DNA from: Salicibibacter cibi
GTDB lineage: Bacteria; Bacillota; Bacilli; Bacillales; Marinococcaceae
Assembly: GCF_016495865.1 (NCBI RefSeq)
Contig: NZ_CP054706.1
Location: 744,001 to 808,000 of the forward strand
Reading direction: 5' to 3'
Length of the DNA: 64,000 nucleotides
In this document: positions 1-64,000 of the stretch, one piece after another
Numbering within the stretch: position 1 is the first letter of the stretch
How the letters are laid out: the number at the start of each line of letters is the position of its first letter
Position numbers and translations under genes: made by a program
The notes under the pieces: generated by a model
Database searches by the model: none
Told to the model about the DNA's origin: nothing
The model's input: the letters and a program-made list of their open reading frames with translations, nothing else

Positions 1-775
1 TTTCTGGATAATTTCCATCTTCCCCGGGACCGACAACAACGTCGTCAAACGTTTTCTCCATTTCAGCGCTCTCCAGTTGTTCGTCATCGAGCGAATGCAG
101 CATGGCTTCCATACTTGTGATCCGTTCATCGATGGGTCGATATGTCACATTATCCCACATGGTAAACGCTCGCGGTTCAACTCCCGTAAATTGAGGGGTA
201 GCCCCCGCCTCCTTGCCGTTAAACACAAGATTTTTAGCGAGATGGTGCCCGCTGAACTGTAACATCCATGGCTCGTTATCCGATGGCGTACCGAGAATGG
301 AAATAAAATACAAGCCGGTTCCTAACGTGTCATCATTGTATTCCGTGCGTTGAAATGCATCGGCTTTCATGATTTCCGTTAATGTTTGGAAACCTTCCTC
401 GCTTAGGGATGCTTTCATCAGTTTTAAAGCGGCCTTTATGCTTTTTTCGGACAAATCCCCGAGCGCTATGCCATTTCGGTTTTCATAAGTGGCCGGGACA
501 TTGCTCCATGTCGTAGCGTTTTCTTCGGTTAATTCATTGCGGACGATCTCTTGCTGCTCTTCGCTAAGTGTTTCCAGAAAAGCATCAGCAAGCGACGCTT
601 GATCCGTTTCATCCACGTTTTCATGAAGGGACTCATTGATCAGTTCAAGAAGTGAAGCTGTTTCTTCCGATTGGGTTTTTGTGATGGATGTTGCTTCAAC
701 ATCAAGGGGTACGGCAGAAACCATTATAATCATGGCCATTGTTAATCGTTTTATTTTTCTTCCAAGGTTGTCCAT
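1..775 (-). CDS. DUF3500 family protein, 3' part outside window
   Basis: Reading the minus strand from an ATG at 775 gives an uninterrupted frame of 258 codons running off the window start, so the C-terminus is missing. A GGAGGA ribosome site lies 7 bases upstream. The N-terminus has a short basic stretch and a hydrophobic run (about residues 10-25), compatible with a signal peptide or membrane anchor, followed by an acidic, probably extracytoplasmic region. Residues around 165-195 carry the W-x-Q-x-x-GHHL-x-x-N pattern and a following GVEP segment that I associate with DUF3500 (PF12006). The biochemical role of this family is not known to me. It is divergent from the riboswitch-controlled exchanger, separated by about 115 bases. 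Confidence 0.75.
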   Translation of the reverse strand, partial: MDNLGRKIKRLTMAMIIMVSAVPLDVEATSITKTQSEETASLLELINESLHENVDETDQASLADAFLETLSEEQQEIVRNELTEENATTWSNVPATYENRNGIALGDLSEKSIKAALKLMKASLSEEGFQTLTEIMKADAFQRTEYNDDTLGTGLYFISILGTPSDNEPWMLQFSGHHLAKNLVFNGKEAGATPQFTGVEPRAFTMWDNVTYRPIDERITSMEAMLHSLDDEQLESAEMEKTFDDVVVGPGEDGNYPE

Positions 776-890
776 CGTCTTCCTCCATCGTGTATATGTA
801 TGTCCTATCCATAGCTTGCCCAGAATTTCATCTGCTAAAATAAAAAAATCCAGGGCTCGTAATGGATTCACATGAAGGCACTCGTATTCG

Positions 891-919
891 TTGACAACCC
901 TATGACCCTGCCTTATAAT
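891..919 (+). promoter_or_regulatory. Sigma-A promoter of the riboswitch transcript
   Basis: TTGACA (891-896) and TATAAT (914-919), both perfect consensus hexamers, are separated by 17 bases. Transcription would start near 926, just upstream of the riboswitch aptamer. Confidence 0.85.
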
Positions 920-925
920 GATCAC

Positions 926-1053
926 AGATATCAAAGGGGAGTAGCAGTTTATTTAAAGCCGTCATGACGGGAAATAATGCCCCGGCTTTAAAGGCAACGA
1001 TGACGTTGTTTGCGAGACCTTTGCCTACGCGCAGGCAGAGGTCTCTTTTTTAT
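926..1053 (+). ncRNA. yybP-ykoY-type (Mn2+) riboswitch with terminator
   Basis: The leader contains the family's hallmark stretch CAAAGGGGAGTAGC (932-945) followed by a long stem, a second conserved AAAGGCAACGATGACG-like internal loop (990-1005), and the closing TTTGCCTAC segment (1020-1028). That is the two-loop arrangement of the yybP-ykoY class, which binds Mn2+ between L1 and L3. The 3' end holds an intrinsic terminator: 12-bp stem at 1014-1025 and 1034-1045, then a T run at 1046-1051. The closing segment of the aptamer overlaps the 5' arm of the terminator, so metal binding should prevent termination and switch the downstream exchanger on. Assignment is by eye, without a covariance search. 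Confidence 0.8.
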
Positions 1054-1105
1054 TGCACCTTTGCCGGATATCGATTTTCATATGGTTCGGTAAAGGAGAA
1101 TTTTA

Positions 1106-2068
1106 TTGATCTACGTTATTTTCATCCTCGCAATTATTGTCACGGTCTTTTCTGCCATAAAAATCTCTGCGTATTCTGATGCCATCAGCCGATTGTCCGG
1201 GATGGGATCGCTGTTGATCGGTACTTTTCTGTTGGCGGGGGCGACCTCGCTCCCGGAAGTGACGACAAGTGTCTCGGCGATCTATCTGAATAATCCTGAC
1301 CTTGCCGTCGGTAACGTCATCGGAAGCAACCTTTTTAATTTATTAATTTTGGCTGTTTTTGATGTTATTTATAGGCAACGAAAAGTACTGACCAGCATCG
1401 ATCAGCAACAACGGTATACTGCTCTGTTCGGTTTTATTATGATGGCCATCGTGCCGATTGCGCTCTTTTTTACAGTAGAAATTCCGTTGCTCAACGTAGG
1501 TGTGGACACGTTGCTCATCATTGTTCTCTACCTGCTTAGTTTATGGGTGATACGCCGAAAACCCCCAAAAGAAGAGAAGGTAAGCGAGGGAAGCGTCAAA
1601 GAAAGGTATACGTTAAAACAAGCGGTGATCGGTTTTTTTGCCGCTGCCATTACGATTTTGCTCGCGGGCACGCTTCTAACGTATGCAGGGGACCAAATCG
1701 CCGTTATCACTGGGTTGGGTTCGAGCTTTGTCGGAAGCTTCTTGATTGCAACGACCACGTCTTTGCCCGAAGCCATGACGGTCTTTATCGCTTTTAAGCT
1801 CAACAATTCAAACCTTGCCGCTGCATCGATCATTGGAAGCAACCTTTTTAACCTGCTCATTTTATGCCTGTGTGATTTTTTATACGAAGGATCGATTTTG
1901 CAATCGGCTTCCCCGAGCCACACGGCGACGTCAGTACTCTTGGCCGTCAACGGCGCAATCTTATGCTATGCCATTTTTTCACGACATGGGCGAAACATTT
2001 ATGTGGGACCTTCAATTGCTATCATCTTTATCTACTTCGTAGCAGCGGTATGGATGTTTATTTTGTGA
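1106..2068 (+). CDS. CaCA-family sodium/calcium (or Mn2+) exchanger
   Basis: A 320-residue polytopic membrane protein with the two inverted alpha-repeats of the calcium:cation antiporter superfamily. Repeat 1 has G-A-T-S-L-P-E (about residue 45) and N-V-I-G-S-N-L-F-N (about 70); repeat 2 has T-T-S-L-P-E (about 215) and S-I-I-G-S-N-L-F-N (about 245). Start is a TTG at 1106, chosen because AAAGGAG lies 6-7 bases upstream and no ATG fits. It would exchange a divalent cation for Na+ or H+ across the cytoplasmic membrane. The riboswitch directly upstream suggests Mn2+ export as the physiological role; that is inference, since CaCA members usually move Ca2+. Confidence 0.85.
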   Translation: MIYVIFILAIIVTVFSAIKISAYSDAISRLSGMGSLLIGTFLLAGATSLPEVTTSVSAIYLNNPDLAVGNVIGSNLFNLLILAVFDVIYRQRKVLTSIDQQQRYTALFGFIMMAIVPIALFFTVEIPLLNVGVDTLLIIVLYLLSLWVIRRKPPKEEKVSEGSVKERYTLKQAVIGFFAAAITILLAGTLLTYAGDQIAVITGLGSSFVGSFLIATTTSLPEAMTVFIAFKLNNSNLAAASIIGSNLFNLLILCLCDFLYEGSILQSASPSHTATSVLLAVNGAILCYAIFSRHGRNIYVGPSIAIIFIYFVAAVWMFIL

Positions 2069-2108
2069 TACGATGGGGGTATAAAGGGTGAAGGAGTGAT
2101 ACGAGACG

Positions 2109-2945
2109 ATGCAAATACCAGAAATCACACTGAATGACGGCATGCGTGTACCGACCGTTGGTTTCGGTACGTATGAATTATGGGGAAACGAGGGTGCAGC
2201 GGCCATCACGAGTGCCATTGATCAAGGCTATCGTCTCATTGATACCGCGTATAATTATGAAAACGAGGGGACGGTCGGGGAGGCGGTCAGGCGCACATCT
2301 GTAACACGTGAAGAATTGCTCATCACATCGAAGCTTCCCGGCCGATACCATACTTATGATCAGGCAGTGAAGGCGATCCAGGAATCACTCTATCGTGCCA
2401 ATCTTGATTACTATGATTTATATTTGATCCATTGGCCGAATCCCATGCAAGATCAATATATCGAGGCGTGGAAAGCGTTAATTGATGCGAAGAAATGGGG
2501 ACTTATCCGTTCTATCGGCGTATGCAATTTCCTTCCGGAGCATATGGAACGATTGGAAGAAGAAACGGGTGTATTGCCAAGTATCAATCAAGTGGAACTG
2601 CATCCTTTTTTCAACCAGGACGAACAGCGGAAATGGCATGAAGCACACGGGGTGGTTACAGAATCATGGAGCCCTTTAATGCGAATGGATGCTGTTTTAA
2701 GCAACGATACGATCAAGAAAATCGCAGACAAGCATGATAAAACCGCTTCTCAAGTCGTGTTGCGCTGGCATTATCAACTCGGCGCCGTCGCGATTCCGAA
2801 ATCCGCATCTGCCAAGCGCCAGCAGGAGAACATCACGATTTTTGATTTTGTTCTGGATGATGAAGACATGGGTGCTTTAAATGATTTGACACGTCCGGAT
2901 GGCCGCAGGAAGAACCAGGACCCGGCCGTTTACGAAGAATTCTAA
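2109..2945 (+). CDS. Aldo/keto reductase (AKR superfamily)
   Basis: A 278-residue cytoplasmic NADPH-dependent carbonyl reductase of the 2,5-diketo-gluconate/methylglyoxal reductase type. The catalytic tetrad is visible: Asp45, Tyr50, Lys75 and His108, with the NQVELHP motif near residue 162 and the cofactor segment AIPKSA near residue 230. Length is typical of the family. The ATG at 2109 follows GAAGGAG. It lies 40 bases after the exchanger gene and could be co-transcribed with it, although a functional link is not obvious. The substrate cannot be told from sequence. Confidence 0.9.
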   Translation: MQIPEITLNDGMRVPTVGFGTYELWGNEGAAAITSAIDQGYRLIDTAYNYENEGTVGEAVRRTSVTREELLITSKLPGRYHTYDQAVKAIQESLYRANLDYYDLYLIHWPNPMQDQYIEAWKALIDAKKWGLIRSIGVCNFLPEHMERLEEETGVLPSINQVELHPFFNQDEQRKWHEAHGVVTESWSPLMRMDAVLSNDTIKKIADKHDKTASQVVLRWHYQLGAVAIPKSASAKRQQENITIFDFVLDDEDMGALNDLTRPDGRRKNQDPAVYEEF

Positions 2946-2964
2946 GCTTAGAATACAATCAATC

Positions 2965-3012
2965 AAGTAGCTACTAAGAGGATCACATCCCAAGGGTAGC
3001 TACTTCATCTTT
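2965..3012 (+). terminator. Intrinsic terminator after the aldo/keto reductase
   Basis: Perfect 10-bp arms AAGTAGCTAC (2965-2974) and GTAGCTACTT (2996-3005), followed by a short T-rich stretch. The loop is long (21 bases), so strength is uncertain. Confidence 0.55.
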
Positions 3013-3029
3013 CTGAGAGGTGTGCACAA

Positions 3030-3389
3030 ATGGCATTTTGGAAAAAAGCAGATAATCGTAAAAAACACCAGGATCAGGCACGGGAATATTTAGTTGGGGA
3101 CGAACAGCTTCTGCATACATATGGCTTGCTGATTGATTTTGTCGCGCTCACCGATCAAAGAGTTATTTTTGTAGAAAAATCATGGGTTTCAAAACGATCG
3201 GAAGTTGTGAGCATTCCTTACAGTAAAATTGAGGAAATTGCATTGTTGAAAGACCGGAGGATGTCGATCTCGAATCCCGTTCGCATCAGCACTCGTTCGA
3301 AAGATCACCAGTTAAATTTAATTAAAGGAAATGATTCGGTCGGATTTTATAAGCAATTATCGAGACAAATGATGAAGGCGGGTGGGTGA
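3030..3389 (+). CDS. Bacterial PH-domain protein (PF08000-like)
   Basis: A 119-residue soluble protein. From about residue 20 to the end it fits the bacterial pleckstrin-homology fold seen in YvbH-like proteins: LTDQRVIFVEK, then a SIPYSKIEEIAL strand-turn segment and a terminal helix with the pattern FYKQLSRQMM. No membrane segment or catalytic motif is present. The ATG follows GAGAGGTG. It appears to be a single-gene unit between two terminators. Function in the family is poorly defined; stress-related roles have been suggested but nothing here supports one. Confidence 0.8.
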   Translation: MAFWKKADNRKKHQDQAREYLVGDEQLLHTYGLLIDFVALTDQRVIFVEKSWVSKRSEVVSIPYSKIEEIALLKDRRMSISNPVRISTRSKDHQLNLIKGNDSVGFYKQLSRQMMKAGG

Positions 3390-3451
3390 AAGAAGGTTTT
3401 TCAAACATTGGCCGGGAATCAGGGTGGGACTAAAGATCTATGGACGAAAAA

Positions 3452-3476
3452 TCCCCAAATAATAGGGGGACTTTTT
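3452..3476 (+). terminator. Intrinsic terminator after the PH-domain gene
   Basis: TCCCC (3452-3456) pairs with GGGGA (3466-3470) across an A/T loop and is followed by CTTTTTC. Confidence 0.6.
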
Positions 3477-3489
3477 CAACGCTTTTAAT

Positions 3490-3518
3490 TTGACAATTAT
3501 TTTTAATCGTGCAATAAT
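3490..3518 (+). promoter_or_regulatory. Probable sigma-A promoter of the 3744 gene
   Basis: TTGACA (3490-3495), 17-base spacer, AATAAT (3513-3518; one mismatch to consensus). It would give a leader of about 220 bases, strikingly pyrimidine-rich from 3530 to 3615, with no riboswitch class I recognise. Confidence 0.55.
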
Positions 3519-3743
3519 TAGTTATCTTCTCTTCCTCTCTTAGCCCTCCCTTTGACCTTTTCTGTTGCCCCCTTGCAACCACACCTTCTCTCTTCAAGAT
3601 TCCTTTCAAGAACACCCATCAGCGTTGTGTGTCTTGCCTGTCAATCCCCCTAAATTGTCCCGTATCAATACCCATCCCTAAGAAAATCCTGATTGTTTTT
3701 AGACCGAATTTTTTCAATTTTAATTCCAGAAGGAGGAATTTTT

Positions 3744-4076
3744 GTGAGTCACGACATTTGCGGATTTAATAAATCAGGTGAAGAGATTTGTCATATTCGT
3801 TTTACGATGGGAAATCCGAATGCGTTAATCGTTTATCGCTTATTTGATGCCTATGATTTTTATGCCGGTGTAAGCGGGAATGGCCAGAGCAAGGAAGTGT
3901 CGTTGCCGGAAGCCGAGAAAGCACTGACGGCCCTTAATCAATTACATCGTGATAATGAGCCCTATGATCTGAATGACGAATATTTAACATGGCTAAGAAG
4001 TGAACTTGATAACTTTGTCATAAGTTGTTTTGATGCAGCTCAAAAAGAGGGAAGTGTACGAGTGTCTTTTGCCTAA
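3744..4076 (+). CDS. Hypothetical protein, 110 residues
   Basis: An unrecognised soluble protein. The frame is open from 3693, but the GTG at 3744 is the likely start because a strong AAGGAGG site (3730-3736) sits 7 bases before it. The product begins MSHDICGFNKSGEE and looks globular: a beta-rich N-terminal half (EICHIRFTMGN) followed by two acidic helices. There is no signal peptide, membrane segment or known motif. A single-gene unit with its own promoter upstream. It could be a small immunity- or DUF-type protein, but I have no evidence for a function. Confidence 0.6.
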   Translation: MSHDICGFNKSGEEICHIRFTMGNPNALIVYRLFDAYDFYAGVSGNGQSKEVSLPEAEKALTALNQLHRDNEPYDLNDEYLTWLRSELDNFVISCFDAAQKEGSVRVSFA

Positions 4077-4273
4077 GTTTATAGCCTGCAGACGAGTGTA
4101 GACATCTACAGACCCTCGAAAATCAATTTTCCTTTCTACTTCCCTTCCACTGAAGATTGCCCCTCTATGTAATTCTGTGAACCCTATGTAAGTTTCCCAA
4201 ATATAAGCGAAGAAAATTCCGAAAAGTTGGTTTGATCTCCCGTATCAATAACATAACTATGCTATAATATAAG

Positions 4274-5151
4274 GTGGCGAATAAATGCAATACAGGTAGA
4301 AATACCATCACGAATATCAACTTCGAGAACACGGAAGCGGGCGGAGAATATGCCGATGACAAGCAGTCAAGGCTTGATTTGCTGGTAACCACCGAGGCCG
4401 GTGAGACAATTAATATTGAAATTCAGTTCACGAATCAACATGACATGATTATGCGTTCACTGTATTACTGGGCCGGAACTTACCGGCGCCCATTACAAAA
4501 AGGGATGGCATATCGAGATTTGCACCCGGTCATAGCTATTAACATTCTTAATTTTGATTTATTCGCAGGAACGGATCAATTTCATACTACTTATCACTTA
4601 TACGAAGATGAGCAAAAATTTCGGTTGACCGATGTGATGGAATTTCATTTCATCGAAATGAGCAAACTGATCATAGACTGGAAAGCTAATAAACTTGACC
4701 CATGGAATGATGTATTGGCGAGGTGGCTGTTGATGCTCGGGATGGTTGATCGTAGGAACAGCAAAGTCTATGATGATAAAATTAAAGGAAGGCAGGCTAA
4801 AACCGCCACCTCCTGTGGCAACGCCTGCAGAACCCACCTCGTGTGGGTCCGAGGAGGATCGCCATGAAAGATGATACATTATACGATGCCTTCAGTCACT
4901 GGGAAGAACTCAGCTCAACAAAAGAACAGCGCGTAGCCTATGAAGAACGGGCGAAACAGATTATGGATGAAGAGGCTGCAAAACGGGAATTCGAACTTCG
5001 GAAACAGGACGCGAGAAGGGAAGGTTTAGAAGAAGGCAGAAAAGAAGGTAAGAAAGAAGGAAAACAAGAATCACTAGAAACCGTTGCCCGCAGCCTTTTA
5101 GAAGAAGGTTTGGTGCTGCGCCCTATAGCTTCACCTTCCCCTCGCCCCTAA
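4274..5151 (+). pseudogene. Rpn/PD-(D/E)XK nuclease-family transposase remnant
   Basis: Two adjacent frames (about 4274-4790 and 4858-5151) together match the PD-(D/E)XK nuclease-type putative transposase family (PF12784, Rpn-like). The nuclease core is visible: FENTEAGGEY, then SRLDLLVTT and NIEIQFTNQ (the D...ExQ of the active site), then the conserved WAGTYRRPLQKGMAYRDLHPVI and DVMEFHFIEM segments. The second frame holds the C-terminal helix with repeated REGLEEGRKEG, typical of the family. Roughly 50 N-terminal residues are missing, about 70 bases of hairpin-forming sequence split the gene and shift the frame near 4795, and the extreme C-terminus is altered. I judge it non-functional. Confidence 0.75.
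4793..4853 (+). repeat. Hairpin-forming insertion inside the Rpn remnant
   Basis: Two adjacent perfect inverted repeats interrupt the reading frame: a nested hairpin GGCAGGC...GCCAC-ctcct-GTGGC...GCCTGC (4792-4831) and ACCCAC-ctcgt-GTGGGT (4833-4849). Flanking codons on both sides fit the family, so this stretch appears inserted. Origin unknown. Confidence 0.5.
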
Positions 5152-5260
5152 AGCCTCATTGTTGTTGCATGAAGCCAAGAAGGCTACAATAAAATGAAAG
5201 AGATCAGTTGCGCAGTCTACACAGAGGCTGCCTTCATTTTTATTAAAAGGGGTCTTCATA

Positions 5261-6001
5261 ATGATTGCAACAGACAATAAAGATATCCAAGGATTGAAAG
5301 AAGCGGGACAGGTGATCGCGGGGATTCGTGATGAAATGATCGGTCGGACGAAGCCTGGCGTGAAAACAATCGAGCTTGATGAATTGGCAGGGGAGATGTT
5401 TGCGGATAGTGGCGCGGTTTCGGCGCCGATCAGCACGTATGGTTTTCCGGGGAATACATGTATCTGTATCAATGAAGAAGTTGCCCATGGAATCCCCGGC
5501 GAGCGAGCCATTCAGGAAGGGGACCTCGTCAACATCGATGTGTCCGGCGCCTACAACGATTATTGGGTGGATACGGGCATGTCCTTCGTCGTCGGCGAAG
5601 CAACACCGTCCCAAAGCCGGCTGCTCGAGGCGACAAAGAAAGTTTTTGATGCCGGACTAGCAAAATTTCAGGCAGGGGGCAAGCTGAACAATGTGGGGCG
5701 TGCCGTTCATAAAACAGCAAGAGAAGAAGGGTTCAAAGTCATTAAAAATTTAACCGGGCACGGCGTCGGCCATTCCTTGCGTGACGCCCCCGATCATATT
5801 TTTAATTATTTTAACCCATGGGATCGAACACTTTTAGAAGATGGCATGGTAATTGCCTACGAGCCATTCGTCTCTACGAAAGCCGAACAAATTTATGAAA
5901 AAGAAGATGGTTGGACGCTAACGACACGGGATAAAAGCATGGTCGCCCAGATCGAACATACCATTATTGTGACAAAAAACGAGCCGATCATTGTAACGTG
6001 A
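5261..6001 (+). CDS. map: Type I methionine aminopeptidase
   Basis: A 246-residue cytoplasmic metalloprotease that removes the initiator methionine from nascent proteins. The metal ligands are in place: Asp93 (NIDVSG), Asp104 (VDTGMSF), His167-region GHGVGHSLRD, Glu in AYEPF and Glu in QIEHT, plus His76 of the substrate site. Length and the short C-terminal region match the MapB/YflG type of Bacillus rather than the MapA gene of the ribosomal-protein operon, so a second map elsewhere is likely. RBS AAAGGGG precedes the ATG. The macrodomain gene begins 12 bases downstream, suggesting a two-gene operon. Confidence 0.92.
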   Translation: MIATDNKDIQGLKEAGQVIAGIRDEMIGRTKPGVKTIELDELAGEMFADSGAVSAPISTYGFPGNTCICINEEVAHGIPGERAIQEGDLVNIDVSGAYNDYWVDTGMSFVVGEATPSQSRLLEATKKVFDAGLAKFQAGGKLNNVGRAVHKTAREEGFKVIKNLTGHGVGHSLRDAPDHIFNYFNPWDRTLLEDGMVIAYEPFVSTKAEQIYEKEDGWTLTTRDKSMVAQIEHTIIVTKNEPIIVT

Positions 6002-6013
6002 GGTGAAAAGGCG

Positions 6014-6517
6014 ATGAAAATTGAAGTTCTCCGGGAAGACATAACGACACTCGATGTAGATGCGATCGTTAACGCTGCCAACAAAACGTTACGTGGCGGA
6101 GGTGGCGTGGACGGCGCAATCCATCGTGCCGGCGGAAAAGAAATACTGGAAGAATGCAAAAAAATCGGCGGTTGTGAGACCGGGGAAGCAGTGATTACAA
6201 CCGCGGGGAAAATGCCTGCGCACCACGTTATTCATACCGTGGGACCGGTGTGGAACGGGGGTGAAAATAACGAAGACGAGCTGCTTCAAAATTGTTATAA
6301 AAATTCCTTGCAGGTCGCGGTGGAGCATGATCTGAAAACGATCGCGTTTCCTAATATCAGTACCGGCGTTTATGGATTTCCGAAGGAACGTGCGGCAAGG
6401 GTTGCAGTAGAAACGGTCGAACAAAAGTTTGGGTATAAACCTTCGATTGAAAAAGTTTTTTTTATTTGTTTTGACATGGAAAATTATGATTTGTATGAAG
6501 GCATGATAAAAGAGTAG
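6014..6517 (+). CDS. Macrodomain protein (O-acetyl-ADP-ribose deacetylase type)
   Basis: A 167-residue stand-alone macrodomain. Conserved elements: [22 protein letters not shown] (about residues 16-37), which carries the Asn and Gly-rich loop that bind ADP-ribose; the [22 protein letters not shown] strand-helix; and the second phosphate loop [11 protein letters not shown] (about residue 114). Members hydrolyse O-acetyl-ADP-ribose or remove ADP-ribose from proteins. It is 12 bases after map and ends at a strong terminator. Confidence 0.92.
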
Positions 6518-6519
6518 AT

Positions 6520-6561
6520 ATGAAAAACGCACCTGGCAATTTGCTCAGGTGCGTTTTTCAC
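6520..6561. terminator. Bidirectional intrinsic terminator
   Basis: A 14-bp stem GAAAAACGCACCTG/CAGGTGCGTTTTTC with flanking A and T runs, between the convergent macrodomain and BCCT genes. Confidence 0.85.
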
Positions 6562-6618
6562 GTTATGAGTGTCAGTCGTATCCAATCGTTTAGTTGTTCA
6601 TTGGAAAAGATTCAACTC

Positions 6619-8115
6619 CTAACTTTTTATTGTTTGTGTTTCTTTTCTTACTTCCTTCAGTAAAACATAGGATATAAACAACAATATAATGGTAAATGGA
6701 GAGGCGATAACAATTGAGATGGTTCTCACTGCATCGACACCACCGGCTAATATAAAAACAGTCGCAGCCCCTGCGGTAACCACTCCCCAGGTTATTTTAA
6801 CGAAAGATGATGGATGAAGGTTTCCATTATTGCTTAGCATTCCAAGTACAAAAGTGGCTGAGTCAGCTGAAGTGATAAAGAAAGCAAAAATCAATATAAT
6901 TGCGAGTACACTAAGCAAAAACCCCAACGGCATGCTTTCGAAAAACATAAATAACGCTGCTTCAACATCGGCATTAATATTACTTGCGAGCGCTGTATAG
7001 CCTAAATTATGAACGAAATGCAAAGCAGAACCTCCGATAACTGAAAACCAAACAAAAGATACTAACGAAGGAATTAATAAAACAGCCGAAACAAATTGCC
7101 TAATCGTACGGCCTCTGGATATTCTTGCAATAAAAGCGCCGACGAAAGGTGCCCATGTTGTCCACCAAGCCCAATAAAAGACTGTCCAATTGCCAATCCA
7201 TTGACTGGCTTCACCATTAAAAGCGTCCAGTCTTAAACTCATAGGCACAATGTTCCCAACATAGCTTCCCGTTGTACTAATTAACATTTCGAAAATCTGT
7301 TTTGCGGGGCCGACTATAAGCACGATCGCCATGAGTAAAAACACCAATGCCATATTAAAGTGGGACAAGTATTTTATCCCGCGATTTAGTCCGGACCATG
7401 AGGACATGATAAAAAGAGTGGTAGCGAGCCCAATAATAATGAGATGGGAAGTAAATGTGTCGGGAGTGCCAAATTGATAGTTTAAGCCACTTGATATTTG
7501 CAATGTACTTAAGCCAAACGTACTGGCCACTCCAACCGCCGCAACAAAAACAGCGAGAATGTCGATCGTTTTTCCGGCGCTTCCATGAATTTTATTACCC
7601 AATACCGGATAAAAAATGGAGCTTATCGTTGTTGGCAACCCTTTACGATAACTAAAGTAAGCTAACCCTAAGGCTATTACCCCGAAAATCGCCCATGGGT
7701 GTAATCCCCAATGGAAAAACGTATATTGCAGGGACAAATTTGCAGCTGCAGATGTTGATCCTTCACCATAAGGCGGCGTTGTGTAGTGGCCAACAGGTTC
7801 TGCAACACTCCAAAATACTAAACCAACACCCATTCCGGCAGCAAACAGCATTGTAATCCAGGTAAAAGTACTATATTCCGGTTTTTCCGTATCCTTTCCC
7901 AGCCGAATATTACCGTATTTCGAAAACATTAAATATAAACAAAGTGAAACGAGGATAGAACCTACCAAAAGATAAAACCAATTAAAGTTCGCGACAGCAA
8001 AGTCCAAGAAAACGGATGCTTGTTCACCTAACCAATCATAAAAAATAACGCCGACAACGACAAATACAATGCTTAACAGCAGAGAAATTTTATAAACACT
8101 ATTCCCTTTTAACAA
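6619..8115 (-). CDS. BCCT family betaine/choline/carnitine transporter
   Basis: A Na+-coupled uptake system for compatible solutes or their precursors, with about 12 membrane segments. Family signatures: GMGVGLVFWSVAEPVGHY (residues about 95-112), the following FHWGLHPWAIFG, and the substrate-binding motif WTVFYWAWWTTWAPFVGAFIA in segment 8. The frame is open to 8178, but homologues begin at the hydrophobic stretch KGNSVYKIS; a TTG at 8115 with GGGGTGG upstream, or a GTG at 8127, fits best. Length of about 498 residues is normal for OpuD/BetT-like members lacking a long C-terminal sensor tail. Upstream tandem palindromes suggest a dedicated repressor. Confidence 0.9.
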   Translation of the reverse strand: MLKGNSVYKISLLLSIVFVVVGVIFYDWLGEQASVFLDFAVANFNWFYLLVGSILVSLCLYLMFSKYGNIRLGKDTEKPEYSTFTWITMLFAAGMGVGLVFWSVAEPVGHYTTPPYGEGSTSAAANLSLQYTFFHWGLHPWAIFGVIALGLAYFSYRKGLPTTISSIFYPVLGNKIHGSAGKTIDILAVFVAAVGVASTFGLSTLQISSGLNYQFGTPDTFTSHLIIIGLATTLFIMSSWSGLNRGIKYLSHFNMALVFLLMAIVLIVGPAKQIFEMLISTTGSYVGNIVPMSLRLDAFNGEASQWIGNWTVFYWAWWTTWAPFVGAFIARISRGRTIRQFVSAVLLIPSLVSFVWFSVIGGSALHFVHNLGYTALASNINADVEAALFMFFESMPLGFLLSVLAIILIFAFFITSADSATFVLGMLSNNGNLHPSSFVKITWGVVTAGAATVFILAGGVDAVRTISIVIASPFTIILLFISYVLLKEVRKETQTIKS

Positions 8116-8203
8116 AACTAATTCCACCCCAGAACGTCCAAATATATTGTCAAAACGAGTTAAAGTCAAGCTAAACAAGGATCGTTAATACCGTTCGTAA
8201 CAC

Positions 8204-8234
8204 ATAATCATGACTATAACATAATCATGATTAT
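8204..8234 (-). promoter_or_regulatory. Tandem palindromic operators before the BCCT gene
   Basis: A perfect 14-bp palindrome ATAATCATGATTAT (8221-8234) and a one-mismatch copy ATAATCATGACTAT (8204-8217), starting 17 bases apart. They lie 90-120 bases upstream of the BCCT start. The regulator is not in the window. Confidence 0.5.
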
Positions 8235-8599
8235 ATATACAATGTGTTTATTATATAAACAGGCGCGTTGATTATCCTAATTTATCCAACCGCGGCGCTT
8301 TGTTACACCCCTTTAAAGATGTATACTATGGTAAATTTGCCGTTCGGCACTCATTATCAACCCCCAAAACCCGAGCCTGAGGACTCATCTGGCTCCTGAG
8401 TCAACCTCGGAGTCCGCAGATCTCGTTTCTGAGGACTCAATATAGGACACCTATGGATAGGTATTTTATGGTAAATCAACACGACTGTTATATAAAGAAT
8501 AATTCCATCTAAAGTAAAGATAAGGGTTTATATTTTGAAAAATTGTACGGCATGTCCATATCGGGAAAACCATCGGGCATTGGGATCATGTCGCTAATT

Positions 8600-8832
8600 A
8601 GGGATTGTTGAATAACGGAAAAAGACTGGCACATAAGCATTTTCCGTTGGTGTTGTCAAAGTTGGATGCAAGGAACCCACCCTATAAGCAAAAAACCCTT
8701 GCACTTCTGGCAACGTACGGAGGGACGGTGCTGCAATGGCGCGACTCCAGCGGAAAAACGGACGCGTCAAGGCCCCGCAGCGCCGGTTTTGCGCGAGGAG
8801 GCTTGACCGTTCGTCCGCGGAAAGCGAAGCCA
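8600..8832 (+). mobile_element. MITE copy 1, right end deleted
   Basis: Begins AGGGATTGTTGAATAAC and matches the three intact copies through the GAAGCCA near position 8832. The remaining ~55 bases and the right terminal repeat are missing, and the sequence passes directly into a broken oxidoreductase gene. No target duplication can be assigned. Confidence 0.8.
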
Positions 8833-8837
8833 ATGTC

Positions 8838-9535
8838 ATGACAGCAGCAGTGCTTATCGCGTTTGGTGGCTCAGACGCCTTGCATGTGCAAGACGATATG
8901 TCCATTCCTGATGTTCAAACCGGTCAAGTACTGATGCGCGTAAGCGCCGCATCTGTCAACAATAATGAACAATTGGCGTGCTTGCCCACGGCATACGGAA
9001 CGGCTCTTGGAATGTTAGAGCGTGCCGAAATTGGGCATGGGGAAACGGTCTTTGTCACAGGTGCTTCGAGTGGAGTTGGGATGGAGTTGATACAGCTCGC
9101 AGCGGCACGAGGTGCCATAATTATAGCTCTAACCAAATCGGATAAAATGAAGAAGGTCACTGCAGCCGGTGCAACTTACGTTGTTGACCGTGATTCTGCT
9201 GATATGGAGACAAACATATTAGATGCGGCACCCCAAGGTTTGGGTGCGGTTGTTGACGTTGTGGGAGGAAAAGCTGTAGCAAGCGTTTTATCGCTCATTC
9301 GAGAAGGGGGACGATGGGTGATCGCAGGAGCCGTTGGTGGAGCAAATATGACATTCGACTTACGTCGGCTCTACCTGCACAACCGGAGGTTAATCGGGTC
9401 GTCCATGCATACGCCGGTAGAATAAACCCTCAAGTGGTTGGAATTTTTCCGTTAAGCAAGATTCATGAAGCACAGCGGTTTTTTCAACAACGAAAGCATG
9501 TGGGCAAGATCGTTATCCTTCCGTCCGTTGGTTAA
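8838..9535 (+). pseudogene. Decayed NADPH:quinone oxidoreductase-like (MDR) gene
   Basis: The first ~40 residues from ATG 8838 match the N-terminal GroES-like part of zinc-independent MDR enzymes (GTGQVLMRVSAASVN-like segment). After SVNNNEQLA about 80-100 residues are missing, and the frame resumes in the Rossmann domain with TVFVTGASSGVGMELIQLAAARGA, then GLGAVVDVVGG and GGRWVIAGAVGG. A stop at 9423-9425 is followed in another frame by the expected C-terminus (PLSKIHEAQRFFQQRKHVGKIV) ending at 9535. An internal deletion plus a frameshift make it non-functional. The MITE abuts the start codon. Confidence 0.8.
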
Positions 9536-9577
9536 CATTGACGAACCTGTTAAAAGATGTGGAGGAAGGATAGTTAA

Positions 9578-9612
9578 AAATAAGATCCCGAGGATGACTA
9601 AACTCGGGATCT
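9578..9612 (-). terminator. Terminator of the DinB-family gene
   Basis: AGATCCCGAG and CTCGGGATCT form a perfect 10-bp stem, followed on the minus strand by TATTTTTAA. Confidence 0.75.
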
Positions 9613-9657
9613 GTACGTTTGTCGGTGTTCAATCTCTTTCATAAATGATTATATACG

Positions 9658-10122
9658 TTAATCTGCTCCGCCGATCGCTTTTTTGATGCCCTTAATCATT
9701 CCGGCGTGCATCCCTTCATGGTACAACGTAAAATTCAAAATCTCACCGACCGTTGAGAGGGACATAAATGGTTTCGGCGCTTCATCATCGAGTTGCCCGG
9801 ACAATGTTTCCTTCAATTTTTTCGGTTGCTCTTCAAGATGTTGTTTTATTTCGTCGAGCGTCGGGATCTCACCTTTCCAATCGGCGGGCTTTGTGCCCGG
9901 GGCAAACAATTCTAAGTAGCGAGAAGGCGTTTCAATATTTTTTCCGCCGTAATTTGAAAGTAAAACGTTTTGAACCGTGTAGGTGTGGCCCAAGTTCCAA
10001 CGGATTGTGTTACTAAATCCCTCGGGCATTTGATCTGCCTGTTGTTCTGATAAGCTGTCCAGTTCATTCAATGTACTTTGTCTGACCATATTAATTTGTT
10101 GGAAAATCTGTTCTTCATTCAT
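9658..10122 (-). CDS. DinB/YfiT-like metal-binding four-helix protein
   Basis: A 154-residue protein of the DinB_2 superfamily. The three metal-binding histidines are present: His46 (NLGHTYTVQN) and His135/His139 (LYHEGMHAGMI). Some family members are thiol-dependent S-transferases (bacillithiol or mycothiol); for others no activity is known. RBS GGAC/AAAGGACG precedes the ATG. It stands alone between a terminator and the gntP gene end. Confidence 0.88.
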   Translation of the reverse strand: MNEEQIFQQINMVRQSTLNELDSLSEQQADQMPEGFSNTIRWNLGHTYTVQNVLLSNYGGKNIETPSRYLELFAPGTKPADWKGEIPTLDEIKQHLEEQPKKLKETLSGQLDDEAPKPFMSLSTVGEILNFTLYHEGMHAGMIKGIKKAIGGAD

Positions 10123-10222
10123 CTTTGCATCGTCCTTTCTTTTGCCTCATTAGATAGAGTTCATCTAATTGAGAATACCCTTGTTGTGATACATGTTAAA
10201 CATCTTATATTGGGACCTTATT

Positions 10223-11512
10223 TTAATAAATGCCGAAGCTGGCGAGAATGATTGCCGGAATGACCGACAAGATTGGAATAATGACCGATACTACAGCGAT
10301 ATCCTTATAAGATTCTTTATGAGACATACCGGTGACAATGAGGATCGTTAAGATCGCACCATTATGGGGAAGTGAATCAAGCCCTGCCGAAGCCAACGAT
10401 GCGATCCTGTGAAATGCTTCAGGATCTATACCAAAGGTCTGTGCCGCAGACATATAAGTATCACTTAGAGCTTCCATCGCTATTCCCAAACCCCCGGAGG
10501 CTGAACCGGTTGCTCCCGCCAACACATTGGCGGCAACGGCTTGGGAAACAAGTGGGCTTCCGGGAACGTTTAAAATAAGGTCGGAAAGCTGAGCAAATCC
10601 GGGGACATTTTGCACAACCGTTCCAAACCCAACGGCCGCACTTGTGTTGATGATAGCCAAAACGGAACCGCTGGCTCCTTCATTCATGGCTGTGATAAAT
10701 CCTCTGTATTTTTGAATACATAAAAGCAAATTCAATACAATGCCCGACAATAAGGCAACGATAATGTCAAACTGCAAAATATTCAATGTGATGACGACAG
10801 TAAAAAGTGGTAAAATGGATACTAGAAACGGGGGCGGTGCCCCTTTTATCGTATTTTCCACTTCATTTGTTTGCGGGGGTTCTGTATATGTTTCACCGGC
10901 CGTTGTTATTTTTTTCTCTCGCCATTTTAAATACGTGTAGCCGGTAATGGCCATAAAAGCGCCCGCGGTTAACCCCATGATGGGGGCCGCTGCTGCAGTC
11001 GTCCCATAGTAGTCTGTGGGGATTAAGTTTTGGATTTGCGGGGTGCCAGGGAGAGCAACCATAGCAAATGTTAGTGTTCCAAACGCAAGCGTTGCTGGCA
11101 TTAACCGTCGAGGCAGATTCGCTTCTTTAAACATAGCTAACGCGAGGGGATAAACGGCAAATGCGACGACGAATACACTAATGCCACCGTACGCAAGTAC
11201 CGCGCACGAGATCGATACACCGAGAATTGCGCGTTTTGCGCCGAGTACGTTGATAATGCCTGTGGCAATTGAATTTGCCATGCCGGTGTATTCCATCAAT
11301 TTGCCGAAAACTGCGCCAAGCATGAACACCGGGAACCACTCTTTGGCAAAATCCACAAATCCACCCATATATGTGTTCGTATAGGCGTCCAACAAGTCAA
11401 GACCACCGGTGATTGCCACAATACCGGCGCATATCGGGGCGATCCATATGATGGACCAGCCTCGATAGGCCAGGATCATCAAAAGGATTAGTCCGAGTAG
11501 TATGCCAAGCAT
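10223..11512 (-). CDS. GntP family permease (gluconate/hydroxy-acid)
   Basis: A membrane permease of about 430 residues with around 12 hydrophobic segments. GntP-family signs include the glycine-rich GGLDLLDAYTNTYMGGFVDFAKEW region near the N-terminus, PGTPQIQNLIPTDYYGTT (about residue 160) and the C-terminal GATGSASGGLGIAMEAL and GLDSLPHNGAILT motifs. The frame is open to 11596, inside the upstream gene, but AAGGAG at about 11522 points to ATG 11518 or 11512. It follows the iron alcohol dehydrogenase by about 30 bases and is surely co-transcribed from the sigma-54 promoter at 12766. GntP members carry gluconate, 3-hydroxybutyrate and similar acids; a hydroxy acid feeding this regulon is plausible. 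Confidence 0.85.
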   Translation of the reverse strand: MLGILLGLILLMILAYRGWSIIWIAPICAGIVAITGGLDLLDAYTNTYMGGFVDFAKEWFPVFMLGAVFGKLMEYTGMANSIATGIINVLGAKRAILGVSISCAVLAYGGISVFVVAFAVYPLALAMFKEANLPRRLMPATLAFGTLTFAMVALPGTPQIQNLIPTDYYGTTAAAAPIMGLTAGAFMAITGYTYLKWREKKITTAGETYTEPPQTNEVENTIKGAPPPFLVSILPLFTVVITLNILQFDIIVALLSGIVLNLLLCIQKYRGFITAMNEGASGSVLAIINTSAAVGFGTVVQNVPGFAQLSDLILNVPGSPLVSQAVAANVLAGATGSASGGLGIAMEALSDTYMSAAQTFGIDPEAFHRIASLASAGLDSLPHNGAILTILIVTGMSHKESYKDIAVVSVIIPILSVIPAIILASFGIY

Positions 11513-11543
11513 GAACATTTGCTCCTTTTTCTTAATATTGGAT

Positions 11544-12725
11544 CTATGTTGTTTTAGATGAATATTGATACCGAAATGCTTGTTGGTAGAGATCAATGAT
11601 CTCGTCTTTTGCCGGTACTTTGGGGTTGTTGGCGGGACTTCCGCTCATGAGAGCGTCTTCCGCCATTTTCGGACATGCCTGTTCAAATGCTTCCTTGTCG
11701 ATGCCCCATGAGCCCAAGTTGGGAATGTTTAATTCCTCGCAAAGGGTAAGAATACGATGAACAAGGATGTCCGCGCCTTCGTTTGGTGATTCGTCTTTTA
11801 ATTCGGGGTAGACGTGAGAAGCCAGTTCATGTAAACGTTCTTGGCAAGAATCTTTGCTATATTCCAAAACAACAGGCAACAACATGGCGTTGGAAATGCC
11901 ATGAGGAACATGAAAAAGGGCACCAATCGGCCTCGACATGCCGTGGACAAGGCAAACAGAGGCGTTGGAAAAAGCCATGCCGGCTTGCATGGAGGCAAAC
12001 ATGGTATTGGCTCTCGCTGTCCTGTTGGATCCATCTTGGTAAGCAGTTTTCAAATTTTCCATGATTAATTGAAAAGAAGATCGGGCGAGCTGATCTGTGA
12101 ACGGATGGGCGCGTTTGGAAATGTAGGCCTCCAGTGCATGGGTTAATGAATCGATGCCGACAGCCGCTGTCGTGTTTTTCGGGGTGGAAATGGTAAGGAG
12201 CGGATCGACGATCGCTATCTTTGGCATAAGTGCGGGTTGCTTGATCATCATTTTAATTCCGTTATTTTTATTCGTAATCACAGTGGCATCGGTTGCTTCT
12301 GAACCGGTTCCGCCGGTTGTCGGAATAGCGATTAACGGGAGCCCATCATTTGAGGCGATTGTTTTTTGGTTCATGTAATCGCTCACAAATCCGCCGTTTG
12401 TCATGACGACCGATACCGCTTTTGCCGTGTCGATGCAACTGCCGCCGCCAATGCTGACAATAAGATCACAAGCAGCTTCTCGGCAAATAAATAACGCCTC
12501 ATCGACGTATGCGTCGGTAGGCTCCGATTCCACGCCTAGATAAGTAATGACGTCAATGCCCGCTTCTTCCATTAGCTGGCGACAGACCGAAACATTTCCT
12601 AGTTCTTCCATGATCTGATCGCTGATCAAAAGCGCGCGTGTTCCTTCCTGTCGCGCGATCTCTCCCACATTCTTCAAGCTGTCTTCCCCATAGACGACTT
12701 GTCTCGGAAAATGCATAGTATACAT
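11544..12725 (-). CDS. Iron-containing (group III) alcohol dehydrogenase
   Basis: A 393-residue NAD(P)-dependent dehydrogenase. The N-terminal nucleotide site has SIGGGSCIDTAKAV and IAIPTTGGTGSEAT; the iron site has Asp in GIDSLTHALEAYISK with its His, and later histidines in LVHGMSRPIGALFHVPHGISNA, which is the family signature. The ATG at 12725 is preferred over the GTG three codons upstream because AAAGGTG is then 6 bases away. First gene of an operon with gntP. Group III enzymes oxidise short alcohols, diols or 4-hydroxybutyrate; here the product would be an aldehyde or semialdehyde for the neighbouring pathway (inference). Confidence 0.9.
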   Translation of the reverse strand: MYTMHFPRQVVYGEDSLKNVGEIARQEGTRALLISDQIMEELGNVSVCRQLMEEAGIDVITYLGVESEPTDAYVDEALFICREAACDLIVSIGGGSCIDTAKAVSVVMTNGGFVSDYMNQKTIASNDGLPLIAIPTTGGTGSEATDATVITNKNNGIKMMIKQPALMPKIAIVDPLLTISTPKNTTAAVGIDSLTHALEAYISKRAHPFTDQLARSSFQLIMENLKTAYQDGSNRTARANTMFASMQAGMAFSNASVCLVHGMSRPIGALFHVPHGISNAMLLPVVLEYSKDSCQERLHELASHVYPELKDESPNEGADILVHRILTLCEELNIPNLGSWGIDKEAFEQACPKMAEDALMSGSPANNPKVPAKDEIIDLYQQAFRYQYSSKTT

Positions 12726-12765
12726 GGTGATCACCTTTCTTTTATCAAATTCGTACCCACGATAA

Positions 12766-12782
12766 ATGCAATTTCTATGCCG
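12766..12782 (-). promoter_or_regulatory. Sigma-54 (-24/-12) promoter for adh-gntP
   Basis: On the minus strand: cGGCAT, 5 bases, TTGCA. GG and GC elements are spaced as in the TGGCAC-N5-TTGCA consensus; two mismatches outside the invariant bases. It lies about 45 bases upstream of the dehydrogenase start. Confidence 0.75.
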
Positions 12783-12818
12783 TTACCAAGATATTTAGTG
12801 AAGTGGTTGATTTTGTGT

Positions 12819-12903
12819 TTATACAAGTATGCGAAGATAGAACAAATGGGCATGGACATTTTTGTTTAACAGTAGTGTCTATACACTTATACAGTTATAC
12901 ATC
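12819..12903. promoter_or_regulatory. Candidate activator binding region (TATACA repeats)
   Basis: Three TATACA hexamers at 12880, 12888 and 12896 repeat every 8 bases, with a fourth at 12820. The region lies between two divergent sigma-54 promoters at the distance usual for upstream activator sites. A single TATACA also occurs upstream of the enoyl-CoA hydratase promoter (about 27636). Binding is inferred only. Confidence 0.4.
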
Positions 12904-13024
12904 TCTTGCTTTACACGGTTTGAAATAATCAGAAGGTGGAAGGGGATTTTCGGTTACCTTATACAGATAGAATTAAAATCCGTTATCTCTTCTTTTTTAA
13001 TGAAAAGTCACGTTTTCTAATATG

Positions 13025-13040
13025 TGGCACGGGGTTTGCA
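13025..13040 (+). promoter_or_regulatory. Sigma-54 promoter for the acyl-CoA synthetase
   Basis: TGGCAC (13025-13030), GGGGT, TTGCA (13036-13040): a perfect match to the sigma-54 consensus, 41 bases before the start codon. Confidence 0.9.
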
Positions 13041-13080
13041 TAAGAAATGGATGACATTGTTTATATGAGGAGGTTGACCG

Positions 13081-14667
13081 ATGAATGTTCAAGATTTGAT
13101 TGCGCCAGCCCAGTATAATATTGCTGATGCGGTGGCGAAATTCGCAGAAGGCCCTAACCGTACGGCAATTCGTTGGAAGAATGAGCAGGGAGACATTCGA
13201 GAAGTTTCCTATTCGGCGTTGGCCGCAAAAACAAATCAATACGCACATGTGTTACGGCGTTCTGGGCTGGAAAAAGGGGACAGAGTTTTAATTATCCTGC
13301 CTCGAATTCCTGAGGCCTACATCACTTATCTTGCTTGCCTCAAAGCCGGTTTGGTTGCCATTCCATGCTCCGAGATGCTTCGAAAAAAAGATCTGGAATT
13401 TCGAATGGAACACTCCGGGGCGAGAGGGATTGTGGCTTATGATCAGGCAATTGCCGAAGTCAATGCCATCGAGAACGGTCATGAAGCACTCGAGCGGAGA
13501 TTTATTATTGGACAAAAGGTTGATGGATGGTCCTCGATCGAAGAACTCGCCGAGAAAGAAAACGAACAATACGAGGGTGAAAAAACATCGAGAGATGACA
13601 TGGCTTTCCTTTCCTATACATCCGGGACAACGGGGAATCCCAAAGGTGTCGCCCACACACATGGATGGGGTTATGCTCATGTAGAGACTGCTGCAAAAAA
13701 ATGGTTGAACGTGAAGGAAGGAGACCTCGTTTGGGCAACAGCCGCACCCGGATGGCAAAAGTGGGTCTGGAGCCCCTTCTTGTCAACGATCAGCCTTGGA
13801 GCGACAGCGTTTGTTTATCACGGAGGTTTTAATCCAGACACTTATTTACAATTATTGGAAAAAGAAAAAATTGAAGTATTATGCTGTACGCCGACCGAAT
13901 ATCGTTTGATGGTGAGTGTCGATGATCTTAAAAGCTACGATCTTTCAAATCTGAAAAGCGCGGTTTCTGCGGGCGAACCTCTCAATCGCCCCGTGATAGA
14001 AGCTTTTCAACGAGCCTTTAACATTAATGTTCGTGATGGTTATGGGCAAACCGAAAACACATTGCTTGTAAGCATCCAAGAAGGCATGGACATCAAACCG
14101 GGATCCATGGGTACGCCGACACCGGGCAATCAAGTCGAAGTGATTGATGAGAATGGGGCCCCTTGTTCAACGGGAGAGGTTGGGGACATTGCCGTTCATA
14201 AAGATTCTCCGGCTCTTTTTAAAGCTTACTATCGTGATCCTGAGCGAACGCAAGCGACTTATCGAGGCGACTGGTATTTAACTGGGGACCAAGCTTTCCG
14301 GGATGAAGATGGTTATTTTTGGTTTGTAGGCAGAAGTGACGACATCATCATTAGTTCCGGTTATACCATCGGCCCATTTGAAGTGGAAGATGCCTTGGTA
14401 AAACACGATGCAGTAAAAGAGTGTGCGGTCGTCGGGGTTCCTGATGACATCAGGGGCAATGTTGTCAAAGCATATGTTGTGCTCCGGGATTCCGAAAGCA
14501 TTTGCAATCCTGAAGCGCTTATCACTGAATTGCAAGATCACACCAAACGTTTGACCGCTCCTTATAAATATCCGAGAAAAATTGAATTTATCGAGGAATT
14601 GCCCAAAACGACCTCAGGAAAAATCAGACGCATTACACTCAGGAATGAAGCAAAAGAGACGACGTGA
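13081..14667 (+). CDS. Acyl-CoA synthetase (AMP-forming, medium/branched chain)
   Basis: A 528-residue adenylate-forming enzyme that converts a carboxylic acid to its CoA thioester with ATP. Visible motifs: the P-loop SYTSGTTGNPKGVAHTHG (about 178-195), VRDGYGQTENT (A5 core, about 318), WYLTGDQAFRD (A7), GRSDDIIISSGYTIGPFEVE (A8 hinge), and the C-terminal catalytic lysine in TTSGKIRR. The sequence is closest in character to MACS/ACSM-type enzymes acting on medium or branched short chains. It is a single-gene transcript under a perfect sigma-54 promoter and ends just before the activator gene. Isobutyrate is a reasonable substrate given the neighbours, but propionate, butyrate or 3-hydroxy acids cannot be excluded. 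Confidence 0.88.
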   Translation: MNVQDLIAPAQYNIADAVAKFAEGPNRTAIRWKNEQGDIREVSYSALAAKTNQYAHVLRRSGLEKGDRVLIILPRIPEAYITYLACLKAGLVAIPCSEMLRKKDLEFRMEHSGARGIVAYDQAIAEVNAIENGHEALERRFIIGQKVDGWSSIEELAEKENEQYEGEKTSRDDMAFLSYTSGTTGNPKGVAHTHGWGYAHVETAAKKWLNVKEGDLVWATAAPGWQKWVWSPFLSTISLGATAFVYHGGFNPDTYLQLLEKEKIEVLCCTPTEYRLMVSVDDLKSYDLSNLKSAVSAGEPLNRPVIEAFQRAFNINVRDGYGQTENTLLVSIQEGMDIKPGSMGTPTPGNQVEVIDENGAPCSTGEVGDIAVHKDSPALFKAYYRDPERTQATYRGDWYLTGDQAFRDEDGYFWFVGRSDDIIISSGYTIGPFEVEDALVKHDAVKECAVVGVPDDIRGNVVKAYVVLRDSESICNPEALITELQDHTKRLTAPYKYPRKIEFIEELPKTTSGKIRRITLRNEAKETT

Positions 14668-14674
14668 TGAATGG

Positions 14675-14703
14675 TTAAAGTTGCAACGTTTTTTTAGTAT
14701 AAT
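14675..14703 (+). promoter_or_regulatory. Promoter of the sigma-54 activator gene
   Basis: TATAAT (14698-14703) with a weak -35 TTAAAG (14675-14680) at 17-base spacing. Confidence 0.6.
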
Positions 14704-14706
14704 ATT

Positions 14707-14720
14707 AGTAAGCGCTTGCA
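14707..14720 (+). promoter_or_regulatory. cre site (CcpA operator)
   Basis: AGTAAGCGCTTGCA; its reverse complement TGCAAGCGCTTACT matches the cre consensus TGNAANCGNWNNCA at all but the last fixed base. It starts 4 bases after the -10 box, covering the transcription start, where CcpA represses by blocking initiation. Confidence 0.65.
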
Positions 14721-14730
14721 ATCTTTTGGC

Positions 14731-14764
14731 ATGTAAGAAAGTAAAAATCAACTTTCTTACATGC
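14731..14764 (+). terminator. Leader hairpin, possible attenuator
   Basis: ATGTAAGAAAGT pairs perfectly with ACTTTCTTACAT across a short A-rich loop. No T run follows, so this may be a stabilising leader hairpin, a weak terminator of the synthetase transcript, or both. Confidence 0.45.
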
Positions 14765-14766
14765 AT

Positions 14767-14820
14767 AAGTGCAACTAAGGCTTTCGCCATAAACCTTGGC
14801 GAAAAGCCAAGGTTTCTAAA
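14767..14820 (+). repeat. ~50-bp dispersed repeat, copy A
   Basis: AAGTGCAACTAAGGCTTTCG at the left end and AAGCCAAGGTTTCTAAA at the right. TTTCGCCA (14782-) can pair with TGGCGAAA, while ACCTTGGC can pair with GCCAAGGT; the two hairpins exclude each other. It lies in the leader of the activator gene. Confidence 0.7.
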
Positions 14821-14835
14821 AAGGTGAGGGGTCGG

Positions 14836-16581
14836 ATGCAAATGATTTCAAATGATCACGTCAAGCAATGGATGAATCTACAGCCGGTTACATTGTCTAA
14901 GGAAGATACGCTTCCGGAAACGCTTGTGCTTTTCTCGGAAATTGCAGACAAGGAATTGCCTGTCGTGGAAAATGGTCATTTGCTCGGGGTCATCACTTTG
15001 CAAGATTGTGTAACGTATTTATACGAAAAAAACGACATTTTATGCATAATGAAAACCGATTATTACGCCGTTAGTGAAGATTTTTCATTAAATGATAAAA
15101 AAACACCGGAACGACCGCTCTATGTCCTTCATGAAAAAAACGGTGCCCTGGAAGGTGTGGTCGGGAACGAGGAAATGATCGCTTATTACGAATACGTGCG
15201 GGAGCGAGAGAAAGATGCCAGGCAAACGATTGAATGGTTGAAACTTGGGTTTGACACGGCGTACGAAGGAGTTGCCATTGTTGACGAAAAAGGGACGATA
15301 CTGTTGTTTAATGAGTCGTACAGCCGTTATGTCGGGGTAAGCAAAGAAGAAGCTTTGGGGAGGCCGGCAGCGGATGTTATCGAAAATTCACGCTTGCCAG
15401 CCGTACTGAAAACTGGTGTTCCAGAACGAAGCCAACCCCACCGATTACAGGGGCAAGAATTGGTCGTTCACCGTTTGCCGATTTGGAAGAATGGCCAGGT
15501 CATCGGTGCGGTCGGAATTTTGGTTTATGAAGGTATTTCCGAGATCCGGCAAGTCCTTCAAAGGATGGAACGTTTGCAAACAACAGACAAACAATCTGAA
15601 AAGCAAATGAGCCGAGAACCGCTCGCCCAAGGGCCGACGCATTTTGACGATATTATCGGGGAAAGCCCCGGAATTTCGAAAGCAAAAAAGATCGGAAGAA
15701 AAGCCTCTAAAGCAAAAGCAACGGTTTTAATAACGGGAGAATCTGGCGTTGGCAAAGAGCCATTTGCCCGTGCCATTCATGAAGATGGGAGTAGAAGCAG
15801 TGGCCCATTCGTGGCCGTGAACTGCGCGGCAATCCCGGAAAATCTTTTGGAATCGGAATTATTTGGTTATATGCAAGGGGCATTTACCGGGACACGCAAT
15901 AACGGCAAACCGGGGAAAGTTGAACTGGCAAGTGGCGGAACCTTATTTTTGGATGAAATCGGAGATATGCCCCATACTACTCAAGCAAAAATTTTACGGG
16001 TTCTGCAAGAAAAAGAAGTTGACCGCGTGGGAGGAACCACCCCGATTCCCGTCGATTTCCGCCTCATCGCGGCGACGAATAAAGATTTAAAAAAACAGAT
16101 GGAAGAAGATAAATTCCGGGAAGATTTATTTTATCGCCTGCACGTGATGCCGCTTCATATCCCGCCTTTAAGGGATCGGAAACAGGATATTCCTTTAATT
16201 ATTGCTGATCGGCTGCCGAAATTAAGTGAGGAAAACGAAACGCAGGAAACGACGATTGAAAAAGAAGTCTTGGAAAGGATGTTTCAATACGATTGGCCGG
16301 GGAACGTGCGAGAGTTGTTAAATGTTTTAGAGCAAATGTTCCATTTATGCGAGGATGATCACATTCGACTCGAAGATCTTCCGGATGGTTTCAATGAACA
16401 AACTCAAGTGACTGAATCTTTAAGTGAGTGGCAGGAAAGAAAACAAAAGCAAGAAGAAAAATTTGAACGAAAACAGATCGAGAAGGTTTTGGGAGAAGTA
16501 GATGGCAATAAATCAAAGGCAGCGAAACGCTTAGGGATCTCTCGGGCGACGTTATATAATAAACTTTCCCGTTTTTCGTGA
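14836..16581 (+). CDS. Sigma-54-dependent activator, CBS-PAS-AAA+-Fis
   Basis: An enhancer-binding protein of about 581 residues. Order: a CBS pair (about 6-120), a PAS domain (about 135-235, [15 protein letters not shown] and [14 protein letters not shown]), the AAA+ domain with Walker A GESGVGKE (301-308), the sigma-54 contact loop GAFTGT (348-353; the usual form is GAFTGA), Walker B TLFLDEIG (369-376), the sensor ATNKDL and the arginine-finger region FREDLFYRL, and a C-terminal Fis helix-turn-helix ([21 protein letters not shown]). The frame is open from a GTG at 14824; ATG 14836 after GAGGGG is preferred. The four -24/-12 promoters around it make it the likely local activator. The effector, perhaps an acyl-CoA, acid or nucleotide, is unknown. 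Confidence 0.9.
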
Positions 16582-16594
16582 CGGTTTGGAAGTA

Positions 16595-16610
16595 TGGCAC
16601 AATTATTGCA
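16595..16610 (+). promoter_or_regulatory. Sigma-54 promoter for the usp-mmsA operon
   Basis: TGGCAC (16595-16600), AATTA, TTGCA (16606-16610): perfect consensus, 31 bases before the usp start and just after the activator stop codon. Confidence 0.9.
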
Positions 16611-16640
16611 TTTAAATTAAGGGAAAGGAAGGTGATTGAG

Positions 16641-17078
16641 ATGTATAAAAAAATTTTAGTTGCTGTGGATGGATCAGTACAGTCCGAACAAGCGTTGGAT
16701 AAAGCTATTCAATTGGCAAAACTCCACGGTGCATCATTGACAATCGCGCATGTTGTTGATATTCGAAATTTCTACACACAGGATTATACCCCTCAATCGT
16801 TGTATGATGAAACAGAAAAAAAAGCGGAGCAAATGCTAAAAGAATATAAAGAAAAAGCCGGTGATGAAGGATTGAAAGATGTAGAAACATTATTGAGATC
16901 CGGAAATCCACGAAATCAATTAACCGGAAAACTACTCACCGAAAATGACGTCGATTTATTGGTCACCGGTTCCACCGGCCGCAATGCCTTTGAACGAATG
17001 CTGATTGGCAGTGTGGCAGAAGCCTGTGTGCGACACGCATCTTGTGATGTAGTGACTGTGAGAAGCGCGCTCACATAA
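16641..17078 (+). CDS. Universal stress protein, UspA family
   Basis: A 145-residue alpha/beta nucleotide-binding protein. The N-terminal strand YKKILVAVDGSVQSEQAL and the C-terminal ATP motif G-S-T-G-R-N-A-F-E-R-M-L-I-G-S (G-x2-G-x9-G-S) are complete, so it should bind ATP. The ATG at 16641 follows GGAAGGTG; the open frame extends further upstream through the promoter. It is the first gene of the operon, 36 bases before the acyl-CoA dehydrogenase. Usp proteins often accompany catabolic operons under sigma-54 control, possibly as energy sensors (inference). Confidence 0.92.
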   Translation: MYKKILVAVDGSVQSEQALDKAIQLAKLHGASLTIAHVVDIRNFYTQDYTPQSLYDETEKKAEQMLKEYKEKAGDEGLKDVETLLRSGNPRNQLTGKLLTENDVDLLVTGSTGRNAFERMLIGSVAEACVRHASCDVVTVRSALT

Positions 17079-17113
17079 GCCAATGATAAAAGCCGATTAC
17101 AAAAGGGGGTCAG

Positions 17114-18778
17114 ATGATGAGCACACGGTTATCGGGAACACCTTGGTGGGAGGATCTATTGGACTATCCCGACATTTTCACACCGGAAGACTTAACCGAG
17201 GACGAGGTCATGATCGCGAAAACGACGGAAAAATTCGTGGAACAGCAAATCCTTCCGAATGTGGAGAGCTTGGAACTGCATGATTACCAAAAGGAGCAAG
17301 AAACATTTGCGGCAGCGGGCGAGCTCGGACTTTTAGCTATTGAAATCCCGGAAGCTTACGGGGGGCTCGAACTCGGCAAGCACGTCGCCGGGCTGGTAGC
17401 CGAAAATATCGGGAATGGCGGAGGTTCGTTCAGTGTCTCCTATAACATTCACGCGGGCGTCGGTACGTCTCCTTACGTTAACTATGGAAATGAGGAACAA
17501 AAGAAAAAATATCTCTCACAGCTCGGAAGCGGAGCGTGGGTCGGGGCCTATGCATTAACAGAGCCGTCTGCCGGTTCCGATGCCCTTAAAGGAAAAACGA
17601 AAGCGGTATGGAATAAAGAGAAAAACGCATGGGTTCTGACGGGCGAAAAGCAATGGATAACGAACGCGAAACTTGCCCAAGTTTATGTCGTCTTTGCCAA
17701 TACTGATGCCGGCATGACCGCGTTTATCGTGGAAAGGGAGATGGACGGACTTTCCGTTGGCCCAGAAGAAAAAAAGATGGGCATTAACGGTACATCAACG
17801 GCCACGCTTATCCTCGATGAAGTAGCGGTTCCGCAAGAAAATATGCTCGGTGAGGTTGGAAAAGGACACAAAATTGCAATGAATACGCTCAACTTGGCAC
17901 GCTTAAAATTGTCCTTTGCAAATCTGGGCACAGCTAAACGGGCGTTAGAATTGAGCGTTAAATATGGAAAAGAACGAAAACAATTTCAGCAACTGCTCGT
18001 TGATTTTCCAATGATCAAGGAAAAAATCGCGACTATGAACACCGCGATCTTCGGTGTTGAAAGCTTGGTGTATCAAACCGCAGCACGTATTGACGATGCG
18101 TTGGAGAAAAGCAGCGAGCAAGATGCGCAGGCAGTCGTCGGCCAATTTATCGCCGAATGCGCCGCCGGCAAAATTCAAGGTTCGGAAGTGCTTGCAGCTG
18201 TTGCTGATGAAGCGGTTCAAATACACGGTGGATACGGATTTATGCAAGAATACGAGGTCGAACGGATTTACCGTGACGCTCGTATTAGCCGTATTTTCGA
18301 AGGGACGAATGAGATTAATCGACTGGCGGTGGCGAAGGATTTGTTTTCCCGATTCCGGGATCAACCGGTTGAAAAACAAATCGAAACCGACCGGAATGCC
18401 ATTTTTATTTTGGAAGCGGAGCGGCATTTTACTGATCTATTGAAAACAGGCGTAGCGAAAAATCAGGAATTCTCGCGTTTGGTTGCCGATATTTACAAGG
18501 AAATTAGTGTCATGCGCGCCGCTTATTTACGCACTGAAAAAGCAGGGAGCGGAGCTACGCTTAAGCAGTTGATGACAGATGTCATTTGCGAAGAAGGATA
18601 TGAAAAAGTGGAAAGGGATCTTATTCGGCTTTGGAGTGCGGTTGACGAAGGAGCGAAAGGACAAGAAATGATCGGAAGCATTCGCGCCCGTGCACATATG
18701 CCAGCTGCTGAAAACGTGTTGAAGAAAAAAAGAGACATTAGCGAGTACGTCATTACCGCTGGAAAATATCAGACGTAA
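17114..18778 (+). CDS. Acyl-CoA dehydrogenase with C-terminal extension
   Basis: A 554-residue FAD enzyme introducing the alpha-beta double bond into acyl-CoA. Family signatures: AYALTEPSAGSDA (about 150-162), QWITNAKLAQVYVVFANT, QIHGGYGFMQEYEVERIYRDARISRIFEGTNEI, with the catalytic Glu in FEGT. The last ~150 residues are a helical extension of the FadE/VLCAD type, so it is longer than classic isobutyryl-CoA dehydrogenases (about 380 residues). In this operon it probably oxidises isobutyryl-CoA to methacrylyl-CoA; activity on other chain lengths is possible. It is preceded by AAGGGGG and followed after 15 bases by mmsB. Confidence 0.9.
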   Translation: MMSTRLSGTPWWEDLLDYPDIFTPEDLTEDEVMIAKTTEKFVEQQILPNVESLELHDYQKEQETFAAAGELGLLAIEIPEAYGGLELGKHVAGLVAENIGNGGGSFSVSYNIHAGVGTSPYVNYGNEEQKKKYLSQLGSGAWVGAYALTEPSAGSDALKGKTKAVWNKEKNAWVLTGEKQWITNAKLAQVYVVFANTDAGMTAFIVEREMDGLSVGPEEKKMGINGTSTATLILDEVAVPQENMLGEVGKGHKIAMNTLNLARLKLSFANLGTAKRALELSVKYGKERKQFQQLLVDFPMIKEKIATMNTAIFGVESLVYQTAARIDDALEKSSEQDAQAVVGQFIAECAAGKIQGSEVLAAVADEAVQIHGGYGFMQEYEVERIYRDARISRIFEGTNEINRLAVAKDLFSRFRDQPVEKQIETDRNAIFILEAERHFTDLLKTGVAKNQEFSRLVADIYKEISVMRAAYLRTEKAGSGATLKQLMTDVICEEGYEKVERDLIRLWSAVDEGAKGQEMIGSIRARAHMPAAENVLKKKRDISEYVITAGKYQT

Positions 18779-18793
18779 ACGGGGGAGTTTTTT

Positions 18794-19702
18794 ATGAAGA
18801 AGATTGGTTTTATCGGCCTTGGAAATATGGGAATGCCGATGTCGGAAAACCTGGTAGATGCCGGCTACGACGTGTATGGGGTTGATGTAAACCATGAAGC
18901 GGAAACGCGTTTTGAAAAAGCCGGCGGACAGGTCGGACGTTCCATGGATGATTTGGCAAAATCCTGTGATGCGATTATCACCAGTTTGCCTTCGGTAGAA
19001 GCCTATGAATCTGTGTATCTCGGCGAAGACGGATTAGTTCGAAATAGCCACGAGAACATTCTGCTTCTGGACACAAGCACCGTGGCTCCGGAGAGCAATA
19101 AAAAAGTGGCCGAGGTAGCGAAGGAACAGGCTGTACGTTTTTTGGAAACGCCGGTGAGCGGGGGCGTCGTCGGTGCTGTGAACCGGACGCTGACGTTTAT
19201 GGCGGGCGGTTCTAAGAAAATTTATGATGATGCGTTTCCGCTTATGGATGTGCTTGGCGAGGATATTTTTCATATTGACGAACGAATTGAAAGCGGGACG
19301 CTGACGAAACTGATTAACAATTTGTTCATTGGTTTTTACACAGCTGGAGTCAGTGAAGCGCTTGCGTTGGCCAAAAAACAAAACATGGATTTGGATGCGC
19401 TGTTTAACGTGTTAAGTGTCAGCTATGGCCAGAGCCGTATCTATGAACGGAATTACAAAACTTTCATCGCCAACGATAATTACGATCCAGGCTTTACATT
19501 AAAGTTATTGCATAAAGATTTAAATTTTGTAAAAGAAACAATGACAAAAGAAAACCTCCACCTACCGGTGACAGACGTGTTATTGCAAGTTTATGAGGAA
19601 GCGAAAGAGGCAGGGTTGGGAGCAAATGACATGGCTGTGCTCTATGAGCATGTTGGCAAACAAGATATTTCATTTGAAGCGAAAAAGGAGCGAATAAAAT
19701 GA
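18794..19702 (+). CDS. mmsB: 3-Hydroxyisobutyrate dehydrogenase
   Basis: A 302-residue NAD-dependent beta-hydroxyacid dehydrogenase oxidising 3-hydroxyisobutyrate to methylmalonate semialdehyde. The Rossmann motif GFIGLGNMG (5-13), the substrate loop [11 protein letters not shown] (118-128) and the catalytic Lys172 in TLTKLINNL are all present. Its stop overlaps the ATG of the semialdehyde dehydrogenase by 4 bases (ATGA), indicating translational coupling. Context fixes the assignment more than sequence alone, since the family also includes tartronate semialdehyde reductases. Confidence 0.9.
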
Positions 19703-21156
19703 CCACGGATGTAAAAACAATGCGCAACGCGATCAATGGCGAATGGGTAGATACGGAGGGTGGTGTTACAGAATCGGTTCCAAACCCGGCAACCGGGGAA
19801 ACGATCGCCACAGTGCCAATCTCAACGGCGGCGGACGTTGACCGAGCGGTGGAGGCAGCGAAAGAAGCGTATGAAAGTTGGTCATTAGTGCCGGTGCCCG
19901 ATCGGGCGCGTTATATGTTCAAGTATTTACAGCTATTGAATGAACATCGGGAAGAATTGGGCGAAATTATCACGCTAGAAAATGGAAAAACATTGAAAGA
20001 TGCCCACGGAGAAGTGCAAAGAGGCATTGAAGTCGTCGAACTCGCGACATCGGCGCCCAATTTAATGATGGGGGATGCATTACCGCAGATTGCTCGCGGC
20101 ATTGATGGTTCGGTCTGGCGCTATCCTCTCGGTGTCGTCGCAGGCATTACACCGTTTAATTTTCCGATGATGGTGCCCTTATGGATGTTTCCGTTGGCGA
20201 TCGCTTGTGGCAATACGTTTGTTTTAAAAACATCGGAGCGAACGCCACTGTTAGCGGAGCGGCTCGTAGAATTGTTTTATGAAGCAGGCTTTCCCAAAGG
20301 CGTGTTAAACCTCGTTCACGGAGCAAAAGATGTCGTCAACCGTGTGTTAACGCAACCGGATATCGAAGCGATTTCGTTCGTTGGTTCCGAGCCTGTCGCC
20401 AAACATGTCTATGAAACCGGCACCGCCCATGGCAAGCGAGTGCAAGCATTGGCCGGAGCGAAAAATCATGCGGTCGTTATGCCGGGCTGCCATATGGAGA
20501 AAACGGTTGAAGGCGTCATAGGGTCTGCGTTCGGCAGCAGCGGCCAACGATGCATGGCTTGTTCGGTCGTGGCCGTTGTCGATGACATTGCCGATGAATT
20601 TATGGAGAATCTCACCGCCGCGACAAAAGATTTGAAGGTCGGGGATGGAAGATACGAAGAGAATTTTGTTGGACCGGTCATCCGGGAGACGCATAAAGAG
20701 CGGGTCCTCGGATATATTGACCAAGGCGTTCAGGAAGGCGCGGATCTCGTCGTTGATGGGCGTGATAAAGGAGCGGAAAAAGAACAAGGCTTTTATGTCG
20801 GCGCTACGATCTTTGACCATGTAAATACCGATATGGCCGTTTGGAAAGATGAAATTTTCGCACCGGTGCTTAGCGTTGTACGTGTCCGTGATCTTGACGA
20901 AGCCATCGCGGTAACGAACCATTCACGGTTCGCAAATGGAGCGGTCATTTATACGTCAAACGGCAAAGAAGCGCAAACATTTCGCGACCGTATCGATGCC
21001 GGTTTGATCGGCGTCAACGTTAACGTACCTGCACCAATGGCATTCTTCGCTTTTGCCGGCAATAAAGCGTCCTTTTACGGAGATTTAGGCACGAACGGGA
21101 AAGACGGAGTGCAATTTTATACGAGGAAGAAAGTCGTTACGGAGCGGTGGTATTAA
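19699..21156 (+). CDS. mmsA: CoA-acylating methylmalonate-semialdehyde dehydrogenase
   Basis: A 485-residue aldehyde dehydrogenase converting methylmalonate semialdehyde plus CoA and NAD+ to propionyl-CoA and CO2 (also malonate semialdehyde to acetyl-CoA). The nucleophile is Cys285 in the MMSDH-specific GQRCMA context, with [17 protein letters not shown] near residue 149 and the family's [13 protein letters not shown] replacing the usual general-base glutamate region. Last gene of the usp operon; a hairpin follows at 21172. It closes the valine/isobutyrate route begun by the enzymes encoded nearby. Confidence 0.93.
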
Positions 21157-21171
21157 ACAATTTAAATTGAC

Positions 21172-21198
21172 GGAGAGCCCATATAGGGTTCTCTCACT
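21172..21198 (+). terminator. Hairpin after mmsA
   Basis: GAGAGCCC-atat-GGGTTCTC with a G-T pair. No T run, so it may be a processed 3' end rather than a strong terminator. Confidence 0.4.
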
Positions 21199-21388
21199 TA
21201 AGAAAATGAATGGTTTGCTCCCAAAAAGGTAGGTTTTTTCAAAATATGTCCTTAAAAACACAGTATATTGTTTTACGACCGCCGTATTAAACACTACATG
21301 TTGTGGCAAAAATGCTTATCTGACCTTTTTGGGTGAGAACCAATGAATGCGTTTTAAAACACTGATAATATATTAGAAAAATTGCTAA

Positions 21389-21415
21389 AAATTAGTAATT
21401 AAAAGATACTAATTT
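21389..21415 (+). promoter_or_regulatory. Inverted repeat upstream of the symporter operon
   Basis: Perfect 9-bp arms AAATTAGTA (21389-21397) and TACTAATTT (21407-21415), ending just before the GGAGGTGG ribosome site. It could be an operator or a leader hairpin that masks initiation. Confidence 0.45.
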
Positions 21416-21432
21416 CTCATGGAGGTGGATTT

Positions 21433-21702
21433 GTGAAAGCTTATAAAAAAGAAGTGAAATTCACATTTTGGATGGTGCTAGCTTTTATTGCTTTTGGAAA
21501 TGGATTTGGAATCATGTTTTCCATGTTTCCCTTTGATGGAGTTTTGTTATTTGGTTTTCCAATAAGGTACATTATACCAATTATTTTCGGGTGGTTTGGT
21601 GTCTACTTTTTGACCATTTTGGCAGGCCGGATGGGAAATCGGTTAGATGATGAAATTGTACAAGAAATTGAAGGAACAGAATCGCGAAAGGAAGTGGGTT
21701 AA
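21433..21702 (+). CDS. Small membrane subunit of an SSS symporter (DUF485-like role)
   Basis: An 89-residue protein with two hydrophobic helices (about 12-32 and 42-66) and a charged C-terminal tail. GTG start after GGAGGTGG. Its stop codon directly abuts the symporter ATG. Small two-helix proteins are paired this way with acetate/pyruvate-type sodium:solute symporters (YjcH-ActP, MctA-like systems), so it is most likely the accessory subunit. The assignment rests on topology and position rather than on a clear sequence motif. Confidence 0.7.
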   Translation: MKAYKKEVKFTFWMVLAFIAFGNGFGIMFSMFPFDGVLLFGFPIRYIIPIIFGWFGVYFLTILAGRMGNRLDDEIVQEIEGTESRKEVG

Positions 21703-23349
21703 ATGGAGGAAACCTATCAATTATCAAACCCAATATTTGGGGTAGTAGTCGTTCTAGTAACATTCGCCTTATTTTATGTGGTAAGTTACGTTTCTAATCG
21801 AAAACAATCTACCGTTGGAGATCTATACATTGCAGGTGGTAAAGTAGGCGCATTCACAAATGGATTAGCCATGTCATCTAGTTATATGAGTCTAGCTACC
21901 TTTTTAGGCATTACAGCCCTCATTCTTGAACTGCAAATGCCGTTAATTATTTTGTGGATTCAGCTAATCGTTGCAATCCCGCTAATTACGATTATTTACG
22001 GAACGAGCCTACGAAGGATGGGGGTAACGTCTCCAACACACTTTATTCGTGAGCGGTATGGTGTTAAAGCTTGTATTATCGCCGCTGTGTTTATGATTAT
22101 TGTTTCGATTATGTATGCGCTTGGGCAAATGATTGGGGTGGCGGCTGCCTTTGAGACGCTTTTAGGTGTTCCATATATTGCTGGGCTTTTTGTAGGGGGG
22201 CTGATCATTGTCGGGTATATAACCATTGGAGGGATGTCAGGAGCGACAACGAATGCAGCTATTCAAATGGTAATTATTGCGCTCATGTTTATCCTCCCTC
22301 TGGGTGCCATTATGAAAGCGTTAGGAGGAGACGGTTGGTTTTTCCCACCTCTTTTATATTCAGATATGGTTCCTGCTATGTTAGAAGCATTCCCAAGTTT
22401 TTTTGACTATGAATTTCCAACAAAGTGGTTTATTGCGCTTATACCGGCAATTACAATTGGGGCTTTGGGACTTCCCCATTTGGCTATGAGGGTCTATACT
22501 TCGTCTAGTTTAAGAAGTGCAAGGTCGGCAATGGTTTGGTACGCTTTTGTAACAGGACTAGTGTTTTCAGCTACTTACGCTATGGGATTTGTTGGCGTTT
22601 ATGCTACTGAAACTCAAGGATTATTTATTGAAGCCGGAGATGCTGACAGGTTAACGATGATCCTGAATATTGTGTATAACCCTGAATGGGTTGCGGCCTT
22701 AGTAATTGCCGGAGCTATTGCTGCAGGCGTCTCAACATTGAGCGGCAATCTTTTGTCGATTGGAGCTTTGTTATCGCAAGATATTATAGCAACGCTTAAA
22801 CCGGAATTAACGGAGAGAGCTAAAGTTCGTATGGGTTATTTAGCCATATTCCTAGGAGGAGTTGCCAGTATTCTTCTTGGTATCAATCCACCGGAATTCC
22901 TTACGATCAGTATATTCTGGGCTTTTGGCTTAGCCGGAGTAACCATTGCTCCACTCATCATCATGGGAGTATGGTGGAAGGAAACGAATCGCTATGGCGC
23001 AATAGCAGCCTCATCCATTGGCGGGGTCGTTTACATCCTTCTTTCGCCCTTCGTTGCTCCAAGTCTGGTTCTTACCGACCACGGTGTTACAAATGAGATG
23101 GGAATATCCGGCGCTATGTTTGCTGTTCCCTTAAGTTTTATTATTTTGATCGTTGTTTCCTATGTAACAAATCGCATGCCAAGCCTGTCAGAGAAATTGA
23201 CGACGAAAGTGGACCATGAATTAGTCGAACGGATACACGGTTGGAAGGATGTACAAGCTTATCGCTATAACAGTAAACTTGGACCAGTGATTGCGTTAGC
23301 CCTTAGTTTTGCTGTTGGTATATGGGCGCTTTTTCCTTGGGGGATGTAG
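21703..23349 (+). CDS. Sodium:solute symporter (SSS/SLC5), monocarboxylate type
   Basis: A 548-residue protein with about 13 membrane helices. SSS features: GDLYIAGGKVGAFTNGLAMSSSYMSLATFLG (residues about 36-65), where the ion- and substrate-binding helix 1 lies, the GLFVGGLIIVGYITIGGMSGATTNAAIQ segment, and AGAIAAGVSTLSGNLLSIGALLSQDI with the Na2-site serine/threonine cluster. Similarity in character is to ActP/MctC-type carriers of acetate, propionate or pyruvate. Placement between two parts of the isobutyrate regulon suggests import of a short branched acid, but its promoter is not clearly sigma-54 dependent. Confidence 0.87.
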   Translation: MEETYQLSNPIFGVVVVLVTFALFYVVSYVSNRKQSTVGDLYIAGGKVGAFTNGLAMSSSYMSLATFLGITALILELQMPLIILWIQLIVAIPLITIIYGTSLRRMGVTSPTHFIRERYGVKACIIAAVFMIIVSIMYALGQMIGVAAAFETLLGVPYIAGLFVGGLIIVGYITIGGMSGATTNAAIQMVIIALMFILPLGAIMKALGGDGWFFPPLLYSDMVPAMLEAFPSFFDYEFPTKWFIALIPAITIGALGLPHLAMRVYTSSSLRSARSAMVWYAFVTGLVFSATYAMGFVGVYATETQGLFIEAGDADRLTMILNIVYNPEWVAALVIAGAIAAGVSTLSGNLLSIGALLSQDIIATLKPELTERAKVRMGYLAIFLGGVASILLGINPPEFLTISIFWAFGLAGVTIAPLIIMGVWWKETNRYGAIAASSIGGVVYILLSPFVAPSLVLTDHGVTNEMGISGAMFAVPLSFIILIVVSYVTNRMPSLSEKLTTKVDHELVERIHGWKDVQAYRYNSKLGPVIALALSFAVGIWALFPWGM

Positions 23350-23377
23350 AAAATTATAAGATTGGGGGGAGAAAATT

Positions 23378-23938
23378 TTGATTGGAAAAATGATAGTATT
23401 GGAGCGAGATGCATATCAAACATTCATGGAAAGTCAAAAAGCATCGAAATACAGTCGAGCAACTTTAGTTATGGTGGGTGTTATCTATGGTATGATGGCT
23501 GTTATTGCTAATCTCCAATTTCTATCCGGTTTTGATTCCTTATTTTTGGGGTTTGTCATTGCGCCATTTTTATTAATTGCACTAGGCATATTAATGGCGG
23601 TTGTTACCAAATTTGGTTTGACATTACTTCTTTGGGCCGGCGCACGTGCCTTTGGTGGACCGGGGCGAATGAAGGAGGTAAATCAAATTGTTTCAATCTC
23701 TCTTCTTCCAGGGCTTTTAAGTGCGCCATTTCTTATAGGGATCGATATACTAAGTTTAAGCTTAATTTTGGTAATCATAGGACTATTCTTTGGGATCGGT
23801 TGGATGTATCTCATTTGTGTCAGAATAATAGAAACGACACAACAATTCTCCAAGGCGAAAGCTTATCTTTCTGTATTAGCTTCTTTTGTATTTTTTACGA
23901 GTGTGTACTATCTCATTTTACCAGTTCCGACTTTATAA
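23378..23938 (+). CDS. Yip1-domain membrane protein
   Basis: A 186-residue integral membrane protein with about five hydrophobic helices, beginning after a short cytoplasmic segment (IVLERDAYQTFMESQKASKYS). The layout and the RMKEVNQIVSISLLPGLLSAP stretch, with a conserved proline in the third helix, are those of bacterial Yip1-like proteins. It is 28 bases after the symporter and probably in its operon. Function unknown; membrane-protein partner roles are typical guesses for this family. Confidence 0.65.
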   Translation: MIGKMIVLERDAYQTFMESQKASKYSRATLVMVGVIYGMMAVIANLQFLSGFDSLFLGFVIAPFLLIALGILMAVVTKFGLTLLLWAGARAFGGPGRMKEVNQIVSISLLPGLLSAPFLIGIDILSLSLILVIIGLFFGIGWMYLICVRIIETTQQFSKAKAYLSVLASFVFFTSVYYLILPVPTL

Positions 23939-24048
23939 ACAACGAAGTGAGTTGTTAACCGAGTGATGGTAAAGGGACAAGAGTTCGAGGCTCGTGGTTT
24001 TCTGAATGTTTGTAAGTACCCAATCTTTTGGAAAGGGTAGATTATGAT

Positions 24049-24486
24049 ATGAAGTATGAGCAAATGCTAATAAATAAAGTTTATAAAACATCAACCTATA
24101 CGGTGACAAAAGATGAAATATATAACTTTGCTTTAAAATTCGATCCGCAATATATGCATATTGATGATGAGAAAGCAAGTAAAAGTATTTTTGGAGGAAT
24201 AATCGCTTCAGGACTTCATACCTTGAGTATCAGCTGGAAACTATGGGTTGATATGAATTTGATTGGAGAAGATATCATTGGTGGCGTCAGGATGGAGCAT
24301 GTAGAATTTTTAAAACCTGTCTACCCGGAAGATATATTAACTGTAAAAGCCCGCATTATTGATAAGCAAGAGCATAGTGACCAAAAAGATAGAGGGTATA
24401 TCTCAATTTTATTAAACACCTATAACCAAGATGAAAAAATGGTTATGAATGTAAAATTTCTTGGGCTAATAAAAAGGGACTGTTAA
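24049..24486 (+). CDS. MaoC-like (R)-enoyl-CoA hydratase
   Basis: A 145-residue single hot-dog-fold protein. The hydratase dyad region is visible as FALKFDPQYMHIDDEKA with Asp and His, followed by FGGIIASGLHTLS, the MaoC signature. It would hydrate short or medium trans-2-enoyl-CoA. The ATG at 24049 is preferred to the in-frame upstream codon at 24028, which overlaps the probable ribosome site GGAAAGGG. It follows the symporter/Yip1 genes and precedes a repeat-rich stretch. Confidence 0.82.
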   Translation: MKYEQMLINKVYKTSTYTVTKDEIYNFALKFDPQYMHIDDEKASKSIFGGIIASGLHTLSISWKLWVDMNLIGEDIIGGVRMEHVEFLKPVYPEDILTVKARIIDKQEHSDQKDRGYISILLNTYNQDEKMVMNVKFLGLIKRDC

Positions 24487-24585
24487 CACGGATATATAAT
24501 TGGAATTAAACGGAAAATAACAGCTGCGATGGATCAACACTAAAATCTATGGTCGACAAGCCAATGTATGGATGCTTGATCAGCG

Positions 24586-24715
24586 CTACGGAAAACACGA
24601 CGCTTTCCGTGGGCTCCCAGTCCAGCCTCCTCGGAAAAAGAAAATCGCTTTTTTCTGCGGGGTCTTCCCTTTGCGCTTCCCCACAGGAGTCTCCGTGTTT
24701 TTCCTCCGCTGGCTA
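24586..24715 (-). repeat. Solo palindromic repeat related to the MITE core
   Basis: Closed by GGAAAACACG (24590-24599) and CGTGTTTTTCC (24693-24703). Read on the minus strand it shares with the MITE interior, in the same order, GAGACTCC, ACCCCGCAG, CGAGGAGGCT and CGGAAAGCG. I recall repeats of this kind as very common between genes in Bacillaceae. It has neither the MITE ends nor a target duplication. Confidence 0.7.
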
Positions 24716-24800
24716 GTCACTATACTAAGTGTTCACTTTTATCAACGATAGATTTTGGTGAAGAGCCGCTGCGACAAGTAGCATATTAAAATGTTAGATT

Positions 24801-25087
24801 AGGGACTGCTGAATCACGGAAAAAGACTGGCACATAAGCATTTTCTGTTGGTGTTGTCAAAGTTGGATGCAAGGAAATCCATCCTATAAGCAAAAAAACC
24901 CTTGCACTTCTGGCAACATATGGAGGGACGGTGCTGCAATGGCGAGACTCTCGCGGAAAAACGGACGCGTCAAGACCCCGCACGCCGGTTTTGCGCGAGG
25001 AGGCTTGACCGTTCGTCCGCGGAAAGCGAAGCCATGGAAGCGGTATTCCGGCTTCAGCTGATAGCTGCATGTTATTCAGCAATCCCT
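24801..25087 (+). mobile_element. MITE copy 2 (intact, 287 bp)
   Basis: AGGGACTGCTGAATCA at the left and TTATTCAGCAATCCCT at the right form terminal inverted repeats of about 16 bp. A 5-bp target duplication AGATT lies at 24796-24800 and 25088-25092. The interior is non-coding. It sits between the MaoC gene and a terminator-like hairpin. Confidence 0.88.
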
Positions 25088-25095
25088 AGATTAGG

Positions 25096-25131
25096 GAAGC
25101 GAGGATTCTAAGCCTCGCTTCGAATCTTTTC
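25096..25131 (+). terminator. Intrinsic terminator displaced from the MaoC gene
   Basis: GAAGCGAGG (25096-25104) pairs with CCTCGCTTC (25113-25121), followed by GAATCTTTTC. The MITE and solo repeat now separate it from the MaoC gene it presumably served. Confidence 0.6.
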
Positions 25132-25154
25132 TTACATATGGTCGTCGTATGGAC

Positions 25155-25694
25155 CTAATATCCATCCCATATATCCAACATCTTCCACGTCGCAGCCCAA
25201 TCTTTTTTCATGACCCTTTCCCTGTATACAGCAAGCCGTTCCTCCGTTTCCATGAAAAAAGGCGTGGGTTGCACCGCCCCTTTAAGCACATCCTCCACTC
25301 CGCATGGAGCAACTAGCATCACACGGGCATCATCCCTCAGTTTCACGCCGATGGCAGTTGCCGTTTCCGGAAATTTGGAGATTGCGTCAACGGAGGACGC
25401 GTAAGGTGGGACGCCGTTCACAAGATGCATTCTCGCTTGATTTTTCACAGACCAAGGAATGGGAGGAAGCATGCTTCTCAGTTGCTCCTCCCGCTTCTTT
25501 TCTTCGCTTTCACCGATGCTTACAGGATCAAAATAGATGACATCTAGATCCGGCAAAGGTGTCCGTTTACGAAAGCCATGCAATGTATCCCAGATTTTCG
25601 CTCTCACAAAACCGGAGCAGATCCAGTCATCAGGCAACTGCAAACCCTTTACCGCCTCTAGAATATCCATCATCCACTGGTCGCGTTCAATCAC
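25155..25694 (-). CDS. Nucleotidyltransferase family protein (NTP_transf_6, DUF925)
   Basis: A protein of about 179 residues. The pattern WICSGFVRAKIWDTLHGFRKRTPLPDLDVIYFDP places the paired aspartates (DLDVIYFD) of the nucleotidyltransferase-like active site about 45 residues from the N-terminus, as in PF06042. The start is uncertain: the frame is open well into the upstream hydrolase gene, but homologues begin near here, and GTG 25694 or ATG 25673 would fit. It follows the hydrolase stop by about 20 bases and may be carried on the same transcript without sharing its function. The nucleotide acceptor is unknown. Confidence 0.75.
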   Translation of the reverse strand: MIERDQWMMDILEAVKGLQLPDDWICSGFVRAKIWDTLHGFRKRTPLPDLDVIYFDPVSIGESEEKKREEQLRSMLPPIPWSVKNQARMHLVNGVPPYASSVDAISKFPETATAIGVKLRDDARVMLVAPCGVEDVLKGAVQPTPFFMETEERLAVYRERVMKKDWAATWKMLDIWDGY

Positions 25695-25713
25695 ATAAAT
25701 AACGTCCGCTTTG

Positions 25714-26757
25714 CTATGAAGCTTCAAAAAACTGCGCCACCATCGCTTCTGAAACATCTGCCAAGCGTTTGTACGTGTAGTCTGGGCTTTGGCTCTTTTT
25801 GAAAATAACCGCTTCGACACCTTTGTAGAAATCGTCGTGCTTCAAAAAATTGACGGCAATAACGAGGTCCATCTCTAACGTTTCGGCGAGTGATTTGTTT
25901 TCACTGTCGATCATGTGTTTCAATGTTACTTTTTCGGAAACCGGTGATTTTGACAGCAATGTTTCTCGTGTTTCTGCAGCGAATGCTTCGTCCCCGCTTT
26001 CCAATTGTTCCACGATCTTTTCAATCGAATCCGCGTTAAAATAACGATCGATCGCTTCTTGCATGGAAGCAAGGGGTGCTTCTTCTTCCGGCGTACTGTT
26101 TTGTTCGGCGAGAATGTCATCGAGTTTGCCTGTTGGATCTGTTTTGTTCACCCAATCGATTTCATGCAACTTATCAAGTAAGTCCGTCAATTCCGAGACG
26201 TAATGCTCGGCCGCCCCTATATAGAGCACGTCCGCGGCTTTTATGGTTGCCGATGTCAAGGCAAGATAACGACCGGTATAGCCGGGGGCTTGGTTTAAAA
26301 GATGGACCGCACCCACATCCGGAAAGAAGCCGATGTTCATTTCCGGCATCGCCCATTTCGTACGGGCGGTAACAACCCGATGGCTTGCTCCTTGCGTGAG
26401 ACCGACACCGCCGCCCATAACGACGCCATCAAGGCAGGCGACGATCGGTTTCGGGTACTCCTTCACCATTAGGTCCACACGATATTCTTCCTTGAAAAAT
26501 TCCCTTGCCTTTGCGAACGCTTCTCCACCGTTTTGCGCTTCCGATAACGTTTTAATGTCACCGCCGGCACAGAAGCCTTTTTCTCCGGCGCCTTCCATGA
26601 CGATCACTTGTACGGAATGATCGTTGCGCCAAGCGTCCAACTGCTCCCCGATCGCTATAATCATATCGAGGCTTAATGAATTCAGTGCTTTTGGCCGATT
26701 TAATGTGATCGTTGCCAATCCTTTTCGGTTTGTTGAAAATGTAACTTCGTTTGTCAT
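25714..26757 (-). CDS. 3-Hydroxyisobutyryl-CoA hydrolase
   Basis: A 347-residue crotonase-superfamily thioesterase. Oxyanion-hole segments GFCAGGDIKTL (about 62-72) and CLDGVVMGGGVGLTQGASHRVVT (about 107-130) are followed by the HIBCH-specific WAMPEMNIGFFPDVGA, which distinguishes it from enoyl-CoA hydratases, and by the longer helical C-terminus. It frees 3-hydroxyisobutyrate from its CoA ester in valine breakdown, the step that supplies the dehydrogenase MmsB. RBS AGGAGGT; 9 bases after the upstream hydratase gene, so one operon. Confidence 0.9.
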   Translation of the reverse strand: MTNEVTFSTNRKGLATITLNRPKALNSLSLDMIIAIGEQLDAWRNDHSVQVIVMEGAGEKGFCAGGDIKTLSEAQNGGEAFAKAREFFKEEYRVDLMVKEYPKPIVACLDGVVMGGGVGLTQGASHRVVTARTKWAMPEMNIGFFPDVGAVHLLNQAPGYTGRYLALTSATIKAADVLYIGAAEHYVSELTDLLDKLHEIDWVNKTDPTGKLDDILAEQNSTPEEEAPLASMQEAIDRYFNADSIEKIVEQLESGDEAFAAETRETLLSKSPVSEKVTLKHMIDSENKSLAETLEMDLVIAVNFLKHDDFYKGVEAVIFKKSQSPDYTYKRLADVSEAMVAQFFEAS

Positions 26758-26766
26758 TTTTACCTC

Positions 26767-27555
26767 CTAGGAATGCCTAAAATCAGGGGTTCGTTTGTCG
26801 ATAAACGCCCGGACGCCTTCTTTACCGTCATCGCTGCAAAAGAGTTCGCCAAAGAATTGCTGTTCCCGCGCCAAGCTGTTTTCCGTTGAATCATCGATAC
26901 CTTTCATGATCGCCTCAACAGCCCGCTCGATGCTCGTCATGCTTTTGCCTTCAATCAGTTGCTCCGCAAAAGCGTGGGCATCCGCACGTACCGTTTCGCC
27001 CGAAACGATGCGTTGGACGAGGCCGAGATCAGCGGCTTCATTTGCTTTCATGTTTTTGCTCGTCAAAATAAATTCCATAGCCCGTGCCGAGCCTAAGTAC
27101 CTGCGCAAGCGTTGCGTGCCGCCGAAAGATGGGATTAAACCGAGTTTGAGTTCCGGCAAACCAAGCACCGCATCTTCGGATGCAAAGCGATAGTGGCAGG
27201 CCATGGCTACCTCAAGGCCGCCGCCTAAGGCCGCGCCGTTAATCGCGGCAACCACTGGTTTTTTTGATTGTTCAATTTCCTCACAAAGCTCCTGGCCGGC
27301 TCGGGAGATTTCCTCTGCTTTCGACGCGTCGTCAAACGCTTCTGCGAATTTTTTTATGTCGGCACCGGCGACGAAAAAACGTCCGGCACCTGTCAAAAGG
27401 ATCGCTCTCGTGTCTGGGTCATTAGACAATGTTTTAAAGACACCCCGCAACTCGTTGATTGAGTCTGGAGACAGTGTATTCGCCGGGGGATGGTCGATTT
27501 CTACCGTCGTGACAAAAGACTCTGTGGATACGTTTACATAGTTGTAGTTAGTCAT
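26767..27555 (-). CDS. Enoyl-CoA hydratase (crotonase)
   Basis: A 262-residue crotonase. Motifs: GRFFVAGADIKKFAE (oxyanion hole, about 58-72), AAINGAALGGGLEVAMACHYRFAS (about 104-127) and the catalytic-glutamate segment LGLPELKLGLIPSFGGTQRL with two glutamates in register. Predicted to hydrate methacrylyl-CoA (and other short enoyl-CoAs) to 3-hydroxyisobutyryl-CoA. First gene of the operon with the hydrolase, under a sigma-54 promoter; RBS GGAGGT. Confidence 0.92.
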   Translation of the reverse strand: MTNYNYVNVSTESFVTTVEIDHPPANTLSPDSINELRGVFKTLSNDPDTRAILLTGAGRFFVAGADIKKFAEAFDDASKAEEISRAGQELCEEIEQSKKPVVAAINGAALGGGLEVAMACHYRFASEDAVLGLPELKLGLIPSFGGTQRLRRYLGSARAMEFILTSKNMKANEAADLGLVQRIVSGETVRADAHAFAEQLIEGKSMTSIERAVEAIMKGIDDSTENSLAREQQFFGELFCSDDGKEGVRAFIDKRTPDFRHS

Positions 27556-27581
27556 AAAAAAACCTCCTTATGTAGCATAAA

Positions 27582-27597
27582 TGCAAAAACTATGCCA
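27582..27597 (-). promoter_or_regulatory. Sigma-54 promoter for the hydratase-hydrolase operon
   Basis: On the minus strand TGGCAT, AGTTT, TTGCA: one mismatch to TGGCAC-N5-TTGCA with correct spacing. It ends about 27 bases before the start codon. Confidence 0.85.
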
Positions 27598-27703
27598 AAT
27601 GAAAATACAACGCTTCCATATCCATTATACATGATTTGGAATTCTATTGGATAGGTATGATAGTATGGTTTCATAGAGAAGTTTCAAAGGAGGAGATTTT
27701 CCG

Positions 27704-28567
27704 GTGAGTAAAACAGTAGGGTTTATTGGCATTGGCGTAATGGGGAAAAGCATGGGGAAGCATATCTTGGACGCAGGCTATCCGCTGCTCGTCTACACAC
27801 GAACGAAAGCGAAAGCGAACGATCTCGTGGCGAGCGGTGCCACCTGGAAAGATTCTGTGCAGGATCTCGCATCCGAGGCTGACATTGTCATTACGATGAT
27901 CGGATATCCGAAAGATGTGGAGGATGTTTATTTTTCAGAAAATGGGTTGCTCGCGCATATGAAAAAGGGCGCTACGTTGATCGATATGACAACGTCGAAA
28001 CCATCTTTAGCAAAGAAAATTGCAAAAACGGCAAAAGAAAAAGGGGGTACAGCTTTGGACGCCCCTGTTTCCGGCGGCGACGTGGGCGCACGAAACGGCA
28101 AACTTGTGATCATGGCCGGTGGTGATGAAGACGTATACGATCAGTGCCTTCCTTTATTTGAAGCAATGGGGGAAAACATTCAACATTTAGGACCTGCAGG
28201 CAGCGGGCAACATACGAAAATGTGCAACCAAATTGCCGTGGCGGCTAGCATGATCGGAGCGGCGGAAGCGATGGGGTATGCAAAACATGCAGGGCTTGAT
28301 CAGGAAAAAGTGTTAAAGAGTATTTCAACGGGTGCCGGCGGTAGTTGGACACTGCAAAATTTGGCGCCGCGCATGTTGAACGAAGATTTCGCTCCTGGCT
28401 TTTATGTCAAGCATTTTATCAAAGATATGGAAATTGCGATCGAAGAGTCCGAGCAAATGAAGGAAGGGTTGCCCGGCGTCGAGTTGGTGAAAGCATTGTA
28501 TGATAAACTTGCTGAGCAAGGGGAGGAAAATAGCGGCACACAATCGATCTATAAACTCTGGGAATAA
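27704..28567 (+). CDS. YkwC-like beta-hydroxyacid dehydrogenase
   Basis: A 287-residue member of the 3-hydroxyisobutyrate dehydrogenase family: Rossmann GFIGIGVMG (6-14), substrate loop APVSGGDVGARNG (120-132), catalytic Lys172 in HTKMCNQI. GTG start after GGAGGAG. It is more like Bacillus YkwC than MmsB, and gives the window two enzymes of this family. It may act on a related beta-hydroxy acid, for example 3-hydroxypropionate, or be a second 3-hydroxyisobutyrate dehydrogenase. It diverges from the hydratase operon across a 148-base regulatory gap. Confidence 0.88.
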   Translation: MSKTVGFIGIGVMGKSMGKHILDAGYPLLVYTRTKAKANDLVASGATWKDSVQDLASEADIVITMIGYPKDVEDVYFSENGLLAHMKKGATLIDMTTSKPSLAKKIAKTAKEKGGTALDAPVSGGDVGARNGKLVIMAGGDEDVYDQCLPLFEAMGENIQHLGPAGSGQHTKMCNQIAVAASMIGAAEAMGYAKHAGLDQEKVLKSISTGAGGSWTLQNLAPRMLNEDFAPGFYVKHFIKDMEIAIEESEQMKEGLPGVELVKALYDKLAEQGEENSGTQSIYKLWE

Positions 28568-28577
28568 GGAAGCGAAG

Positions 28578-28760
28578 ATGAAACTTTTAAAAGATAAAAA
28601 AGCGGTCGGAATGTTCGTTCTCTCGATCATTTTGGCGATGGTTGCAGCTATTTTTGCCGTATATGGAAACATGCTTTGGATCGTGACATTGGTCATTTCA
28701 CAAGTTTTACTGGTCTTGGCATTTCTGCGATTTTTCATGAATGGAGGGTACTCCGATTAA
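28578..28760 (+). CDS. Small membrane protein, 60 residues
   Basis: Two hydrophobic segments (about 10-30 and 33-52) follow a short basic N-terminus. The ATG at 28578 has a GGAAGCGAAG site. It lies 11 bases after the YkwC-like gene and ends close to the TetR promoter. No family recognised. Confidence 0.55.
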   Translation: MKLLKDKKAVGMFVLSIILAMVAAIFAVYGNMLWIVTLVISQVLLVLAFLRFFMNGGYSD

Positions 28761-28778
28761 TGGAGTACTTCTTTTATT

Positions 28779-28808
28779 TTGACAAACGGACTGTCCGGAC
28801 GGTACAAT
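28779..28808 (+). promoter_or_regulatory. TetR gene promoter with embedded operator
   Basis: TTGACA (28779-28784) and TACAAT (28803-28808), 18 bases apart. The spacer holds ACTGTCCGGACGGT (28790-28803), a one-mismatch version of the operator before the SMR genes. Implies autoregulation. Confidence 0.8.
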
Positions 28809-28834
28809 TATTTTCTAGAAAAGAGATGATGATC

Positions 28835-29356
28835 ATGACAAAACGAGAAAAAATTTTAAAAGCTGCGGCAAAGACCGTTTCGCGTGTCGGCATTGGCAAT
28901 GTCACCCTTGAGCAAGTGGCCGAAGAAGCCGGTATCAGCAAAGGCGGGTTATTGTATCATTTTCCGAGCAAACAGGCACTTCTTAAAGGGATGGTTGACT
29001 ATGTGTTTAAACGCTCGAACGAAGCAATTGCGGAGTATGAGAATGCGCATGATTTTTCCCTCAGTTATGTGTTGTCAACGTTAGACGATGTCGACCGCGA
29101 GGGCGATATTTCAACGATGGATAAAAGTGCCATAATGGCCATCGCCAACGATCGTGATTTATTAACCCCCATGCAGCAGCAATATAACGAATGGATGCGT
29201 CTATTGCGTGCGGAAAACAGCGAAGAAGTCGCTACGATTATCCGCTTGATCACGAGCGGCTTATGGTTTGAAAACTTGTTCGACATACACCTACACGGGA
29301 ACGAGGATCGCACCCATGTCTTGAACGTTGTGAAGGCATTGATAGAAAAAAGATAA
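28835..29356 (+). CDS. TetR/AcrR family repressor
   Basis: A 173-residue regulator. The N-terminal helix-turn-helix is standard: ILKAAAKTVSRVGIGNVTLEQVAEEAGISKGGLLYHFPSKQALL (about residues 6-50 in pieces). The C-terminal half is a ligand-binding helical domain with little similarity I can assign. ATG 28835 is preferred to the nearby ATGs, which lie too close to the AAAAGAG site. Two matching palindromes, one in its own promoter and one before the efflux genes, suggest it represses both and is relieved by an efflux substrate. Confidence 0.9.
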   Translation: MTKREKILKAAAKTVSRVGIGNVTLEQVAEEAGISKGGLLYHFPSKQALLKGMVDYVFKRSNEAIAEYENAHDFSLSYVLSTLDDVDREGDISTMDKSAIMAIANDRDLLTPMQQQYNEWMRLLRAENSEEVATIIRLITSGLWFENLFDIHLHGNEDRTHVLNVVKALIEKR

Positions 29357-29380
29357 AGCATTTTTTCTAAAACAAAACTT

Positions 29381-29394
29381 ACCGTCCAGACGGT
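29381..29394 (+). promoter_or_regulatory. TetR-type operator before the SMR pair
   Basis: ACCGTCCAGACGGT: perfect 6-bp arms around a 2-base centre, 19 bases before the first SMR start and matching the operator in the TetR promoter. Confidence 0.75.
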
Positions 29395-29412
29395 TTAAAA
29401 GGAGGGGCGTCA

Positions 29413-29721
29413 ATGCTCTATGTTGCATTGTTTATTGCCGTCGTGATTGCTTCCGTTGGCGATGCAGCCTTAAAAAAATCAAACGGATTTCGACGTCCGG
29501 GGCCGGCGTTCGCAGGTGTGATGATTTATTTTCTTACGTTTTATCTGCTTTCGATTATTATGACTGAACTCCCGATCAGTGTGACGTATGCGACATGGAG
29601 CGGGATTGGTGTTATTTTGACTGCTGTCGTCGGTGTGCTTTTTTTTAAAGAGAAATTAAATCAAAAGGTGATACTCTCCATGGGCATGATTATTCTTGGT
29701 GTTGTTCTTTTGAATGTTTAG
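29413..29721 (+). CDS. SMR-family efflux subunit lacking the membrane glutamate
   Basis: A 102-residue four-helix small multidrug resistance protein. Alignment to EmrE by eye puts Ser14 (AVVIASVGDAALKK) at the position of the essential proton- and drug-binding Glu14; an Asp17 lies one turn away. Helix 3 carries the expected LPISVTYATWSGIGVILTAVVG with the conserved Tyr and Trp. It is followed by a second SMR gene, so the functional unit is presumably a heterodimer driven by the partner's glutamate. Confidence 0.88.
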   Translation: MLYVALFIAVVIASVGDAALKKSNGFRRPGPAFAGVMIYFLTFYLLSIIMTELPISVTYATWSGIGVILTAVVGVLFFKEKLNQKVILSMGMIILGVVLLNV

Positions 29722-29734
29722 GAGGGGGTGCGAG

Positions 29735-30106
29735 ATGGGAAAATATAAAGGGTTTATTTTACTCGGCATCGCGGTTATTTTCGAAGTGATCGCAACGACA
29801 AATGTGAAGCTGGCTGCTGGCTTTACAAATGGATGGCCGACCGTGCTTGTTTTTATAGGAATGTTTGCCGCGATTTATTTTCTCTCAAAAGCTTTGGTTT
29901 ATATTCCTTTGGCTATTGCCTATGCGATTTGGGTCGGTGCGGGTACTGGCACTGTCGCACTCATTGGATTGATTGCTTTTGACGAAGCTCTTGGTCCCGT
30001 TCGCATTACAGGCCTTTTGCTCGTTATTATAGGTGTAGGCGCACTTACCGTATTTTTAAATGAAAAAGAAACAAGTGATAGCAAAATATTGGAAAAGGAG
30101 TTTTAA
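29735..30106 (+). CDS. SMR-family efflux subunit with conserved glutamate
   Basis: A 123-residue four-helix SMR protein. Glu17 in AVIFEVIATTNVK corresponds to EmrE Glu14, and helix 3 has YIPLAIAYAIWVGAGTGTVALIG. A charged C-terminal tail of about 20 residues follows. The ATG at 29735 is chosen for the AGGAGGGGG site; the frame is open into the previous gene. Together with the upstream subunit it likely exports cationic compounds in exchange for protons. Confidence 0.9.
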   Translation: MGKYKGFILLGIAVIFEVIATTNVKLAAGFTNGWPTVLVFIGMFAAIYFLSKALVYIPLAIAYAIWVGAGTGTVALIGLIAFDEALGPVRITGLLLVIIGVGALTVFLNEKETSDSKILEKEF

Positions 30107-30109
30107 AAC

Positions 30110-30835
30110 ATGCAATCGATCACAGGGAAGACAGCATTAATCACCGGAGCGGGACGCGGCATCGGACGCGCACTTGCCCATGCGTTTGCCCGCGAAGGCG
30201 TTCACGTGGCACTCATGGGAAGAACGCGTGCGAATGTGGAAAATGTGGAAAAAGAGTTGGAGACATATGATGTTAAAGTGTTGAGCGTCCAAGCGGATGT
30301 TTCCGATGTCGGTATGGTGAAAGACGCTGTTCAAAGCGTGAAAGACACGCTCGGGAAGATCGATATCTTGATTAATAATGCCGGTATCGGGAGGTATGGC
30401 CGTTTTCTCGACCTCAGCGAAGATGATTGGCGGAGTGTGTGGGATGTGAATGTCATGGGCGTCTATCATGTCACCCAAGCCGTGCTGCCGGAAATGATCG
30501 AGCGCCAGGCCGGGGAAATCGTCAATATTTCTTCGACATCAGGGCTCCGCGGCACCGAGGGTTCCAGTGCCTACAGCGCTTCGAAGTTCGCTGTGCTTGG
30601 GATGACAGAGTCATTAATGAGAGAAATGCGAAGAGAGAATGTTCGTGTCCAAGCGATCAGCCCAAGTAAAGTGATCACCGATTTTGCGTCCGAACACAAC
30701 TTAAGCGACGGGACGGAAGACGCCGAACACTTTATGCAAGCAGAAGACTTGGCGGATGTCGTCATCTCGCAATTGAAACTGCATCCGCGCATGTTCGTGA
30801 AAAATGCCGAGTTGTGGGCGACGAATCCGAAGTAA
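30110..30835 (+). CDS. Short-chain dehydrogenase/reductase (FabG-like)
   Basis: A 241-residue classical SDR. Cofactor motif [12 protein letters not shown] (about 11-22), NNAG (about 86) and the catalytic Ser-Tyr-Lys in [21 protein letters not shown] (pieces; Ser about 139, Tyr about 152, Lys about 156). An Arg-rich stretch after the second strand (MGRTRANVE) suggests NADPH. Four bases separate it from the SMR gene, so it belongs to the TetR-controlled transcript; it might modify a compound that the SMR pair exports. Substrate unknown. Confidence 0.88.
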
Positions 30836-30843
30836 TAGGAGTG

Positions 30844-30872
30844 TTGTAATCATTCATTTACTAGTGTATAAT
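30844..30872 (+). promoter_or_regulatory. Promoter of the antitoxin RNA
   Basis: TTGTAA (30844-30849), exactly 17 bases, TATAAT (30867-30872). Confidence 0.75.
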
Positions 30873-30878
30873 AAACGC

Positions 30879-31018
30879 AAGAAAGACATAAATTAAAAAG
30901 GGCCCGTGAACACATTGCGTTCACAGGTCAGTATAGAGTCGCGACCCAAGTAGCGGTTTCACCGTTTTACTGGAATAACCGCCCGAGCCGATCAAACTCA
31001 GGGGCGGTTATTTTTGTC
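30879..31018 (+). ncRNA. Antitoxin RNA of a type I toxin-antitoxin locus (RatA-like)
   Basis: An RNA of about 140 bases from the promoter at 30844 to the terminator at 30974-31018. It contains a GTGAAC...GTTCAC hairpin (30906-30924) and the segment AGAGTCGCGACCCAAGTAGC, which I recognise from antitoxin RNAs of holin-like-toxin loci in Firmicutes. It runs antisense to the toxin mRNA: the last ~20 bases overlap the toxin stop codon, and further overlap with the toxin 3' UTR extends back from there. It would pair with the toxin mRNA to block translation or trigger RNase III cleavage. Confidence 0.7.
30974..31018. terminator. Bidirectional terminator shared by toxin and antitoxin RNAs
   Basis: AATAACCGCCC and GGGCGGTTATT form a perfect 11-bp stem, with T-rich sequence after it on the plus strand. 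The toxin stop codon lies in its loop. Confidence 0.8.
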
Positions 31019-31093
31019 TTTGTTGTCAGCAGTGATGAAGTATACGAGCGTACCGACGGTAACGCACAGCATTAAGGCTTCATATGTTGACAT
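30998..31093 (-). CDS. Holin-like type I toxin, 31 residues
   Basis: The ATG at 31093 follows a very strong GGGAGGTGATTT ribosome site. The peptide starts MSTYEALMLCVTVGTLVYFI, a single membrane helix, and ends DKNNRP, the pattern of the 'putative holin-like toxin' family (PF16935, TxpA/BsrG-like). The stop codon sits within the shared terminator stem-loop, as usual for these loci. Overproduction of such peptides damages the membrane. Too short for ordinary gene finding. Confidence 0.8.
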   Translation of the reverse strand: MSTYEALMLCVTVGTLVYFITADNKDKNNRP

Positions 31094-31204
31094 AAAATCA
31101 CCTCCCTCCTTGCTCATAATTAATCAAATGAACATCAGAGGTACCAACGGTGAAAGACCGCCACCTGAGGAAACGAACCCTATGAATCTTATTTTAACAT
31201 ATTA

Positions 31205-31436
31205 TTAATGCCTTTCCCTACTTTCCCTAAAAGAATATAAAGTAATTAGGCTGCCGAATAATCGCCGGTCTTTTTCAAATGTGTCTTTTATTATAAGATG
31301 CTGTAAGGACTCGCGAAATTGGCTGTGGACCATACGTACATATCAGAGGAACTTCGCACGGAGAAGGTGTCGCTCAAGCTCCGAAATATCAAGATGTACT
31401 TCAAAGCAAGAATGAAGATGCGATCAGTCTAGCCGA
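31205..31436. other. Gap with a possible C-terminal gene remnant
   Basis: Between the toxin leader and the NRDE gene. On the plus strand a frame from about 31305 to the TGA at 31442 reads ...GPYVHIRGTSHGEG...NEDAISLADY, which looks protein-like but has no start or ribosome site. It might be the tail of a deleted gene; I cannot name the family. Confidence 0.3.
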
Positions 31437-32198
31437 CTATTGAATGACCTGAAACGAAAACGATTGCTCGCCCGTGAAAACTCCTTTATCAAACCTTCGT
31501 TCCACAAAGGTTACGTTGTCCCGGTTGTCGATCAGAAGTACGGTAGAGGCACGTGTCCCGTAATTGTCCGTATGGATAAACAACGGAGACAATTGTCTTT
31601 CAAAGTCAGGATCAATGCCCGTTGACGGCAAGGCTTCATCCGGCGCTTGTTCTGTATCGGAAAGCATCTGAAATAACGGCTCTGTCTTGATTTCTTTGCT
31701 TGTGTAGGCGTTTAGCGCCTGCTTTCCTTTTACGACTTTGGGCCATGACGTATTTAAGGAATCATTGCTCAATCCGTGCGTGCCGGGGTTAATCTTATTC
31801 AATTCATCGTGAACATTATTATAGTGGTACATCTCGTCGAGGGTTCCGGCAACCACGTTGTAACCGGTGTAATCGTCACGATGCTTCCGTAAAGATTCCA
31901 TAAACCCCTTTGGGGACCGATTTTCTGTTAAAAACTGCTTTACAATTGCTCCTCGGGAGGATTTGCCGGGGACGATTTGTTGTGGATCACGAAAATTGGT
32001 TAATGCCGCGAATTTCCCTTGTTTTGTGATGCCGAGCCAGGTTCCTTTTTGCAATAGATCGCGTCCCGCCAACAGGTCCGGCGCGTCTTCCCAGAAATGG
32101 GCAGGCGCCGTCGACCGTTCGTAAAATTCATCGCGATTTGCGGCAATGATGAGTGGATACTTTTCATGGGATTTCCATTGAAAATTAATGAGGCACAT
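31437..32198 (-). CDS. NRDE family protein (TANGO2-like)
   Basis: A 253-residue protein. The N-terminus MCLINFQWKSHEKYPLIIAANRDEFY contains the family-defining NRDE box at residues about 22-25, followed by GRDLLQKGTWLGITKQGKFAALTNFR. Homologues start MC, with Cys2 as the candidate nucleophile of an Ntn-hydrolase-like fold, so the ATG at 32198 is preferred over the ATG three codons earlier. Spacing to GGAGAG also favours it. Proposed roles in the family concern haem or lipid metabolism, but enzymatic function is not settled. Confidence 0.88.
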   Translation of the reverse strand: MCLINFQWKSHEKYPLIIAANRDEFYERSTAPAHFWEDAPDLLAGRDLLQKGTWLGITKQGKFAALTNFRDPQQIVPGKSSRGAIVKQFLTENRSPKGFMESLRKHRDDYTGYNVVAGTLDEMYHYNNVHDELNKINPGTHGLSNDSLNTSWPKVVKGKQALNAYTSKEIKTEPLFQMLSDTEQAPDEALPSTGIDPDFERQLSPLFIHTDNYGTRASTVLLIDNRDNVTFVERRFDKGVFTGEQSFSFQVIQ

Positions 32199-32302
32199 CT
32201 CGTTCATCTCTCCTTCCTGCGCAGCTCATAAAACGCCCAACTTTCTTCAAAACATGATAGAATATAAAAGTTAGTCACAAAAGAAGTATAGGACGGATAG
32301 AG

Positions 32303-33040
32303 ATGGTTTGGGAGTTATTGTTCATCGTCTTGATTGTTTTAATTGGTGCCTTCGTGCAGGGCGCGAGCGGTTTTGGTCTCGGTCTAGTCGTAATGGGATT
32401 CCTGCCCTTTATGCTAAGCGTTCAGGAAAGCACATTGCTCGTCTTATCGTTTTTGGCCGTGACGGCAGTGACGATTCTTATAAAAAATTATCGGTCGGTT
32501 CAATTAAAAGGGTTGATTTTGTTTGTTGTGGCTTCCTTTGCAGGTCGAATCCTTTCTTTTTTTGTATTAACGACGTATGGTGAAATGGACGTGCTGAAAA
32601 CCTGGCTCGGAATTTTTCTTATCGCCCTCGTCGTTTACTTATATTTTAACAACAAAGGAAGCGTAAACCTAAAAAAAATCAACCCATTCGTGCCGCTTAG
32701 CCTCGGTGTTCTTAATGGTTTTTTTGGAGGACTGTTTGCGGTGGGGGGAACATTTCTCGTCGTTTATTGTTTATACTTATATAAAGAAGATAAACACAGG
32801 TATACGGCAAATGTGCAAATCGTTACATTAATGACAAGTTCATTTTCGTTGCTTCTGCATGGCGTGAATGGGGATTTTGATCTGTCGTTTCTGCTTTATT
32901 TTGCCGTCGGTGTCGTGAGTGTCATTGTTGGAGCGACATTGGGATTACGATGGTTTGAAAAATTGCCGGTGTACATGATCCGTACCATCGCGATGCTTCT
33001 TGTGCTGGTCGCAGGTTTAAATTTAATCCTGTTTTCGTGA
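32303..33040 (+). CDS. TSUP family transporter (TauE/SafE-like)
   Basis: A 245-residue membrane protein with about eight hydrophobic segments in two related halves. The first half has GAFVQGASGFGLGLVVMGFLPF and the second GVLNGFFGGLFAVGGTFLVVYCLY, the paired glycine-rich motifs of the sulfite/sulfoacetate exporter family. Members export or import sulfur-containing or other organic anions; substrate not determinable. Ends at a strong terminator. Confidence 0.87.
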   Translation: MVWELLFIVLIVLIGAFVQGASGFGLGLVVMGFLPFMLSVQESTLLVLSFLAVTAVTILIKNYRSVQLKGLILFVVASFAGRILSFFVLTTYGEMDVLKTWLGIFLIALVVYLYFNNKGSVNLKKINPFVPLSLGVLNGFFGGLFAVGGTFLVVYCLYLYKEDKHRYTANVQIVTLMTSSFSLLLHGVNGDFDLSFLLYFAVGVVSVIVGATLGLRWFEKLPVYMIRTIAMLLVLVAGLNLILFS

Positions 33041-33042
33041 AG

Positions 33043-33067
33043 AAAGCGCCTCGTTCGAGGCGCTTTT
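33043..33067. terminator. Bidirectional terminator
   Basis: AAGCGCCTCG-tt-CGAGGCGCTT with T run on the plus strand, between convergent transporter genes. Confidence 0.85.
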
Positions 33068-33069
33068 AT

Positions 33070-34422
33070 CTACATGCTTGTTTTCCCTTTTTCATAGGCT
33101 GGTATTTCATTGAATCGTTTCGTTTCTTTCACGACGACGCCTGATAAGAGCAAGAGTCCGATGAGGTTCGGAATTGCCATTAAGGCGTTAAAGGTATCCC
33201 CGAGATTCCAAACGGTATCGAGCGATAACGTCGCCCCGGGAAAAATCGCCAAAACGAAAACGATACGGTACGTCATTGTAAAATTGGTGCCGGCAAGATA
33301 GGTGAAACACTTCTCCCCGAAATACGCCCAACCAAGAATCGTTGAGTAGATAAAGAACAGTAACGTTACCGCAACAATGATGCCGCCGAATGACGGAAGC
33401 AATTCATCAAAAGATTGCGCGGTGAGGGCAGCGCCTTCAATATCAATCATGTACATGTCCGCCATGACAAGGGCTAGCCCGGTTACGGTACACACGATAA
33501 TGGTGTCAATGAATACTTGCGTCATGGAAATCAAGGCCTGGCGGGCCGGTACATCGGTACGGGCAGCGGCAGCGGCGATACCGCCGGTACCCAGGCCTGC
33601 TTCGTTGGAAAAGAGTCCGCGAGCGACCCCCATTTGAATGACTGTGCCAATCGCGCCGCCTGCCACTGCTTGTCCGGTAAAGGCATCGGTAAAGATTAAG
33701 GAAAAGGCATCGCCAACAGCGTCCACATTGAAAACAATCAGCAAAACACCGGCCACGACGTAAATAACAATCATAAACGGGACGATAAAACTGACCACGC
33801 GTCCAATGCTCTTAATGCCACCGAGGATGACCAAGCCAATCAGAATCATAAAGATGATGCCGGTGACCCATACCGGTACATTAAAAACATCATTGGCCAC
33901 GTCTGCGGCTGCGTTTGCTTGAATCATGTTTCCAATACCGAAAATAGCCGCGAATACGGCGAAAAATGCAAACAGAACAGCGAGCCATTTTTGGCCCAAC
34001 CCTTTCTCAATGTAATACATTGGACCACCGGACATTTCCCCCCGGGCATTTTCTTGGCGATATTTGACCCCGAGAATCGCTTCGGAATATTTGGTGGCCA
34101 TCCCGACAAGGGCGGTCATCCACATCCAAAAGACGGCTCCGGGTCCGCCGGCAACGACGGCGGTAGCAACCCCGACGACATTTCCTGTTCCGACGGTTGC
34201 GGCCGTAGAAGTCATCAGTGCCTGAAAATGGGAAATGTCTCCTTCGGATTCCTTATCTTGTTTAGAAAACGTGAGTTTAAACGCGTAAGGCAACATCCGA
34301 AAAGAATAGAAGCCTAAGCGAAGGGTTAAGTATAACCCTGTACCTACGAGCAAAATAATTAATGGCAAACCCCAGACAAAATCACTGATTTCTCCTGTTA
34401 TGTATTCGAACCATTCGAGCAT
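33070..34422 (-). CDS. Alanine/glycine:cation symporter (AGCS)
   Basis: A 450-residue Na+-coupled amino acid symporter with about 11 membrane segments. The AGCS signature is clear: ALMTSTAATVGTGNVVGVATAVVAGGPGAVFWMW (pieces) and later ARGLFSNEAGLGTGGIAAAAART, the ion- and substrate-binding helix. The start ATG at 34422 has AAAGGGGG 6 bases upstream; the open frame continues 18 codons further without support. Single gene, convergent with the TSUP gene. Confidence 0.93.
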   Translation of the reverse strand: MLEWFEYITGEISDFVWGLPLIILLVGTGLYLTLRLGFYSFRMLPYAFKLTFSKQDKESEGDISHFQALMTSTAATVGTGNVVGVATAVVAGGPGAVFWMWMTALVGMATKYSEAILGVKYRQENARGEMSGGPMYYIEKGLGQKWLAVLFAFFAVFAAIFGIGNMIQANAAADVANDVFNVPVWVTGIIFMILIGLVILGGIKSIGRVVSFIVPFMIVIYVVAGVLLIVFNVDAVGDAFSLIFTDAFTGQAVAGGAIGTVIQMGVARGLFSNEAGLGTGGIAAAAARTDVPARQALISMTQVFIDTIIVCTVTGLALVMADMYMIDIEGAALTAQSFDELLPSFGGIIVAVTLLFFIYSTILGWAYFGEKCFTYLAGTNFTMTYRIVFVLAIFPGATLSLDTVWNLGDTFNALMAIPNLIGLLLLSGVVVKETKRFNEIPAYEKGKTSM

Positions 34423-34600
34423 GCAAATCCCCCTTTGGGTTTTGATCTTTACTAATTTTAAAACAGTTTCTCGCAAATGTGAATAGTTTGTGGCAGTTTT
34501 TCTGCCCCGAAATTATAAACGACTCGTTTGTCGTTTTTTCAATAATTTTGTATAGTTGTAGTACGATGAACGAGCCCTTATTCCAATAGGAGTTGAAACC

Positions 34601-35845
34601 GTGTTTATAGGTATCGCAATAGTGTTTCTTTTATGTGCCTCTGCTTTTTTTTCCGGAAGTGAAACGGCGATGACAGCGGCGAATCGAACGAAGGTGCAAA
34701 CGAGAGCGGACAATCAAGACCGGAAATCACAAAAGCTTCTGCAAACGCTGTCACAACCGGATAAATTTATTACCGGGATATTGATTAGCAACAATGTGGT
34801 TAATATTATCCTGCCAACCCTTGTGACGATGGTAGCGATTGAACTAGGTTTTAATGTAGGTATTGCTACGGCGATATTAACGGTTACCTTAATCGTATTT
34901 GCAGAAGTTATTCCGAAGTCAATTTCCGCTACGTTTCCGGATCGTATTGCTTACACTGTGTATCCCGTCATTCGTTTTGTTTTATGGCTTTTGACGCCGT
35001 TTATTTACTTGCTATCAAAATTAACCGGAGCTGTTATCAAGGGATTATCGAGAGAGGAGGACGGGACATCTTCGATCTCGAAAGAAGAACTGCGAACAAT
35101 GGTGGATATTGCCCAGACTGAGGGGGCCTTCGCTCAGGAGGAAAGCCATCGCATCAAAGGTGTACTGGACTTTTATAACTTGAACGTCCGCGATGCCATG
35201 AAAACACCGCGCGTCGAAATTGTCGGTATTCCACAAGACGCATCCTATGAGCATGCACGTGACCTTATTCTTGCTAACCGATTTACGCGTTACCCGATTT
35301 ATCGCGATGACATGGATACCATTATCGGTGTTTTTCATTCCAAAGGGTTGATCTATTGGTCTGTTGATTTCGGTCAGGAATTGACACAACTCTCGGACAT
35401 GTCCCCGATGTTTGTCCATGAATTTCAGCCCATTGAGCAAGTATTTCGCCAGATGTCGAAAGAACAGAAACATTTGGCGATTGTACTTGATGAATACGGG
35501 GGAACAGTTGGCTTGCTCAGCCATGAAGATATCATTGAGACGATGATCGGTCAGGAAATTGAGGATGAAACGGATTTGGGAAATGATCGGTTGATCGAGC
35601 GCTTAACGGATACTTCCATCATCTGTAACGGAAAACTTACGTTACGTCGCTTGAATTCGGTGTTTGATACGGCTATTCCGGAAAAAGAAGATGTACTTGC
35701 GGCTTTTATTTTAGATGAGCTGGAGTATATCCCGATGGAGGGAGACGCCTTTGAATATGAAAATCTAATGTTTACGATCTTAGCGGTAGAAGACGCGACG
35801 TTAAAACGAATTGAAATAAAAAAAATGCCGGCAGAGGACATATGA
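34601..35845 (+). CDS. CNNM/CorC-type transporter (HlyC/CorC family)
   Basis: A 414-residue protein: an N-terminal DUF21 (CNNM) membrane domain of three to four helices (residues about 1-140, with SGSETAMTAANRTKV after the first helix), a CBS pair (about 195-320, MKTPRVEIVGIP and HLAIVLDEYGGTVGLLS) and a C-terminal CorC/HlyC domain (about 335-410). Such proteins are implicated in Mg2+ or Co2+ efflux and Na+/Mg2+ exchange, with CBS binding of nucleotides. GTG start after ATAGGAG. Followed by a terminator. Confidence 0.9.
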   Translation: MFIGIAIVFLLCASAFFSGSETAMTAANRTKVQTRADNQDRKSQKLLQTLSQPDKFITGILISNNVVNIILPTLVTMVAIELGFNVGIATAILTVTLIVFAEVIPKSISATFPDRIAYTVYPVIRFVLWLLTPFIYLLSKLTGAVIKGLSREEDGTSSISKEELRTMVDIAQTEGAFAQEESHRIKGVLDFYNLNVRDAMKTPRVEIVGIPQDASYEHARDLILANRFTRYPIYRDDMDTIIGVFHSKGLIYWSVDFGQELTQLSDMSPMFVHEFQPIEQVFRQMSKEQKHLAIVLDEYGGTVGLLSHEDIIETMIGQEIEDETDLGNDRLIERLTDTSIICNGKLTLRRLNSVFDTAIPEKEDVLAAFILDELEYIPMEGDAFEYENLMFTILAVEDATLKRIEIKKMPAEDI

Positions 35846-35860
35846 AGAAAGGATGCGGCT

Positions 35861-35885
35861 GCGACTCGGCAGTCGCTTTTCTTTC
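35861..35885 (+). terminator. Terminator after the CorC-like gene
   Basis: GCGACT-cggc-AGTCGC followed by TTTTCTTTC. Confidence 0.7.
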
Positions 35886-35948
35886 ATCATGAGCGAGGAA
35901 CGCTGCTGCATATACTAGACGAGCCCCTATGATGGAAGGTGTGCGAAG

Positions 35949-36470
35949 ATGAGGCAACGTTCTTTCCGGATTTTTTCTTGGTCGATGTTTGCCGTCTACA
36001 TGGCGGTGCTTCTATACATTACTGCGTTCGCTTGGAACTATGGCGCCTCTCTGGGACCTGACGGTCCCGGAGGGCGAAATTATAATTTGATTCCCTTTCG
36101 AAGCATCTATCGGATTGGCGTTTTCAGCCCTGACTTTTGGGATCCCTTGAAAATATTAATCGGCAACGTTTTTCTTTTCTTGCCGCTCGGTATATTTTTG
36201 CCGTTATTGTTTCGGAGCTTGCGAAGCATTGGGAGAGTGACGCTCGTTGGAATGTTGCTCTCGCTTGTCATTGAACTGTACCAATTTGCCTTTACATTGC
36301 GCGTGAGTGACATTGATGATCTTGTATTGAACACAGTCGGAGTATTTCTTGGGGCCGCGATGTATGTTGCAGCACGAAAAATGCTCCGGCGCATCGTGGT
36401 TATTTTGCCGGTTGGCTTTTCTCTTTCACGACGTAACGGTTCCATAGACGGAAGCAACCGTAAACGATAA
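35949..36470 (+). CDS. VanZ-like family membrane protein
   Basis: A 173-residue protein with about four hydrophobic helices. The VanZ pattern is present: YNLIPFRSIYRI after helix 1, then IGNVFLFLPLGIFLPLLF, SLVIELYQFAFTLRVSDIDDLVLNTVGVFLG with the conserved Glu, Gln and DIDD. VanZ homologues influence sensitivity to glycopeptides and lipoglycopeptides, but most chromosomal copies are uncharacterised. The last 71 bases overlap the convergent TVP38 gene. Confidence 0.88.
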   Translation: MRQRSFRIFSWSMFAVYMAVLLYITAFAWNYGASLGPDGPGGRNYNLIPFRSIYRIGVFSPDFWDPLKILIGNVFLFLPLGIFLPLLFRSLRSIGRVTLVGMLLSLVIELYQFAFTLRVSDIDDLVLNTVGVFLGAAMYVAARKMLRRIVVILPVGFSLSRRNGSIDGSNRKR

Positions 36471-37044
36471 GCATAAAACTTCCGTAAAACAGACCGATAT
36501 AGAATAAATCGGCAGGGTTGTTCACGATCGTGCTCCCGACGGTGGCGAACAAAATCATCGAAGGGATTTTTCCGACCGAGGAAGCGACCGTGTATGCCCA
36601 AAAACCGACACGGCTGAGCGCCGAGTAGATGTTGACGATGATCGAAGGGACGATCGGGATAAGCCGCGTTAAAAAGATTGTCATAAAGGCGTTGCGCTCA
36701 AAAAGCATCGTCACTTTGGAAATCGCATCGTACTTGCCGATGATTGTTAATCCCCAATCTTGGTAGCCGAAGCGCACGAACACAAACATAATAATGGATG
36801 CCATGGCAGATCCGAACCAGGTGATAAAGCTTCCAAGGAAAGAACCGTAAATAGCCCCGAGGATCCCGCCGATAATCGGGTAAGGAATGATCGGGAACAA
36901 CGACATGAGTGTGGCGAGGGCGGCCGTGAGAACGATCGATTCTGTGCCGTGTTCATCGATCCAAACCGCGATCGCTTCGCCATATAAAAAGACGGTGCCC
37001 GCCAGGGAAGCTAGGAACAGGAAAACAAAAATTTTACGATACAT
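36400..37044 (-). CDS. TVP38/TMEM64 family (DedA-superfamily) membrane protein
   Basis: A 214-residue protein with about five hydrophobic segments. The family region reads FPIIPYPIIGGILGAIYGSFLGSFITWFGSAMASIIMFVFVRFG, containing the re-entrant-loop glycine pattern of VTT-domain proteins, and later LTRLIPIVPSIIVNIYSALSRV with the conserved arginine-proline. Members are thought to move or scramble lipids such as undecaprenyl phosphate. Start at ATG 37044 after GAGGTGA; the frame is open 15 codons upstream. Confidence 0.87.
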   Translation of the reverse strand: MYRKIFVFLFLASLAGTVFLYGEAIAVWIDEHGTESIVLTAALATLMSLFPIIPYPIIGGILGAIYGSFLGSFITWFGSAMASIIMFVFVRFGYQDWGLTIIGKYDAISKVTMLFERNAFMTIFLTRLIPIVPSIIVNIYSALSRVGFWAYTVASSVGKIPSMILFATVGSTIVNNPADLFYIGLFYGSFMLIVYGCFRLWNRYVVKEKSQPAK

Positions 37045-37198
37045 CGGTTCACCTCGAGATGTCCTATCTTTCAACATTCTATCATTCACTGCAACAGATG
37101 TAGAAATAGGAAGGCTTCACAGTCTTCTGCGTTTGCAAATAGTCGTTTTCATATTGTATGTTGTAGGTCGGTTGATTTAAGAAAGTAGGGAAAAAAGA

Positions 37199-38407
37199 GT
37201 GGAACAAACACCATTATTACGAAATCGAATATTCGTTCTTCTTTTTATTGCCGGCATCTTTGCGGTTGTCGGCTTTAGCATGTTTTTAACGACGGTCTCC
37301 TGGTATGCTATTAGCGAGCTGGGTTCGGCAACTGCTGTTGGTCTGGTTTTAATCGCGGCTACGATCCCCCGCTTGGTGATGATGATTTTCGGCGGTGTCG
37401 TTGCTGATAAATATAAAAAAACAACCATTATGTTTACGACAAACCTTATCCAAGCCATCATGCTGTTCAGTATGTATCTGTTCGTTGCCAATGACCTTTT
37501 AACATTAACGGTATTGCTCGTGCTTGCCGGTGTTTTTGGGATGCTGGATGCTTTTTTCGGACCGGCGAGTGTATCATTAATTCCGAAAGTCGTCCCGAAA
37601 AAGCAATTGCAACGGGCAAATGCGATTTTTCAGGGTGCCGATCAGATTGCTTTTATCGTTGGTCCGATAGTGGCTGGGATAACGATGGAATCGTTGGGAG
37701 TGGCTTCCAGCTTTTTGATCGCGACGATCCTCGTCTTTTTCTCGGCGGCTATCATTTTTCCGCCATTTCTTAAAGAAGCGCCGGTCGATGAAAGCGTGCC
37801 GCAAAGCCCTTGGAAAGATTTAAAAGAGGGATTGGCTTACGTTCGGCAATCAAGTTTTCTCCTGACCGGGCTTATCGTTTTGATCGCCCTTAACTTTTTT
37901 GTGTTCGGCGCGCTTCACATAGCCATGCCGTTACTCGTGGACGTGCATGGTGGCTCGCCGTTGAATTTAAGTTTTATGGAGGCTAGTTTAGGCATCGGCA
38001 TGCTGCTGGGCAGTTTTATTTTAAGTGTGTATACGATAAAAAAACGACGGGGAGCGGTGACCATTTATGGATTAATAGCGTCTTTGCTTCTTTTTGTGGC
38101 CTTTAGTCAAGTGCCGTCTTTATCGTGGCTCACCGTGTTTTTGTTTTTTATCGGCTTCGCGATGGTTTTCGTTTACATTCCTTTTTTTACGGTGTCGCAA
38201 GAGAAAACGGAAAACCGGATCATGGGAAGGGTTATGAGTATTATTTTCCTTGCCATGAATGGATTTGACCCGGTTTCTTATGGCATTATTGCCGGCTTTG
38301 TATCAGCGGGAATCCCGGTGCAAATGGTTTTGTTTGGATTGGGAACAATAGGAATGATGATCGCGCTCGTTGTTTTTTTCAAAGCAAAGGAATTTCGAGA
38401 GGTTTAA
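37199..38407 (+). CDS. MFS transporter (drug efflux type)
   Basis: A 402-residue, 12-helix major facilitator. Helix 2-3 loop has FGGVVADKYKKTT, the G-x3-D-(R/K)-x-x motif A. Character is of the MFS_3/MefA group of proton-driven exporters. GTG start with AGTAGGG upstream. Separate from its neighbours; substrate not determinable. Confidence 0.88.
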   Translation: MEQTPLLRNRIFVLLFIAGIFAVVGFSMFLTTVSWYAISELGSATAVGLVLIAATIPRLVMMIFGGVVADKYKKTTIMFTTNLIQAIMLFSMYLFVANDLLTLTVLLVLAGVFGMLDAFFGPASVSLIPKVVPKKQLQRANAIFQGADQIAFIVGPIVAGITMESLGVASSFLIATILVFFSAAIIFPPFLKEAPVDESVPQSPWKDLKEGLAYVRQSSFLLTGLIVLIALNFFVFGALHIAMPLLVDVHGGSPLNLSFMEASLGIGMLLGSFILSVYTIKKRRGAVTIYGLIASLLLFVAFSQVPSLSWLTVFLFFIGFAMVFVYIPFFTVSQEKTENRIMGRVMSIIFLAMNGFDPVSYGIIAGFVSAGIPVQMVLFGLGTIGMMIALVVFFKAKEFREV

Positions 38408-38461
38408 CGTGAACAATAAAAAGGAATAGAAGCCAGGAAAAAATAATGTAAGGTGATGGGA

Positions 38462-39583
38462 ATGCAAAGATATAAGGATACATTGTTCGATCAAGAACAT
38501 ATCAGTAATCACATTTTAAAAAACCGATATATCGTCGGGCCGATGACGAGGGTAAGTTCCGAGGCTGATGGCACGCCGAATGAACGGGTCCATCGTTATT
38601 ATGAACGTTTTGCGAAAGGCGGATTTGCCGCGGTGATGACCGAGGGCACGTACCCGGATACGATGTATAGCCAGGGGTATGAAAACCAGGCAGGGCTGGC
38701 AACAGAGAAACACGCCGAGGCTTGGGCGCCGATCGTAAGCGATGTAAAGGCGCACGGCGCAAAAATGATTGTGCAACTGATGCACGCCGGCGGTCAATCA
38801 CAAGGGAATTATTACAAGGATACGAGTGTTGCCCCTTCACCCTTTCAACCACCGAATCCGAAGGTGGAAGTATACGGCGGCCAAGGAGATTTTCCAGTCG
38901 CAAAAGCGTTGACAAAAGATGAAATCGAAGATGTGAAAGATGGGTTTGTCCGGTCCGCCCGCTTAGCCATGAGTGCCGGGTTTGATGGGATTGAGCTTCA
39001 CGGCGCCAATGGCTATCTTCTCGATCAGTTTTTATCGGAGAATATTAATAAAAGAGAAGATGAATACGGCGGTTCCATCGAAAATCGTCTGCGCTTTCTC
39101 GTTGAATTAATCGATGATGTGCGAGGAGCAGTGGGAGAGCAAATGATGCTTGGCATTCGCATTTCTCAATTGAAAGCGACGAACGGGGCTTATAAATGGC
39201 CAGGTGGAGAGAAGGATGCGGAAGTCATTTTCTCGACACTGGGGGAAACGTCCGTGGATTTTATCCATCTTTCCGATGACGATGCGAGTACCCCCGGCTT
39301 TGGGGAAGGAACGATGACGATGGCTGAAGCGGCAAAAAAATATTCCGGGAAACCGATTATTGCTTGCGGAAACCTTAGCGATCCGGAGACTGCGGCCCAA
39401 CTCATTTCCGATGGGCAATGCGATTTCGTCGCAATCGCCCGGCAAGCGTTGGCCAATCCGGATACACCTAATCGCGTATTGGAAAATAAGCCGTTGGAGG
39501 CCTTTGATGCCGGAAGCATCATGAAACCGAAAGCATACGTGAAAGATCACGAGCTTGAGAAAACATTAATTGAAAATGAGTGA
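38462..39583 (+). CDS. NADH:flavin oxidoreductase (old yellow enzyme family)
   Basis: A 373-residue FMN-dependent ene reductase with TIM-barrel fold. Visible: RYIVGPMTRVSSEADGTPNER at the flavin-binding N-terminus, VQLMHAGGQ (FMN and substrate histidine pair region), GFDGIELHGANGYLLDQFLSENINKREDEYGG (family signature, in pieces) and IRISQLKA. No C-terminal FAD/iron-sulfur domain. Would reduce activated C=C bonds, e.g. enones or nitro compounds. Start ATG 38462 after AAGGTGATGGG. A 52-bp-period repeat follows directly. Confidence 0.9.
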   Translation: MQRYKDTLFDQEHISNHILKNRYIVGPMTRVSSEADGTPNERVHRYYERFAKGGFAAVMTEGTYPDTMYSQGYENQAGLATEKHAEAWAPIVSDVKAHGAKMIVQLMHAGGQSQGNYYKDTSVAPSPFQPPNPKVEVYGGQGDFPVAKALTKDEIEDVKDGFVRSARLAMSAGFDGIELHGANGYLLDQFLSENINKREDEYGGSIENRLRFLVELIDDVRGAVGEQMMLGIRISQLKATNGAYKWPGGEKDAEVIFSTLGETSVDFIHLSDDDASTPGFGEGTMTMAEAAKKYSGKPIIACGNLSDPETAAQLISDGQCDFVAIARQALANPDTPNRVLENKPLEAFDAGSIMKPKAYVKDHELEKTLIENE

Positions 39584-39608
39584 AGCGTTCATAAAGTGCT
39601 GATCTGCG

Positions 39609-39742
39609 CCGGATGCGGTCGAGTGGGATATAGAGTCCGAGATCGCCGCATCGCTCTAGCTTCGGTCACCATAAGCGGACCATGAATCCCGAAATCGCCG
39701 ATCTCCCACGGCTTCGGTCATCATGAAGAACGGATGATGGTA
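39609..39742. repeat. 52-bp tandem repeat cluster 1
   Basis: TTCGGT occurs at 39661 and 39713, exactly 52 bases apart, with a more diverged unit starting near 39614. Units read TTCGGTCACCAT..., CCATGAATCCCGAAATCG, then GATCTCCC. The unit at 39713 can form CATCAT/ATGATG. The same repeat occurs after mqnD at 45055. Confidence 0.7.
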
Positions 39743-39802
39743 CAAAGGCCTATAACCCGGGGCATCCAAGTTTCGAGATGATTTTTCAAACAGAGGAAAA
39801 AT

Positions 39803-39843
39803 AAAAAGCCTGAGTTCATTTCCGGTGAACTCAGGCTTTTTCT
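39803..39843. terminator. Strong bidirectional terminator
   Basis: AAAAAGCCTGAGTTCA pairs with TGAACTCAGGCTTTTT across 7 bases. Confidence 0.85.
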
Positions 39844-39848
39844 AATCT

Positions 39849-40136
39849 AGGGACTGCTGAATAACGGAAAAAGACTGGCACATAAGCATTTTCCGTTGGT
39901 GTTGTCAAAGCTGGATGTAAGGTAATCTATCCCATAAACAAAAAAACCCTTGCACTTCTGGCAACGTACGGAGGGACGGTGCTGCAATGGCGAGACTCCA
40001 GTGGAAAAACGGACGCGTCAAGCCCCCGCAGCGCCGGTGTTGCGCGAGGAGGCTTGACCGTTCGTCCGCGGAAAGCGAAGCCATGGAAGCGGCATCCCGG
40101 CTTCAGCTGATAGCTGCAAGTTGTTCAGCAATCTCT
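39849..40136 (+). mobile_element. MITE copy 3 (intact, 288 bp)
   Basis: Left end AGGGACTGCTGAATAAC, right end GTTGTTCAGCAATCTCT. 5-bp target duplication AATCT at 39844-39848 and 40137-40141. The right-hand duplication overlaps the stop codon of the nhaC-type gene; the duplication itself restored the stop. Confidence 0.9.
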
Positions 40137-40139
40137 AAT

Positions 40140-41690
40140 CTAAGCATTCGTTTCCTGTTCTTTTGGCATTTTTTGTCCGAACATGCGATTCAATAAAAAT
40201 GCCAATAGAATCAGGGCGATAATGCCCACTGCGAGTGACAGCCATATGGATTCTGTATATCCGGCAATCACGAAGGCTATAATTCCACTCACACCCGCGG
40301 TGAGCGCATAGGGGAGTTGGGTATAAACATGATCGACCAAATCACACGATGAACCTGCAGATGAAAGCACGGTCGTATCCGAGATCGGAGAACAATGATC
40401 CCCGAATACCCCTCCGCTTAGCACAGCAGCAATTACCAACGGCATCGAGATGTCCAGGGAAGCAGCAATTGGCATCGCAATCGGGATCATAATCGCGAAG
40501 GTGCCGTAAGAAGTACCGGCTGTAAACGCAACAATCCCGGATACGATGAAGATCAGCGCCGGTATAATCGCAGGCGTAAACAACTGCTGAGCGAGGTTGC
40601 TCACGTATTCCGCTGTTCCGACTTCCGAGGCGACATCCCCGATGGACCAGGCAAGGATTAAGATGAGGAACACCAGGACCATTCCTTTAATGCCGCCCAT
40701 ATAAATCGATATCGCTTCTTTAAATGAGAATAATTTTTGCGACAACCCCATAATCAAGCCAAGAATCCCTGCCGTGAACGCGGCGAGAAGAATGGATATC
40801 GCACCGTCTGCTTCGCCGATGGCGGTGACAAAATCATTTTCCGGATATCCTCCCGTCCATAAAAATAACGGTGGAATCATAGCAAGCAAGACAATTAGTG
40901 GAATGAGTAAATTCATTAATTTTGGCTTGGAAGTCATTGGTTCTGCTTGGGTGATTTCATCCGCGGATGGCGGTTGCGCACCGTCACGTTGTACTTTTCC
41001 GGTCGTCATTGTACGGAATTCCGCTTTTGCCATCGGTCCATAATCAAGTTTTAAATAAATAATGACAAAAACAAACAAGACTGCAAAGATGGAGTAAAAG
41101 TTAAACGGGATCGTTGATAGATAGGCGAAATATTCCGACTGGGAAATGCCGATTTCCGCAAATTGGGCGCTGATTAACCCCATGACAAACACGACCCAGG
41201 TGGAAACGGGAACGAGCAGCGCAGTGGGTGCGGAAGTAGAATCAACGATATAGGCAAGTTTCTCCCGTGACACTTTCATTCGATCCGTCACAGCCCGCAT
41301 AACGCTTCCGGCAGTTAACGCATTAAAATAGTCATCAATGAATAAAAGGATGCCTAAGCCTCCGGTACCTCCTTGTGCGCCCCGGCGGCTTTTCACTTTT
41401 TCCGAGATAAATTCGGCTAACGCTTCAGCGCCTCCGGTTCGTTGGAAAAACGCGATCAAGACGCCAAATAACGCGACATAAACTAAAATGGTTGCATTCC
41501 CTTCATCCCCAATGACAGGAATAATAAAATTCTGAAACGAAACATAAATGCCCGCCAACGGATTCCAGTCTGCCAACATCGTTGCCCCAATCCAAACACC
41601 GGCGAATAAGGAAGGAATCACATTGCGCGTGATGATTGCGAGGATGATCGCCAGCATCGGAGGAAGCAACGATAAAACTCCGAATTCCAT
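40140..41690 (-). CDS. NhaC-family Na+/H+ antiporter
   Basis: A 516-residue membrane protein with about 12 helices. NhaC features include GVWIGATMLADWNPLAG, the central RGAQGGTGGLGILLFIDDYFNALTAG (pieces) with paired acidic residues, STSAPTALLVPVSTW and GGVFGDHCSPISDTTVLSSAGSSCDLVDHVYTQLPYAL (pieces). The last set is the classic pattern of this family, which also contains malate-Na+/lactate antiporters. The role is Na+ expulsion and pH homeostasis or substrate-linked exchange. ATG at 41690 after AGGAGTAGG. Confidence 0.9.
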   Translation of the reverse strand: MEFGVLSLLPPMLAIILAIITRNVIPSLFAGVWIGATMLADWNPLAGIYVSFQNFIIPVIGDEGNATILVYVALFGVLIAFFQRTGGAEALAEFISEKVKSRRGAQGGTGGLGILLFIDDYFNALTAGSVMRAVTDRMKVSREKLAYIVDSTSAPTALLVPVSTWVVFVMGLISAQFAEIGISQSEYFAYLSTIPFNFYSIFAVLFVFVIIYLKLDYGPMAKAEFRTMTTGKVQRDGAQPPSADEITQAEPMTSKPKLMNLLIPLIVLLAMIPPLFLWTGGYPENDFVTAIGEADGAISILLAAFTAGILGLIMGLSQKLFSFKEAISIYMGGIKGMVLVFLILILAWSIGDVASEVGTAEYVSNLAQQLFTPAIIPALIFIVSGIVAFTAGTSYGTFAIMIPIAMPIAASLDISMPLVIAAVLSGGVFGDHCSPISDTTVLSSAGSSCDLVDHVYTQLPYALTAGVSGIIAFVIAGYTESIWLSLAVGIIALILLAFLLNRMFGQKMPKEQETNA

Positions 41691-41860
41691 TCAGTACCTA
41701 CTCCTTTCATAGATAAGTAACGAAGACTTGCTTTGCTGTTGCCAACCCCATGATTTTATCATTTCCCTTTACAATATACGACATTTGTTTATCAAAAACC
41801 TGCAAACGTTTAGTATTTTTTTCACTTTAGGAATATTTAACCTTAGTAAAGGATTAAAGT

Positions 41861-41920
41861 ATAAGTAAAACTAAGGTTTCCGTTATAAGGACTTGGCAGA
41901 AGCCAAGTTTTTCTAAAAAA
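41861..41920. repeat. ~50-bp dispersed repeat, copy B
   Basis: AACTAAGGTTTCCGTTATAA then ACTTGGCAGAAGCCAAGT. The second hairpin is preserved, the first (TTTCGCCA/TGGCGAAA) is lost. Lies between the nhaC-type and gltP-type genes. Confidence 0.6.
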
Positions 41921-41984
41921 GTTTCATTGTATAGAAACAGACACGCTGACTTACCGTGCCAACGTGTCAATCATTCTTTGGTTG

Positions 41985-43226
41985 CTAGGACGTTTCATTA
42001 GTTTTCGATTGGAATGCTTTGTCTTTGTATTCGGACCGCTCAACATAAACGGCAGCAGCACTGTCCCCGAGAATGTTCGTGCCGGTTCGAATCATATCAA
42101 GGATACGGTCGATGGCAGCGACGAGCGCAACCCCTTCGAGCGGCAAGCCGACCGCTGTAAGGGTAATGGTCAGCATAATGAGCCCTGCCCCGGGTACACC
42201 GGCGGTGCCGATAGCGGCAAGTGTGGCTACAATCATGACGGTGCCTATCTCAAGAAAAGAGAGCTGAACCCCGTAAAACTGGGCGATAAACAGGACCGCG
42301 ACGCCGTTGTAAAGAGCGGTTCCATCCATGTTTATGGTCGAGCCGAAAGGGATGATAAAACTGCTCGTTTTGTTGGACACACCGACATTCTCTTGTACGT
42401 TTTTCATGGAAAGCGGGATGGTGGCCGCACTGCTCGCGCTTGAGAAGGCAAATAGAAACGCGGGAGTCATCCCCTTGAAAAACCTTAGCGGTGAAATCTT
42501 TCCAAGCAACCGGACTGTGCCCCCGTAAATAAATAGGATATGGAGCAAGCAACCAACCGCGAGAGCAAGAATAACGACGAATAGCGGCATTAAAACAGCC
42601 AAACCATGCTCGCCGACCACCGGTGCCAAAATGCCAAAAACACCAAGCGGAGCGACTTTCATGATACCGCCGGTAATTTTAAACATAATCTCGGCAAGGG
42701 CGTCAAAAAAGTTTTTCACAGGCGCCGCACGTTCACCGACGAGAAGAATGCCAATCCCTAAAGCTAATGCGAAAAAGATGACTTGCAAAATTTCTGCTTC
42801 AGCCATGCCCTGTATAGGGTTTTCGGGGACAATGTTTAAAATCACGTCAATGATATCATCGTCTTCTTCTTCGGCGTCTTCCAATTCTTCGTCCACTTCT
42901 TCTTCGGTCGGCTCATCGATATCGGCGACTTCGCCGGGGTTGAACAAAAAGCCCATAGCTAGACCAATGGTTACTGCTATGAAAGAAGTGACAAGAAAAT
43001 AACCAACCGTTTTCCCGCCGAGCCTGAGCATTTGCTTTCCGGATCCCAAACTAGTTACACCGACGATGAGCGAGGCCAGCACAAGCGGAACGATGATAAA
43101 TTGAATCAACCGCAAAAAGAGGTCGCCGAGCGGTTCCACAACGAACATGCCTTCACCGAAAATCGCACCGAATAGGATGGCAAGGATGAATGCGATTAAA
43201 ATTTGCGTGACTAATGATAGTCGCAC
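41985..43226 (-). CDS. Dicarboxylate/amino acid:cation symporter (GltP/GltT type)
   Basis: A 413-residue DAACS carrier for glutamate, aspartate or C4-dicarboxylates. Core motifs: SSASSAATIPLSMKN (first hairpin serines), IIPFGSTINMDGTALYNGVAVLFIAQ (the NMDG motif), and DRILDMIRTGTNILGDSAAAVYV with the substrate-binding Asp, Arg and Asn. Odd feature: an acidic insertion of about 24 residues (101-124, nearly all Asp/Glu) in the loop after helix 3. ATG at 43226 after AAAGGAG. Confidence 0.9.
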   Translation of the reverse strand: MRLSLVTQILIAFILAILFGAIFGEGMFVVEPLGDLFLRLIQFIIVPLVLASLIVGVTSLGSGKQMLRLGGKTVGYFLVTSFIAVTIGLAMGFLFNPGEVADIDEPTEEEVDEELEDAEEEDDDIIDVILNIVPENPIQGMAEAEILQVIFFALALGIGILLVGERAAPVKNFFDALAEIMFKITGGIMKVAPLGVFGILAPVVGEHGLAVLMPLFVVILALAVGCLLHILFIYGGTVRLLGKISPLRFFKGMTPAFLFAFSSASSAATIPLSMKNVQENVGVSNKTSSFIIPFGSTINMDGTALYNGVAVLFIAQFYGVQLSFLEIGTVMIVATLAAIGTAGVPGAGLIMLTITLTAVGLPLEGVALVAAIDRILDMIRTGTNILGDSAAAVYVERSEYKDKAFQSKTNETS

Positions 43227-43541
43227 CTAAAACGCTCCTTTCTTTTTATGAAGGGATGAACAGGCTCGTGATGAAGAAAAGACTGATGAATCAGAAAAAA
43301 TAAATAATAAAACGTTTACACCTTTGTGACCATATCATCCACCCCCACATTCTTTTATGAAGAATACACTATCAAATATCAATATTCAAGAATAGGATCA
43401 CAATCGGTCACTAATAAATATGTACAAAAAAGATTTGTAGAACCGATAGACCGTTCGATAGCGGAATATTAACAAAAACAATTTTTCTCTACTTTTTTTG
43501 CTGAAAATGTTATAAATAAAGCAGAGGAGTTGATCACGAAA

Positions 43542-44186
43542 GTGGTAAAAATACTGATTATGACCGCAGTAGAAGCAGAGAAAGAGGCGGTTGAACGCGG
43601 GATCGGCGAGGTGCAAAACATTAATGTCGCGCTCTCTGGTGTTGGTCCGGCTCAGGCAGCGGCTCGGACTGCTTTTGCTTTGACAAAAGATGACTACGAT
43701 ATGGTGATAAGCGCGGGAATCGCGGGCGGTTTTAAAAACAGAGCAGAGGTCGGTGACGTAGTTATTGGCGAGCGCCTGATTGCCGCTGACTTAGGTGCGG
43801 AATCATCGGAAAGCTTCCTTCCCATCGATGAACTCGGGTTTGGTTCGAACGAGATTGCTGCCGATGCTTCTTCCACTCAACAAATGTCCGCCAGATTACG
43901 CGAAAATGGGCAAAAGGTGCGATCAGGTACCATTGTGACACTCTCGACAGTGACGGGAACGGAAGACACTGCCGCAATGCTTATGCAAAGATTTACCGAT
44001 GCCCGTGCAGAAGCAATGGAAGGATTCGGTGTCGCTACAGCAGCGGCTGAAAAAAATCTGTCCGTCTTGGAAATCCGCACGATTTCCAACCTCATAGGCC
44101 TAAGAAATAAAGAAAACTGGAACATTAAAGAAGCGCTTGCCACGCTTGAAAATACCGGTGTGGCAATAAAGGAGTTATTTACATGA
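43542..44186 (+). CDS. mqnB: Futalosine hydrolase
   Basis: A 214-residue purine-nucleoside-phosphorylase-fold hydrolase that cleaves futalosine to dehypoxanthinyl futalosine and hypoxanthine in the alternative menaquinone pathway. Fold signs: ILIMTAVEAEKEAV, ALSGVGPAQAA, ISAGIAGGF, GTIVTLSTVTGT and EAMEGFGVATAAAEKNL with the substrate-binding Glu-Met-Glu context. The GTG at 43542 is chosen over the TTG at 43530, which abuts the GAGGAG site. Its stop overlaps mqnD by 4 bases (ATGA), which confirms the assignment against a generic nucleosidase. Confidence 0.9.
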   Translation: MVKILIMTAVEAEKEAVERGIGEVQNINVALSGVGPAQAAARTAFALTKDDYDMVISAGIAGGFKNRAEVGDVVIGERLIAADLGAESSESFLPIDELGFGSNEIAADASSTQQMSARLRENGQKVRSGTIVTLSTVTGTEDTAAMLMQRFTDARAEAMEGFGVATAAAEKNLSVLEIRTISNLIGLRNKENWNIKEALATLENTGVAIKELFT

Positions 44187-45022
44187 AAATCGCTTATTCC
44201 CCGTGCCCGAACGATACATTTGTTTTTCATGCCCTGACCCACGGTTTGATTGAAGGGACACCCCCTTTTGACGTTACCTATGCGGATATCGATGTCACGA
44301 ACCATTTGGCGATTGACGGGGATCCCGACAAACACGACGTTATGAAAATTTCATTCGCGGCTCTCCCGTGGGTGTTGGAAGATTACGCGCTCCTATCTTG
44401 TGGCGGTGCGCTCGGACGTGGCTGCGGCCCACTTGTTTTAACCGTAAGTAATGAAAATGATCCGAATCATTTGCGAGGTAAACGGGTGGCGGTCCCAAGC
44501 GAACGTTCCACCGCTTACTTATTGTTTCGGCTGTGGACGGCACAGCAAGTGGAAGGCAATATTGGCGACATCGTTGTGATGCCGTTCCATGAGATTATGC
44601 CGGCCGTACAAAACGGGGATGTGGACGCCGGACTCGTTATCCACGAAGCTCGTTTTACGTACCAAAACTATGGGTTGAAAAAATTAGTCGACCTCGGCGA
44701 TTGGTGGGAAAAAGACACCGGTTATGCGATTCCGCTAGGTGCGATCATTGCCCGCCGCTCTATGGACCGGGGAGCCCTCGCCGGATGGATTAAGCAATCG
44801 GTTGACTACGCTTGGGAATACCCGGAAGCATCGCGAGAATATGTGCGGGCTCATTCACAAGAAATGGATGAGACCGTCGCCCAAAATCATATTGATCTAT
44901 ACGTCAATGAATTCACGAAAGAACTGGGCGAAGAAGGCTACGGCGCTGTTGAGGCATTTTTGGGGCGGGCAGCCAAAGAAGGGCTCGTACCCGGTGATCA
45001 ATTGCAGTGGTTGCGTGCTTGA
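44183..45022 (+). CDS. mqnD: 1,4-Dihydroxy-6-naphthoate synthase
   Basis: A 279-residue periplasmic-binding-protein-fold enzyme converting cyclic dehypoxanthinyl futalosine to 1,4-dihydroxy-6-naphthoate. Starts MKIAYSPCPNDTFVFHALTHG, the family hallmark (SPCPNDTF), with KISFAALPWVLEDYALL, GRGCGPLVL and GLVIHEARFTY further along. Translationally coupled to mqnB. mqnA, mqnC and mqnE are not in the window and must lie elsewhere if the pathway is complete. Confidence 0.93.
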   Translation: MKIAYSPCPNDTFVFHALTHGLIEGTPPFDVTYADIDVTNHLAIDGDPDKHDVMKISFAALPWVLEDYALLSCGGALGRGCGPLVLTVSNENDPNHLRGKRVAVPSERSTAYLLFRLWTAQQVEGNIGDIVVMPFHEIMPAVQNGDVDAGLVIHEARFTYQNYGLKKLVDLGDWWEKDTGYAIPLGAIIARRSMDRGALAGWIKQSVDYAWEYPEASREYVRAHSQEMDETVAQNHIDLYVNEFTKELGEEGYGAVEAFLGRAAKEGLVPGDQLQWLRA

Positions 45023-45054
45023 TAGGGAGCCTGAATTTCGAACAAATCATCCGA

Positions 45055-45260
45055 TTCGGTCACCATAAAGCATGTGACGCTCGATTCGGGTGTCATGAAG
45101 GGTCCATGATGCCCGAAATCTTGATCGAGCCTCTGATGTGGTCGCCATGAAGTGCTCATGGATCCCGAAATTCGAACAGGCCACCGGGTTCGGTCGTCAT
45201 CAAGCGTGCATGGTCCCTGAATTCGAAGCCGATCCCCCAGTTCGGTCGCCATGAGACGCT
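45055..45260. repeat. 52-bp tandem repeat cluster 2
   Basis: Unit starts at 45085, 45137, 45189 and 45241 are exactly 52 bases apart; a shortened unit begins at 45055. Consensus TTCGGTCGCCATGAAG, CATGGATCCCGAAATTCGAA, CCGATC. In the 45137 unit CCATGA pairs with TCATGG around 5 bases; at the same offset the 45085 unit has TCATG/CATGA. Fills most of the mqnD-rhodanese gap. Confidence 0.8.
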
Positions 45261-45346
45261 CAGACGAGAGAACATTTTACGAACAAGACTTTATAGGGAT
45301 AGTTTAATAAATAACCAAAATCATCCCATAACAAGGAGGCGATCAT

Positions 45347-46192
45347 ATGCACGTGGATTATTTTGTCACAAAAGAATGGCTTTACGACCATCTCGATGAT
45401 TCCGGCGTTGTCATTGCCGATTGTCGCTATGATCTACAGGATCCGGAATCCGGTTGGAAAGCTTATCGGAAGGGTCATATTCCTGGAGCCGTCTTTTTTG
45501 ATTTGAAAAAAGATCTTTCAGGCTCCGTCGGTACCCATGGCGGAAGACACCCACTGCCGGCGATCGGTGACTTCACGGAAACATTGAATGCTGCCGGAAT
45601 CGACGGTGACAAGCATGTCGTCGTCTACGACAACCAGCACGGATCAATGGCGGCTCGGTTATGGTGGTTGTTGCGCTATGTCGGCCATCCCACTGTCTCG
45701 CTTCTGGATGAGAACTATTCCGAATGGGAGGCCCAAGAGTATCCGACGAGCGTGGAAGTCCCGATTCCCCAACCAACCGATTTCGAAGCCCGACTACAAT
45801 CTGACATGCGTGTCGATATAGACGATGTTAAAAAATTAAAAGAAAAAGAAAACGTCGTCGTTCTTGATGCGCGGACACCAGAACGTTACCGCGGAGAACA
45901 GGAACCACTGGATAAAAAAGCCGGTCACATCCCGGGGGCAGAAAATTGGTTTTGGAAGGAGAATGTGGGAAGCGACGGAAAGTGGAAATCAACCGAGGCA
46001 CTCGTCGAACGCTTCCGTTCCTTGCAAGAGAAGGACGCCGTCGTCGTTTATTGTGGCTCCGGTGTGTCCGCGAATGCGAACATTATCGCTTTAAAACAAG
46101 CAGGCATAAAAAATGTGAAATTGTACCCCGGAAGTTGGAGCGATTGGGCCTCGTACGGCCATAATCCTGTTTCAAAAGGAGAAACGCCGTAA
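45347..46192 (+). CDS. Sulfurtransferase with two rhodanese domains
   Basis: A 281-residue SseA/TST-type enzyme. The N-terminal rhodanese domain (about 1-130) is the inactive structural copy; the C-terminal domain (about 160-275) has VVLDARTPERYRGEQEP and the active-site loop VVYCGSGVSANANII with the persulfide-forming Cys. The CGSGV(S/T) loop is typical of thiosulfate or 3-mercaptopyruvate sulfurtransferases. ATG after a strong AAGGAGG; terminator downstream. Confidence 0.92.
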   Translation: MHVDYFVTKEWLYDHLDDSGVVIADCRYDLQDPESGWKAYRKGHIPGAVFFDLKKDLSGSVGTHGGRHPLPAIGDFTETLNAAGIDGDKHVVVYDNQHGSMAARLWWLLRYVGHPTVSLLDENYSEWEAQEYPTSVEVPIPQPTDFEARLQSDMRVDIDDVKKLKEKENVVVLDARTPERYRGEQEPLDKKAGHIPGAENWFWKENVGSDGKWKSTEALVERFRSLQEKDAVVVYCGSGVSANANIIALKQAGIKNVKLYPGSWSDWASYGHNPVSKGETP

Positions 46193-46212
46193 AGGATCTA
46201 ACCAATAAGCAA

Positions 46213-46248
46213 CCCCCTCTCCGGATAATTGGGAGGGGGGTCTTTTAT
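46213..46248 (+). terminator. Terminator of the rhodanese gene
   Basis: CCCCCTC and GAGGGGG arms with a T-rich tail that overlaps the 3' end of the convergent CBS gene. Confidence 0.8.
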
Positions 46249-46658
46249 TCCTTATGTTCAAATATTAACGAAGCGCAATGTTTAATAATGTCGCGGCGTC
46301 TTACAATTCCGATGAAATATTCCGAGTCATCCGTGACGGGAATGAAGTTTTGATCTGCTGACAGGGCGACGAGATCTTCCATCTGTGCGTGAATGAAAAT
46401 AGGTATGTTTTGCACGCGTAGCGTAATGTCTTTAAGTCTGAGGTTCATCGCTTTGTCGAGTCCCTCTTCTTTATTATCGACAAGCTGCCAAAGGAGATCT
46501 CCTTCGGTGACTGTGCCGGCATATCTTCCTTCTTCATTAACGAGCGGGGCTGCTGTGTAACTATGATGGCGCATTTTTTCGAGTGCTTGTCGTACCGTTG
46601 CTTCCGGGCTTAAATATTTTACTTCTTGCTTTGGCAACAGAAAAAATCCGATGTTCAA
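46245..46658 (-). CDS. CBS-domain pair protein
   Basis: A protein of about 137 residues made up of a Bateman module: CBS1 (about 10-65, TVRQALEKMRHHSYTAAPLVNEEGRYAGTVTEGDLLWQL in pieces) and CBS2 (about 75-130, DLVALSADQNFIPVTDDSEYFIGIVRRRDIIKH). The TTG at 46658 is favoured because AGGGGG lies 9 bases before it, although the frame is open to 46685. CBS pairs bind adenosine nucleotides such as AMP, ATP or c-di-AMP. No fused effector domain, so it presumably regulates a partner protein. Confidence 0.8.
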   Translation of the reverse strand: MNIGFFLLPKQEVKYLSPEATVRQALEKMRHHSYTAAPLVNEEGRYAGTVTEGDLLWQLVDNKEEGLDKAMNLRLKDITLRVQNIPIFIHAQMEDLVALSADQNFIPVTDDSEYFIGIVRRRDIIKHCASLIFEHKE

Positions 46659-46868
46659 TCGTAAATACCCCCTTATCATACTCAAAAGATTGGCTTACTG
46701 CTTATGTTTTTGGTCAAGCACCTATTATTCCGGAAGTCAGGCCTCGGAAACCGGACTTAAAATCAACAGAGGGGAGGAAAGAATCCCCTCTGATGGAAGT
46801 TTACTTAATTATAAGCGGTGGTCAAGCTTTCTTGCAATACTGTTTTTGGGCATCCCTTTTCAGTGCTT

Positions 46869-47783
46869 TTATTGATCCTCTCCTATAATTTTGACCTCCG
46901 TGTGTAAGTCGACGTCGAATTTTTCCTTTACGGTAAGTTGGATATGATTGATCAATGATAAATAATCAGTGGCGGTTGCCCGGTCGACGTTGACGATAAA
47001 ACCTGCGTGCTTGCCGGAAACTTCAGCGCCGCCGATGCGCACTTTTTGCAAGCCGCTATCTTGAATCAATTTTCCTGCGAAATGATTGGGCGGGCGTTTA
47101 AACACGCTTCCGCACGAGGGGAATTCCAACGGTTGTTTGGACTCTCGTAAATAGGTCAATTCATCCATCTTTGCTTTAATGGCATAATACTGCCCCGGCT
47201 TCAACCGGAAAACAGCTTCCAAAACAATGAAATCCTTTTTTGATATAATACTACTACGGTAAGAAAGTTCCAATTCTTCATTGTTGAGAGAAATAATCTC
47301 CCCGTCTGTTGTTAGGAGTGTTGCATTTACTAGCACGTGCGCAACCTCTCCGCCATACGCCCCTGCGTTCATGACAAGCGCTCCGCCTACGGAACCGGGA
47401 ATGCCGCAAGCAAATTCTATGCCTGTCAGTGTTTGGTTAAGGGCTGTTCTTGAAACATCTATGATGGCAGCTCCGCTCTGTGCAATAATGGTGTTTCCTT
47501 GTACGGTTATTTTGTTTAAGCGATTAAAATGCAGAACGATTCCTCTTATTCCGCCGTCTCGTATGATCATGTTGGAGCCGTTGCCGAGCATCGTCAGCGG
47601 GACTCCTGTTTTATAAGCAAGAGCAGTCACCGCGCTTGCTTCTTCATACGTATTCGGCAATACGAGATAATCTGCCTTTCCCCCAGTTTTCGTGTGTGTA
47701 TAGTTGTCAAGCGACTCATTTCGACGAATCCTTTCACTCGGCAACGACAGCTTTAAAGCCTCATATAATTTATCATCACTCAT
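46869..47783 (-). CDS. murB: UDP-N-acetylenolpyruvoylglucosamine reductase
   Basis: A 304-residue FAD/NADPH enzyme of peptidoglycan precursor synthesis. FAD-binding region: [54 protein letters not shown] (pieces); active-site serine in [11 protein letters not shown], and the [23 protein letters not shown]-terminal motif. This is the shorter (type II) Gram-positive form. RBS GGGTGAAC. It stands alone rather than in a division/cell-wall cluster. Confidence 0.95.
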
Positions 47784-47853
47784 GTTTGTTCACCCTTTGC
47801 GTTCGATCCATACAAACCCTTCTATCATAGCAAGGCTACCATTTTTTTGGTAG

Positions 47854-47913
47854 ATAAGAAAGTGCAACGAAGGCTTTCGCCATAAAAGTTTGGCGAAAAA
47901 CCAAGTTTTCTAA
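47854..47913. repeat. ~50-bp dispersed repeat, copy C
   Basis: AAGTGCAACGAAGGCTTTCG then TGGCGAAAAACCAAGTTTTC. The first hairpin (TTTCGCCA/TGGCGAAA) is perfect and the second (CTTGG-type) partial. Lies about 70 bases upstream of murB. Confidence 0.65.
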
Positions 47914-48053
47914 CACTATCCGAAAGTATGATTCAGATAAAAAGAAGCTAACGTACCGTTCCTAAAGTAATTTATGTCAAAAGCGCACATGAAGTGAGCA
48001 CGGAGGGGGTCTGATTATTTTCGCCTAACTTGAGCCATTTCACTCTCATATGT

Positions 48054-48340
48054 AGGGACTGCTGAATAATGGAAAAAGACTGGCACATAAGCATTTTCCG
48101 TTGGTGTTGTCAAAACTGGATGCAAGGAAATCCATCCTATAAGCAAAAAACCCTTGCACTTCTGGCAACGGACGGAGGGACGGTGCTGCAATGGCGAGAC
48201 TCCAGCGGAAAAACGGACGCATCAAGCCCCCGCAGCGCCGGTTTTGCGCTAGGAGGCTTGACCGTTCGTCCGCGGAAAGCGAAGCCATGGAAGCGGCATC
48301 CCGGCTTCAGCTGATAGCTGCAAGTTGTTCAGCATTCCCT
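48054..48340 (+). mobile_element. MITE copy 4 (intact, 287 bp)
   Basis: Left end AGGGACTGCTGAATAAT, right end GTTGTTCAGCATTCCCT. The flanking duplication is ATGT (48050-48053 and 48341-48344), 4 bp instead of 5. Located between murB and the tRNA gene. Confidence 0.88.
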
Positions 48341-48588
48341 ATGTACAATAAAGGACCAAAGGGGATGTGGCCGAATGCGATGTGATTTGCACATCCATTG
48401 ACGGGAAAATTGAAGTTTCCTGACCCGGATCGTTGCAGTCGCTTCCAGGAAAAGAGATAAGAATTGATTTATCCTCCTATTCTCCGGAAATATTTGACAA
48501 GTAAAATTCGTTATTCGTGACAGCCGAAAGCGATTTTTGTTAAGATATAAAAGCGGTAAAAAGAATTGTAGATAATTATAATTAACCT

Positions 48589-48663
48589 GCCCTAGTAGCT
48601 CAGAGGAAGAGCAACAGCCTCCTAAGCTGTAGGTCACAGGTTCGACTCCTGTCTAGGGCGCCA
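48589..48663 (+). tRNA. tRNA-Arg (CCU anticodon)
   Basis: Acceptor GCCCTAG/CTAGGGC, D-arm TAGCTCAGAGG, anticodon stem ACAGC/GCTGT with loop CTCCTAA (anticodon 48621-48623), T-arm ACAGG-TTCGACT-CCTGT, discriminator G and encoded CCA. 75 bases including CCA. Reads AGG codons. Confidence 0.96.
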
Positions 48664-48761
48664 ATTACAGTGATCAATAGAAGCATTCTTGGGGCATAAA
48701 ATCGATAATTGGCTAGGTTTGTGCAGATACATAGCAGCCCATGCACTAACAAACGCCTAAT

Positions 48762-48801
48762 GATAAAAGCCATCCCGCTGCTTCACTTAGGCGGAATGGC
48801 T
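48762..48801 (-). terminator. Terminator of the KdpD-type Usp gene
   Basis: AGCCATTCCGCC pairs with GCGGGATGGCT, followed on the minus strand by TTTATC. Confidence 0.7.
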
Positions 48802-48853
48802 GTGCAAAGGGATTGGTGAACGTACGAGCCTATGAGATCTCTTTTATTGGCGG

Positions 48854-49540
48854 TTAAGATTTAGATGTCCCGGACTTCTGTTGCGGAGGCAGAGACTCTT
48901 GCACATAATCATCCGTTACGTGGACATCGCACTTTTTGTTTCCGTTGATGAATGAAAAAACGCCATTGTTGAAATCAGTGCCAATTTCTTTATAAAAAAC
49001 ACCCGAGTATGAACAGGCATGCGTATGATTAAAGGACAGGCGATAGTTGTCGTCATCGGTTTTGATGAGGTAGGCACGAACGCCTGTTTCGAAATGCTCA
49101 TCTTTATAATTTTCCAATCCTCGTGTCATGGCAATGATATGCAGGTCAACAAAGGGGAGCTCTTTGAGCAACGAATTAATAAGAGATCCCTTTGTTAGCT
49201 CCTGCCAGCGGTTTCTGGCGGTCTGCCCGATGACAACTTGTGTTGCTTGTTTATCCTTAGCCACTTGCGCAATCACTTTGGTGATGGGGCGTTTGTTATT
49301 TGATTTTATAATGAACTCCGTCGCGTTATATTCGTCGGCGAGCGTCTTCCAATACTCCAGATAATGGCTTTTATCATGGTCAAGATCATCTACGTCCGCT
49401 TCGTTGATCGTTAATATATAGAATGGACACCCTAGTTTTTTGGCGATTTTGCCGCCTCTTTTGATCAATTTTTCCCCATTTGGACCGTAGTAAACGCAGG
49501 TTAGAATGCATTCGTCTGTTTGCGTTTGGTTTTGATCCAT
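48854..49540 (-). CDS. Universal-stress-like protein of the KdpD Usp type
   Basis: A 228-residue soluble protein. Residues about 10-140 resemble the Usp domain found in KdpD sensor kinases (ECILTCVYYGPNGEKLIKRGGKIAKKLGCPFYILTINE, in pieces, then TQVVIGQTARNRWQELTKGSLINSLLKEL). The KdpD ATPase and kinase parts are absent; a ~85-residue C-terminal domain of unknown type follows. Divergent from the Mrp operon across about 520 bases. A role in sensing K+ or c-di-AMP status would fit the family and location but is speculative. Confidence 0.75.
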   Translation of the reverse strand: MDQNQTQTDECILTCVYYGPNGEKLIKRGGKIAKKLGCPFYILTINEADVDDLDHDKSHYLEYWKTLADEYNATEFIIKSNNKRPITKVIAQVAKDKQATQVVIGQTARNRWQELTKGSLINSLLKELPFVDLHIIAMTRGLENYKDEHFETGVRAYLIKTDDDNYRLSFNHTHACSYSGVFYKEIGTDFNNGVFSFINGNKKCDVHVTDDYVQESLPPQQKSGTSKS

Positions 49541-49786
49541 ATGCCTTCACCTCTTACAACAAAATAGGGAGCATTATGCGCTGTTTGATAATGCCAATTA
49601 ACAGCTTACTCCTGTTTGTTTTATGCTGTCAATGTCATTTTCGTTCTTTCTTAAAATTTTTTTAGGCGTCTGTCATAGCAGGGGTGAAAAGGATAGATAA
49701 CGAAAAGGACATCCGTTGCAATTATCCATTTTACCGTACGTCATTTTTCTGTTTCTTATACACTGATCTAAAGGCGGGATTAAAAA

Positions 49787-49915
49787 ATGTTACAATTCTT
49801 CAACCGTTCGGCCTTATCGCTATACAGAGGCAAAAGGCTTTATTATAATAAAGTAGCAGATGTAGGTCCAAGAAGCACCGATGAATATTTGCAGAAAATT
49901 AAAAATGCCAACTAA
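49787..49915 (+). CDS. Possible small protein, 42 residues
   Basis: ATG at 49787 with AAAGGCGGG 9 bases upstream, ending TAA at 49913-49915. The peptide MLQFFNRSALSLYRGKRLYY... is basic at the N-terminus and ends DEYLQKIKNAN. It occupies a gap of more than 500 bases before mrpA. No family recognised. Confidence 0.45.
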   Translation: MLQFFNRSALSLYRGKRLYYNKVADVGPRSTDEYLQKIKNAN

Positions 49916-50060
49916 TAATGATCTACTTAAAAGGATAATACGCCTTTTTTGTACCCTTTTCAAGGGGGAAATCAACTTTCATGTTTGATGGTATCTCGTT
50001 CCGTCATTTGGGGAGAATAAAGCCTGTCCCAATGCGAAGTACATAAGGGGTTGATACATC

Positions 50061-52466
50061 TTGTCTTGGTTACATCTATTTATTTTGTTACCTTTGCTAT
50101 TTGCCGTTATTATTCCGATTTTGTATAAAAAAATCGCAAAGATACATACTGGCTGGTTCGTATTAGTTGTTCCGCTGTCGATTTTCGTTTATTTGCTTAT
50201 GTTTCTCCCTATGATTGCAGGAGGTGAAACGGCGATGTATGCATTGCCGTGGATCCCGGCTTTTAATATTGACATCAGCTTTTATGTCGATGGTCTCGGA
50301 CTCGTTTTCGGCTTGATCATCTCGGGGATCGGAACACTCGTCGTTCTTTATTCTATTTATTATTTGGATAAAGCCCGCGAAGCGCTTCATAATTTTTATG
50401 TCTATCTCATGATATTCATGACGGCCATGCTTGGGGTTGTGTTTTCGGATAACCTCATTGTCCTTTATCTTTTCTGGGAATTGACGAGTATTTCCTCTTT
50501 CTTATTGATTGCTTATTGGTACGCAAGGCGGCAATCGCGTTATGGCGCACAAAAAGCAATGCTCATTACGATCTTTGGCGGCTTCTCTCTGCTGGCGGCG
50601 ATCATTATGCTTGGCATAATGGGTGATACGTTCAGCATCCGCGAATTGATTTCCCAGGGTGGGCAACTTGTGCAGCACCCGTTGTTTATTCCTGCGATGA
50701 TCTTGCTGTTGATTGGAGCTTTTACAAAGTCGGCGCAATTTCCGTTCCATATATGGTTGCCGGATGCCATGGAAGCCCCGACGCCGATCAGTGCCTATCT
50801 GCATTCGGCGACAATGGTAAAAGCGGGCATTTATCTTGTCGCCCGTTTCACACCGCTTTTCGGGGGCACGATGGAGTGGTTTTGGATCGTGACGGGCGTT
50901 GGGCTCCTCACACTCTTCTGGGGTGCTTTGTTGGCAGTGAAACAGCGGGATTTAAAAGCATTATTGGCTTTTTCCACGATCAGCCAACTTGGGCTTATCA
51001 TGTCGCTTTTGGGAATGGGTTCGGCGGCGCTTTATTACGGAGAGGGTGAACTGGCCGACCTACATTCCATGGCAGTCCTTGCCGCTGTTTTTCATTTGCT
51101 GAACCATGCTACTTTTAAAGGCAGCCTGTTCATGGTTGTCGGTATCGTCGACCATGAAACGGGGACGCGTGATATTCGCAAACTCGGCGGTCTTATGTCA
51201 ATTATGCCGATATCGTTTACGCTGGCATTGATCGGGAGTTTATCGATGGCAGGCTTGCCCCCGTTTAACGGTTTTCTCAGCAAAGAACTTTTCTTTACCG
51301 GGACGCTAAATGCAGCAAGCCTTGACATCTTCAGGATGGAGACATATGGATTTTTAATCCCGGTTATTGCTTGGGTTGCCAGTGTGTTTACGTTCATTTA
51401 CAGCCTCATTCTTGTATTTAAAACGTTCTTCGGCAACTATCAACCGGAACGTTTGGAAAAAGAGGCCCACGAAGCGCCGTGGGGGATGTTGCTCCCGCCG
51501 GCGATCTTAGCGCTGTTCGTCGTTGTGATCTTTTTTGTTCCTAACGTACTTGGCGAATATGTTTTGGAACCAATGATGGCGTCAATCTTGCCGACATTGG
51601 CCGGGCAATTTGATTTTCATATTGAAGCATGGCATGGTTTTGAGCCGGAATTGTTTATGACGATTGCCCTCGTTGCTCTCGGTATAATCTTGTATTTGAC
51701 GTTAAAAAAGTGGATTGGATTGTACAACCATATGCCAAGAGTTCTAACGATTACGAACGCATATAATTCGGGGCTTAAAGGGATGGAAAGCATTTCAAGA
51801 AAAATCACGAATGCGCATATGACCGGATTTAGCCGTGACTATCTACGTTATATTTTCTTAATCTTTGTTTTGGTCGTCGGTGCAAGCTTATTTCTGTTGG
51901 ATGGGTTTTCTTTTGATACGGGTAATGTCGCGCATATCAATATGTTTGAAATCATCCTTTCTCTTGTGCTCGTAGGCGCCACGGCGATGGTTGTCTTTAC
52001 ACGATCACGATTGGCAGCAGTGATCTGTGTCGGTGTTTTGGGCTATATCGTTGCTTTATTCTTTGTTGTGTTGCGAGCACCGGACTTGGCGTTGACACAG
52101 CTCGCGATTGAAACGGTCACCGTCGCATTGTTTTTGGTGTGTTTCTATCATCTTCCGCGATTGCGGCAAAAGGAGGAAGGAGATGGCTTCAATGTGATTA
52201 ATATGTTGATTGCGGGTGCCGTAGGGACCCTTGTAACGTTGGTGGCGTTATCCGCAAACGGTCACCGTCTCTTTCCGGCGATTTCCGAATACTACTTGGA
52301 TGCCTACGAACTGGCCGGTGCAGCAAATATGGTAAATGCGATTTTAGCGGATTTTCGCGCCCTTGATACATTGCTTGAAATCTTTGTGCTTTGTATTGCA
52401 GGTCTAGGCGTTTTTGCGCTAGTCAAAGTAAGGCTGGCAAGGAGGGAAAAGAATGAAAACCAATGA
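50061..52466 (+). CDS. mrpA: Mrp antiporter subunit A
   Basis: An 801-residue, roughly 20-helix subunit of the multi-protein Na+(K+)/H+ antiporter, related to complex I NuoL. Visible: FYVDGLGLVFGLIISGIGTLV, the proton-path ENLIVLYLFWELTSISSFLLI-like region with its Glu, AFTKSAQFPFHIWLPDAMEAPTPISAYLHSATMVKAG (pieces; Lys and His of the antiporter module), and the C-terminal MbhD/MbhE-like part (RAPDLALTQLAIETVTVALFL). TTG start after AAGGGG. Its stop overlaps mrpB by 14 bases. Confidence 0.95.
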   Translation: MSWLHLFILLPLLFAVIIPILYKKIAKIHTGWFVLVVPLSIFVYLLMFLPMIAGGETAMYALPWIPAFNIDISFYVDGLGLVFGLIISGIGTLVVLYSIYYLDKAREALHNFYVYLMIFMTAMLGVVFSDNLIVLYLFWELTSISSFLLIAYWYARRQSRYGAQKAMLITIFGGFSLLAAIIMLGIMGDTFSIRELISQGGQLVQHPLFIPAMILLLIGAFTKSAQFPFHIWLPDAMEAPTPISAYLHSATMVKAGIYLVARFTPLFGGTMEWFWIVTGVGLLTLFWGALLAVKQRDLKALLAFSTISQLGLIMSLLGMGSAALYYGEGELADLHSMAVLAAVFHLLNHATFKGSLFMVVGIVDHETGTRDIRKLGGLMSIMPISFTLALIGSLSMAGLPPFNGFLSKELFFTGTLNAASLDIFRMETYGFLIPVIAWVASVFTFIYSLILVFKTFFGNYQPERLEKEAHEAPWGMLLPPAILALFVVVIFFVPNVLGEYVLEPMMASILPTLAGQFDFHIEAWHGFEPELFMTIALVALGIILYLTLKKWIGLYNHMPRVLTITNAYNSGLKGMESISRKITNAHMTGFSRDYLRYIFLIFVLVVGASLFLLDGFSFDTGNVAHINMFEIILSLVLVGATAMVVFTRSRLAAVICVGVLGYIVALFFVVLRAPDLALTQLAIETVTVALFLVCFYHLPRLRQKEEGDGFNVINMLIAGAVGTLVTLVALSANGHRLFPAISEYYLDAYELAGAANMVNAILADFRALDTLLEIFVLCIAGLGVFALVKVRLARREKNENQ

Positions 52467-52875
52467 TGTGATTTTACAAACCATCAGCAGTGTTTCGGCG
52501 TTTATCATTCTTGCGTTTGGCGCCTATTTGTTCTTTGCCGGTCACCATGATCCCGGAGGCGGGTTTATCGCAGGGCTTGTATTTGCTTCCGCGCTTGTGC
52601 TTTTGTATTTGGCATTTGACATGGAAACTGTTCAACAAGGCATCCGTGTCGACTATAAAATTTTAACGGGCATAGGCGTTGGCCTCTCCACACTGACGGG
52701 AATCGGGGCCATGCTCCTCGGTTTTCCTTTTCTCACCCATACGTTTGAATATGTGGATTTCCCCTTTTTCGGCGAAATCGAACTGGCGACTTCCGTATTG
52801 TTTGAAGTGGGTGTGTCGCTTGCCGTTGTAGGCGCTACGATGACGATTATCCTAAGTATTAGTGAGGATGCATAG
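52453..52875 (+). CDS. mrpB: Mrp antiporter subunit B
   Basis: A 140-residue membrane protein with four helices. The MnhB signature AGHHDPGGGFIAGLVFASALVL follows helix 1, and FGEIELATSVLFEVGVSLAVVGATM ends the protein. ATG 14 bases inside the end of mrpA, after AAGGAGGG, so the genes are translationally linked. Confidence 0.94.
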   Translation: MKTNDVILQTISSVSAFIILAFGAYLFFAGHHDPGGGFIAGLVFASALVLLYLAFDMETVQQGIRVDYKILTGIGVGLSTLTGIGAMLLGFPFLTHTFEYVDFPFFGEIELATSVLFEVGVSLAVVGATMTIILSISEDA

Positions 52876-52877
52876 AT

Positions 52878-53216
52878 ATGGAAATTTTAATGTCTGTCCT
52901 TGCCGGGATTTTGTTTACAGCAGGCACTTACCTGGTACTGGCCAAAAGTTTAATACGGATCGTTTTAGGCACGGCAATTATCGGCCATGGCGCCTTGCTT
53001 TTGCTGCTCACGATGGGCGGGATTAAGACCGGAGCGCCCCCGTTATTGGGGTTGGAAAGTGCTTCTTACACCGACCCGCTGCCGCAAGCATTGATTTTAA
53101 CTGCTATCGTCATTAATTTTGGAACGCTGGGATTTTTCCTCGTACTCTCGTATCGTTCTTATCAAGAGTTGGGAACAGATGATATGGAGGAATTAAGGGG
53201 CACTGAAGATGAATAA
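52878..53216 (+). CDS. mrpC: Mrp antiporter subunit C
   Basis: A 112-residue three-helix protein homologous to complex I NuoK. The segment GTAIIGHGALLLLLTMGG and PLPQALILTAIVINFGTLGFFLVL are characteristic. Overlaps mrpD by 8 bases. Confidence 0.94.
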   Translation: MEILMSVLAGILFTAGTYLVLAKSLIRIVLGTAIIGHGALLLLLTMGGIKTGAPPLLGLESASYTDPLPQALILTAIVINFGTLGFFLVLSYRSYQELGTDDMEELRGTEDE

Positions 53217-54687
53217 TTTAGTTATTTTACCTTTGCTCATCCCGTTGTTGACGGGTGTGCTACTGATCTTTTTCCGAAAACAAATACGTGTGCAACGTTA
53301 TGTGACTACCGTGTCTTTATTGTTGTTAATGGCCGTGACAATTGTGCTTATCCATCAAGTGTCGGTGGAGGGGATACAAACGTTGAATTTGGGCGGATGG
53401 GAGCCGCCTTATGGCATTGTGCTTGTTGCTGATATGTTTGCCCTGCTGCTCGTGCTGGCAACGGCGATTGTTACCTTTTGCTGTGTGCTTTATGGCTTTC
53501 GAACGATCGGAGAAGAAAGAGAAAAGCATTATCTTTACACGTTTATTCATTTTATGATCGTTGGCATCATGGGATCATTTTTAACCGGCGATCTTTTCAA
53601 CCTGTTTGTATTTTTTGAGGTTATGCTGCTTTCTTCGTACATACTCATTTCCCTCGGGGGAGAAAAAAGCCAACTGCGGGAGTCTTTGAAGTATGTGGTT
53701 ATCAATATTGTCTCGTCCATGTTTTTTCTGGTGGCGATTGGATATCTTTATGCCATTACCGGCACGTTGAATTTTGCCGATTTGTCGGTGAGAATTGCCG
53801 AAACGGGACAAGACGGGTTAATTACAACGGTGGCTATCTTTCTTTTGCTCGTGTTTGCCATCAAAGCTGCCCTGCTCATGTTTTTTTGGCTCCCGGGCGC
53901 ATACGTTGTTCCACCCATGGCCATTTCTGCCATGTTTGCGGCATTGTTGACAAAGGTTGGTATTTATTCTATTTTCCGGACATTCACGCTGATTTTTTAT
54001 CACGAAACTGCCATCACTCATGAGTTGATTGGCTGGTTAGGTGTCGCAACGATGGTTCTCGGCGGCATCGGCGCCGTGGCATACTGGGATCTACGACGAA
54101 TTCTAGCCTACAATGTTATTATCGCCGTTGGATTTATTATGATCGGGCTTGCCGTTTTTACAGAAGGCGCACTGGCAGGTTCCATTTACTATTTGATCCA
54201 TGACATGATCGTTAAAGCGTTGTTGTTTTTACTTGGCGGAGTGATGATCGGGTTGACAGGAACGAATCAATTGCGTGAGATGAGTGGTATGATTCGCAAT
54301 CACGCATTGCTGGGCTGGATGTTTTTCCTCGCTGCATTTGCATTGGCCGGCGTACCGCCGCTTAGTGGGTTTATCGGCAAGCTGTTGACACTGCAGGGGG
54401 CTATCGACGAAGGCTTTTATGTGATGGCTGCGACCGGTTTGATTACAAGCCTTATGGTGCTTTATTCGGTCATGAAAATATTTATGAATGGCTTTTGGGG
54501 AGAAAATCAATTGTCTGTCGAAGATGAGAAAATGTCGACCAAAGGACTGTTGTTTCCGTGTGCAATATTGGCGATCCTGAGCGTCGGTCTCGGGGTCGGC
54601 GTTGAATGGGTGAATGTGTATGTGTTACAGGCAGCGGAAGTTTTGAACAACCCTCAAGTTTATATCGACGCTGTTCTGCAAAATTGA
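53209..54687 (+). CDS. mrpD: Mrp antiporter subunit D
   Basis: A 492-residue, 14-helix subunit homologous to NuoM/NuoN. The proton-path Glu of FNLFVFFEVMLLSSYILISL (about residue 137), Lys in VFAIKAALLMFFWLPGAY (about 219) and HDMIVKALLFLLGG are present. With MrpA it forms the two antiporter modules of the complex. ATG after GGGGCACTG. Confidence 0.95.
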   Translation: MNNLVILPLLIPLLTGVLLIFFRKQIRVQRYVTTVSLLLLMAVTIVLIHQVSVEGIQTLNLGGWEPPYGIVLVADMFALLLVLATAIVTFCCVLYGFRTIGEEREKHYLYTFIHFMIVGIMGSFLTGDLFNLFVFFEVMLLSSYILISLGGEKSQLRESLKYVVINIVSSMFFLVAIGYLYAITGTLNFADLSVRIAETGQDGLITTVAIFLLLVFAIKAALLMFFWLPGAYVVPPMAISAMFAALLTKVGIYSIFRTFTLIFYHETAITHELIGWLGVATMVLGGIGAVAYWDLRRILAYNVIIAVGFIMIGLAVFTEGALAGSIYYLIHDMIVKALLFLLGGVMIGLTGTNQLREMSGMIRNHALLGWMFFLAAFALAGVPPLSGFIGKLLTLQGAIDEGFYVMAATGLITSLMVLYSVMKIFMNGFWGENQLSVEDEKMSTKGLLFPCAILAILSVGLGVGVEWVNVYVLQAAEVLNNPQVYIDAVLQN

Positions 54688-54705
54688 TCGAAATGGGGTG
54701 AACCA

Positions 54706-55182
54706 ATGCCTTTTCAAATACTGACCAACTTAATCATTGCCCTCTTATGGGTGACGTTACAAGATGATTGGAGTCTTCCTACGTTCACGTTAGGGTATTT
54801 ACTGGGGCTCGCGATCGTGTTTTTGATGCGGCGTTTCTTCAACGAAAAATTTTATTTATACAGAGTCTGGGCGATTATCGTATTGTTATTTATATTCTTG
54901 TGGGAGCTCATTCACTCGACTATTATCGTCACCGGACAAATTTTGCGACCGAAATTAAATATTACACCCGGGATTTTCAAGTTGGAAACAGAGCTTGAAA
55001 GCAATTGGGAAATTACCACACTCGCTTTACTTTTTATGCTCACACCAGGTTCGGTCGTTGTAGAAGTTTCTCCGGATAGGCGAACGTTTTATATGCACGC
55101 GATGGATATCCCCGTTTCCAGCGATATGGTTTTCACCTCACACGTGAGATTTGAAAAAGCGATTATGGAGGTGACGCGCTAA
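54706..55182 (+). CDS. mrpE: Mrp antiporter subunit E
   Basis: A 158-residue protein with two to three N-terminal helices and a soluble C-terminal part. NLIIALLWVTLQDDWSLPTFTLGYLLG and LLFMLTPGSVVVEVSPDRRTFYMHAMD identify MnhE. The stop codon shares its last base region with the mrpF start (1-base overlap). Confidence 0.94.
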   Translation: MPFQILTNLIIALLWVTLQDDWSLPTFTLGYLLGLAIVFLMRRFFNEKFYLYRVWAIIVLLFIFLWELIHSTIIVTGQILRPKLNITPGIFKLETELESNWEITTLALLFMLTPGSVVVEVSPDRRTFYMHAMDIPVSSDMVFTSHVRFEKAIMEVTR

Positions 55183-55466
55183 TGTTTGACGCTGTCCTGC
55201 TTTTGTTGCTTCTTTTACTTGCGATCGCGATACTGGCGGGGTTATATCGAGCGATAAAAGGACCCTCGATGGCTGATCGTGTCATCGCGTTAGATCTTAT
55301 CAGCATTATGATGATCGCGTTGATAGGGGTGGTTTCCCTTTATTTAGAAACGGATGCTTTTTTGGAAGCGATACTGTTACTCGGAATTCTGGCGTTCATC
55401 GGGGCTATAGCCTTTGCGAAGTATATTGAAAGGGGGGTTATCATTGAGCGCAAACGTGATGATTGA
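55182..55466 (+). CDS. mrpF: Mrp antiporter subunit F
   Basis: A 94-residue three-helix protein; YRAIKGPSMADRVIALDLISIMMIALIG carries the conserved Pro and Asp-Arg of MnhF. MrpF has been linked to cholate/Na+ efflux in Bacillus. Overlaps mrpG by 23 bases. Confidence 0.94.
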   Translation: MFDAVLLLLLLLLAIAILAGLYRAIKGPSMADRVIALDLISIMMIALIGVVSLYLETDAFLEAILLLGILAFIGAIAFAKYIERGVIIERKRDD

Positions 55467-55866
55467 GATATTTGTTGCCATCCTTTTAATCGTCGGTGTG
55501 ATCATGATCCTCATCAGCGCCTTTGGGCTCATGCGGCTCCCCGATGTGTATACACGTTCCCATGGCGCGACGAAAAGCGCTACATTAGGTGTTTTATGTA
55601 CGTTGGCAGGCGTTTTTATCCACTTTGGTTTAGTGGAAGGTTTTTTTAGTGTCCGTTTGCTCTTGGGGATTGTGTTTGTGTTTTTAACCGCTCCCGTTGT
55701 CGGCCATGTCTGCTGTCGCGCGGCTTATCGCTCAGGGGTCCCCCTCTATGAGGAAAGTGTGCAAGATGATCTGGAAGAAGTGTTAGGAGATGCTGAAGAA
55801 CGGAGACGAAAAAGAGAAGAGGAAATGAACGTTAGGCGTGCGAAAAAGGAAAACGTTTCCGAATGA
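55444..55866 (+). CDS. mrpG: Mrp antiporter subunit G
   Basis: A 140-residue protein with three helices; AFGLMRLPDVYTRSHGATKSATLGVL is the MnhG signature. A highly charged C-terminal tail (about 40 residues) follows. The TTG at 55444 is chosen because GAAAGGGGGG precedes it by 6 bases inside the end of mrpF. Last gene of the seven-gene operon, completing an Mrp antiporter central to Na+ resistance and alkaliphily. Confidence 0.92.
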   Translation: MSANVMIEIFVAILLIVGVIMILISAFGLMRLPDVYTRSHGATKSATLGVLCTLAGVFIHFGLVEGFFSVRLLLGIVFVFLTAPVVGHVCCRAAYRSGVPLYEESVQDDLEEVLGDAEERRRKREEEMNVRRAKKENVSE

Positions 55867-55946
55867 CGGTGTTTTCTTTTTCAGAATCGGAATCCTACGG
55901 TGCAGGAATGGGGCTATATTCCGGGTGAACGGGAATGGAGATGTCC

Positions 55947-56648
55947 ATGAATTATAAACAAGTTCAATCGAAAAAAATATACGAAATAGTAGCTGATGAT
56001 ATCAAAGGACGCATTGATAACGGGGAGTTGCAACCGGGTGATCGGCTGGATTCCGTGGAAAGGCTGGCCCGCCAGTTTAATGTCGGACGCTCTGCCGTTC
56101 GCGAAGCATTGAGCGCCCTGAAGGCCATTGGATTGGTGGATATTAAACACGGAGAAGGCACGTTCATCAAATCTGTGAATCGCCTTACGTTAAAATTGCC
56201 GGTATCCGCTTTATTAAACCTAAACTCGGAAGAGATTCGAGATCTTTTGGAAGTGAGAAAAATCGTAGAAGTTGGCGCTGCAGGGAGCGCTGCGCATCGT
56301 TGGGAAAAGAATCAACTAGTAGTGATCGAAGAGGCCCTTCAACAGATGGCTGTGCCAATTAGAGATGGAAAGCTCGGTGAGGAAGCCGATTGGCAATTTC
56401 ATCTCGCGATCGCGCGAGCTACGCAAAATAACATGCTTGTCGATTTCCAGGAAAACATTGCGCAGAAAACGAAGCGAACGATGCTTGAGACTAGAAGAAT
56501 TTGGCTTTTTTCCGAAAAAGTCAGAGCGGAACGTCTATATGAGCAACATGCGTGCATCTATGAAGCGATAAAAGCAAGAGACGCTGTACTTGCACAGCAA
56601 CGCATGCGTGAACATTTGGAAAGCGTGGAACAAGTTTTGTTTCAGTAG
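55947..56648 (+). CDS. lutR: FadR-type GntR regulator, LutR-like
   Basis: A 233-residue regulator: N-terminal winged helix (PGDRLDSVERLARQFNVGRSAVREALSALKAIGLVDIKHGEGTFI, in pieces) and a C-terminal FCD ligand domain with metal-ligand-type His and Asp residues (WQFHLAIARATQNN, EQHACIYEAIKARD). ATG 55947 follows GGAG by 6 bases. It directly precedes lutABC, whose promoter carries TCATC-A-GATGA, so it is probably the lactate-responsive repressor. Confidence 0.88.
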   Translation: MNYKQVQSKKIYEIVADDIKGRIDNGELQPGDRLDSVERLARQFNVGRSAVREALSALKAIGLVDIKHGEGTFIKSVNRLTLKLPVSALLNLNSEEIRDLLEVRKIVEVGAAGSAAHRWEKNQLVVIEEALQQMAVPIRDGKLGEEADWQFHLAIARATQNNMLVDFQENIAQKTKRTMLETRRIWLFSEKVRAERLYEQHACIYEAIKARDAVLAQQRMREHLESVEQVLFQ

Positions 56649-56709
56649 GAGAATAACGAAGTTGCTTGTTGCGATCATTATGCGATCACCAAAGTAAAGA
56701 AAAAGGCTA

Positions 56710-56761
56710 TTGAATGATGAAATCGCTTTCGTTTATACTAAGAGGACAGGTCATCAGATGA
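56710..56761 (+). promoter_or_regulatory. lutABC promoter with LutR-like operator
   Basis: TTGAAT (56710-56715), 18 bases, TATACT (56734-56739). TCATCAGATGA (56751-56761), extending to GTCATC-A-GATGAC, lies about 12 bases after the -10, where a repressor would block initiation. It agrees with the TCATC-N-GATGA pattern I recall for LutR. Confidence 0.7.
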
Positions 56762-56785
56762 CTGTAAAGGAGAGGAAGATTTTTT

Positions 56786-57511
56786 GTGAAGGTGTCACTT
56801 TTTATTACTTGTTTAGGCGATATGTTTTATCCAAATGCCGGAAAGGCGACGGTTGAATTGCTGGAGAAATTCGACTGTACTGTGGATTTCCCGGAACAAC
56901 AGACGTGTTGTGGGCAACCGGCTTTTAACAGCGGGTATCACAGCGATGCGCGCAAAGCCGCAAAGCAGACGATCGAAGCGTTTAAAGACGCTGCCTATGT
57001 CGTAACGCCGTCCGGGTCTTGCGCGGCGATGTTGCATGAGTACAGCCATTTATTGAAAGATGAGCCGCAGTGGCAACAGGAAGCGGATGCACTGAGCGCG
57101 AAAAGTTACGAACTCACGCAGTTTCTCGTCGATGTACTTCAAGTCGAGAACACTGGTGCTTCCTTTCATGCCAAAGCGACTTATCACACGTCTTGTCACA
57201 TGTCGCGCCTGCTTCAGGTGACACGTGCACCGCAAACGTTACTTGGCAACGTGAACGGTTTGGAAATGGTTGACTTGTCCCATAAACACGATTGTTGTGG
57301 ATTCGGAGGCACGTTTGCCGTTAAAATGCCGGAAATTTCAAAAGAGATGGTTGATGAGAAGGTGAACTGTATTCAAGCTACCGAAGCTGACATTCTCATC
57401 GGTGCTGATGCTGGCTGCCTGATGAATATAGGTGGGCGTATGAGTCGCGAAGAGACCCCCGTCAAAGTCATGCACATTGCCGAAGTTCTAAATCATACGG
57501 AAGAGAGGTGA
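56786..57511 (+). CDS. lutA: L-lactate oxidation iron-sulfur subunit LutA
   Basis: A 241-residue protein with two cysteine-rich CCG domains: [15 protein letters not shown] (about residue 35) and [14 protein letters not shown] (about 170), plus [13 protein letters not shown]. These coordinate Fe-S clusters in the LutABC complex, which oxidises L-lactate to pyruvate. GTG start after AAGGAGAGG. Four bases before lutB. Confidence 0.94.
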
Positions 57512-57515
57512 TCCC

Positions 57516-58946
57516 ATGCCACTGCGAGTAGGGGAAAAAGATTTTCAAACACGCGTGAACAAAGGGCTGGACGATGCTTTTATGCGCGGCACCGTCCGTT
57601 CTGCACAAGAACAATTGCGAACAAGAAAGCAAGCGTCCTCGGAAGAACTGGGCGATTGGGAAGCGTGGCGGTCACTCGGGGAGGAAATACGCACCCATAC
57701 GCTCGAGCACCTCGACTACTATCTTGAACAGTTAAGCGACAAGGTTGCGGAACGGGGCGGCCATGTTTATTTTGCCAAGACAGCTGAAGAAGGGAATGCT
57801 TACGTCCGGAAAGTAGCCCGTGAGCAAGAAGCGAAAAAAATCGTGAAGTCGAAATCAATGGTCACCGAGGAAATGTCGTTAAACGATGCTCTGGAAGAGG
57901 ATGGCTTGGAAGTTGTGGAGACGGATTTGGGGGAGTACATTTTGCAAGTGGATGACCATGACCCGCCATCCCATATTGTAGCTCCTTCTTTGCACAAAAA
58001 TCGCGCACAAATTAAAGACGTTTTTGCTGAAAAAAAAGACTATGAAGACAGTGACAACGCAAATGATATCACTCGCTTTGTCCGGGGCGAGCTGCGCGAG
58101 GAGTTTTTGGATGCGGACATCGGCATTACGGGCTGCAATTTTGCCGTCGCCGAATCAGGTTCGATATCGCTCGTCACCAATGAGGGGAACGCCGATCTGG
58201 TAACGGCGTTGCCGAAAACACAGATATCAGTGATGAGCATGGAACGGATCGTGCCCACGTGGGAAGAACTCGATGTCATGGTGAGCCTGCTGTGCCGTTC
58301 CGCTGTTGGTCAGAAGTTGACGTCCTATATTACCACTTTAACGGGACCAAAGGGCGAGGAGGAGATCGATGGACCGGAGGACTTCCATCTCGTCATTGTA
58401 GATAACGGCCGCTCCGATATCCTCGGCACGCAATTTCAATCGGCTCTTCACTGTATCCGATGTGCCGCGTGTGTGAACGTATGCCCGGTTTATCGTCACG
58501 TTGGCGGCCACGCTTACGGTTCCATTTATAATGGTCCGATTGGTGCGGTGTTGACGCCGCTTCTCGATGGCTATGAAAATAATAAAGATTTACCCTATGC
58601 ATCGTCCCTTTGTGCAGCCTGTACAGAAGCATGTCCGGTAAAAATTCCTTTGCATGAGCAATTAATCGCTCATCGCCAGATCATTACGGAAAAGGAAAAA
58701 CTCGGTTCCATGCCGGAAAAATGGGCAATGAAAATGTTCGGCACGGGGGTCTCTGCACCAAAACTTTATCGACTGGCATCTAAACAAGCGCACCGCGTCA
58801 TGTCGCCATGGACGAAAGGTTCGCGTATTTCAAATGGGCCCGGGCCATTGAAAGCATGGACAAATTTTCGCGATTTACCCGCCCCGGCTAGCGAACGTTT
58901 TCGCGACTGGTTTGCGAATCGAAGGAGGTCAGAGTTCGATGAGTAG
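57516..58946 (+). CDS. lutB: L-lactate oxidation iron-sulfur subunit LutB
   Basis: A 476-residue protein. An N-terminal LUD domain (about 70-300, with [23 protein letters not shown]) is followed by two [4Fe-4S] ferredoxin motifs: [15 protein letters not shown] (about 309-323) and [14 protein letters not shown] (about 363). Length is normal. Its end overlaps lutC by 8 bases. Confidence 0.94.
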
Positions 58947-59658
58947 AGGCACAATCCAAGGACGTGAGGATTTTTTAAATCGAATCGCCGAAAAAATTGG
59001 TCGGCCACGGAGTGAACATGTGGAACGTCCCGAGTGGCAGGTGCAACCGCAATGGGATGTTTTTGCGGGTGAAAACACTGAACAGCTCATGGAACGTTTT
59101 AAGGCACAGTGCGATAAGATTCATACAAATGTAATTGAAACAGATGTTAACGGGTTCCGGGAAGCAGTAGCGGAAACGATCGGTGCTTATCAAGCAGATT
59201 CGGTGATCATGTGGGACGATGTCAGACTTGAACGCGCAGGGCTTGATGATGGCTTTCGATCGCAGATGAGCGCATTGGGCGTGGAAACAAAGGTGTGGGA
59301 CACGTCTAAAGGGGAAGAGAACATCAGGCTAGCGGAACGCGCTGGTGTCGGCATTACGTACAGCGATATTACGCTAGCTGAATCAGGGACCGTCGTATTG
59401 CTTAACTCTCCCGAGAAAGGCAGGCTCGTCAACCTCCTCCCGGAAAATTATATTGCGGTCATCCCCCGCAGTTCATTGGTGCCGCGCATGACGCAAGCGA
59501 CCCGCCGCGTTCATGAACGCGTACAAAACGGCGAGGAGATTTCTTCGCAGATTCATTTTGTCTCCGGACCATCCAATAGCGCTGATATTGAAATGAGCCT
59601 CGTCGTCGGTGTGCACGGACCGGTGAGGGCGACGTATATTATTTTGGGGGATGAGTGA
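58939..59658 (+). CDS. lutC: L-lactate oxidation subunit LutC
   Basis: A 239-residue LUD-domain protein. The conserved [21 protein letters not shown] region and [24 protein letters not shown] end (here [20 protein letters not shown]) are typical. ATG 58939 follows AAGGAGGTC by 9 bases; the frame is open a little further upstream. Completes the lactate oxidation operon. Confidence 0.93.
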
Positions 59659-60000
59659 TCGGAGAAATAGAGTTTTCCTTTCCGTTTATGATCGAAGGAG
59701 AGCCTCCCTGATAGGACGAAAAATACGTTGCGATCTTTCAAAAAACACGATCAGATTCATTTTGTCTGTTTGCTATTTTTCCTCTTCAAGGAGTTTTTTA
59801 ACTTCTTTACTCTTCTTTCGATCGGCATGGAAAGAGCCGTTCATTCTCTCACACTACAAGGTCGGGGTTGGCTGATAAACGATACAGCCTAGGTGCCTCG
59901 CGACGTTCAAAAACGGATCGCCCCGTTGTCGACGTCGTTGAACCTGACGATGAAGCAGTCGTGAAGCATGGATGCGCCACTAGCGATCTCCCCCAAGTAT
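59659..60000. other. Intergenic gap between lutC and the CynX-type MFS gene
   Basis: 342 bases. On the minus strand 59773-59844 encodes a possible 23-residue charged peptide (MNGSFHADRKKSKEVKKLLEEEK in pieces: starts MNGSFHADRK, ends KLLEEEK), with only a weak ribosome site. At about 59960-59998 AGTCGTGAAGCATGGAT and GCGATCTCCCCCA resemble a decayed unit of the 52-bp repeat. No terminator recognised. Confidence 0.3.
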
Positions 60001-61215
60001 TTACGCTCTCTCCCCTCGCACCGGCTTCTTCGAAAACACATACGTATCCTTCCCGGCGTTCCATCCGGCGATCGCGAGGAGGAGGCTTACGCCGGTAAGG
60101 ATCAGCAGTGGCAAGGTCCACGCACTTGTGTAATCATAAAGGGATCCGAGTAATATCGGTCCGACAGCTGCCAGTAAATACCCGAACGATTGGGCCATGC
60201 CCGATAACTGGGAGGCTTGCGGGGCCGATGTCGTTCGTAAATTAAATAAAATGAAAGATAGACTTATGCTGCCCCCCATGGAAACGCCAATAAATGAAGT
60301 AAACACAAAATGAAGGGGCAAAGAATTTCCGACAATCAATAATCCGCTAAATCCGATTAAATATAAAAAGATAATGGCCAACACAATGATTCGTTGATTT
60401 TGCATGCGGGAAGCGAGGATCGGTGTTATAAAATTGGCGGGCAGACCGCAAAGTTGCATGAAACTAAGTAACCATCCCGCGGTTGCGGCATTGATCCCAT
60501 TCGCTTGCACGATCTCGGGGAGCCACGTGACCAGGCTATAAAAGATAGTTGATTGTAATCCCATAAACGCGGTGACATGCCAAGCGAGCGGAGAGCGCCA
60601 TAGTTTTGGGGCTTCTGCTTCACGTCCCTCATTTTTCTCGGGTTTTTGCGCACTTCGGAGTTGGCTCGTCCAAACCGCCATCGCTGTTACGGTGATCACG
60701 CACCAAAATACGAGTGCGCCTCGCCAATCCAATCCAAGATTTATAGCAAGGGGAATGCTGAGCCCGGAACCGACGGTGGCGAAAAGGCTCATGGAAGTGG
60801 TGTACACACTCGTCATAACTCCTGTATGTTTTTCAAATTTTAATTTCACAAATCCCGGTAAGAGGACGTTGCAAATGGCGATGCCGATGCCAATAATGGC
60901 AGTCCCCATAAATAAAGTGGTAGGATAGCCGCCTGATCGCAAAAGGATACCGATGAGTAATGTGAAAAGTCCTGCAAAAATCGCCCATTCGATCCCCCAT
61001 TTTCTCGCGAGCCTTGGGGTGGCTATGGAAAGACCGGCAAAAGCGAGCAAAGGAAGGGTTGTGAGTATCCCTGCCTGGCTATTCGTTAATTGCAGATCAT
61101 CCCGGATCATGCCGATTAGCGGACCGACCCCCGTGATCGCCGGACGTAAATTAAAGGCGACGAGGATGATCGCGAGGATGATCCACACCTTAGGGTTAAA
61201 TATACGCTTCTTCAT
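60001..61215 (-). CDS. CynX/NimT-family MFS transporter
   Basis: A 404-residue 12-helix major facilitator. The N-terminus ILVAFNLRPAITGVGPLIGMIRDDLQLTNSQAGILTTLPLLAFAGLS (pieces) is the hallmark of the cyanate/2-nitroimidazole transporter family, whose Bacillus member is YycB. Substrate unknown. ATG after GGAG at 11 bases. Confidence 0.88.
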   Translation of the reverse strand: MKKRIFNPKVWIILAIILVAFNLRPAITGVGPLIGMIRDDLQLTNSQAGILTTLPLLAFAGLSIATPRLARKWGIEWAIFAGLFTLLIGILLRSGGYPTTLFMGTAIIGIGIAICNVLLPGFVKLKFEKHTGVMTSVYTTSMSLFATVGSGLSIPLAINLGLDWRGALVFWCVITVTAMAVWTSQLRSAQKPEKNEGREAEAPKLWRSPLAWHVTAFMGLQSTIFYSLVTWLPEIVQANGINAATAGWLLSFMQLCGLPANFITPILASRMQNQRIIVLAIIFLYLIGFSGLLIVGNSLPLHFVFTSFIGVSMGGSISLSFILFNLRTTSAPQASQLSGMAQSFGYLLAAVGPILLGSLYDYTSAWTLPLLILTGVSLLLAIAGWNAGKDTYVFSKKPVRGERA

Positions 61216-61265
61216 GACGTGACAGGACTCCTTTGTTGCTGAAATGCTACCCTCCTATTGTAGCA

Positions 61266-61301
61266 CGATGAAAAAAAGATGCCTTAAAAAGCATCTTTAA
61301 A
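61266..61301 (-). terminator. Terminator of the mhq-like operon
   Basis: On the minus strand AAAGATGC, a T-rich loop, GCATCTTT and then TTTTTC. Confidence 0.75.
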
Positions 61302-61304
61302 ACG

Positions 61305-61910
61305 TTAAAAATTGTTCCGAAACCATTCGCTCGCAGCCTCGATTTCATTTTTTGTAAGTTGATGGCCGGCATTTTCCCAAAATAATTCGACGTTCGATCC
61401 GCCTGCTTCCAGGGTTGAAGCCAATTCATTCGTTTCTTCCGGGCGGCAGATCGGATCTTGCTTTCCGGCTCCAATAAATATAGGCAACTCCTTTAGCGGA
61501 GGGAGTGTGACATTCCGCAACGGCACCATTGGGTGATGCAATATCGCGCCTTTTAGTACATCTTCATAGTGATAGAGCAGGCTGGCAGCGATGTTGGCGC
61601 CGTTGGAATAACCGACAGCGACAATCTGACTGCGGTCAAAGCCATAATCTTCAGCGCTTTTATCAAGGAAACCGGCCAGTTCCTCTGTGCGTTTTACAAG
61701 GTCTTCTTCGTCAAAGACACCCTCGGCCAGGCGCCGGAAGAACCTGGGCATGCCCCCTTCGGAGACGTTGCCACGGACGCTTAATACCGACGATTCAGGG
61801 GCAATCATTTCCGCTAGTGGCAACAGATCATTTTCATCCCCACCCGTTCCGTGTAAAAGCAAAAGAACGGGTGCTTGTTTGTTCGTACCTTCCTTAAAAA
61901 TATGCTTCAT
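61305..61910 (-). CDS. Alpha/beta hydrolase, MhqD-like carboxylesterase
   Basis: A 201-residue serine hydrolase. HGTGGDENDLLPLA near the N-terminus forms the oxyanion hole; the nucleophile elbow is VGYSNGANIAASLL (GYSNG, about residue 110), with the acid in GAGKQDPI and the catalytic His in ENAGHQLTKNE. Last gene of a three-gene operon with the dioxygenase and MarR regulator; Bacillus MhqD has the same partners. Confidence 0.88.
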   Translation of the reverse strand: MKHIFKEGTNKQAPVLLLLHGTGGDENDLLPLAEMIAPESSVLSVRGNVSEGGMPRFFRRLAEGVFDEEDLVKRTEELAGFLDKSAEDYGFDRSQIVAVGYSNGANIAASLLYHYEDVLKGAILHHPMVPLRNVTLPPLKELPIFIGAGKQDPICRPEETNELASTLEAGGSNVELFWENAGHQLTKNEIEAASEWFRNNF

Positions 61911-61924
61911 TTGAGCAATCCTCC

Positions 61925-62896
61925 TTACGAACGTTTTGTATCCAATGGCTTTAGTTTTGCTTCAATTTGCTCGCGTTGCGATTCTAGATAGGGCGGTAAT
62001 GCCAACGATTCGCCTAAATGAGCAAGATCTTCATCGGTGTCAAAGCCGGGCCCATCGGTGGCAAGTTCAAATAAAATCCCGTTCGGTTCGCGAAAATATA
62101 GGGAACGGAAATAGTAACGTTCGACAAACCCGGAATTGGAAAGTCCGGTGTCATTAATATGGTTGATCCATTTCTTTAGCTCTTCCTCGTTTTCAACCCG
62201 AAACGCGACGTGGTGAACACCGCCCCGTCCCTGGCGTTCAAAGGGAAGTTCCGGCGCTTTTATGATATGCACTTCTGCCCCGGTTCCGCCTTCACCGGTT
62301 TCAAACACGAGGACATCACTGTCATCCGTGGTATAGTCGGCATTTTCTTTTCTGCGAAAACCCATTACTTTTGTCAAGATTTGGGCCGTAGGATCGGGAT
62401 CACGAATGGTAAGGTAAATGGGGCCGAGGCCGATGATGCCATATTCCTGGGGCACCGACGCCTGCTCCCATGGAACTCCGCCCGCGACGCCTGTGTTATT
62501 TTCATCAGAGACGAGGACGAGGCGTTGGCCTTCAAAATCTTCAAAGGCAAGGGTGTTTCGTCCCGCGCGTATGCGAATGTCTTCATGTGCCATTTCATAC
62601 TCTTCAAACCGTTTCTTCCAATAGCCAAGGGCTGCGTCATTTCTCACCCTTAAAGAGGTTCCGGATATACTGCTTGCTCCGCGATGATTGGGAGCAGCCA
62701 TCGGAATTTCGAAAAAGGTGAGTTCTGTGCCGGGATTGCCTCGCTCATCGCCGTAGAAAAGGTGGTAAACGCCGACATCATCCTGGTTAACGGTTTTCTT
62801 GACGAGCCGCATGCCCATTACTTCGGTGTAGAATTCAACGTTTTTATCGGCATTGGCGGTGAGGGCTGAGAGATGGTGAATGCCTTTTAATTCCAT
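61925..62896 (-). CDS. Ring-cleaving dioxygenase, MhqA/MhqO-like (VOC)
   Basis: A 323-residue protein with two glyoxalase/extradiol VOC modules (about 1-135 and 150-290). Candidate Fe(II) ligands: His7/His8 of GIHHLS, His228/His229 of GGVHHVAF and Glu277 of NGILFELATDGPGF. Members open hydroquinone or catechol rings and protect against methylhydroquinone in Bacillus. Fourteen bases before the hydrolase and 3 bases after the regulator gene. Confidence 0.9.
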   Translation of the reverse strand: MELKGIHHLSALTANADKNVEFYTEVMGMRLVKKTVNQDDVGVYHLFYGDERGNPGTELTFFEIPMAAPNHRGASSISGTSLRVRNDAALGYWKKRFEEYEMAHEDIRIRAGRNTLAFEDFEGQRLVLVSDENNTGVAGGVPWEQASVPQEYGIIGLGPIYLTIRDPDPTAQILTKVMGFRRKENADYTTDDSDVLVFETGEGGTGAEVHIIKAPELPFERQGRGGVHHVAFRVENEEELKKWINHINDTGLSNSGFVERYYFRSLYFREPNGILFELATDGPGFDTDEDLAHLGESLALPPYLESQREQIEAKLKPLDTKRS

Positions 62897-62899
62897 CGT

Positions 62900-63337
62900 T
62901 TAAGTATCCTCCTGTTGTTTTTGTAATTTCGTTAACAGCTCAAGTAGTTGTATTTGTTCTTCCTTGCTTAACGCCTGGAATTGGGAGGCTTGGAATTGTT
63001 CTTGTTGTGGAACAACCTTTTGGTAGAGCTGTGTTCCTTGCTCCGACAAGCTGATATATTTTGTTTTCCACTCTTGTCTGCGTGTAATTAATGCTCTATC
63101 TTCCAATTTTTGAATCAATTGCGTAATGTTTCCTTTGGAAACGAGTAACTTGTGGGCGAGTTCTTGTTGAGTGATTGGTTGGTGGGCGCCGATTTGCACG
63201 AGTACATCAAATTGGGCGATCGAGAGATCGAATTGAATCAAATGCTGGTTTGACGCTTTGACGCTTTGATTATAAAAATGGGCAAGCCGGAACCATAGAA
63301 GAAGTCCCCGCTGTTTATCGCGCTTGGATAGTGTCAT
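62900..63337 (-). CDS. MarR-family repressor, MhqR-like
   Basis: A 145-residue winged-helix regulator: QFDVLVQIGAHQPITQQELAHKLLVSKGNITQLIQKLEDRALITRR (pieces) is the DNA-binding part and the C-terminus is a long Gln-rich helix. It contains no cysteine, so sensing by thiol oxidation, as in YodB, is ruled out; direct ligand binding is more likely, as proposed for MhqR. ATG 63337 follows GAAGGAGG; the frame is open to 63400. First gene of the operon with a palindromic operator in its promoter. Confidence 0.9.
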   Translation of the reverse strand: MTLSKRDKQRGLLLWFRLAHFYNQSVKASNQHLIQFDLSIAQFDVLVQIGAHQPITQQELAHKLLVSKGNITQLIQKLEDRALITRRQEWKTKYISLSEQGTQLYQKVVPQQEQFQASQFQALSKEEQIQLLELLTKLQKQQEDT

Positions 63338-63357
63338 GGAGAATGCCTCCTTCAACT

Positions 63358-63388
63358 TCAGTTTATAACTAAACTGATAGATTGTCAA
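63358..63388 (-). promoter_or_regulatory. MarR operator over the operon promoter
   Basis: TCAGTTTA-taac-TAAACTGA (63358-63377), a perfect 8-bp palindrome. On the minus strand TTGACA (63388-63383) precedes it and TATAAA lies inside it, 15 bases away. Binding would exclude polymerase. Confidence 0.7.
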
Positions 63389-63487
63389 CATTTCGATCAA
63401 AATGCTGTGATCTGCTCGGATTCAGATGAATGAAAAGCATCCATAAAGGGTAAGGCATAACAGGGACTACCCGAAGGAGGCTGAATA

Positions 63488-64000
63488 ATGCAATATCGAC
63501 AATTAGGAAAGACTGGCATACAACTATCAGAAATAGGGTTAGGGACGATGAGTTTACCCCTCGATCAAAAAAAAGCGACTGCTATTGTAGATGCCGCACT
63601 AGAAAAAGGGGTGAACTACTTCGATACTGCCGATTTATATAAATATGGGGAAATAGAAGAAATGCTCGGCAAGGTCATCAAAGGGCGACGAGATGATTTT
63701 ATTTTGGCTTCCAAAGGTGGCAACCATTGGGAGAAAGGAAAAGACGATTGGTTTTGGGATCCTTCAAAAGCGTATATTAAAGAAGCCTGCAAAGCCAGTT
63801 TGAGCCGGCTCGGCATTGATTATCTTGACATATACCAATTGCATGGTGGCACCATCGAGGATCCGATCGATGAAACGGTCGAGGCTTTTCAGGAACTTCA
63901 ACAAGATGGTTACATTCGGGAATGGGGCATTTCTTCGATTCGTCCGAATGTGATAAAAAGATATGCGGGCACAGGGATTTCCAGCGTAATGATGCAGTAC
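63488..64000 (+). CDS. Aldo/keto reductase, 3' end outside window
   Basis: 171 codons from ATG 63488 (AAGGAGG 8 bases upstream) run to the window end without a stop. Tetrad: Asp46, Tyr51, Lys76, His119, in TADLYKYGEIEE and ILASKGG contexts. The start RQLGKTGIQLSEIGLGTM is typical of the voltage-channel-beta/YqkF-like AKR group rather than the group of the gene at 2109. Divergent from the mhq-like operon, so the same MarR regulator could control it; the operator lies 110 bases from its start. Confidence 0.9.
   Translation, partial: MQYRQLGKTGIQLSEIGLGTMSLPLDQKKATAIVDAALEKGVNYFDTADLYKYGEIEEMLGKVIKGRRDDFILASKGGNHWEKGKDDWFWDPSKAYIKEACKASLSRLGIDYLDIYQLHGGTIEDPIDETVEAFQELQQDGYIREWGISSIRPNVIKRYAGTGISSVMMQY

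Follow-up and report, generated by a model that had tools for sequence, protein, structure and literature searches.

In Bacillus, BkdR exerts sigma-54 control over branched-chain amino acid use through the bkd operon, and the protein carries two PAS domains (PMC4428206). PrdR of the Clostridiales is among the activator groups that have a TGT/ACA inverted-repeat site with a 10-12-bp spacer (PMC6615313). The RocR site lies 1.5 kb downstream of the rocG promoter and is still partly active at 15 kb; SoxR has a single site for three promoters (PMC4941409). The MbcS enzyme of Staphylococcus aureus activates isobutyrate and 2-methylbutyrate (PMC10026030). Within the accessible portions of the open-licence literature, no published sigma-54 regulon with mmsA, mmsB or hibch was found for the Bacillales, and sigma-54 control appears to be described so far for the early (bkd) steps only. 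For a B. cereus rpoN mutant, a supplementary table of down-regulated genes for valine, leucine and isoleucine degradation has been published and might include such genes (PMC4524646).

The window analysed here is a 64,000-nucleotide stretch of Salicibibacter cibi DNA (assembly GCF_016495865.1, NZ_CP054706.1, positions 744,001-808,000 of the forward strand). It contains a cluster that is best read as a sigma-54 regulon dedicated to growth on isobutyrate and valine-derived isobutyryl-CoA; we put the probability of this reading at roughly 0.8. The genes, the promoter elements, the operator and their conservation were all found by computation. An earlier note on this DNA had proposed a clustered sigma-54 regulon, and conserved linkage, conserved promoters and a locus-confined predicted operator argue for it.

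The gene cluster and its activator

The genes are the following (window positions):
10223-11515, minus strand: gntP-family permease, putative hydroxy-acid importer; start uncertain, substrate suggested by context
11544-12734, minus strand: adh, iron-containing alcohol dehydrogenase, putative 3-hydroxy acid dehydrogenase; ATG start probably at 12725
13081-14667, plus strand: mbcS, short branched-chain acyl-CoA synthetase (NF047394, 858.3 bits, a narrow pass of the cut-off of 850)
14824-16578, plus strand: sigma-54 activator with CBS, PAS, AAA+ with GAFTGT, and Fis-type HTH (HTH_8)
16641-17078, plus strand: usp, universal stress protein, in the window and G022 only (2 of 20 genomes)
17114-18778, plus strand: acad, acyl-CoA dehydrogenase, putative isobutyryl-CoA dehydrogenase to judge from its neighbours
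18794-19702, plus strand: mmsB, 3-hydroxyisobutyrate dehydrogenase (best solved match 5je8, E 1e-121)
19699-21156, plus strand: mmsA, CoA-acylating methylmalonate-semialdehyde dehydrogenase (TIGR01722, 607.6 bits, above the cut-off of 448.5; 1t90)
25714-26757, minus strand: hibch, 3-hydroxyisobutyryl-CoA hydrolase (NF004127, 404.8 bits, above the cut-off of 274)
26767-27555, minus strand: ech, enoyl-CoA hydratase (PF00378; under the cut-off of the best NCBIfam model)

An enzyme set leading from isobutyryl-CoA to propionyl-CoA had been claimed for the cluster and is borne out, with the substrate of Acad taken from context; MbcS adds the activation of isobutyrate. Acad (554 aa) scores 576 with the FadE model, just short of its cut-off of 600. 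Since MmsB does not reach the TIGR01692 cut-off (207.4 vs 291.6 bits), its name rests on context and on 5je8, a 3-hydroxyisobutyrate dehydrogenase that is by far its best solved match. Adh reaches no NCBIfam cut-off.

The linkage is conserved. All 20 activator-bearing genomes compared have acad, mmsB and hibch at the locus; mmsA is there in 18, ech in 15, mbcS in 8 and adh in 5. Matches came from 25 family genomes, and ten of these have the valine locus. From 24 extra loci, six repeats of genomes already counted (L139-L142, L144, L152), five adh-type loci (L153-L156, L158) and three distant ones (L159, L161, L162) were dropped, which left ten.

A GAFTGT motif in the AAA+ domain is the mark of sigma-54 activators, and it is present in 10/10 activators checked. 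The window's protein combines this AAA+ domain (PF00158, 230 bits) with a DNA-binding HTH, HTH_8, and CBS and PAS domains are also matched. A second CBS repeat was read by eye only. The genome encodes RpoN and eight other activators scoring >200 bits, the nearest of which are ~490 kb and ~550 kb distant; it thus holds that the only nearby enhancer-binding protein sits inside the cluster. Valine-linked activators form one clade (SH-aLRT 99) in a quick tree whose root is uncertain and whose outgroup has four long branches, used here for the unity of that clade; it omits L157, L080, L139-L142, L144, L152, L154, L158 and the genome's own activators L002, L004, L005 and L008.

The activator's leader contains one further element:
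14706-14721, plus strand: cre-like box, AAGCGCTT, a candidate CcpA site

A similar box lies ~30 nt ahead of the activator in G022, G024, G023, G017 and G007, and matches with <=2 mismatches occur in 5 more of 20 activator leaders, mostly at other distances. The box suggests that good carbon sources may damp the activator's own gene.

Sigma-54 promoters

Four -24/-12 sites are found in the cluster:
12767-12782, minus strand: adh-gntP promoter, CGGCATagaaaTTGCA, CGGCAT-N5-TTGCA, 2 mismatches
13025-13040, plus strand: mbcS promoter, TGGCACggggtTTGCA, 0 mismatches, kept across the genus
16595-16610, plus strand: usp-acad-mmsB-mmsA promoter, TGGCACaattaTTGCA, 0 mismatches; local operator absent in the window and G022
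27582-27597, minus strand: ech-hibch promoter, TGGCATagtttTTGCA, 1 mismatch; a convincing local operator is missing throughout the genus

The sites and mismatch counts are as the earlier note gave them, except that the adh site starts at 12767, not 12766. A start codon follows 26-41 nt beyond the end of each, as counted on the sequence. At <=2 mismatches the window holds 34 promoter matches against 30.7 expected, and the adh site is therefore uninformative by mismatch count alone. The strict pattern YGGCAY-N5-TTGCA has 29 matches across the 3.81-Mb genome as against 2 for the reversed pattern, and when 29 sites were placed at random, any four fell within 14.8 kb (the span of the window's four) in 95 of 20,000 placements.

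The deciding evidence is conservation, by which the four predicted promoter sites are confirmed at the level of sequence comparison. All four, at adh, mbcS, usp/acad and ech, are kept in 3/3 other genomes of the genus. A strict site precedes (usp-)acad in 15 of the 20 activator-bearing genomes, a site with 1 mismatch in 3 more and none in 2; L150 and L160 lack both a promoter ahead of acad and an mmsA gene in the locus. The CGGCA[CT] form of the adh promoter recurs in 5/5 adh-bearing valine loci, each with an upstream operator core.

The candidate operator

The sequence TGTnTAnACAnnTAnACA is likely the activator's binding site. Two predicted copies lie between adh and mbcS:
12876-12893, plus strand: principal operator, TGTCTATACACTTATACA, with a further TTATACA repeat after it
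12816-12833, plus strand: weaker second operator, TGTTTATACAAGTATGCG, 60 bp from the principal one, PWM score 14.1, containing a perfect TGTNTANACA core

The 60-bp spacing recurs in G022 and G024. The principal operator is the only strict copy in the window's genome, and no further regulon members were found elsewhere in that genome by the strict operator.

In 8 genomes, 16/16 strict matches fall at the activator locus (reversed control 2), and in 9 further genomes, 2 of which have none, 13/13 do (reversed control 3). The 17 activator-bearing genomes together give 29 matches, all at the locus, in 23 places because some overlap on both strands, as against 5 for the reversed pattern. The predicted operator is thus confined to the valine/isobutyrate locus within the activator-bearing genomes searched. 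A core-plus-promoter pattern gives 16 matches in 29 family genomes, 12 at the locus, and 5 matches in the same genomes with a longer spacing, of which 4 lie there; the reversed control gives 0 with either spacing. When 299 genomes of the order are searched with an extended composite, 2 matches appear, each within the clade of the activator, against 0 for the reversed control; the genome of the window is missing because its operator misfits that spacing. A short-composite match at G000:C1:2320219, ~0.5 kb from another activator's AAA domain, was counted as stray since it lacks the extended operator (4.0 bits). Other stray composite matches are in G004, G006, G022 and G002.

At ten loci outside the matrix, an operator of at least 18 bits, a line chosen after the locus results had been seen, lies within 300 nt of 12 of 15 sigma-54 sites; the null maximum was 15.6 in 1000. 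The three exceptions are L150 17727, where there is no operator, and two sites with scores of only 10-11. The same test gave 0/26 at the other sigma-54 loci of the window's genome and 1/13 sites, with a highest score of 17.7 bits, at 12 of the adh-type loci of related activators. A specific upstream site near the -24/-12 promoters is thereby predicted, with two of the window's four promoters lacking a convincing local one.

The regulon would work as follows. The activator would bind the TGTnTAnACAnnTAnACA operators and, with its CBS/PAS sensor engaged, open sigma-54 polymerase at the clustered promoters. MbcS would convert isobutyrate to isobutyryl-CoA, Acad and Ech would carry this to 3-hydroxyisobutyryl-CoA, and HIBCH would release 3-hydroxyisobutyrate, to be oxidised by MmsB, with MmsA yielding propionyl-CoA. 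The adh-gntP pair probably imports and oxidises 3-hydroxyisobutyrate or 3-hydroxypropionate, likewise ending at MmsA. We infer binding, activation, signal, substrates, catabolite control and the route to the usp and ech promoters, where no clear local operator is seen.

Promoters without a local operator, and alternative explanations

That the activator drives all of the promoters is only partly sustained: relatives' operators speak for it, but a convincing local operator is missing at the usp and ech promoters of the window, and their control by the activator therefore rests on the relatives. No operator was found near the usp promoter in the window or in G022. Ahead of ech, inside the neighbouring gene, there is a bare operator core, perfect in G023 (-212), with 1 mismatch in the window (-202) and G024 (-215), and absent from G022. 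It is below the listing threshold of 4 bits and was not counted as an operator; nor was a dyad that the four genus genomes carry ~170 nt downstream of ech's promoter, within coding sequence and with scores of 5-9.

Perhaps the adh-mbcS operator pair serves all four promoters, over <0.2 to ~15 kb, the genus's local acad and ech operators having been lost. DNA looping to usp-acad (3.7 kb) and ech (14.7 kb) is how this would work, and it is looping that would have allowed these genes to lose their own operators. The genome has one strict operator, yet the four promoters are kept across the genus, and RocR and SoxR are precedents (PMC4941409). Long-range action would thus be argued by analogy. Against it, relatives outside the genus have an operator at a distance of 36-238 nt from most promoters of this kind, G024 and G023 have a local one at acad, and the bare core stands ~0.2 kb before ech in three of the four genus genomes. 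This sharing of one enhancer is tentative.

It is equally tentative that ech-hibch in this genus has passed to another sigma-54 activator, of which eight are available, or needs no strong operator, with mbcS, adh and usp-acad staying in the regulon. The ech-hibch -24/-12 site is kept in 4/4 genus genomes, but the surrounding 1.5 kb holds nothing beyond weak matches, most of them in coding regions, and one of 15.2 bits inside a tetR-like gene. Against this, ten loci outside the genus have an operator of at least 18 bits upstream of a strict ech/hibch promoter (one of the ten sites is in the matrix), and the pathway requires HIBCH.

A less probable alternative, which we consider doubtful, is that the regulon has 3-hydroxyisobutyrate or 3-hydroxypropionate as its main substrate, valine or isobutyrate being secondary. 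At the loci of related activators, which adjoin the valine clade in the tree, the activator and a sigma-54 site are followed by adh-(gntP)-mmsA, so that adh adjoins a gene for methylmalonate-semialdehyde dehydrogenase (MMSDH); that mmsA passes the MMSDH model in 3/3 tested. By analogy, this suggests that the adh arm may supply a 3-hydroxy acid to MmsA. But adh is in 5 of 20 valine loci, against 20 of 20 for acad and hibch. The place of adh-gntP in the regulon, as the earlier note had it, apparently stands for the window's genus (adh is also in Natribacillus), though not as a step from isobutyryl-CoA to propionyl-CoA.

That the -24/-12 matches are chance or relics, with transcription from ordinary promoters, could draw on the lack of a clear excess at <=2 mismatches in the window, but is rejected as very improbable given the genome-wide excess of strict sites, the conserved positions and the locus-specific operator.

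Comparison with known systems

For the breakdown of isobutyrate and the late steps of valine breakdown in halophilic Bacillales, the dedicated regulon proposed here supplies a regulator, a predicted binding site and a set of genes. The operator appears specific enough for regulon prediction in new genomes, and the cluster offers a natural test of enhancer sharing, with local operators in relatives and none or a bare core in the window.

The CBS-PAS activator is not a new type, because its layout is colinear with PrdR, the proline reductase activator (NF041552): residues 11-584 align to model positions 6-576 of 577, with a score of 490.4 bits, short of the cut-off of 795. The predicted operator has a PrdR-like spacing too, TGT-N12-ACA. 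The two differ in gene context, which for the window's activator consists of isobutyrate genes and not of prd.

BkdR acts on the first steps, whereas the window activator is linked to the later ones; its layout is CBS-PAS and no bkd genes are seen adjoining. A separate bkdR-like gene (690 aa) elsewhere in the genome adjoins bcd, lpdV, bkdAA and bkdAB (named by eye; E1 alpha by Pfam), in a cluster with its own sigma-54 site. The operator is absent from that cluster's promoter (score 0.5), and a regulon common with bkd was rejected on this score. S. aureus MbcS feeds fatty acid synthesis, whereas mbcS of the window lies within a predicted breakdown regulon.

The RocR and SoxR regulons likewise have clustered promoters and a distant or common site, but concern arginine and sarcosine use. 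The nearest relatives in the tree are the adh-(gntP)-mmsA activators of the same order, for which we know of no published name. They have a common layout and an operon with MMSDH, but differ in their low operator scores and in having no acad-ech-hibch set adjoining in the loci examined. The late-step isobutyrate/valine regulon is apparently a new, undescribed case of a known regulatory type.

Locus and sigma-54 promoters

The Salicibibacter cibi genome is a single contig of 3.81 Mb, in which the window occupies positions 744001–808000; Geomicrobium and Natribacillus are among its relatives. The cluster begins with gntP-adh, divergent from mbcS, and continues with the activator gene, usp-acad-mmsB-mmsA, an SSS-type symporter group and, on the opposite strand, hibch-ech. 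The earlier note had claimed four -24/-12 sites here, and a sequence search of the window found all of them in place. They are listed here together with the predicted operator and the activator gene:

12767, -24/-12 site
12876–12893, principal copy of the predicted 18-base activator binding site (operator)
13025, -24/-12 site
14824–16578 (+), sigma-54 activator gene, CBS-PAS-AAA+-HTH
16595, -24/-12 site
27582, -24/-12 site

Matches with up to two mismatches number 34 in the window against 30.7 expected, and thus a two-mismatch site alone is no proof. The strict pattern YGGCAY-N5-TTGCA is found 29 times genome-wide versus twice for the backward pattern, and some four of 29 sites fell inside 14.8 kb in only 95 of 20,000 random placements. 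The genome has an RpoN gene and nine activators scoring above 200 bits, the window's included.

Another sigma-54 cluster of this genome (G000:C1:2058741-2080785) has two activators and four sites which, with genes named by eye, precede acyl-CoA dehydrogenase, solute-binding-protein-like, phosphotransferase-like and enoyl-CoA hydratase-like genes. Within the window, a second 3-hydroxyisobutyrate-dehydrogenase-like gene (27704–28564) is divergent from ech; its closest model is 2-hydroxy-3-oxopropionate reductase, with a score under that model's cut-off.

Conservation of the locus

An activator match at E 1e-100 or better is present in 25 of 29 family genomes. In ten of these 25, the window's among them, the activator lies beside acad-mmsB-mmsA (valine type), and the other nine are 54–93% identical to the window's. 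A named collection contributes ten more genomes, which brings the valine loci to 20; these are five Virgibacillus, Oceanobacillus rekensis, Savagea serpentis, a record under the name Roseburia sp. 1XD42-34, Terrilactibacillus and a Bacillales MAG. The Roseburia record (L151) is probably misnamed: its locus is Virgibacillus-like and its tree partner is Virgibacillus chiguensis.

At identity thresholds of 40% for core genes and 50% for others, acad, mmsB and hibch are found at all 20 loci, mmsA at 18, ech at 15, mbcS at eight, adh at five, gntP at four and usp at two. The sigma-54 site before (usp-)acad is strict at 15 loci, has one mismatch at three and is absent from two (L150 and L160); before ech or hibch it is strict at 14, with one more at one mismatch.

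The predicted operator

Alignment within the genus gave a common block, TGTCTATACACTTATACA. At ten promoters in the relatives its core, TGTNTANACA, lies 57–60 nt ahead of the -24 element; elsewhere the distance differs. Searches of 29 family genomes for the core followed by a promoter gave 16 matches at a spacing of 25–55 nt (12 at the activator locus) and five at 55–85 nt (four at the locus), with none for either backward control. A longer composite matched twice in 299 genomes of the order, both times in the activator's clade, and its control not at all; the window's own genome was missed because its operator spacing does not fit.

The strict 18-base operator gave 16 matches versus two for the control in eight whole genomes, and 13 versus three in nine further activator-bearing genomes, two of which have none. 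By position, all 29 matches (23 places) in these 17 genomes are at the activator locus. A matrix was derived from 16 sites and applied to ten loci outside its training set. Of the 15 sigma-54 sites there, 12 lie within 300 nt of an operator scoring at least 18 bits, a line fixed after the data of the ten further loci had been seen; two score 10–11 and one has none. The maximum in 1000 random sequences was 15.6 bits. Only one of 13 sites at 12 related-activator loci exceeds this (L090, 17.7), and none of the 26 sites at other sigma-54 loci of the window's genome does (best 9.7).

Three genomes of the Geomicrobium group have an operator (21.9 bits) ahead of the activator gene itself (L079 5471, L080 14405, L081 14328), which suggests self-control; no -24/-12 site was found there.

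Wiring of usp-acad and ech-hibch

The acad operator directly follows the activator gene in two genus genomes (G023 and G024). The window and G022 have lost it, and in both of them usp separates acad from the promoter; around the window's usp-acad promoter, the matrix scan brought up no noteworthy operator within 1.5 kb.

Outside the genus, an operator of at least 18 bits precedes the promoter at all ten loci with a strict ech/hibch promoter (one, in G007, is a training site), which argues that ech-hibch is part of the ancestral regulon. How it might be wired in the window has three candidate answers. A shared enhancer at 14.7 kb is one, and RocR and SoxR are precedents for distant and shared activator sites (PMC4941409). 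Another activator is the second. The third is a weak site. At the ech promoter the genus has weak coding-region operator matches; the window also has a 15.2-bit match 1.4 kb off within a tetR-like gene (10.7 bits in G023), and a bare core occurs about 200–215 nt upstream of ech, within the adjoining gene, in three of four genus genomes.

Proposed pathway and signals

The route from isobutyrate to propionyl-CoA is well known in its order. MbcS, which passes its model narrowly, would form isobutyryl-CoA from isobutyrate, and Acad, in its presumed role, methacrylyl-CoA. Hydration by Ech, hydrolysis by HIBCH (model passed) and oxidation by MmsB, whose nearest solved relative is a 3-hydroxyisobutyrate dehydrogenase, would follow, and MmsA (model passed) would yield propionyl-CoA. 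For the first steps of valine breakdown, the genes appear to lie elsewhere, next to a bkdR-like gene and a sigma-54 site. Savagea offers a hint that isobutyrate may be the symporter's substrate: there, a symporter group (L150 5043–8060; 68% to window 21703–23346) adjoins ech-hibch and is flanked by two operators (16.5 and 23.9 bits).

CBS and PAS domains are in the N-terminus of all 16 activators tested, the window's included. A cre-like box in the activator leader of the window and five relatives points to possible catabolite control. Between this box and the activator start the window has an insert of about 88 bases (~14725–14815) that the other three genomes of the genus lack; it carries two hairpin-like inverted repeats, CATGTAAGAAAGT...ACTTTCTTACATG and AACCTTGGC...GCCAAGGTT.

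Origin of the activator

A tree of 48 activators places the 18 valine-linked ones in a single group (SH-aLRT 99). Closest to them are two activators encoded next to adh-gntP and an mmsB-like gene (support 93); the remaining ones adjoin adh, in most cases together with mmsA. The activator profile matches in 172 of 299 genomes of the order; 12 loci fetched from the best-scoring matches outside the valine clade all have the activator, a sigma-54 site, adh and mmsA. Of mmsA products of this type, three of three tested pass the MMSDH model.

There is a separate sigma-54 unit, widespread in the order (L082-L092, L153-L156, L158, L192-L203). It combines an activator and a -24/-12 site with an iron alcohol dehydrogenase, often also a GntP permease and usually MMSDH. 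We know of no published name for it; its substrate may be 3-hydroxypropionate. The simplest story, with the tree root uncertain, would be that the activator first governed 3-hydroxy acid use and later acquired the isobutyrate genes, both routes ending at MmsA.

Comparison with known systems

The sigma-54 regulon list of B. thuringiensis includes bkd, and the portions available have no mms or hibch genes (PMC4428206). A literature search found no described regulon of this kind, the supplementary table of PMC4524646 lying outside its coverage. The CBS-PAS activator is not a new type, as its domain layout is that of PrdR. The predicted operator is also similar to the TGT/ACA repeats described for activators of Clostridiales (PMC6615313). 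The system therefore appears to be a new regulon under a known type of activator.
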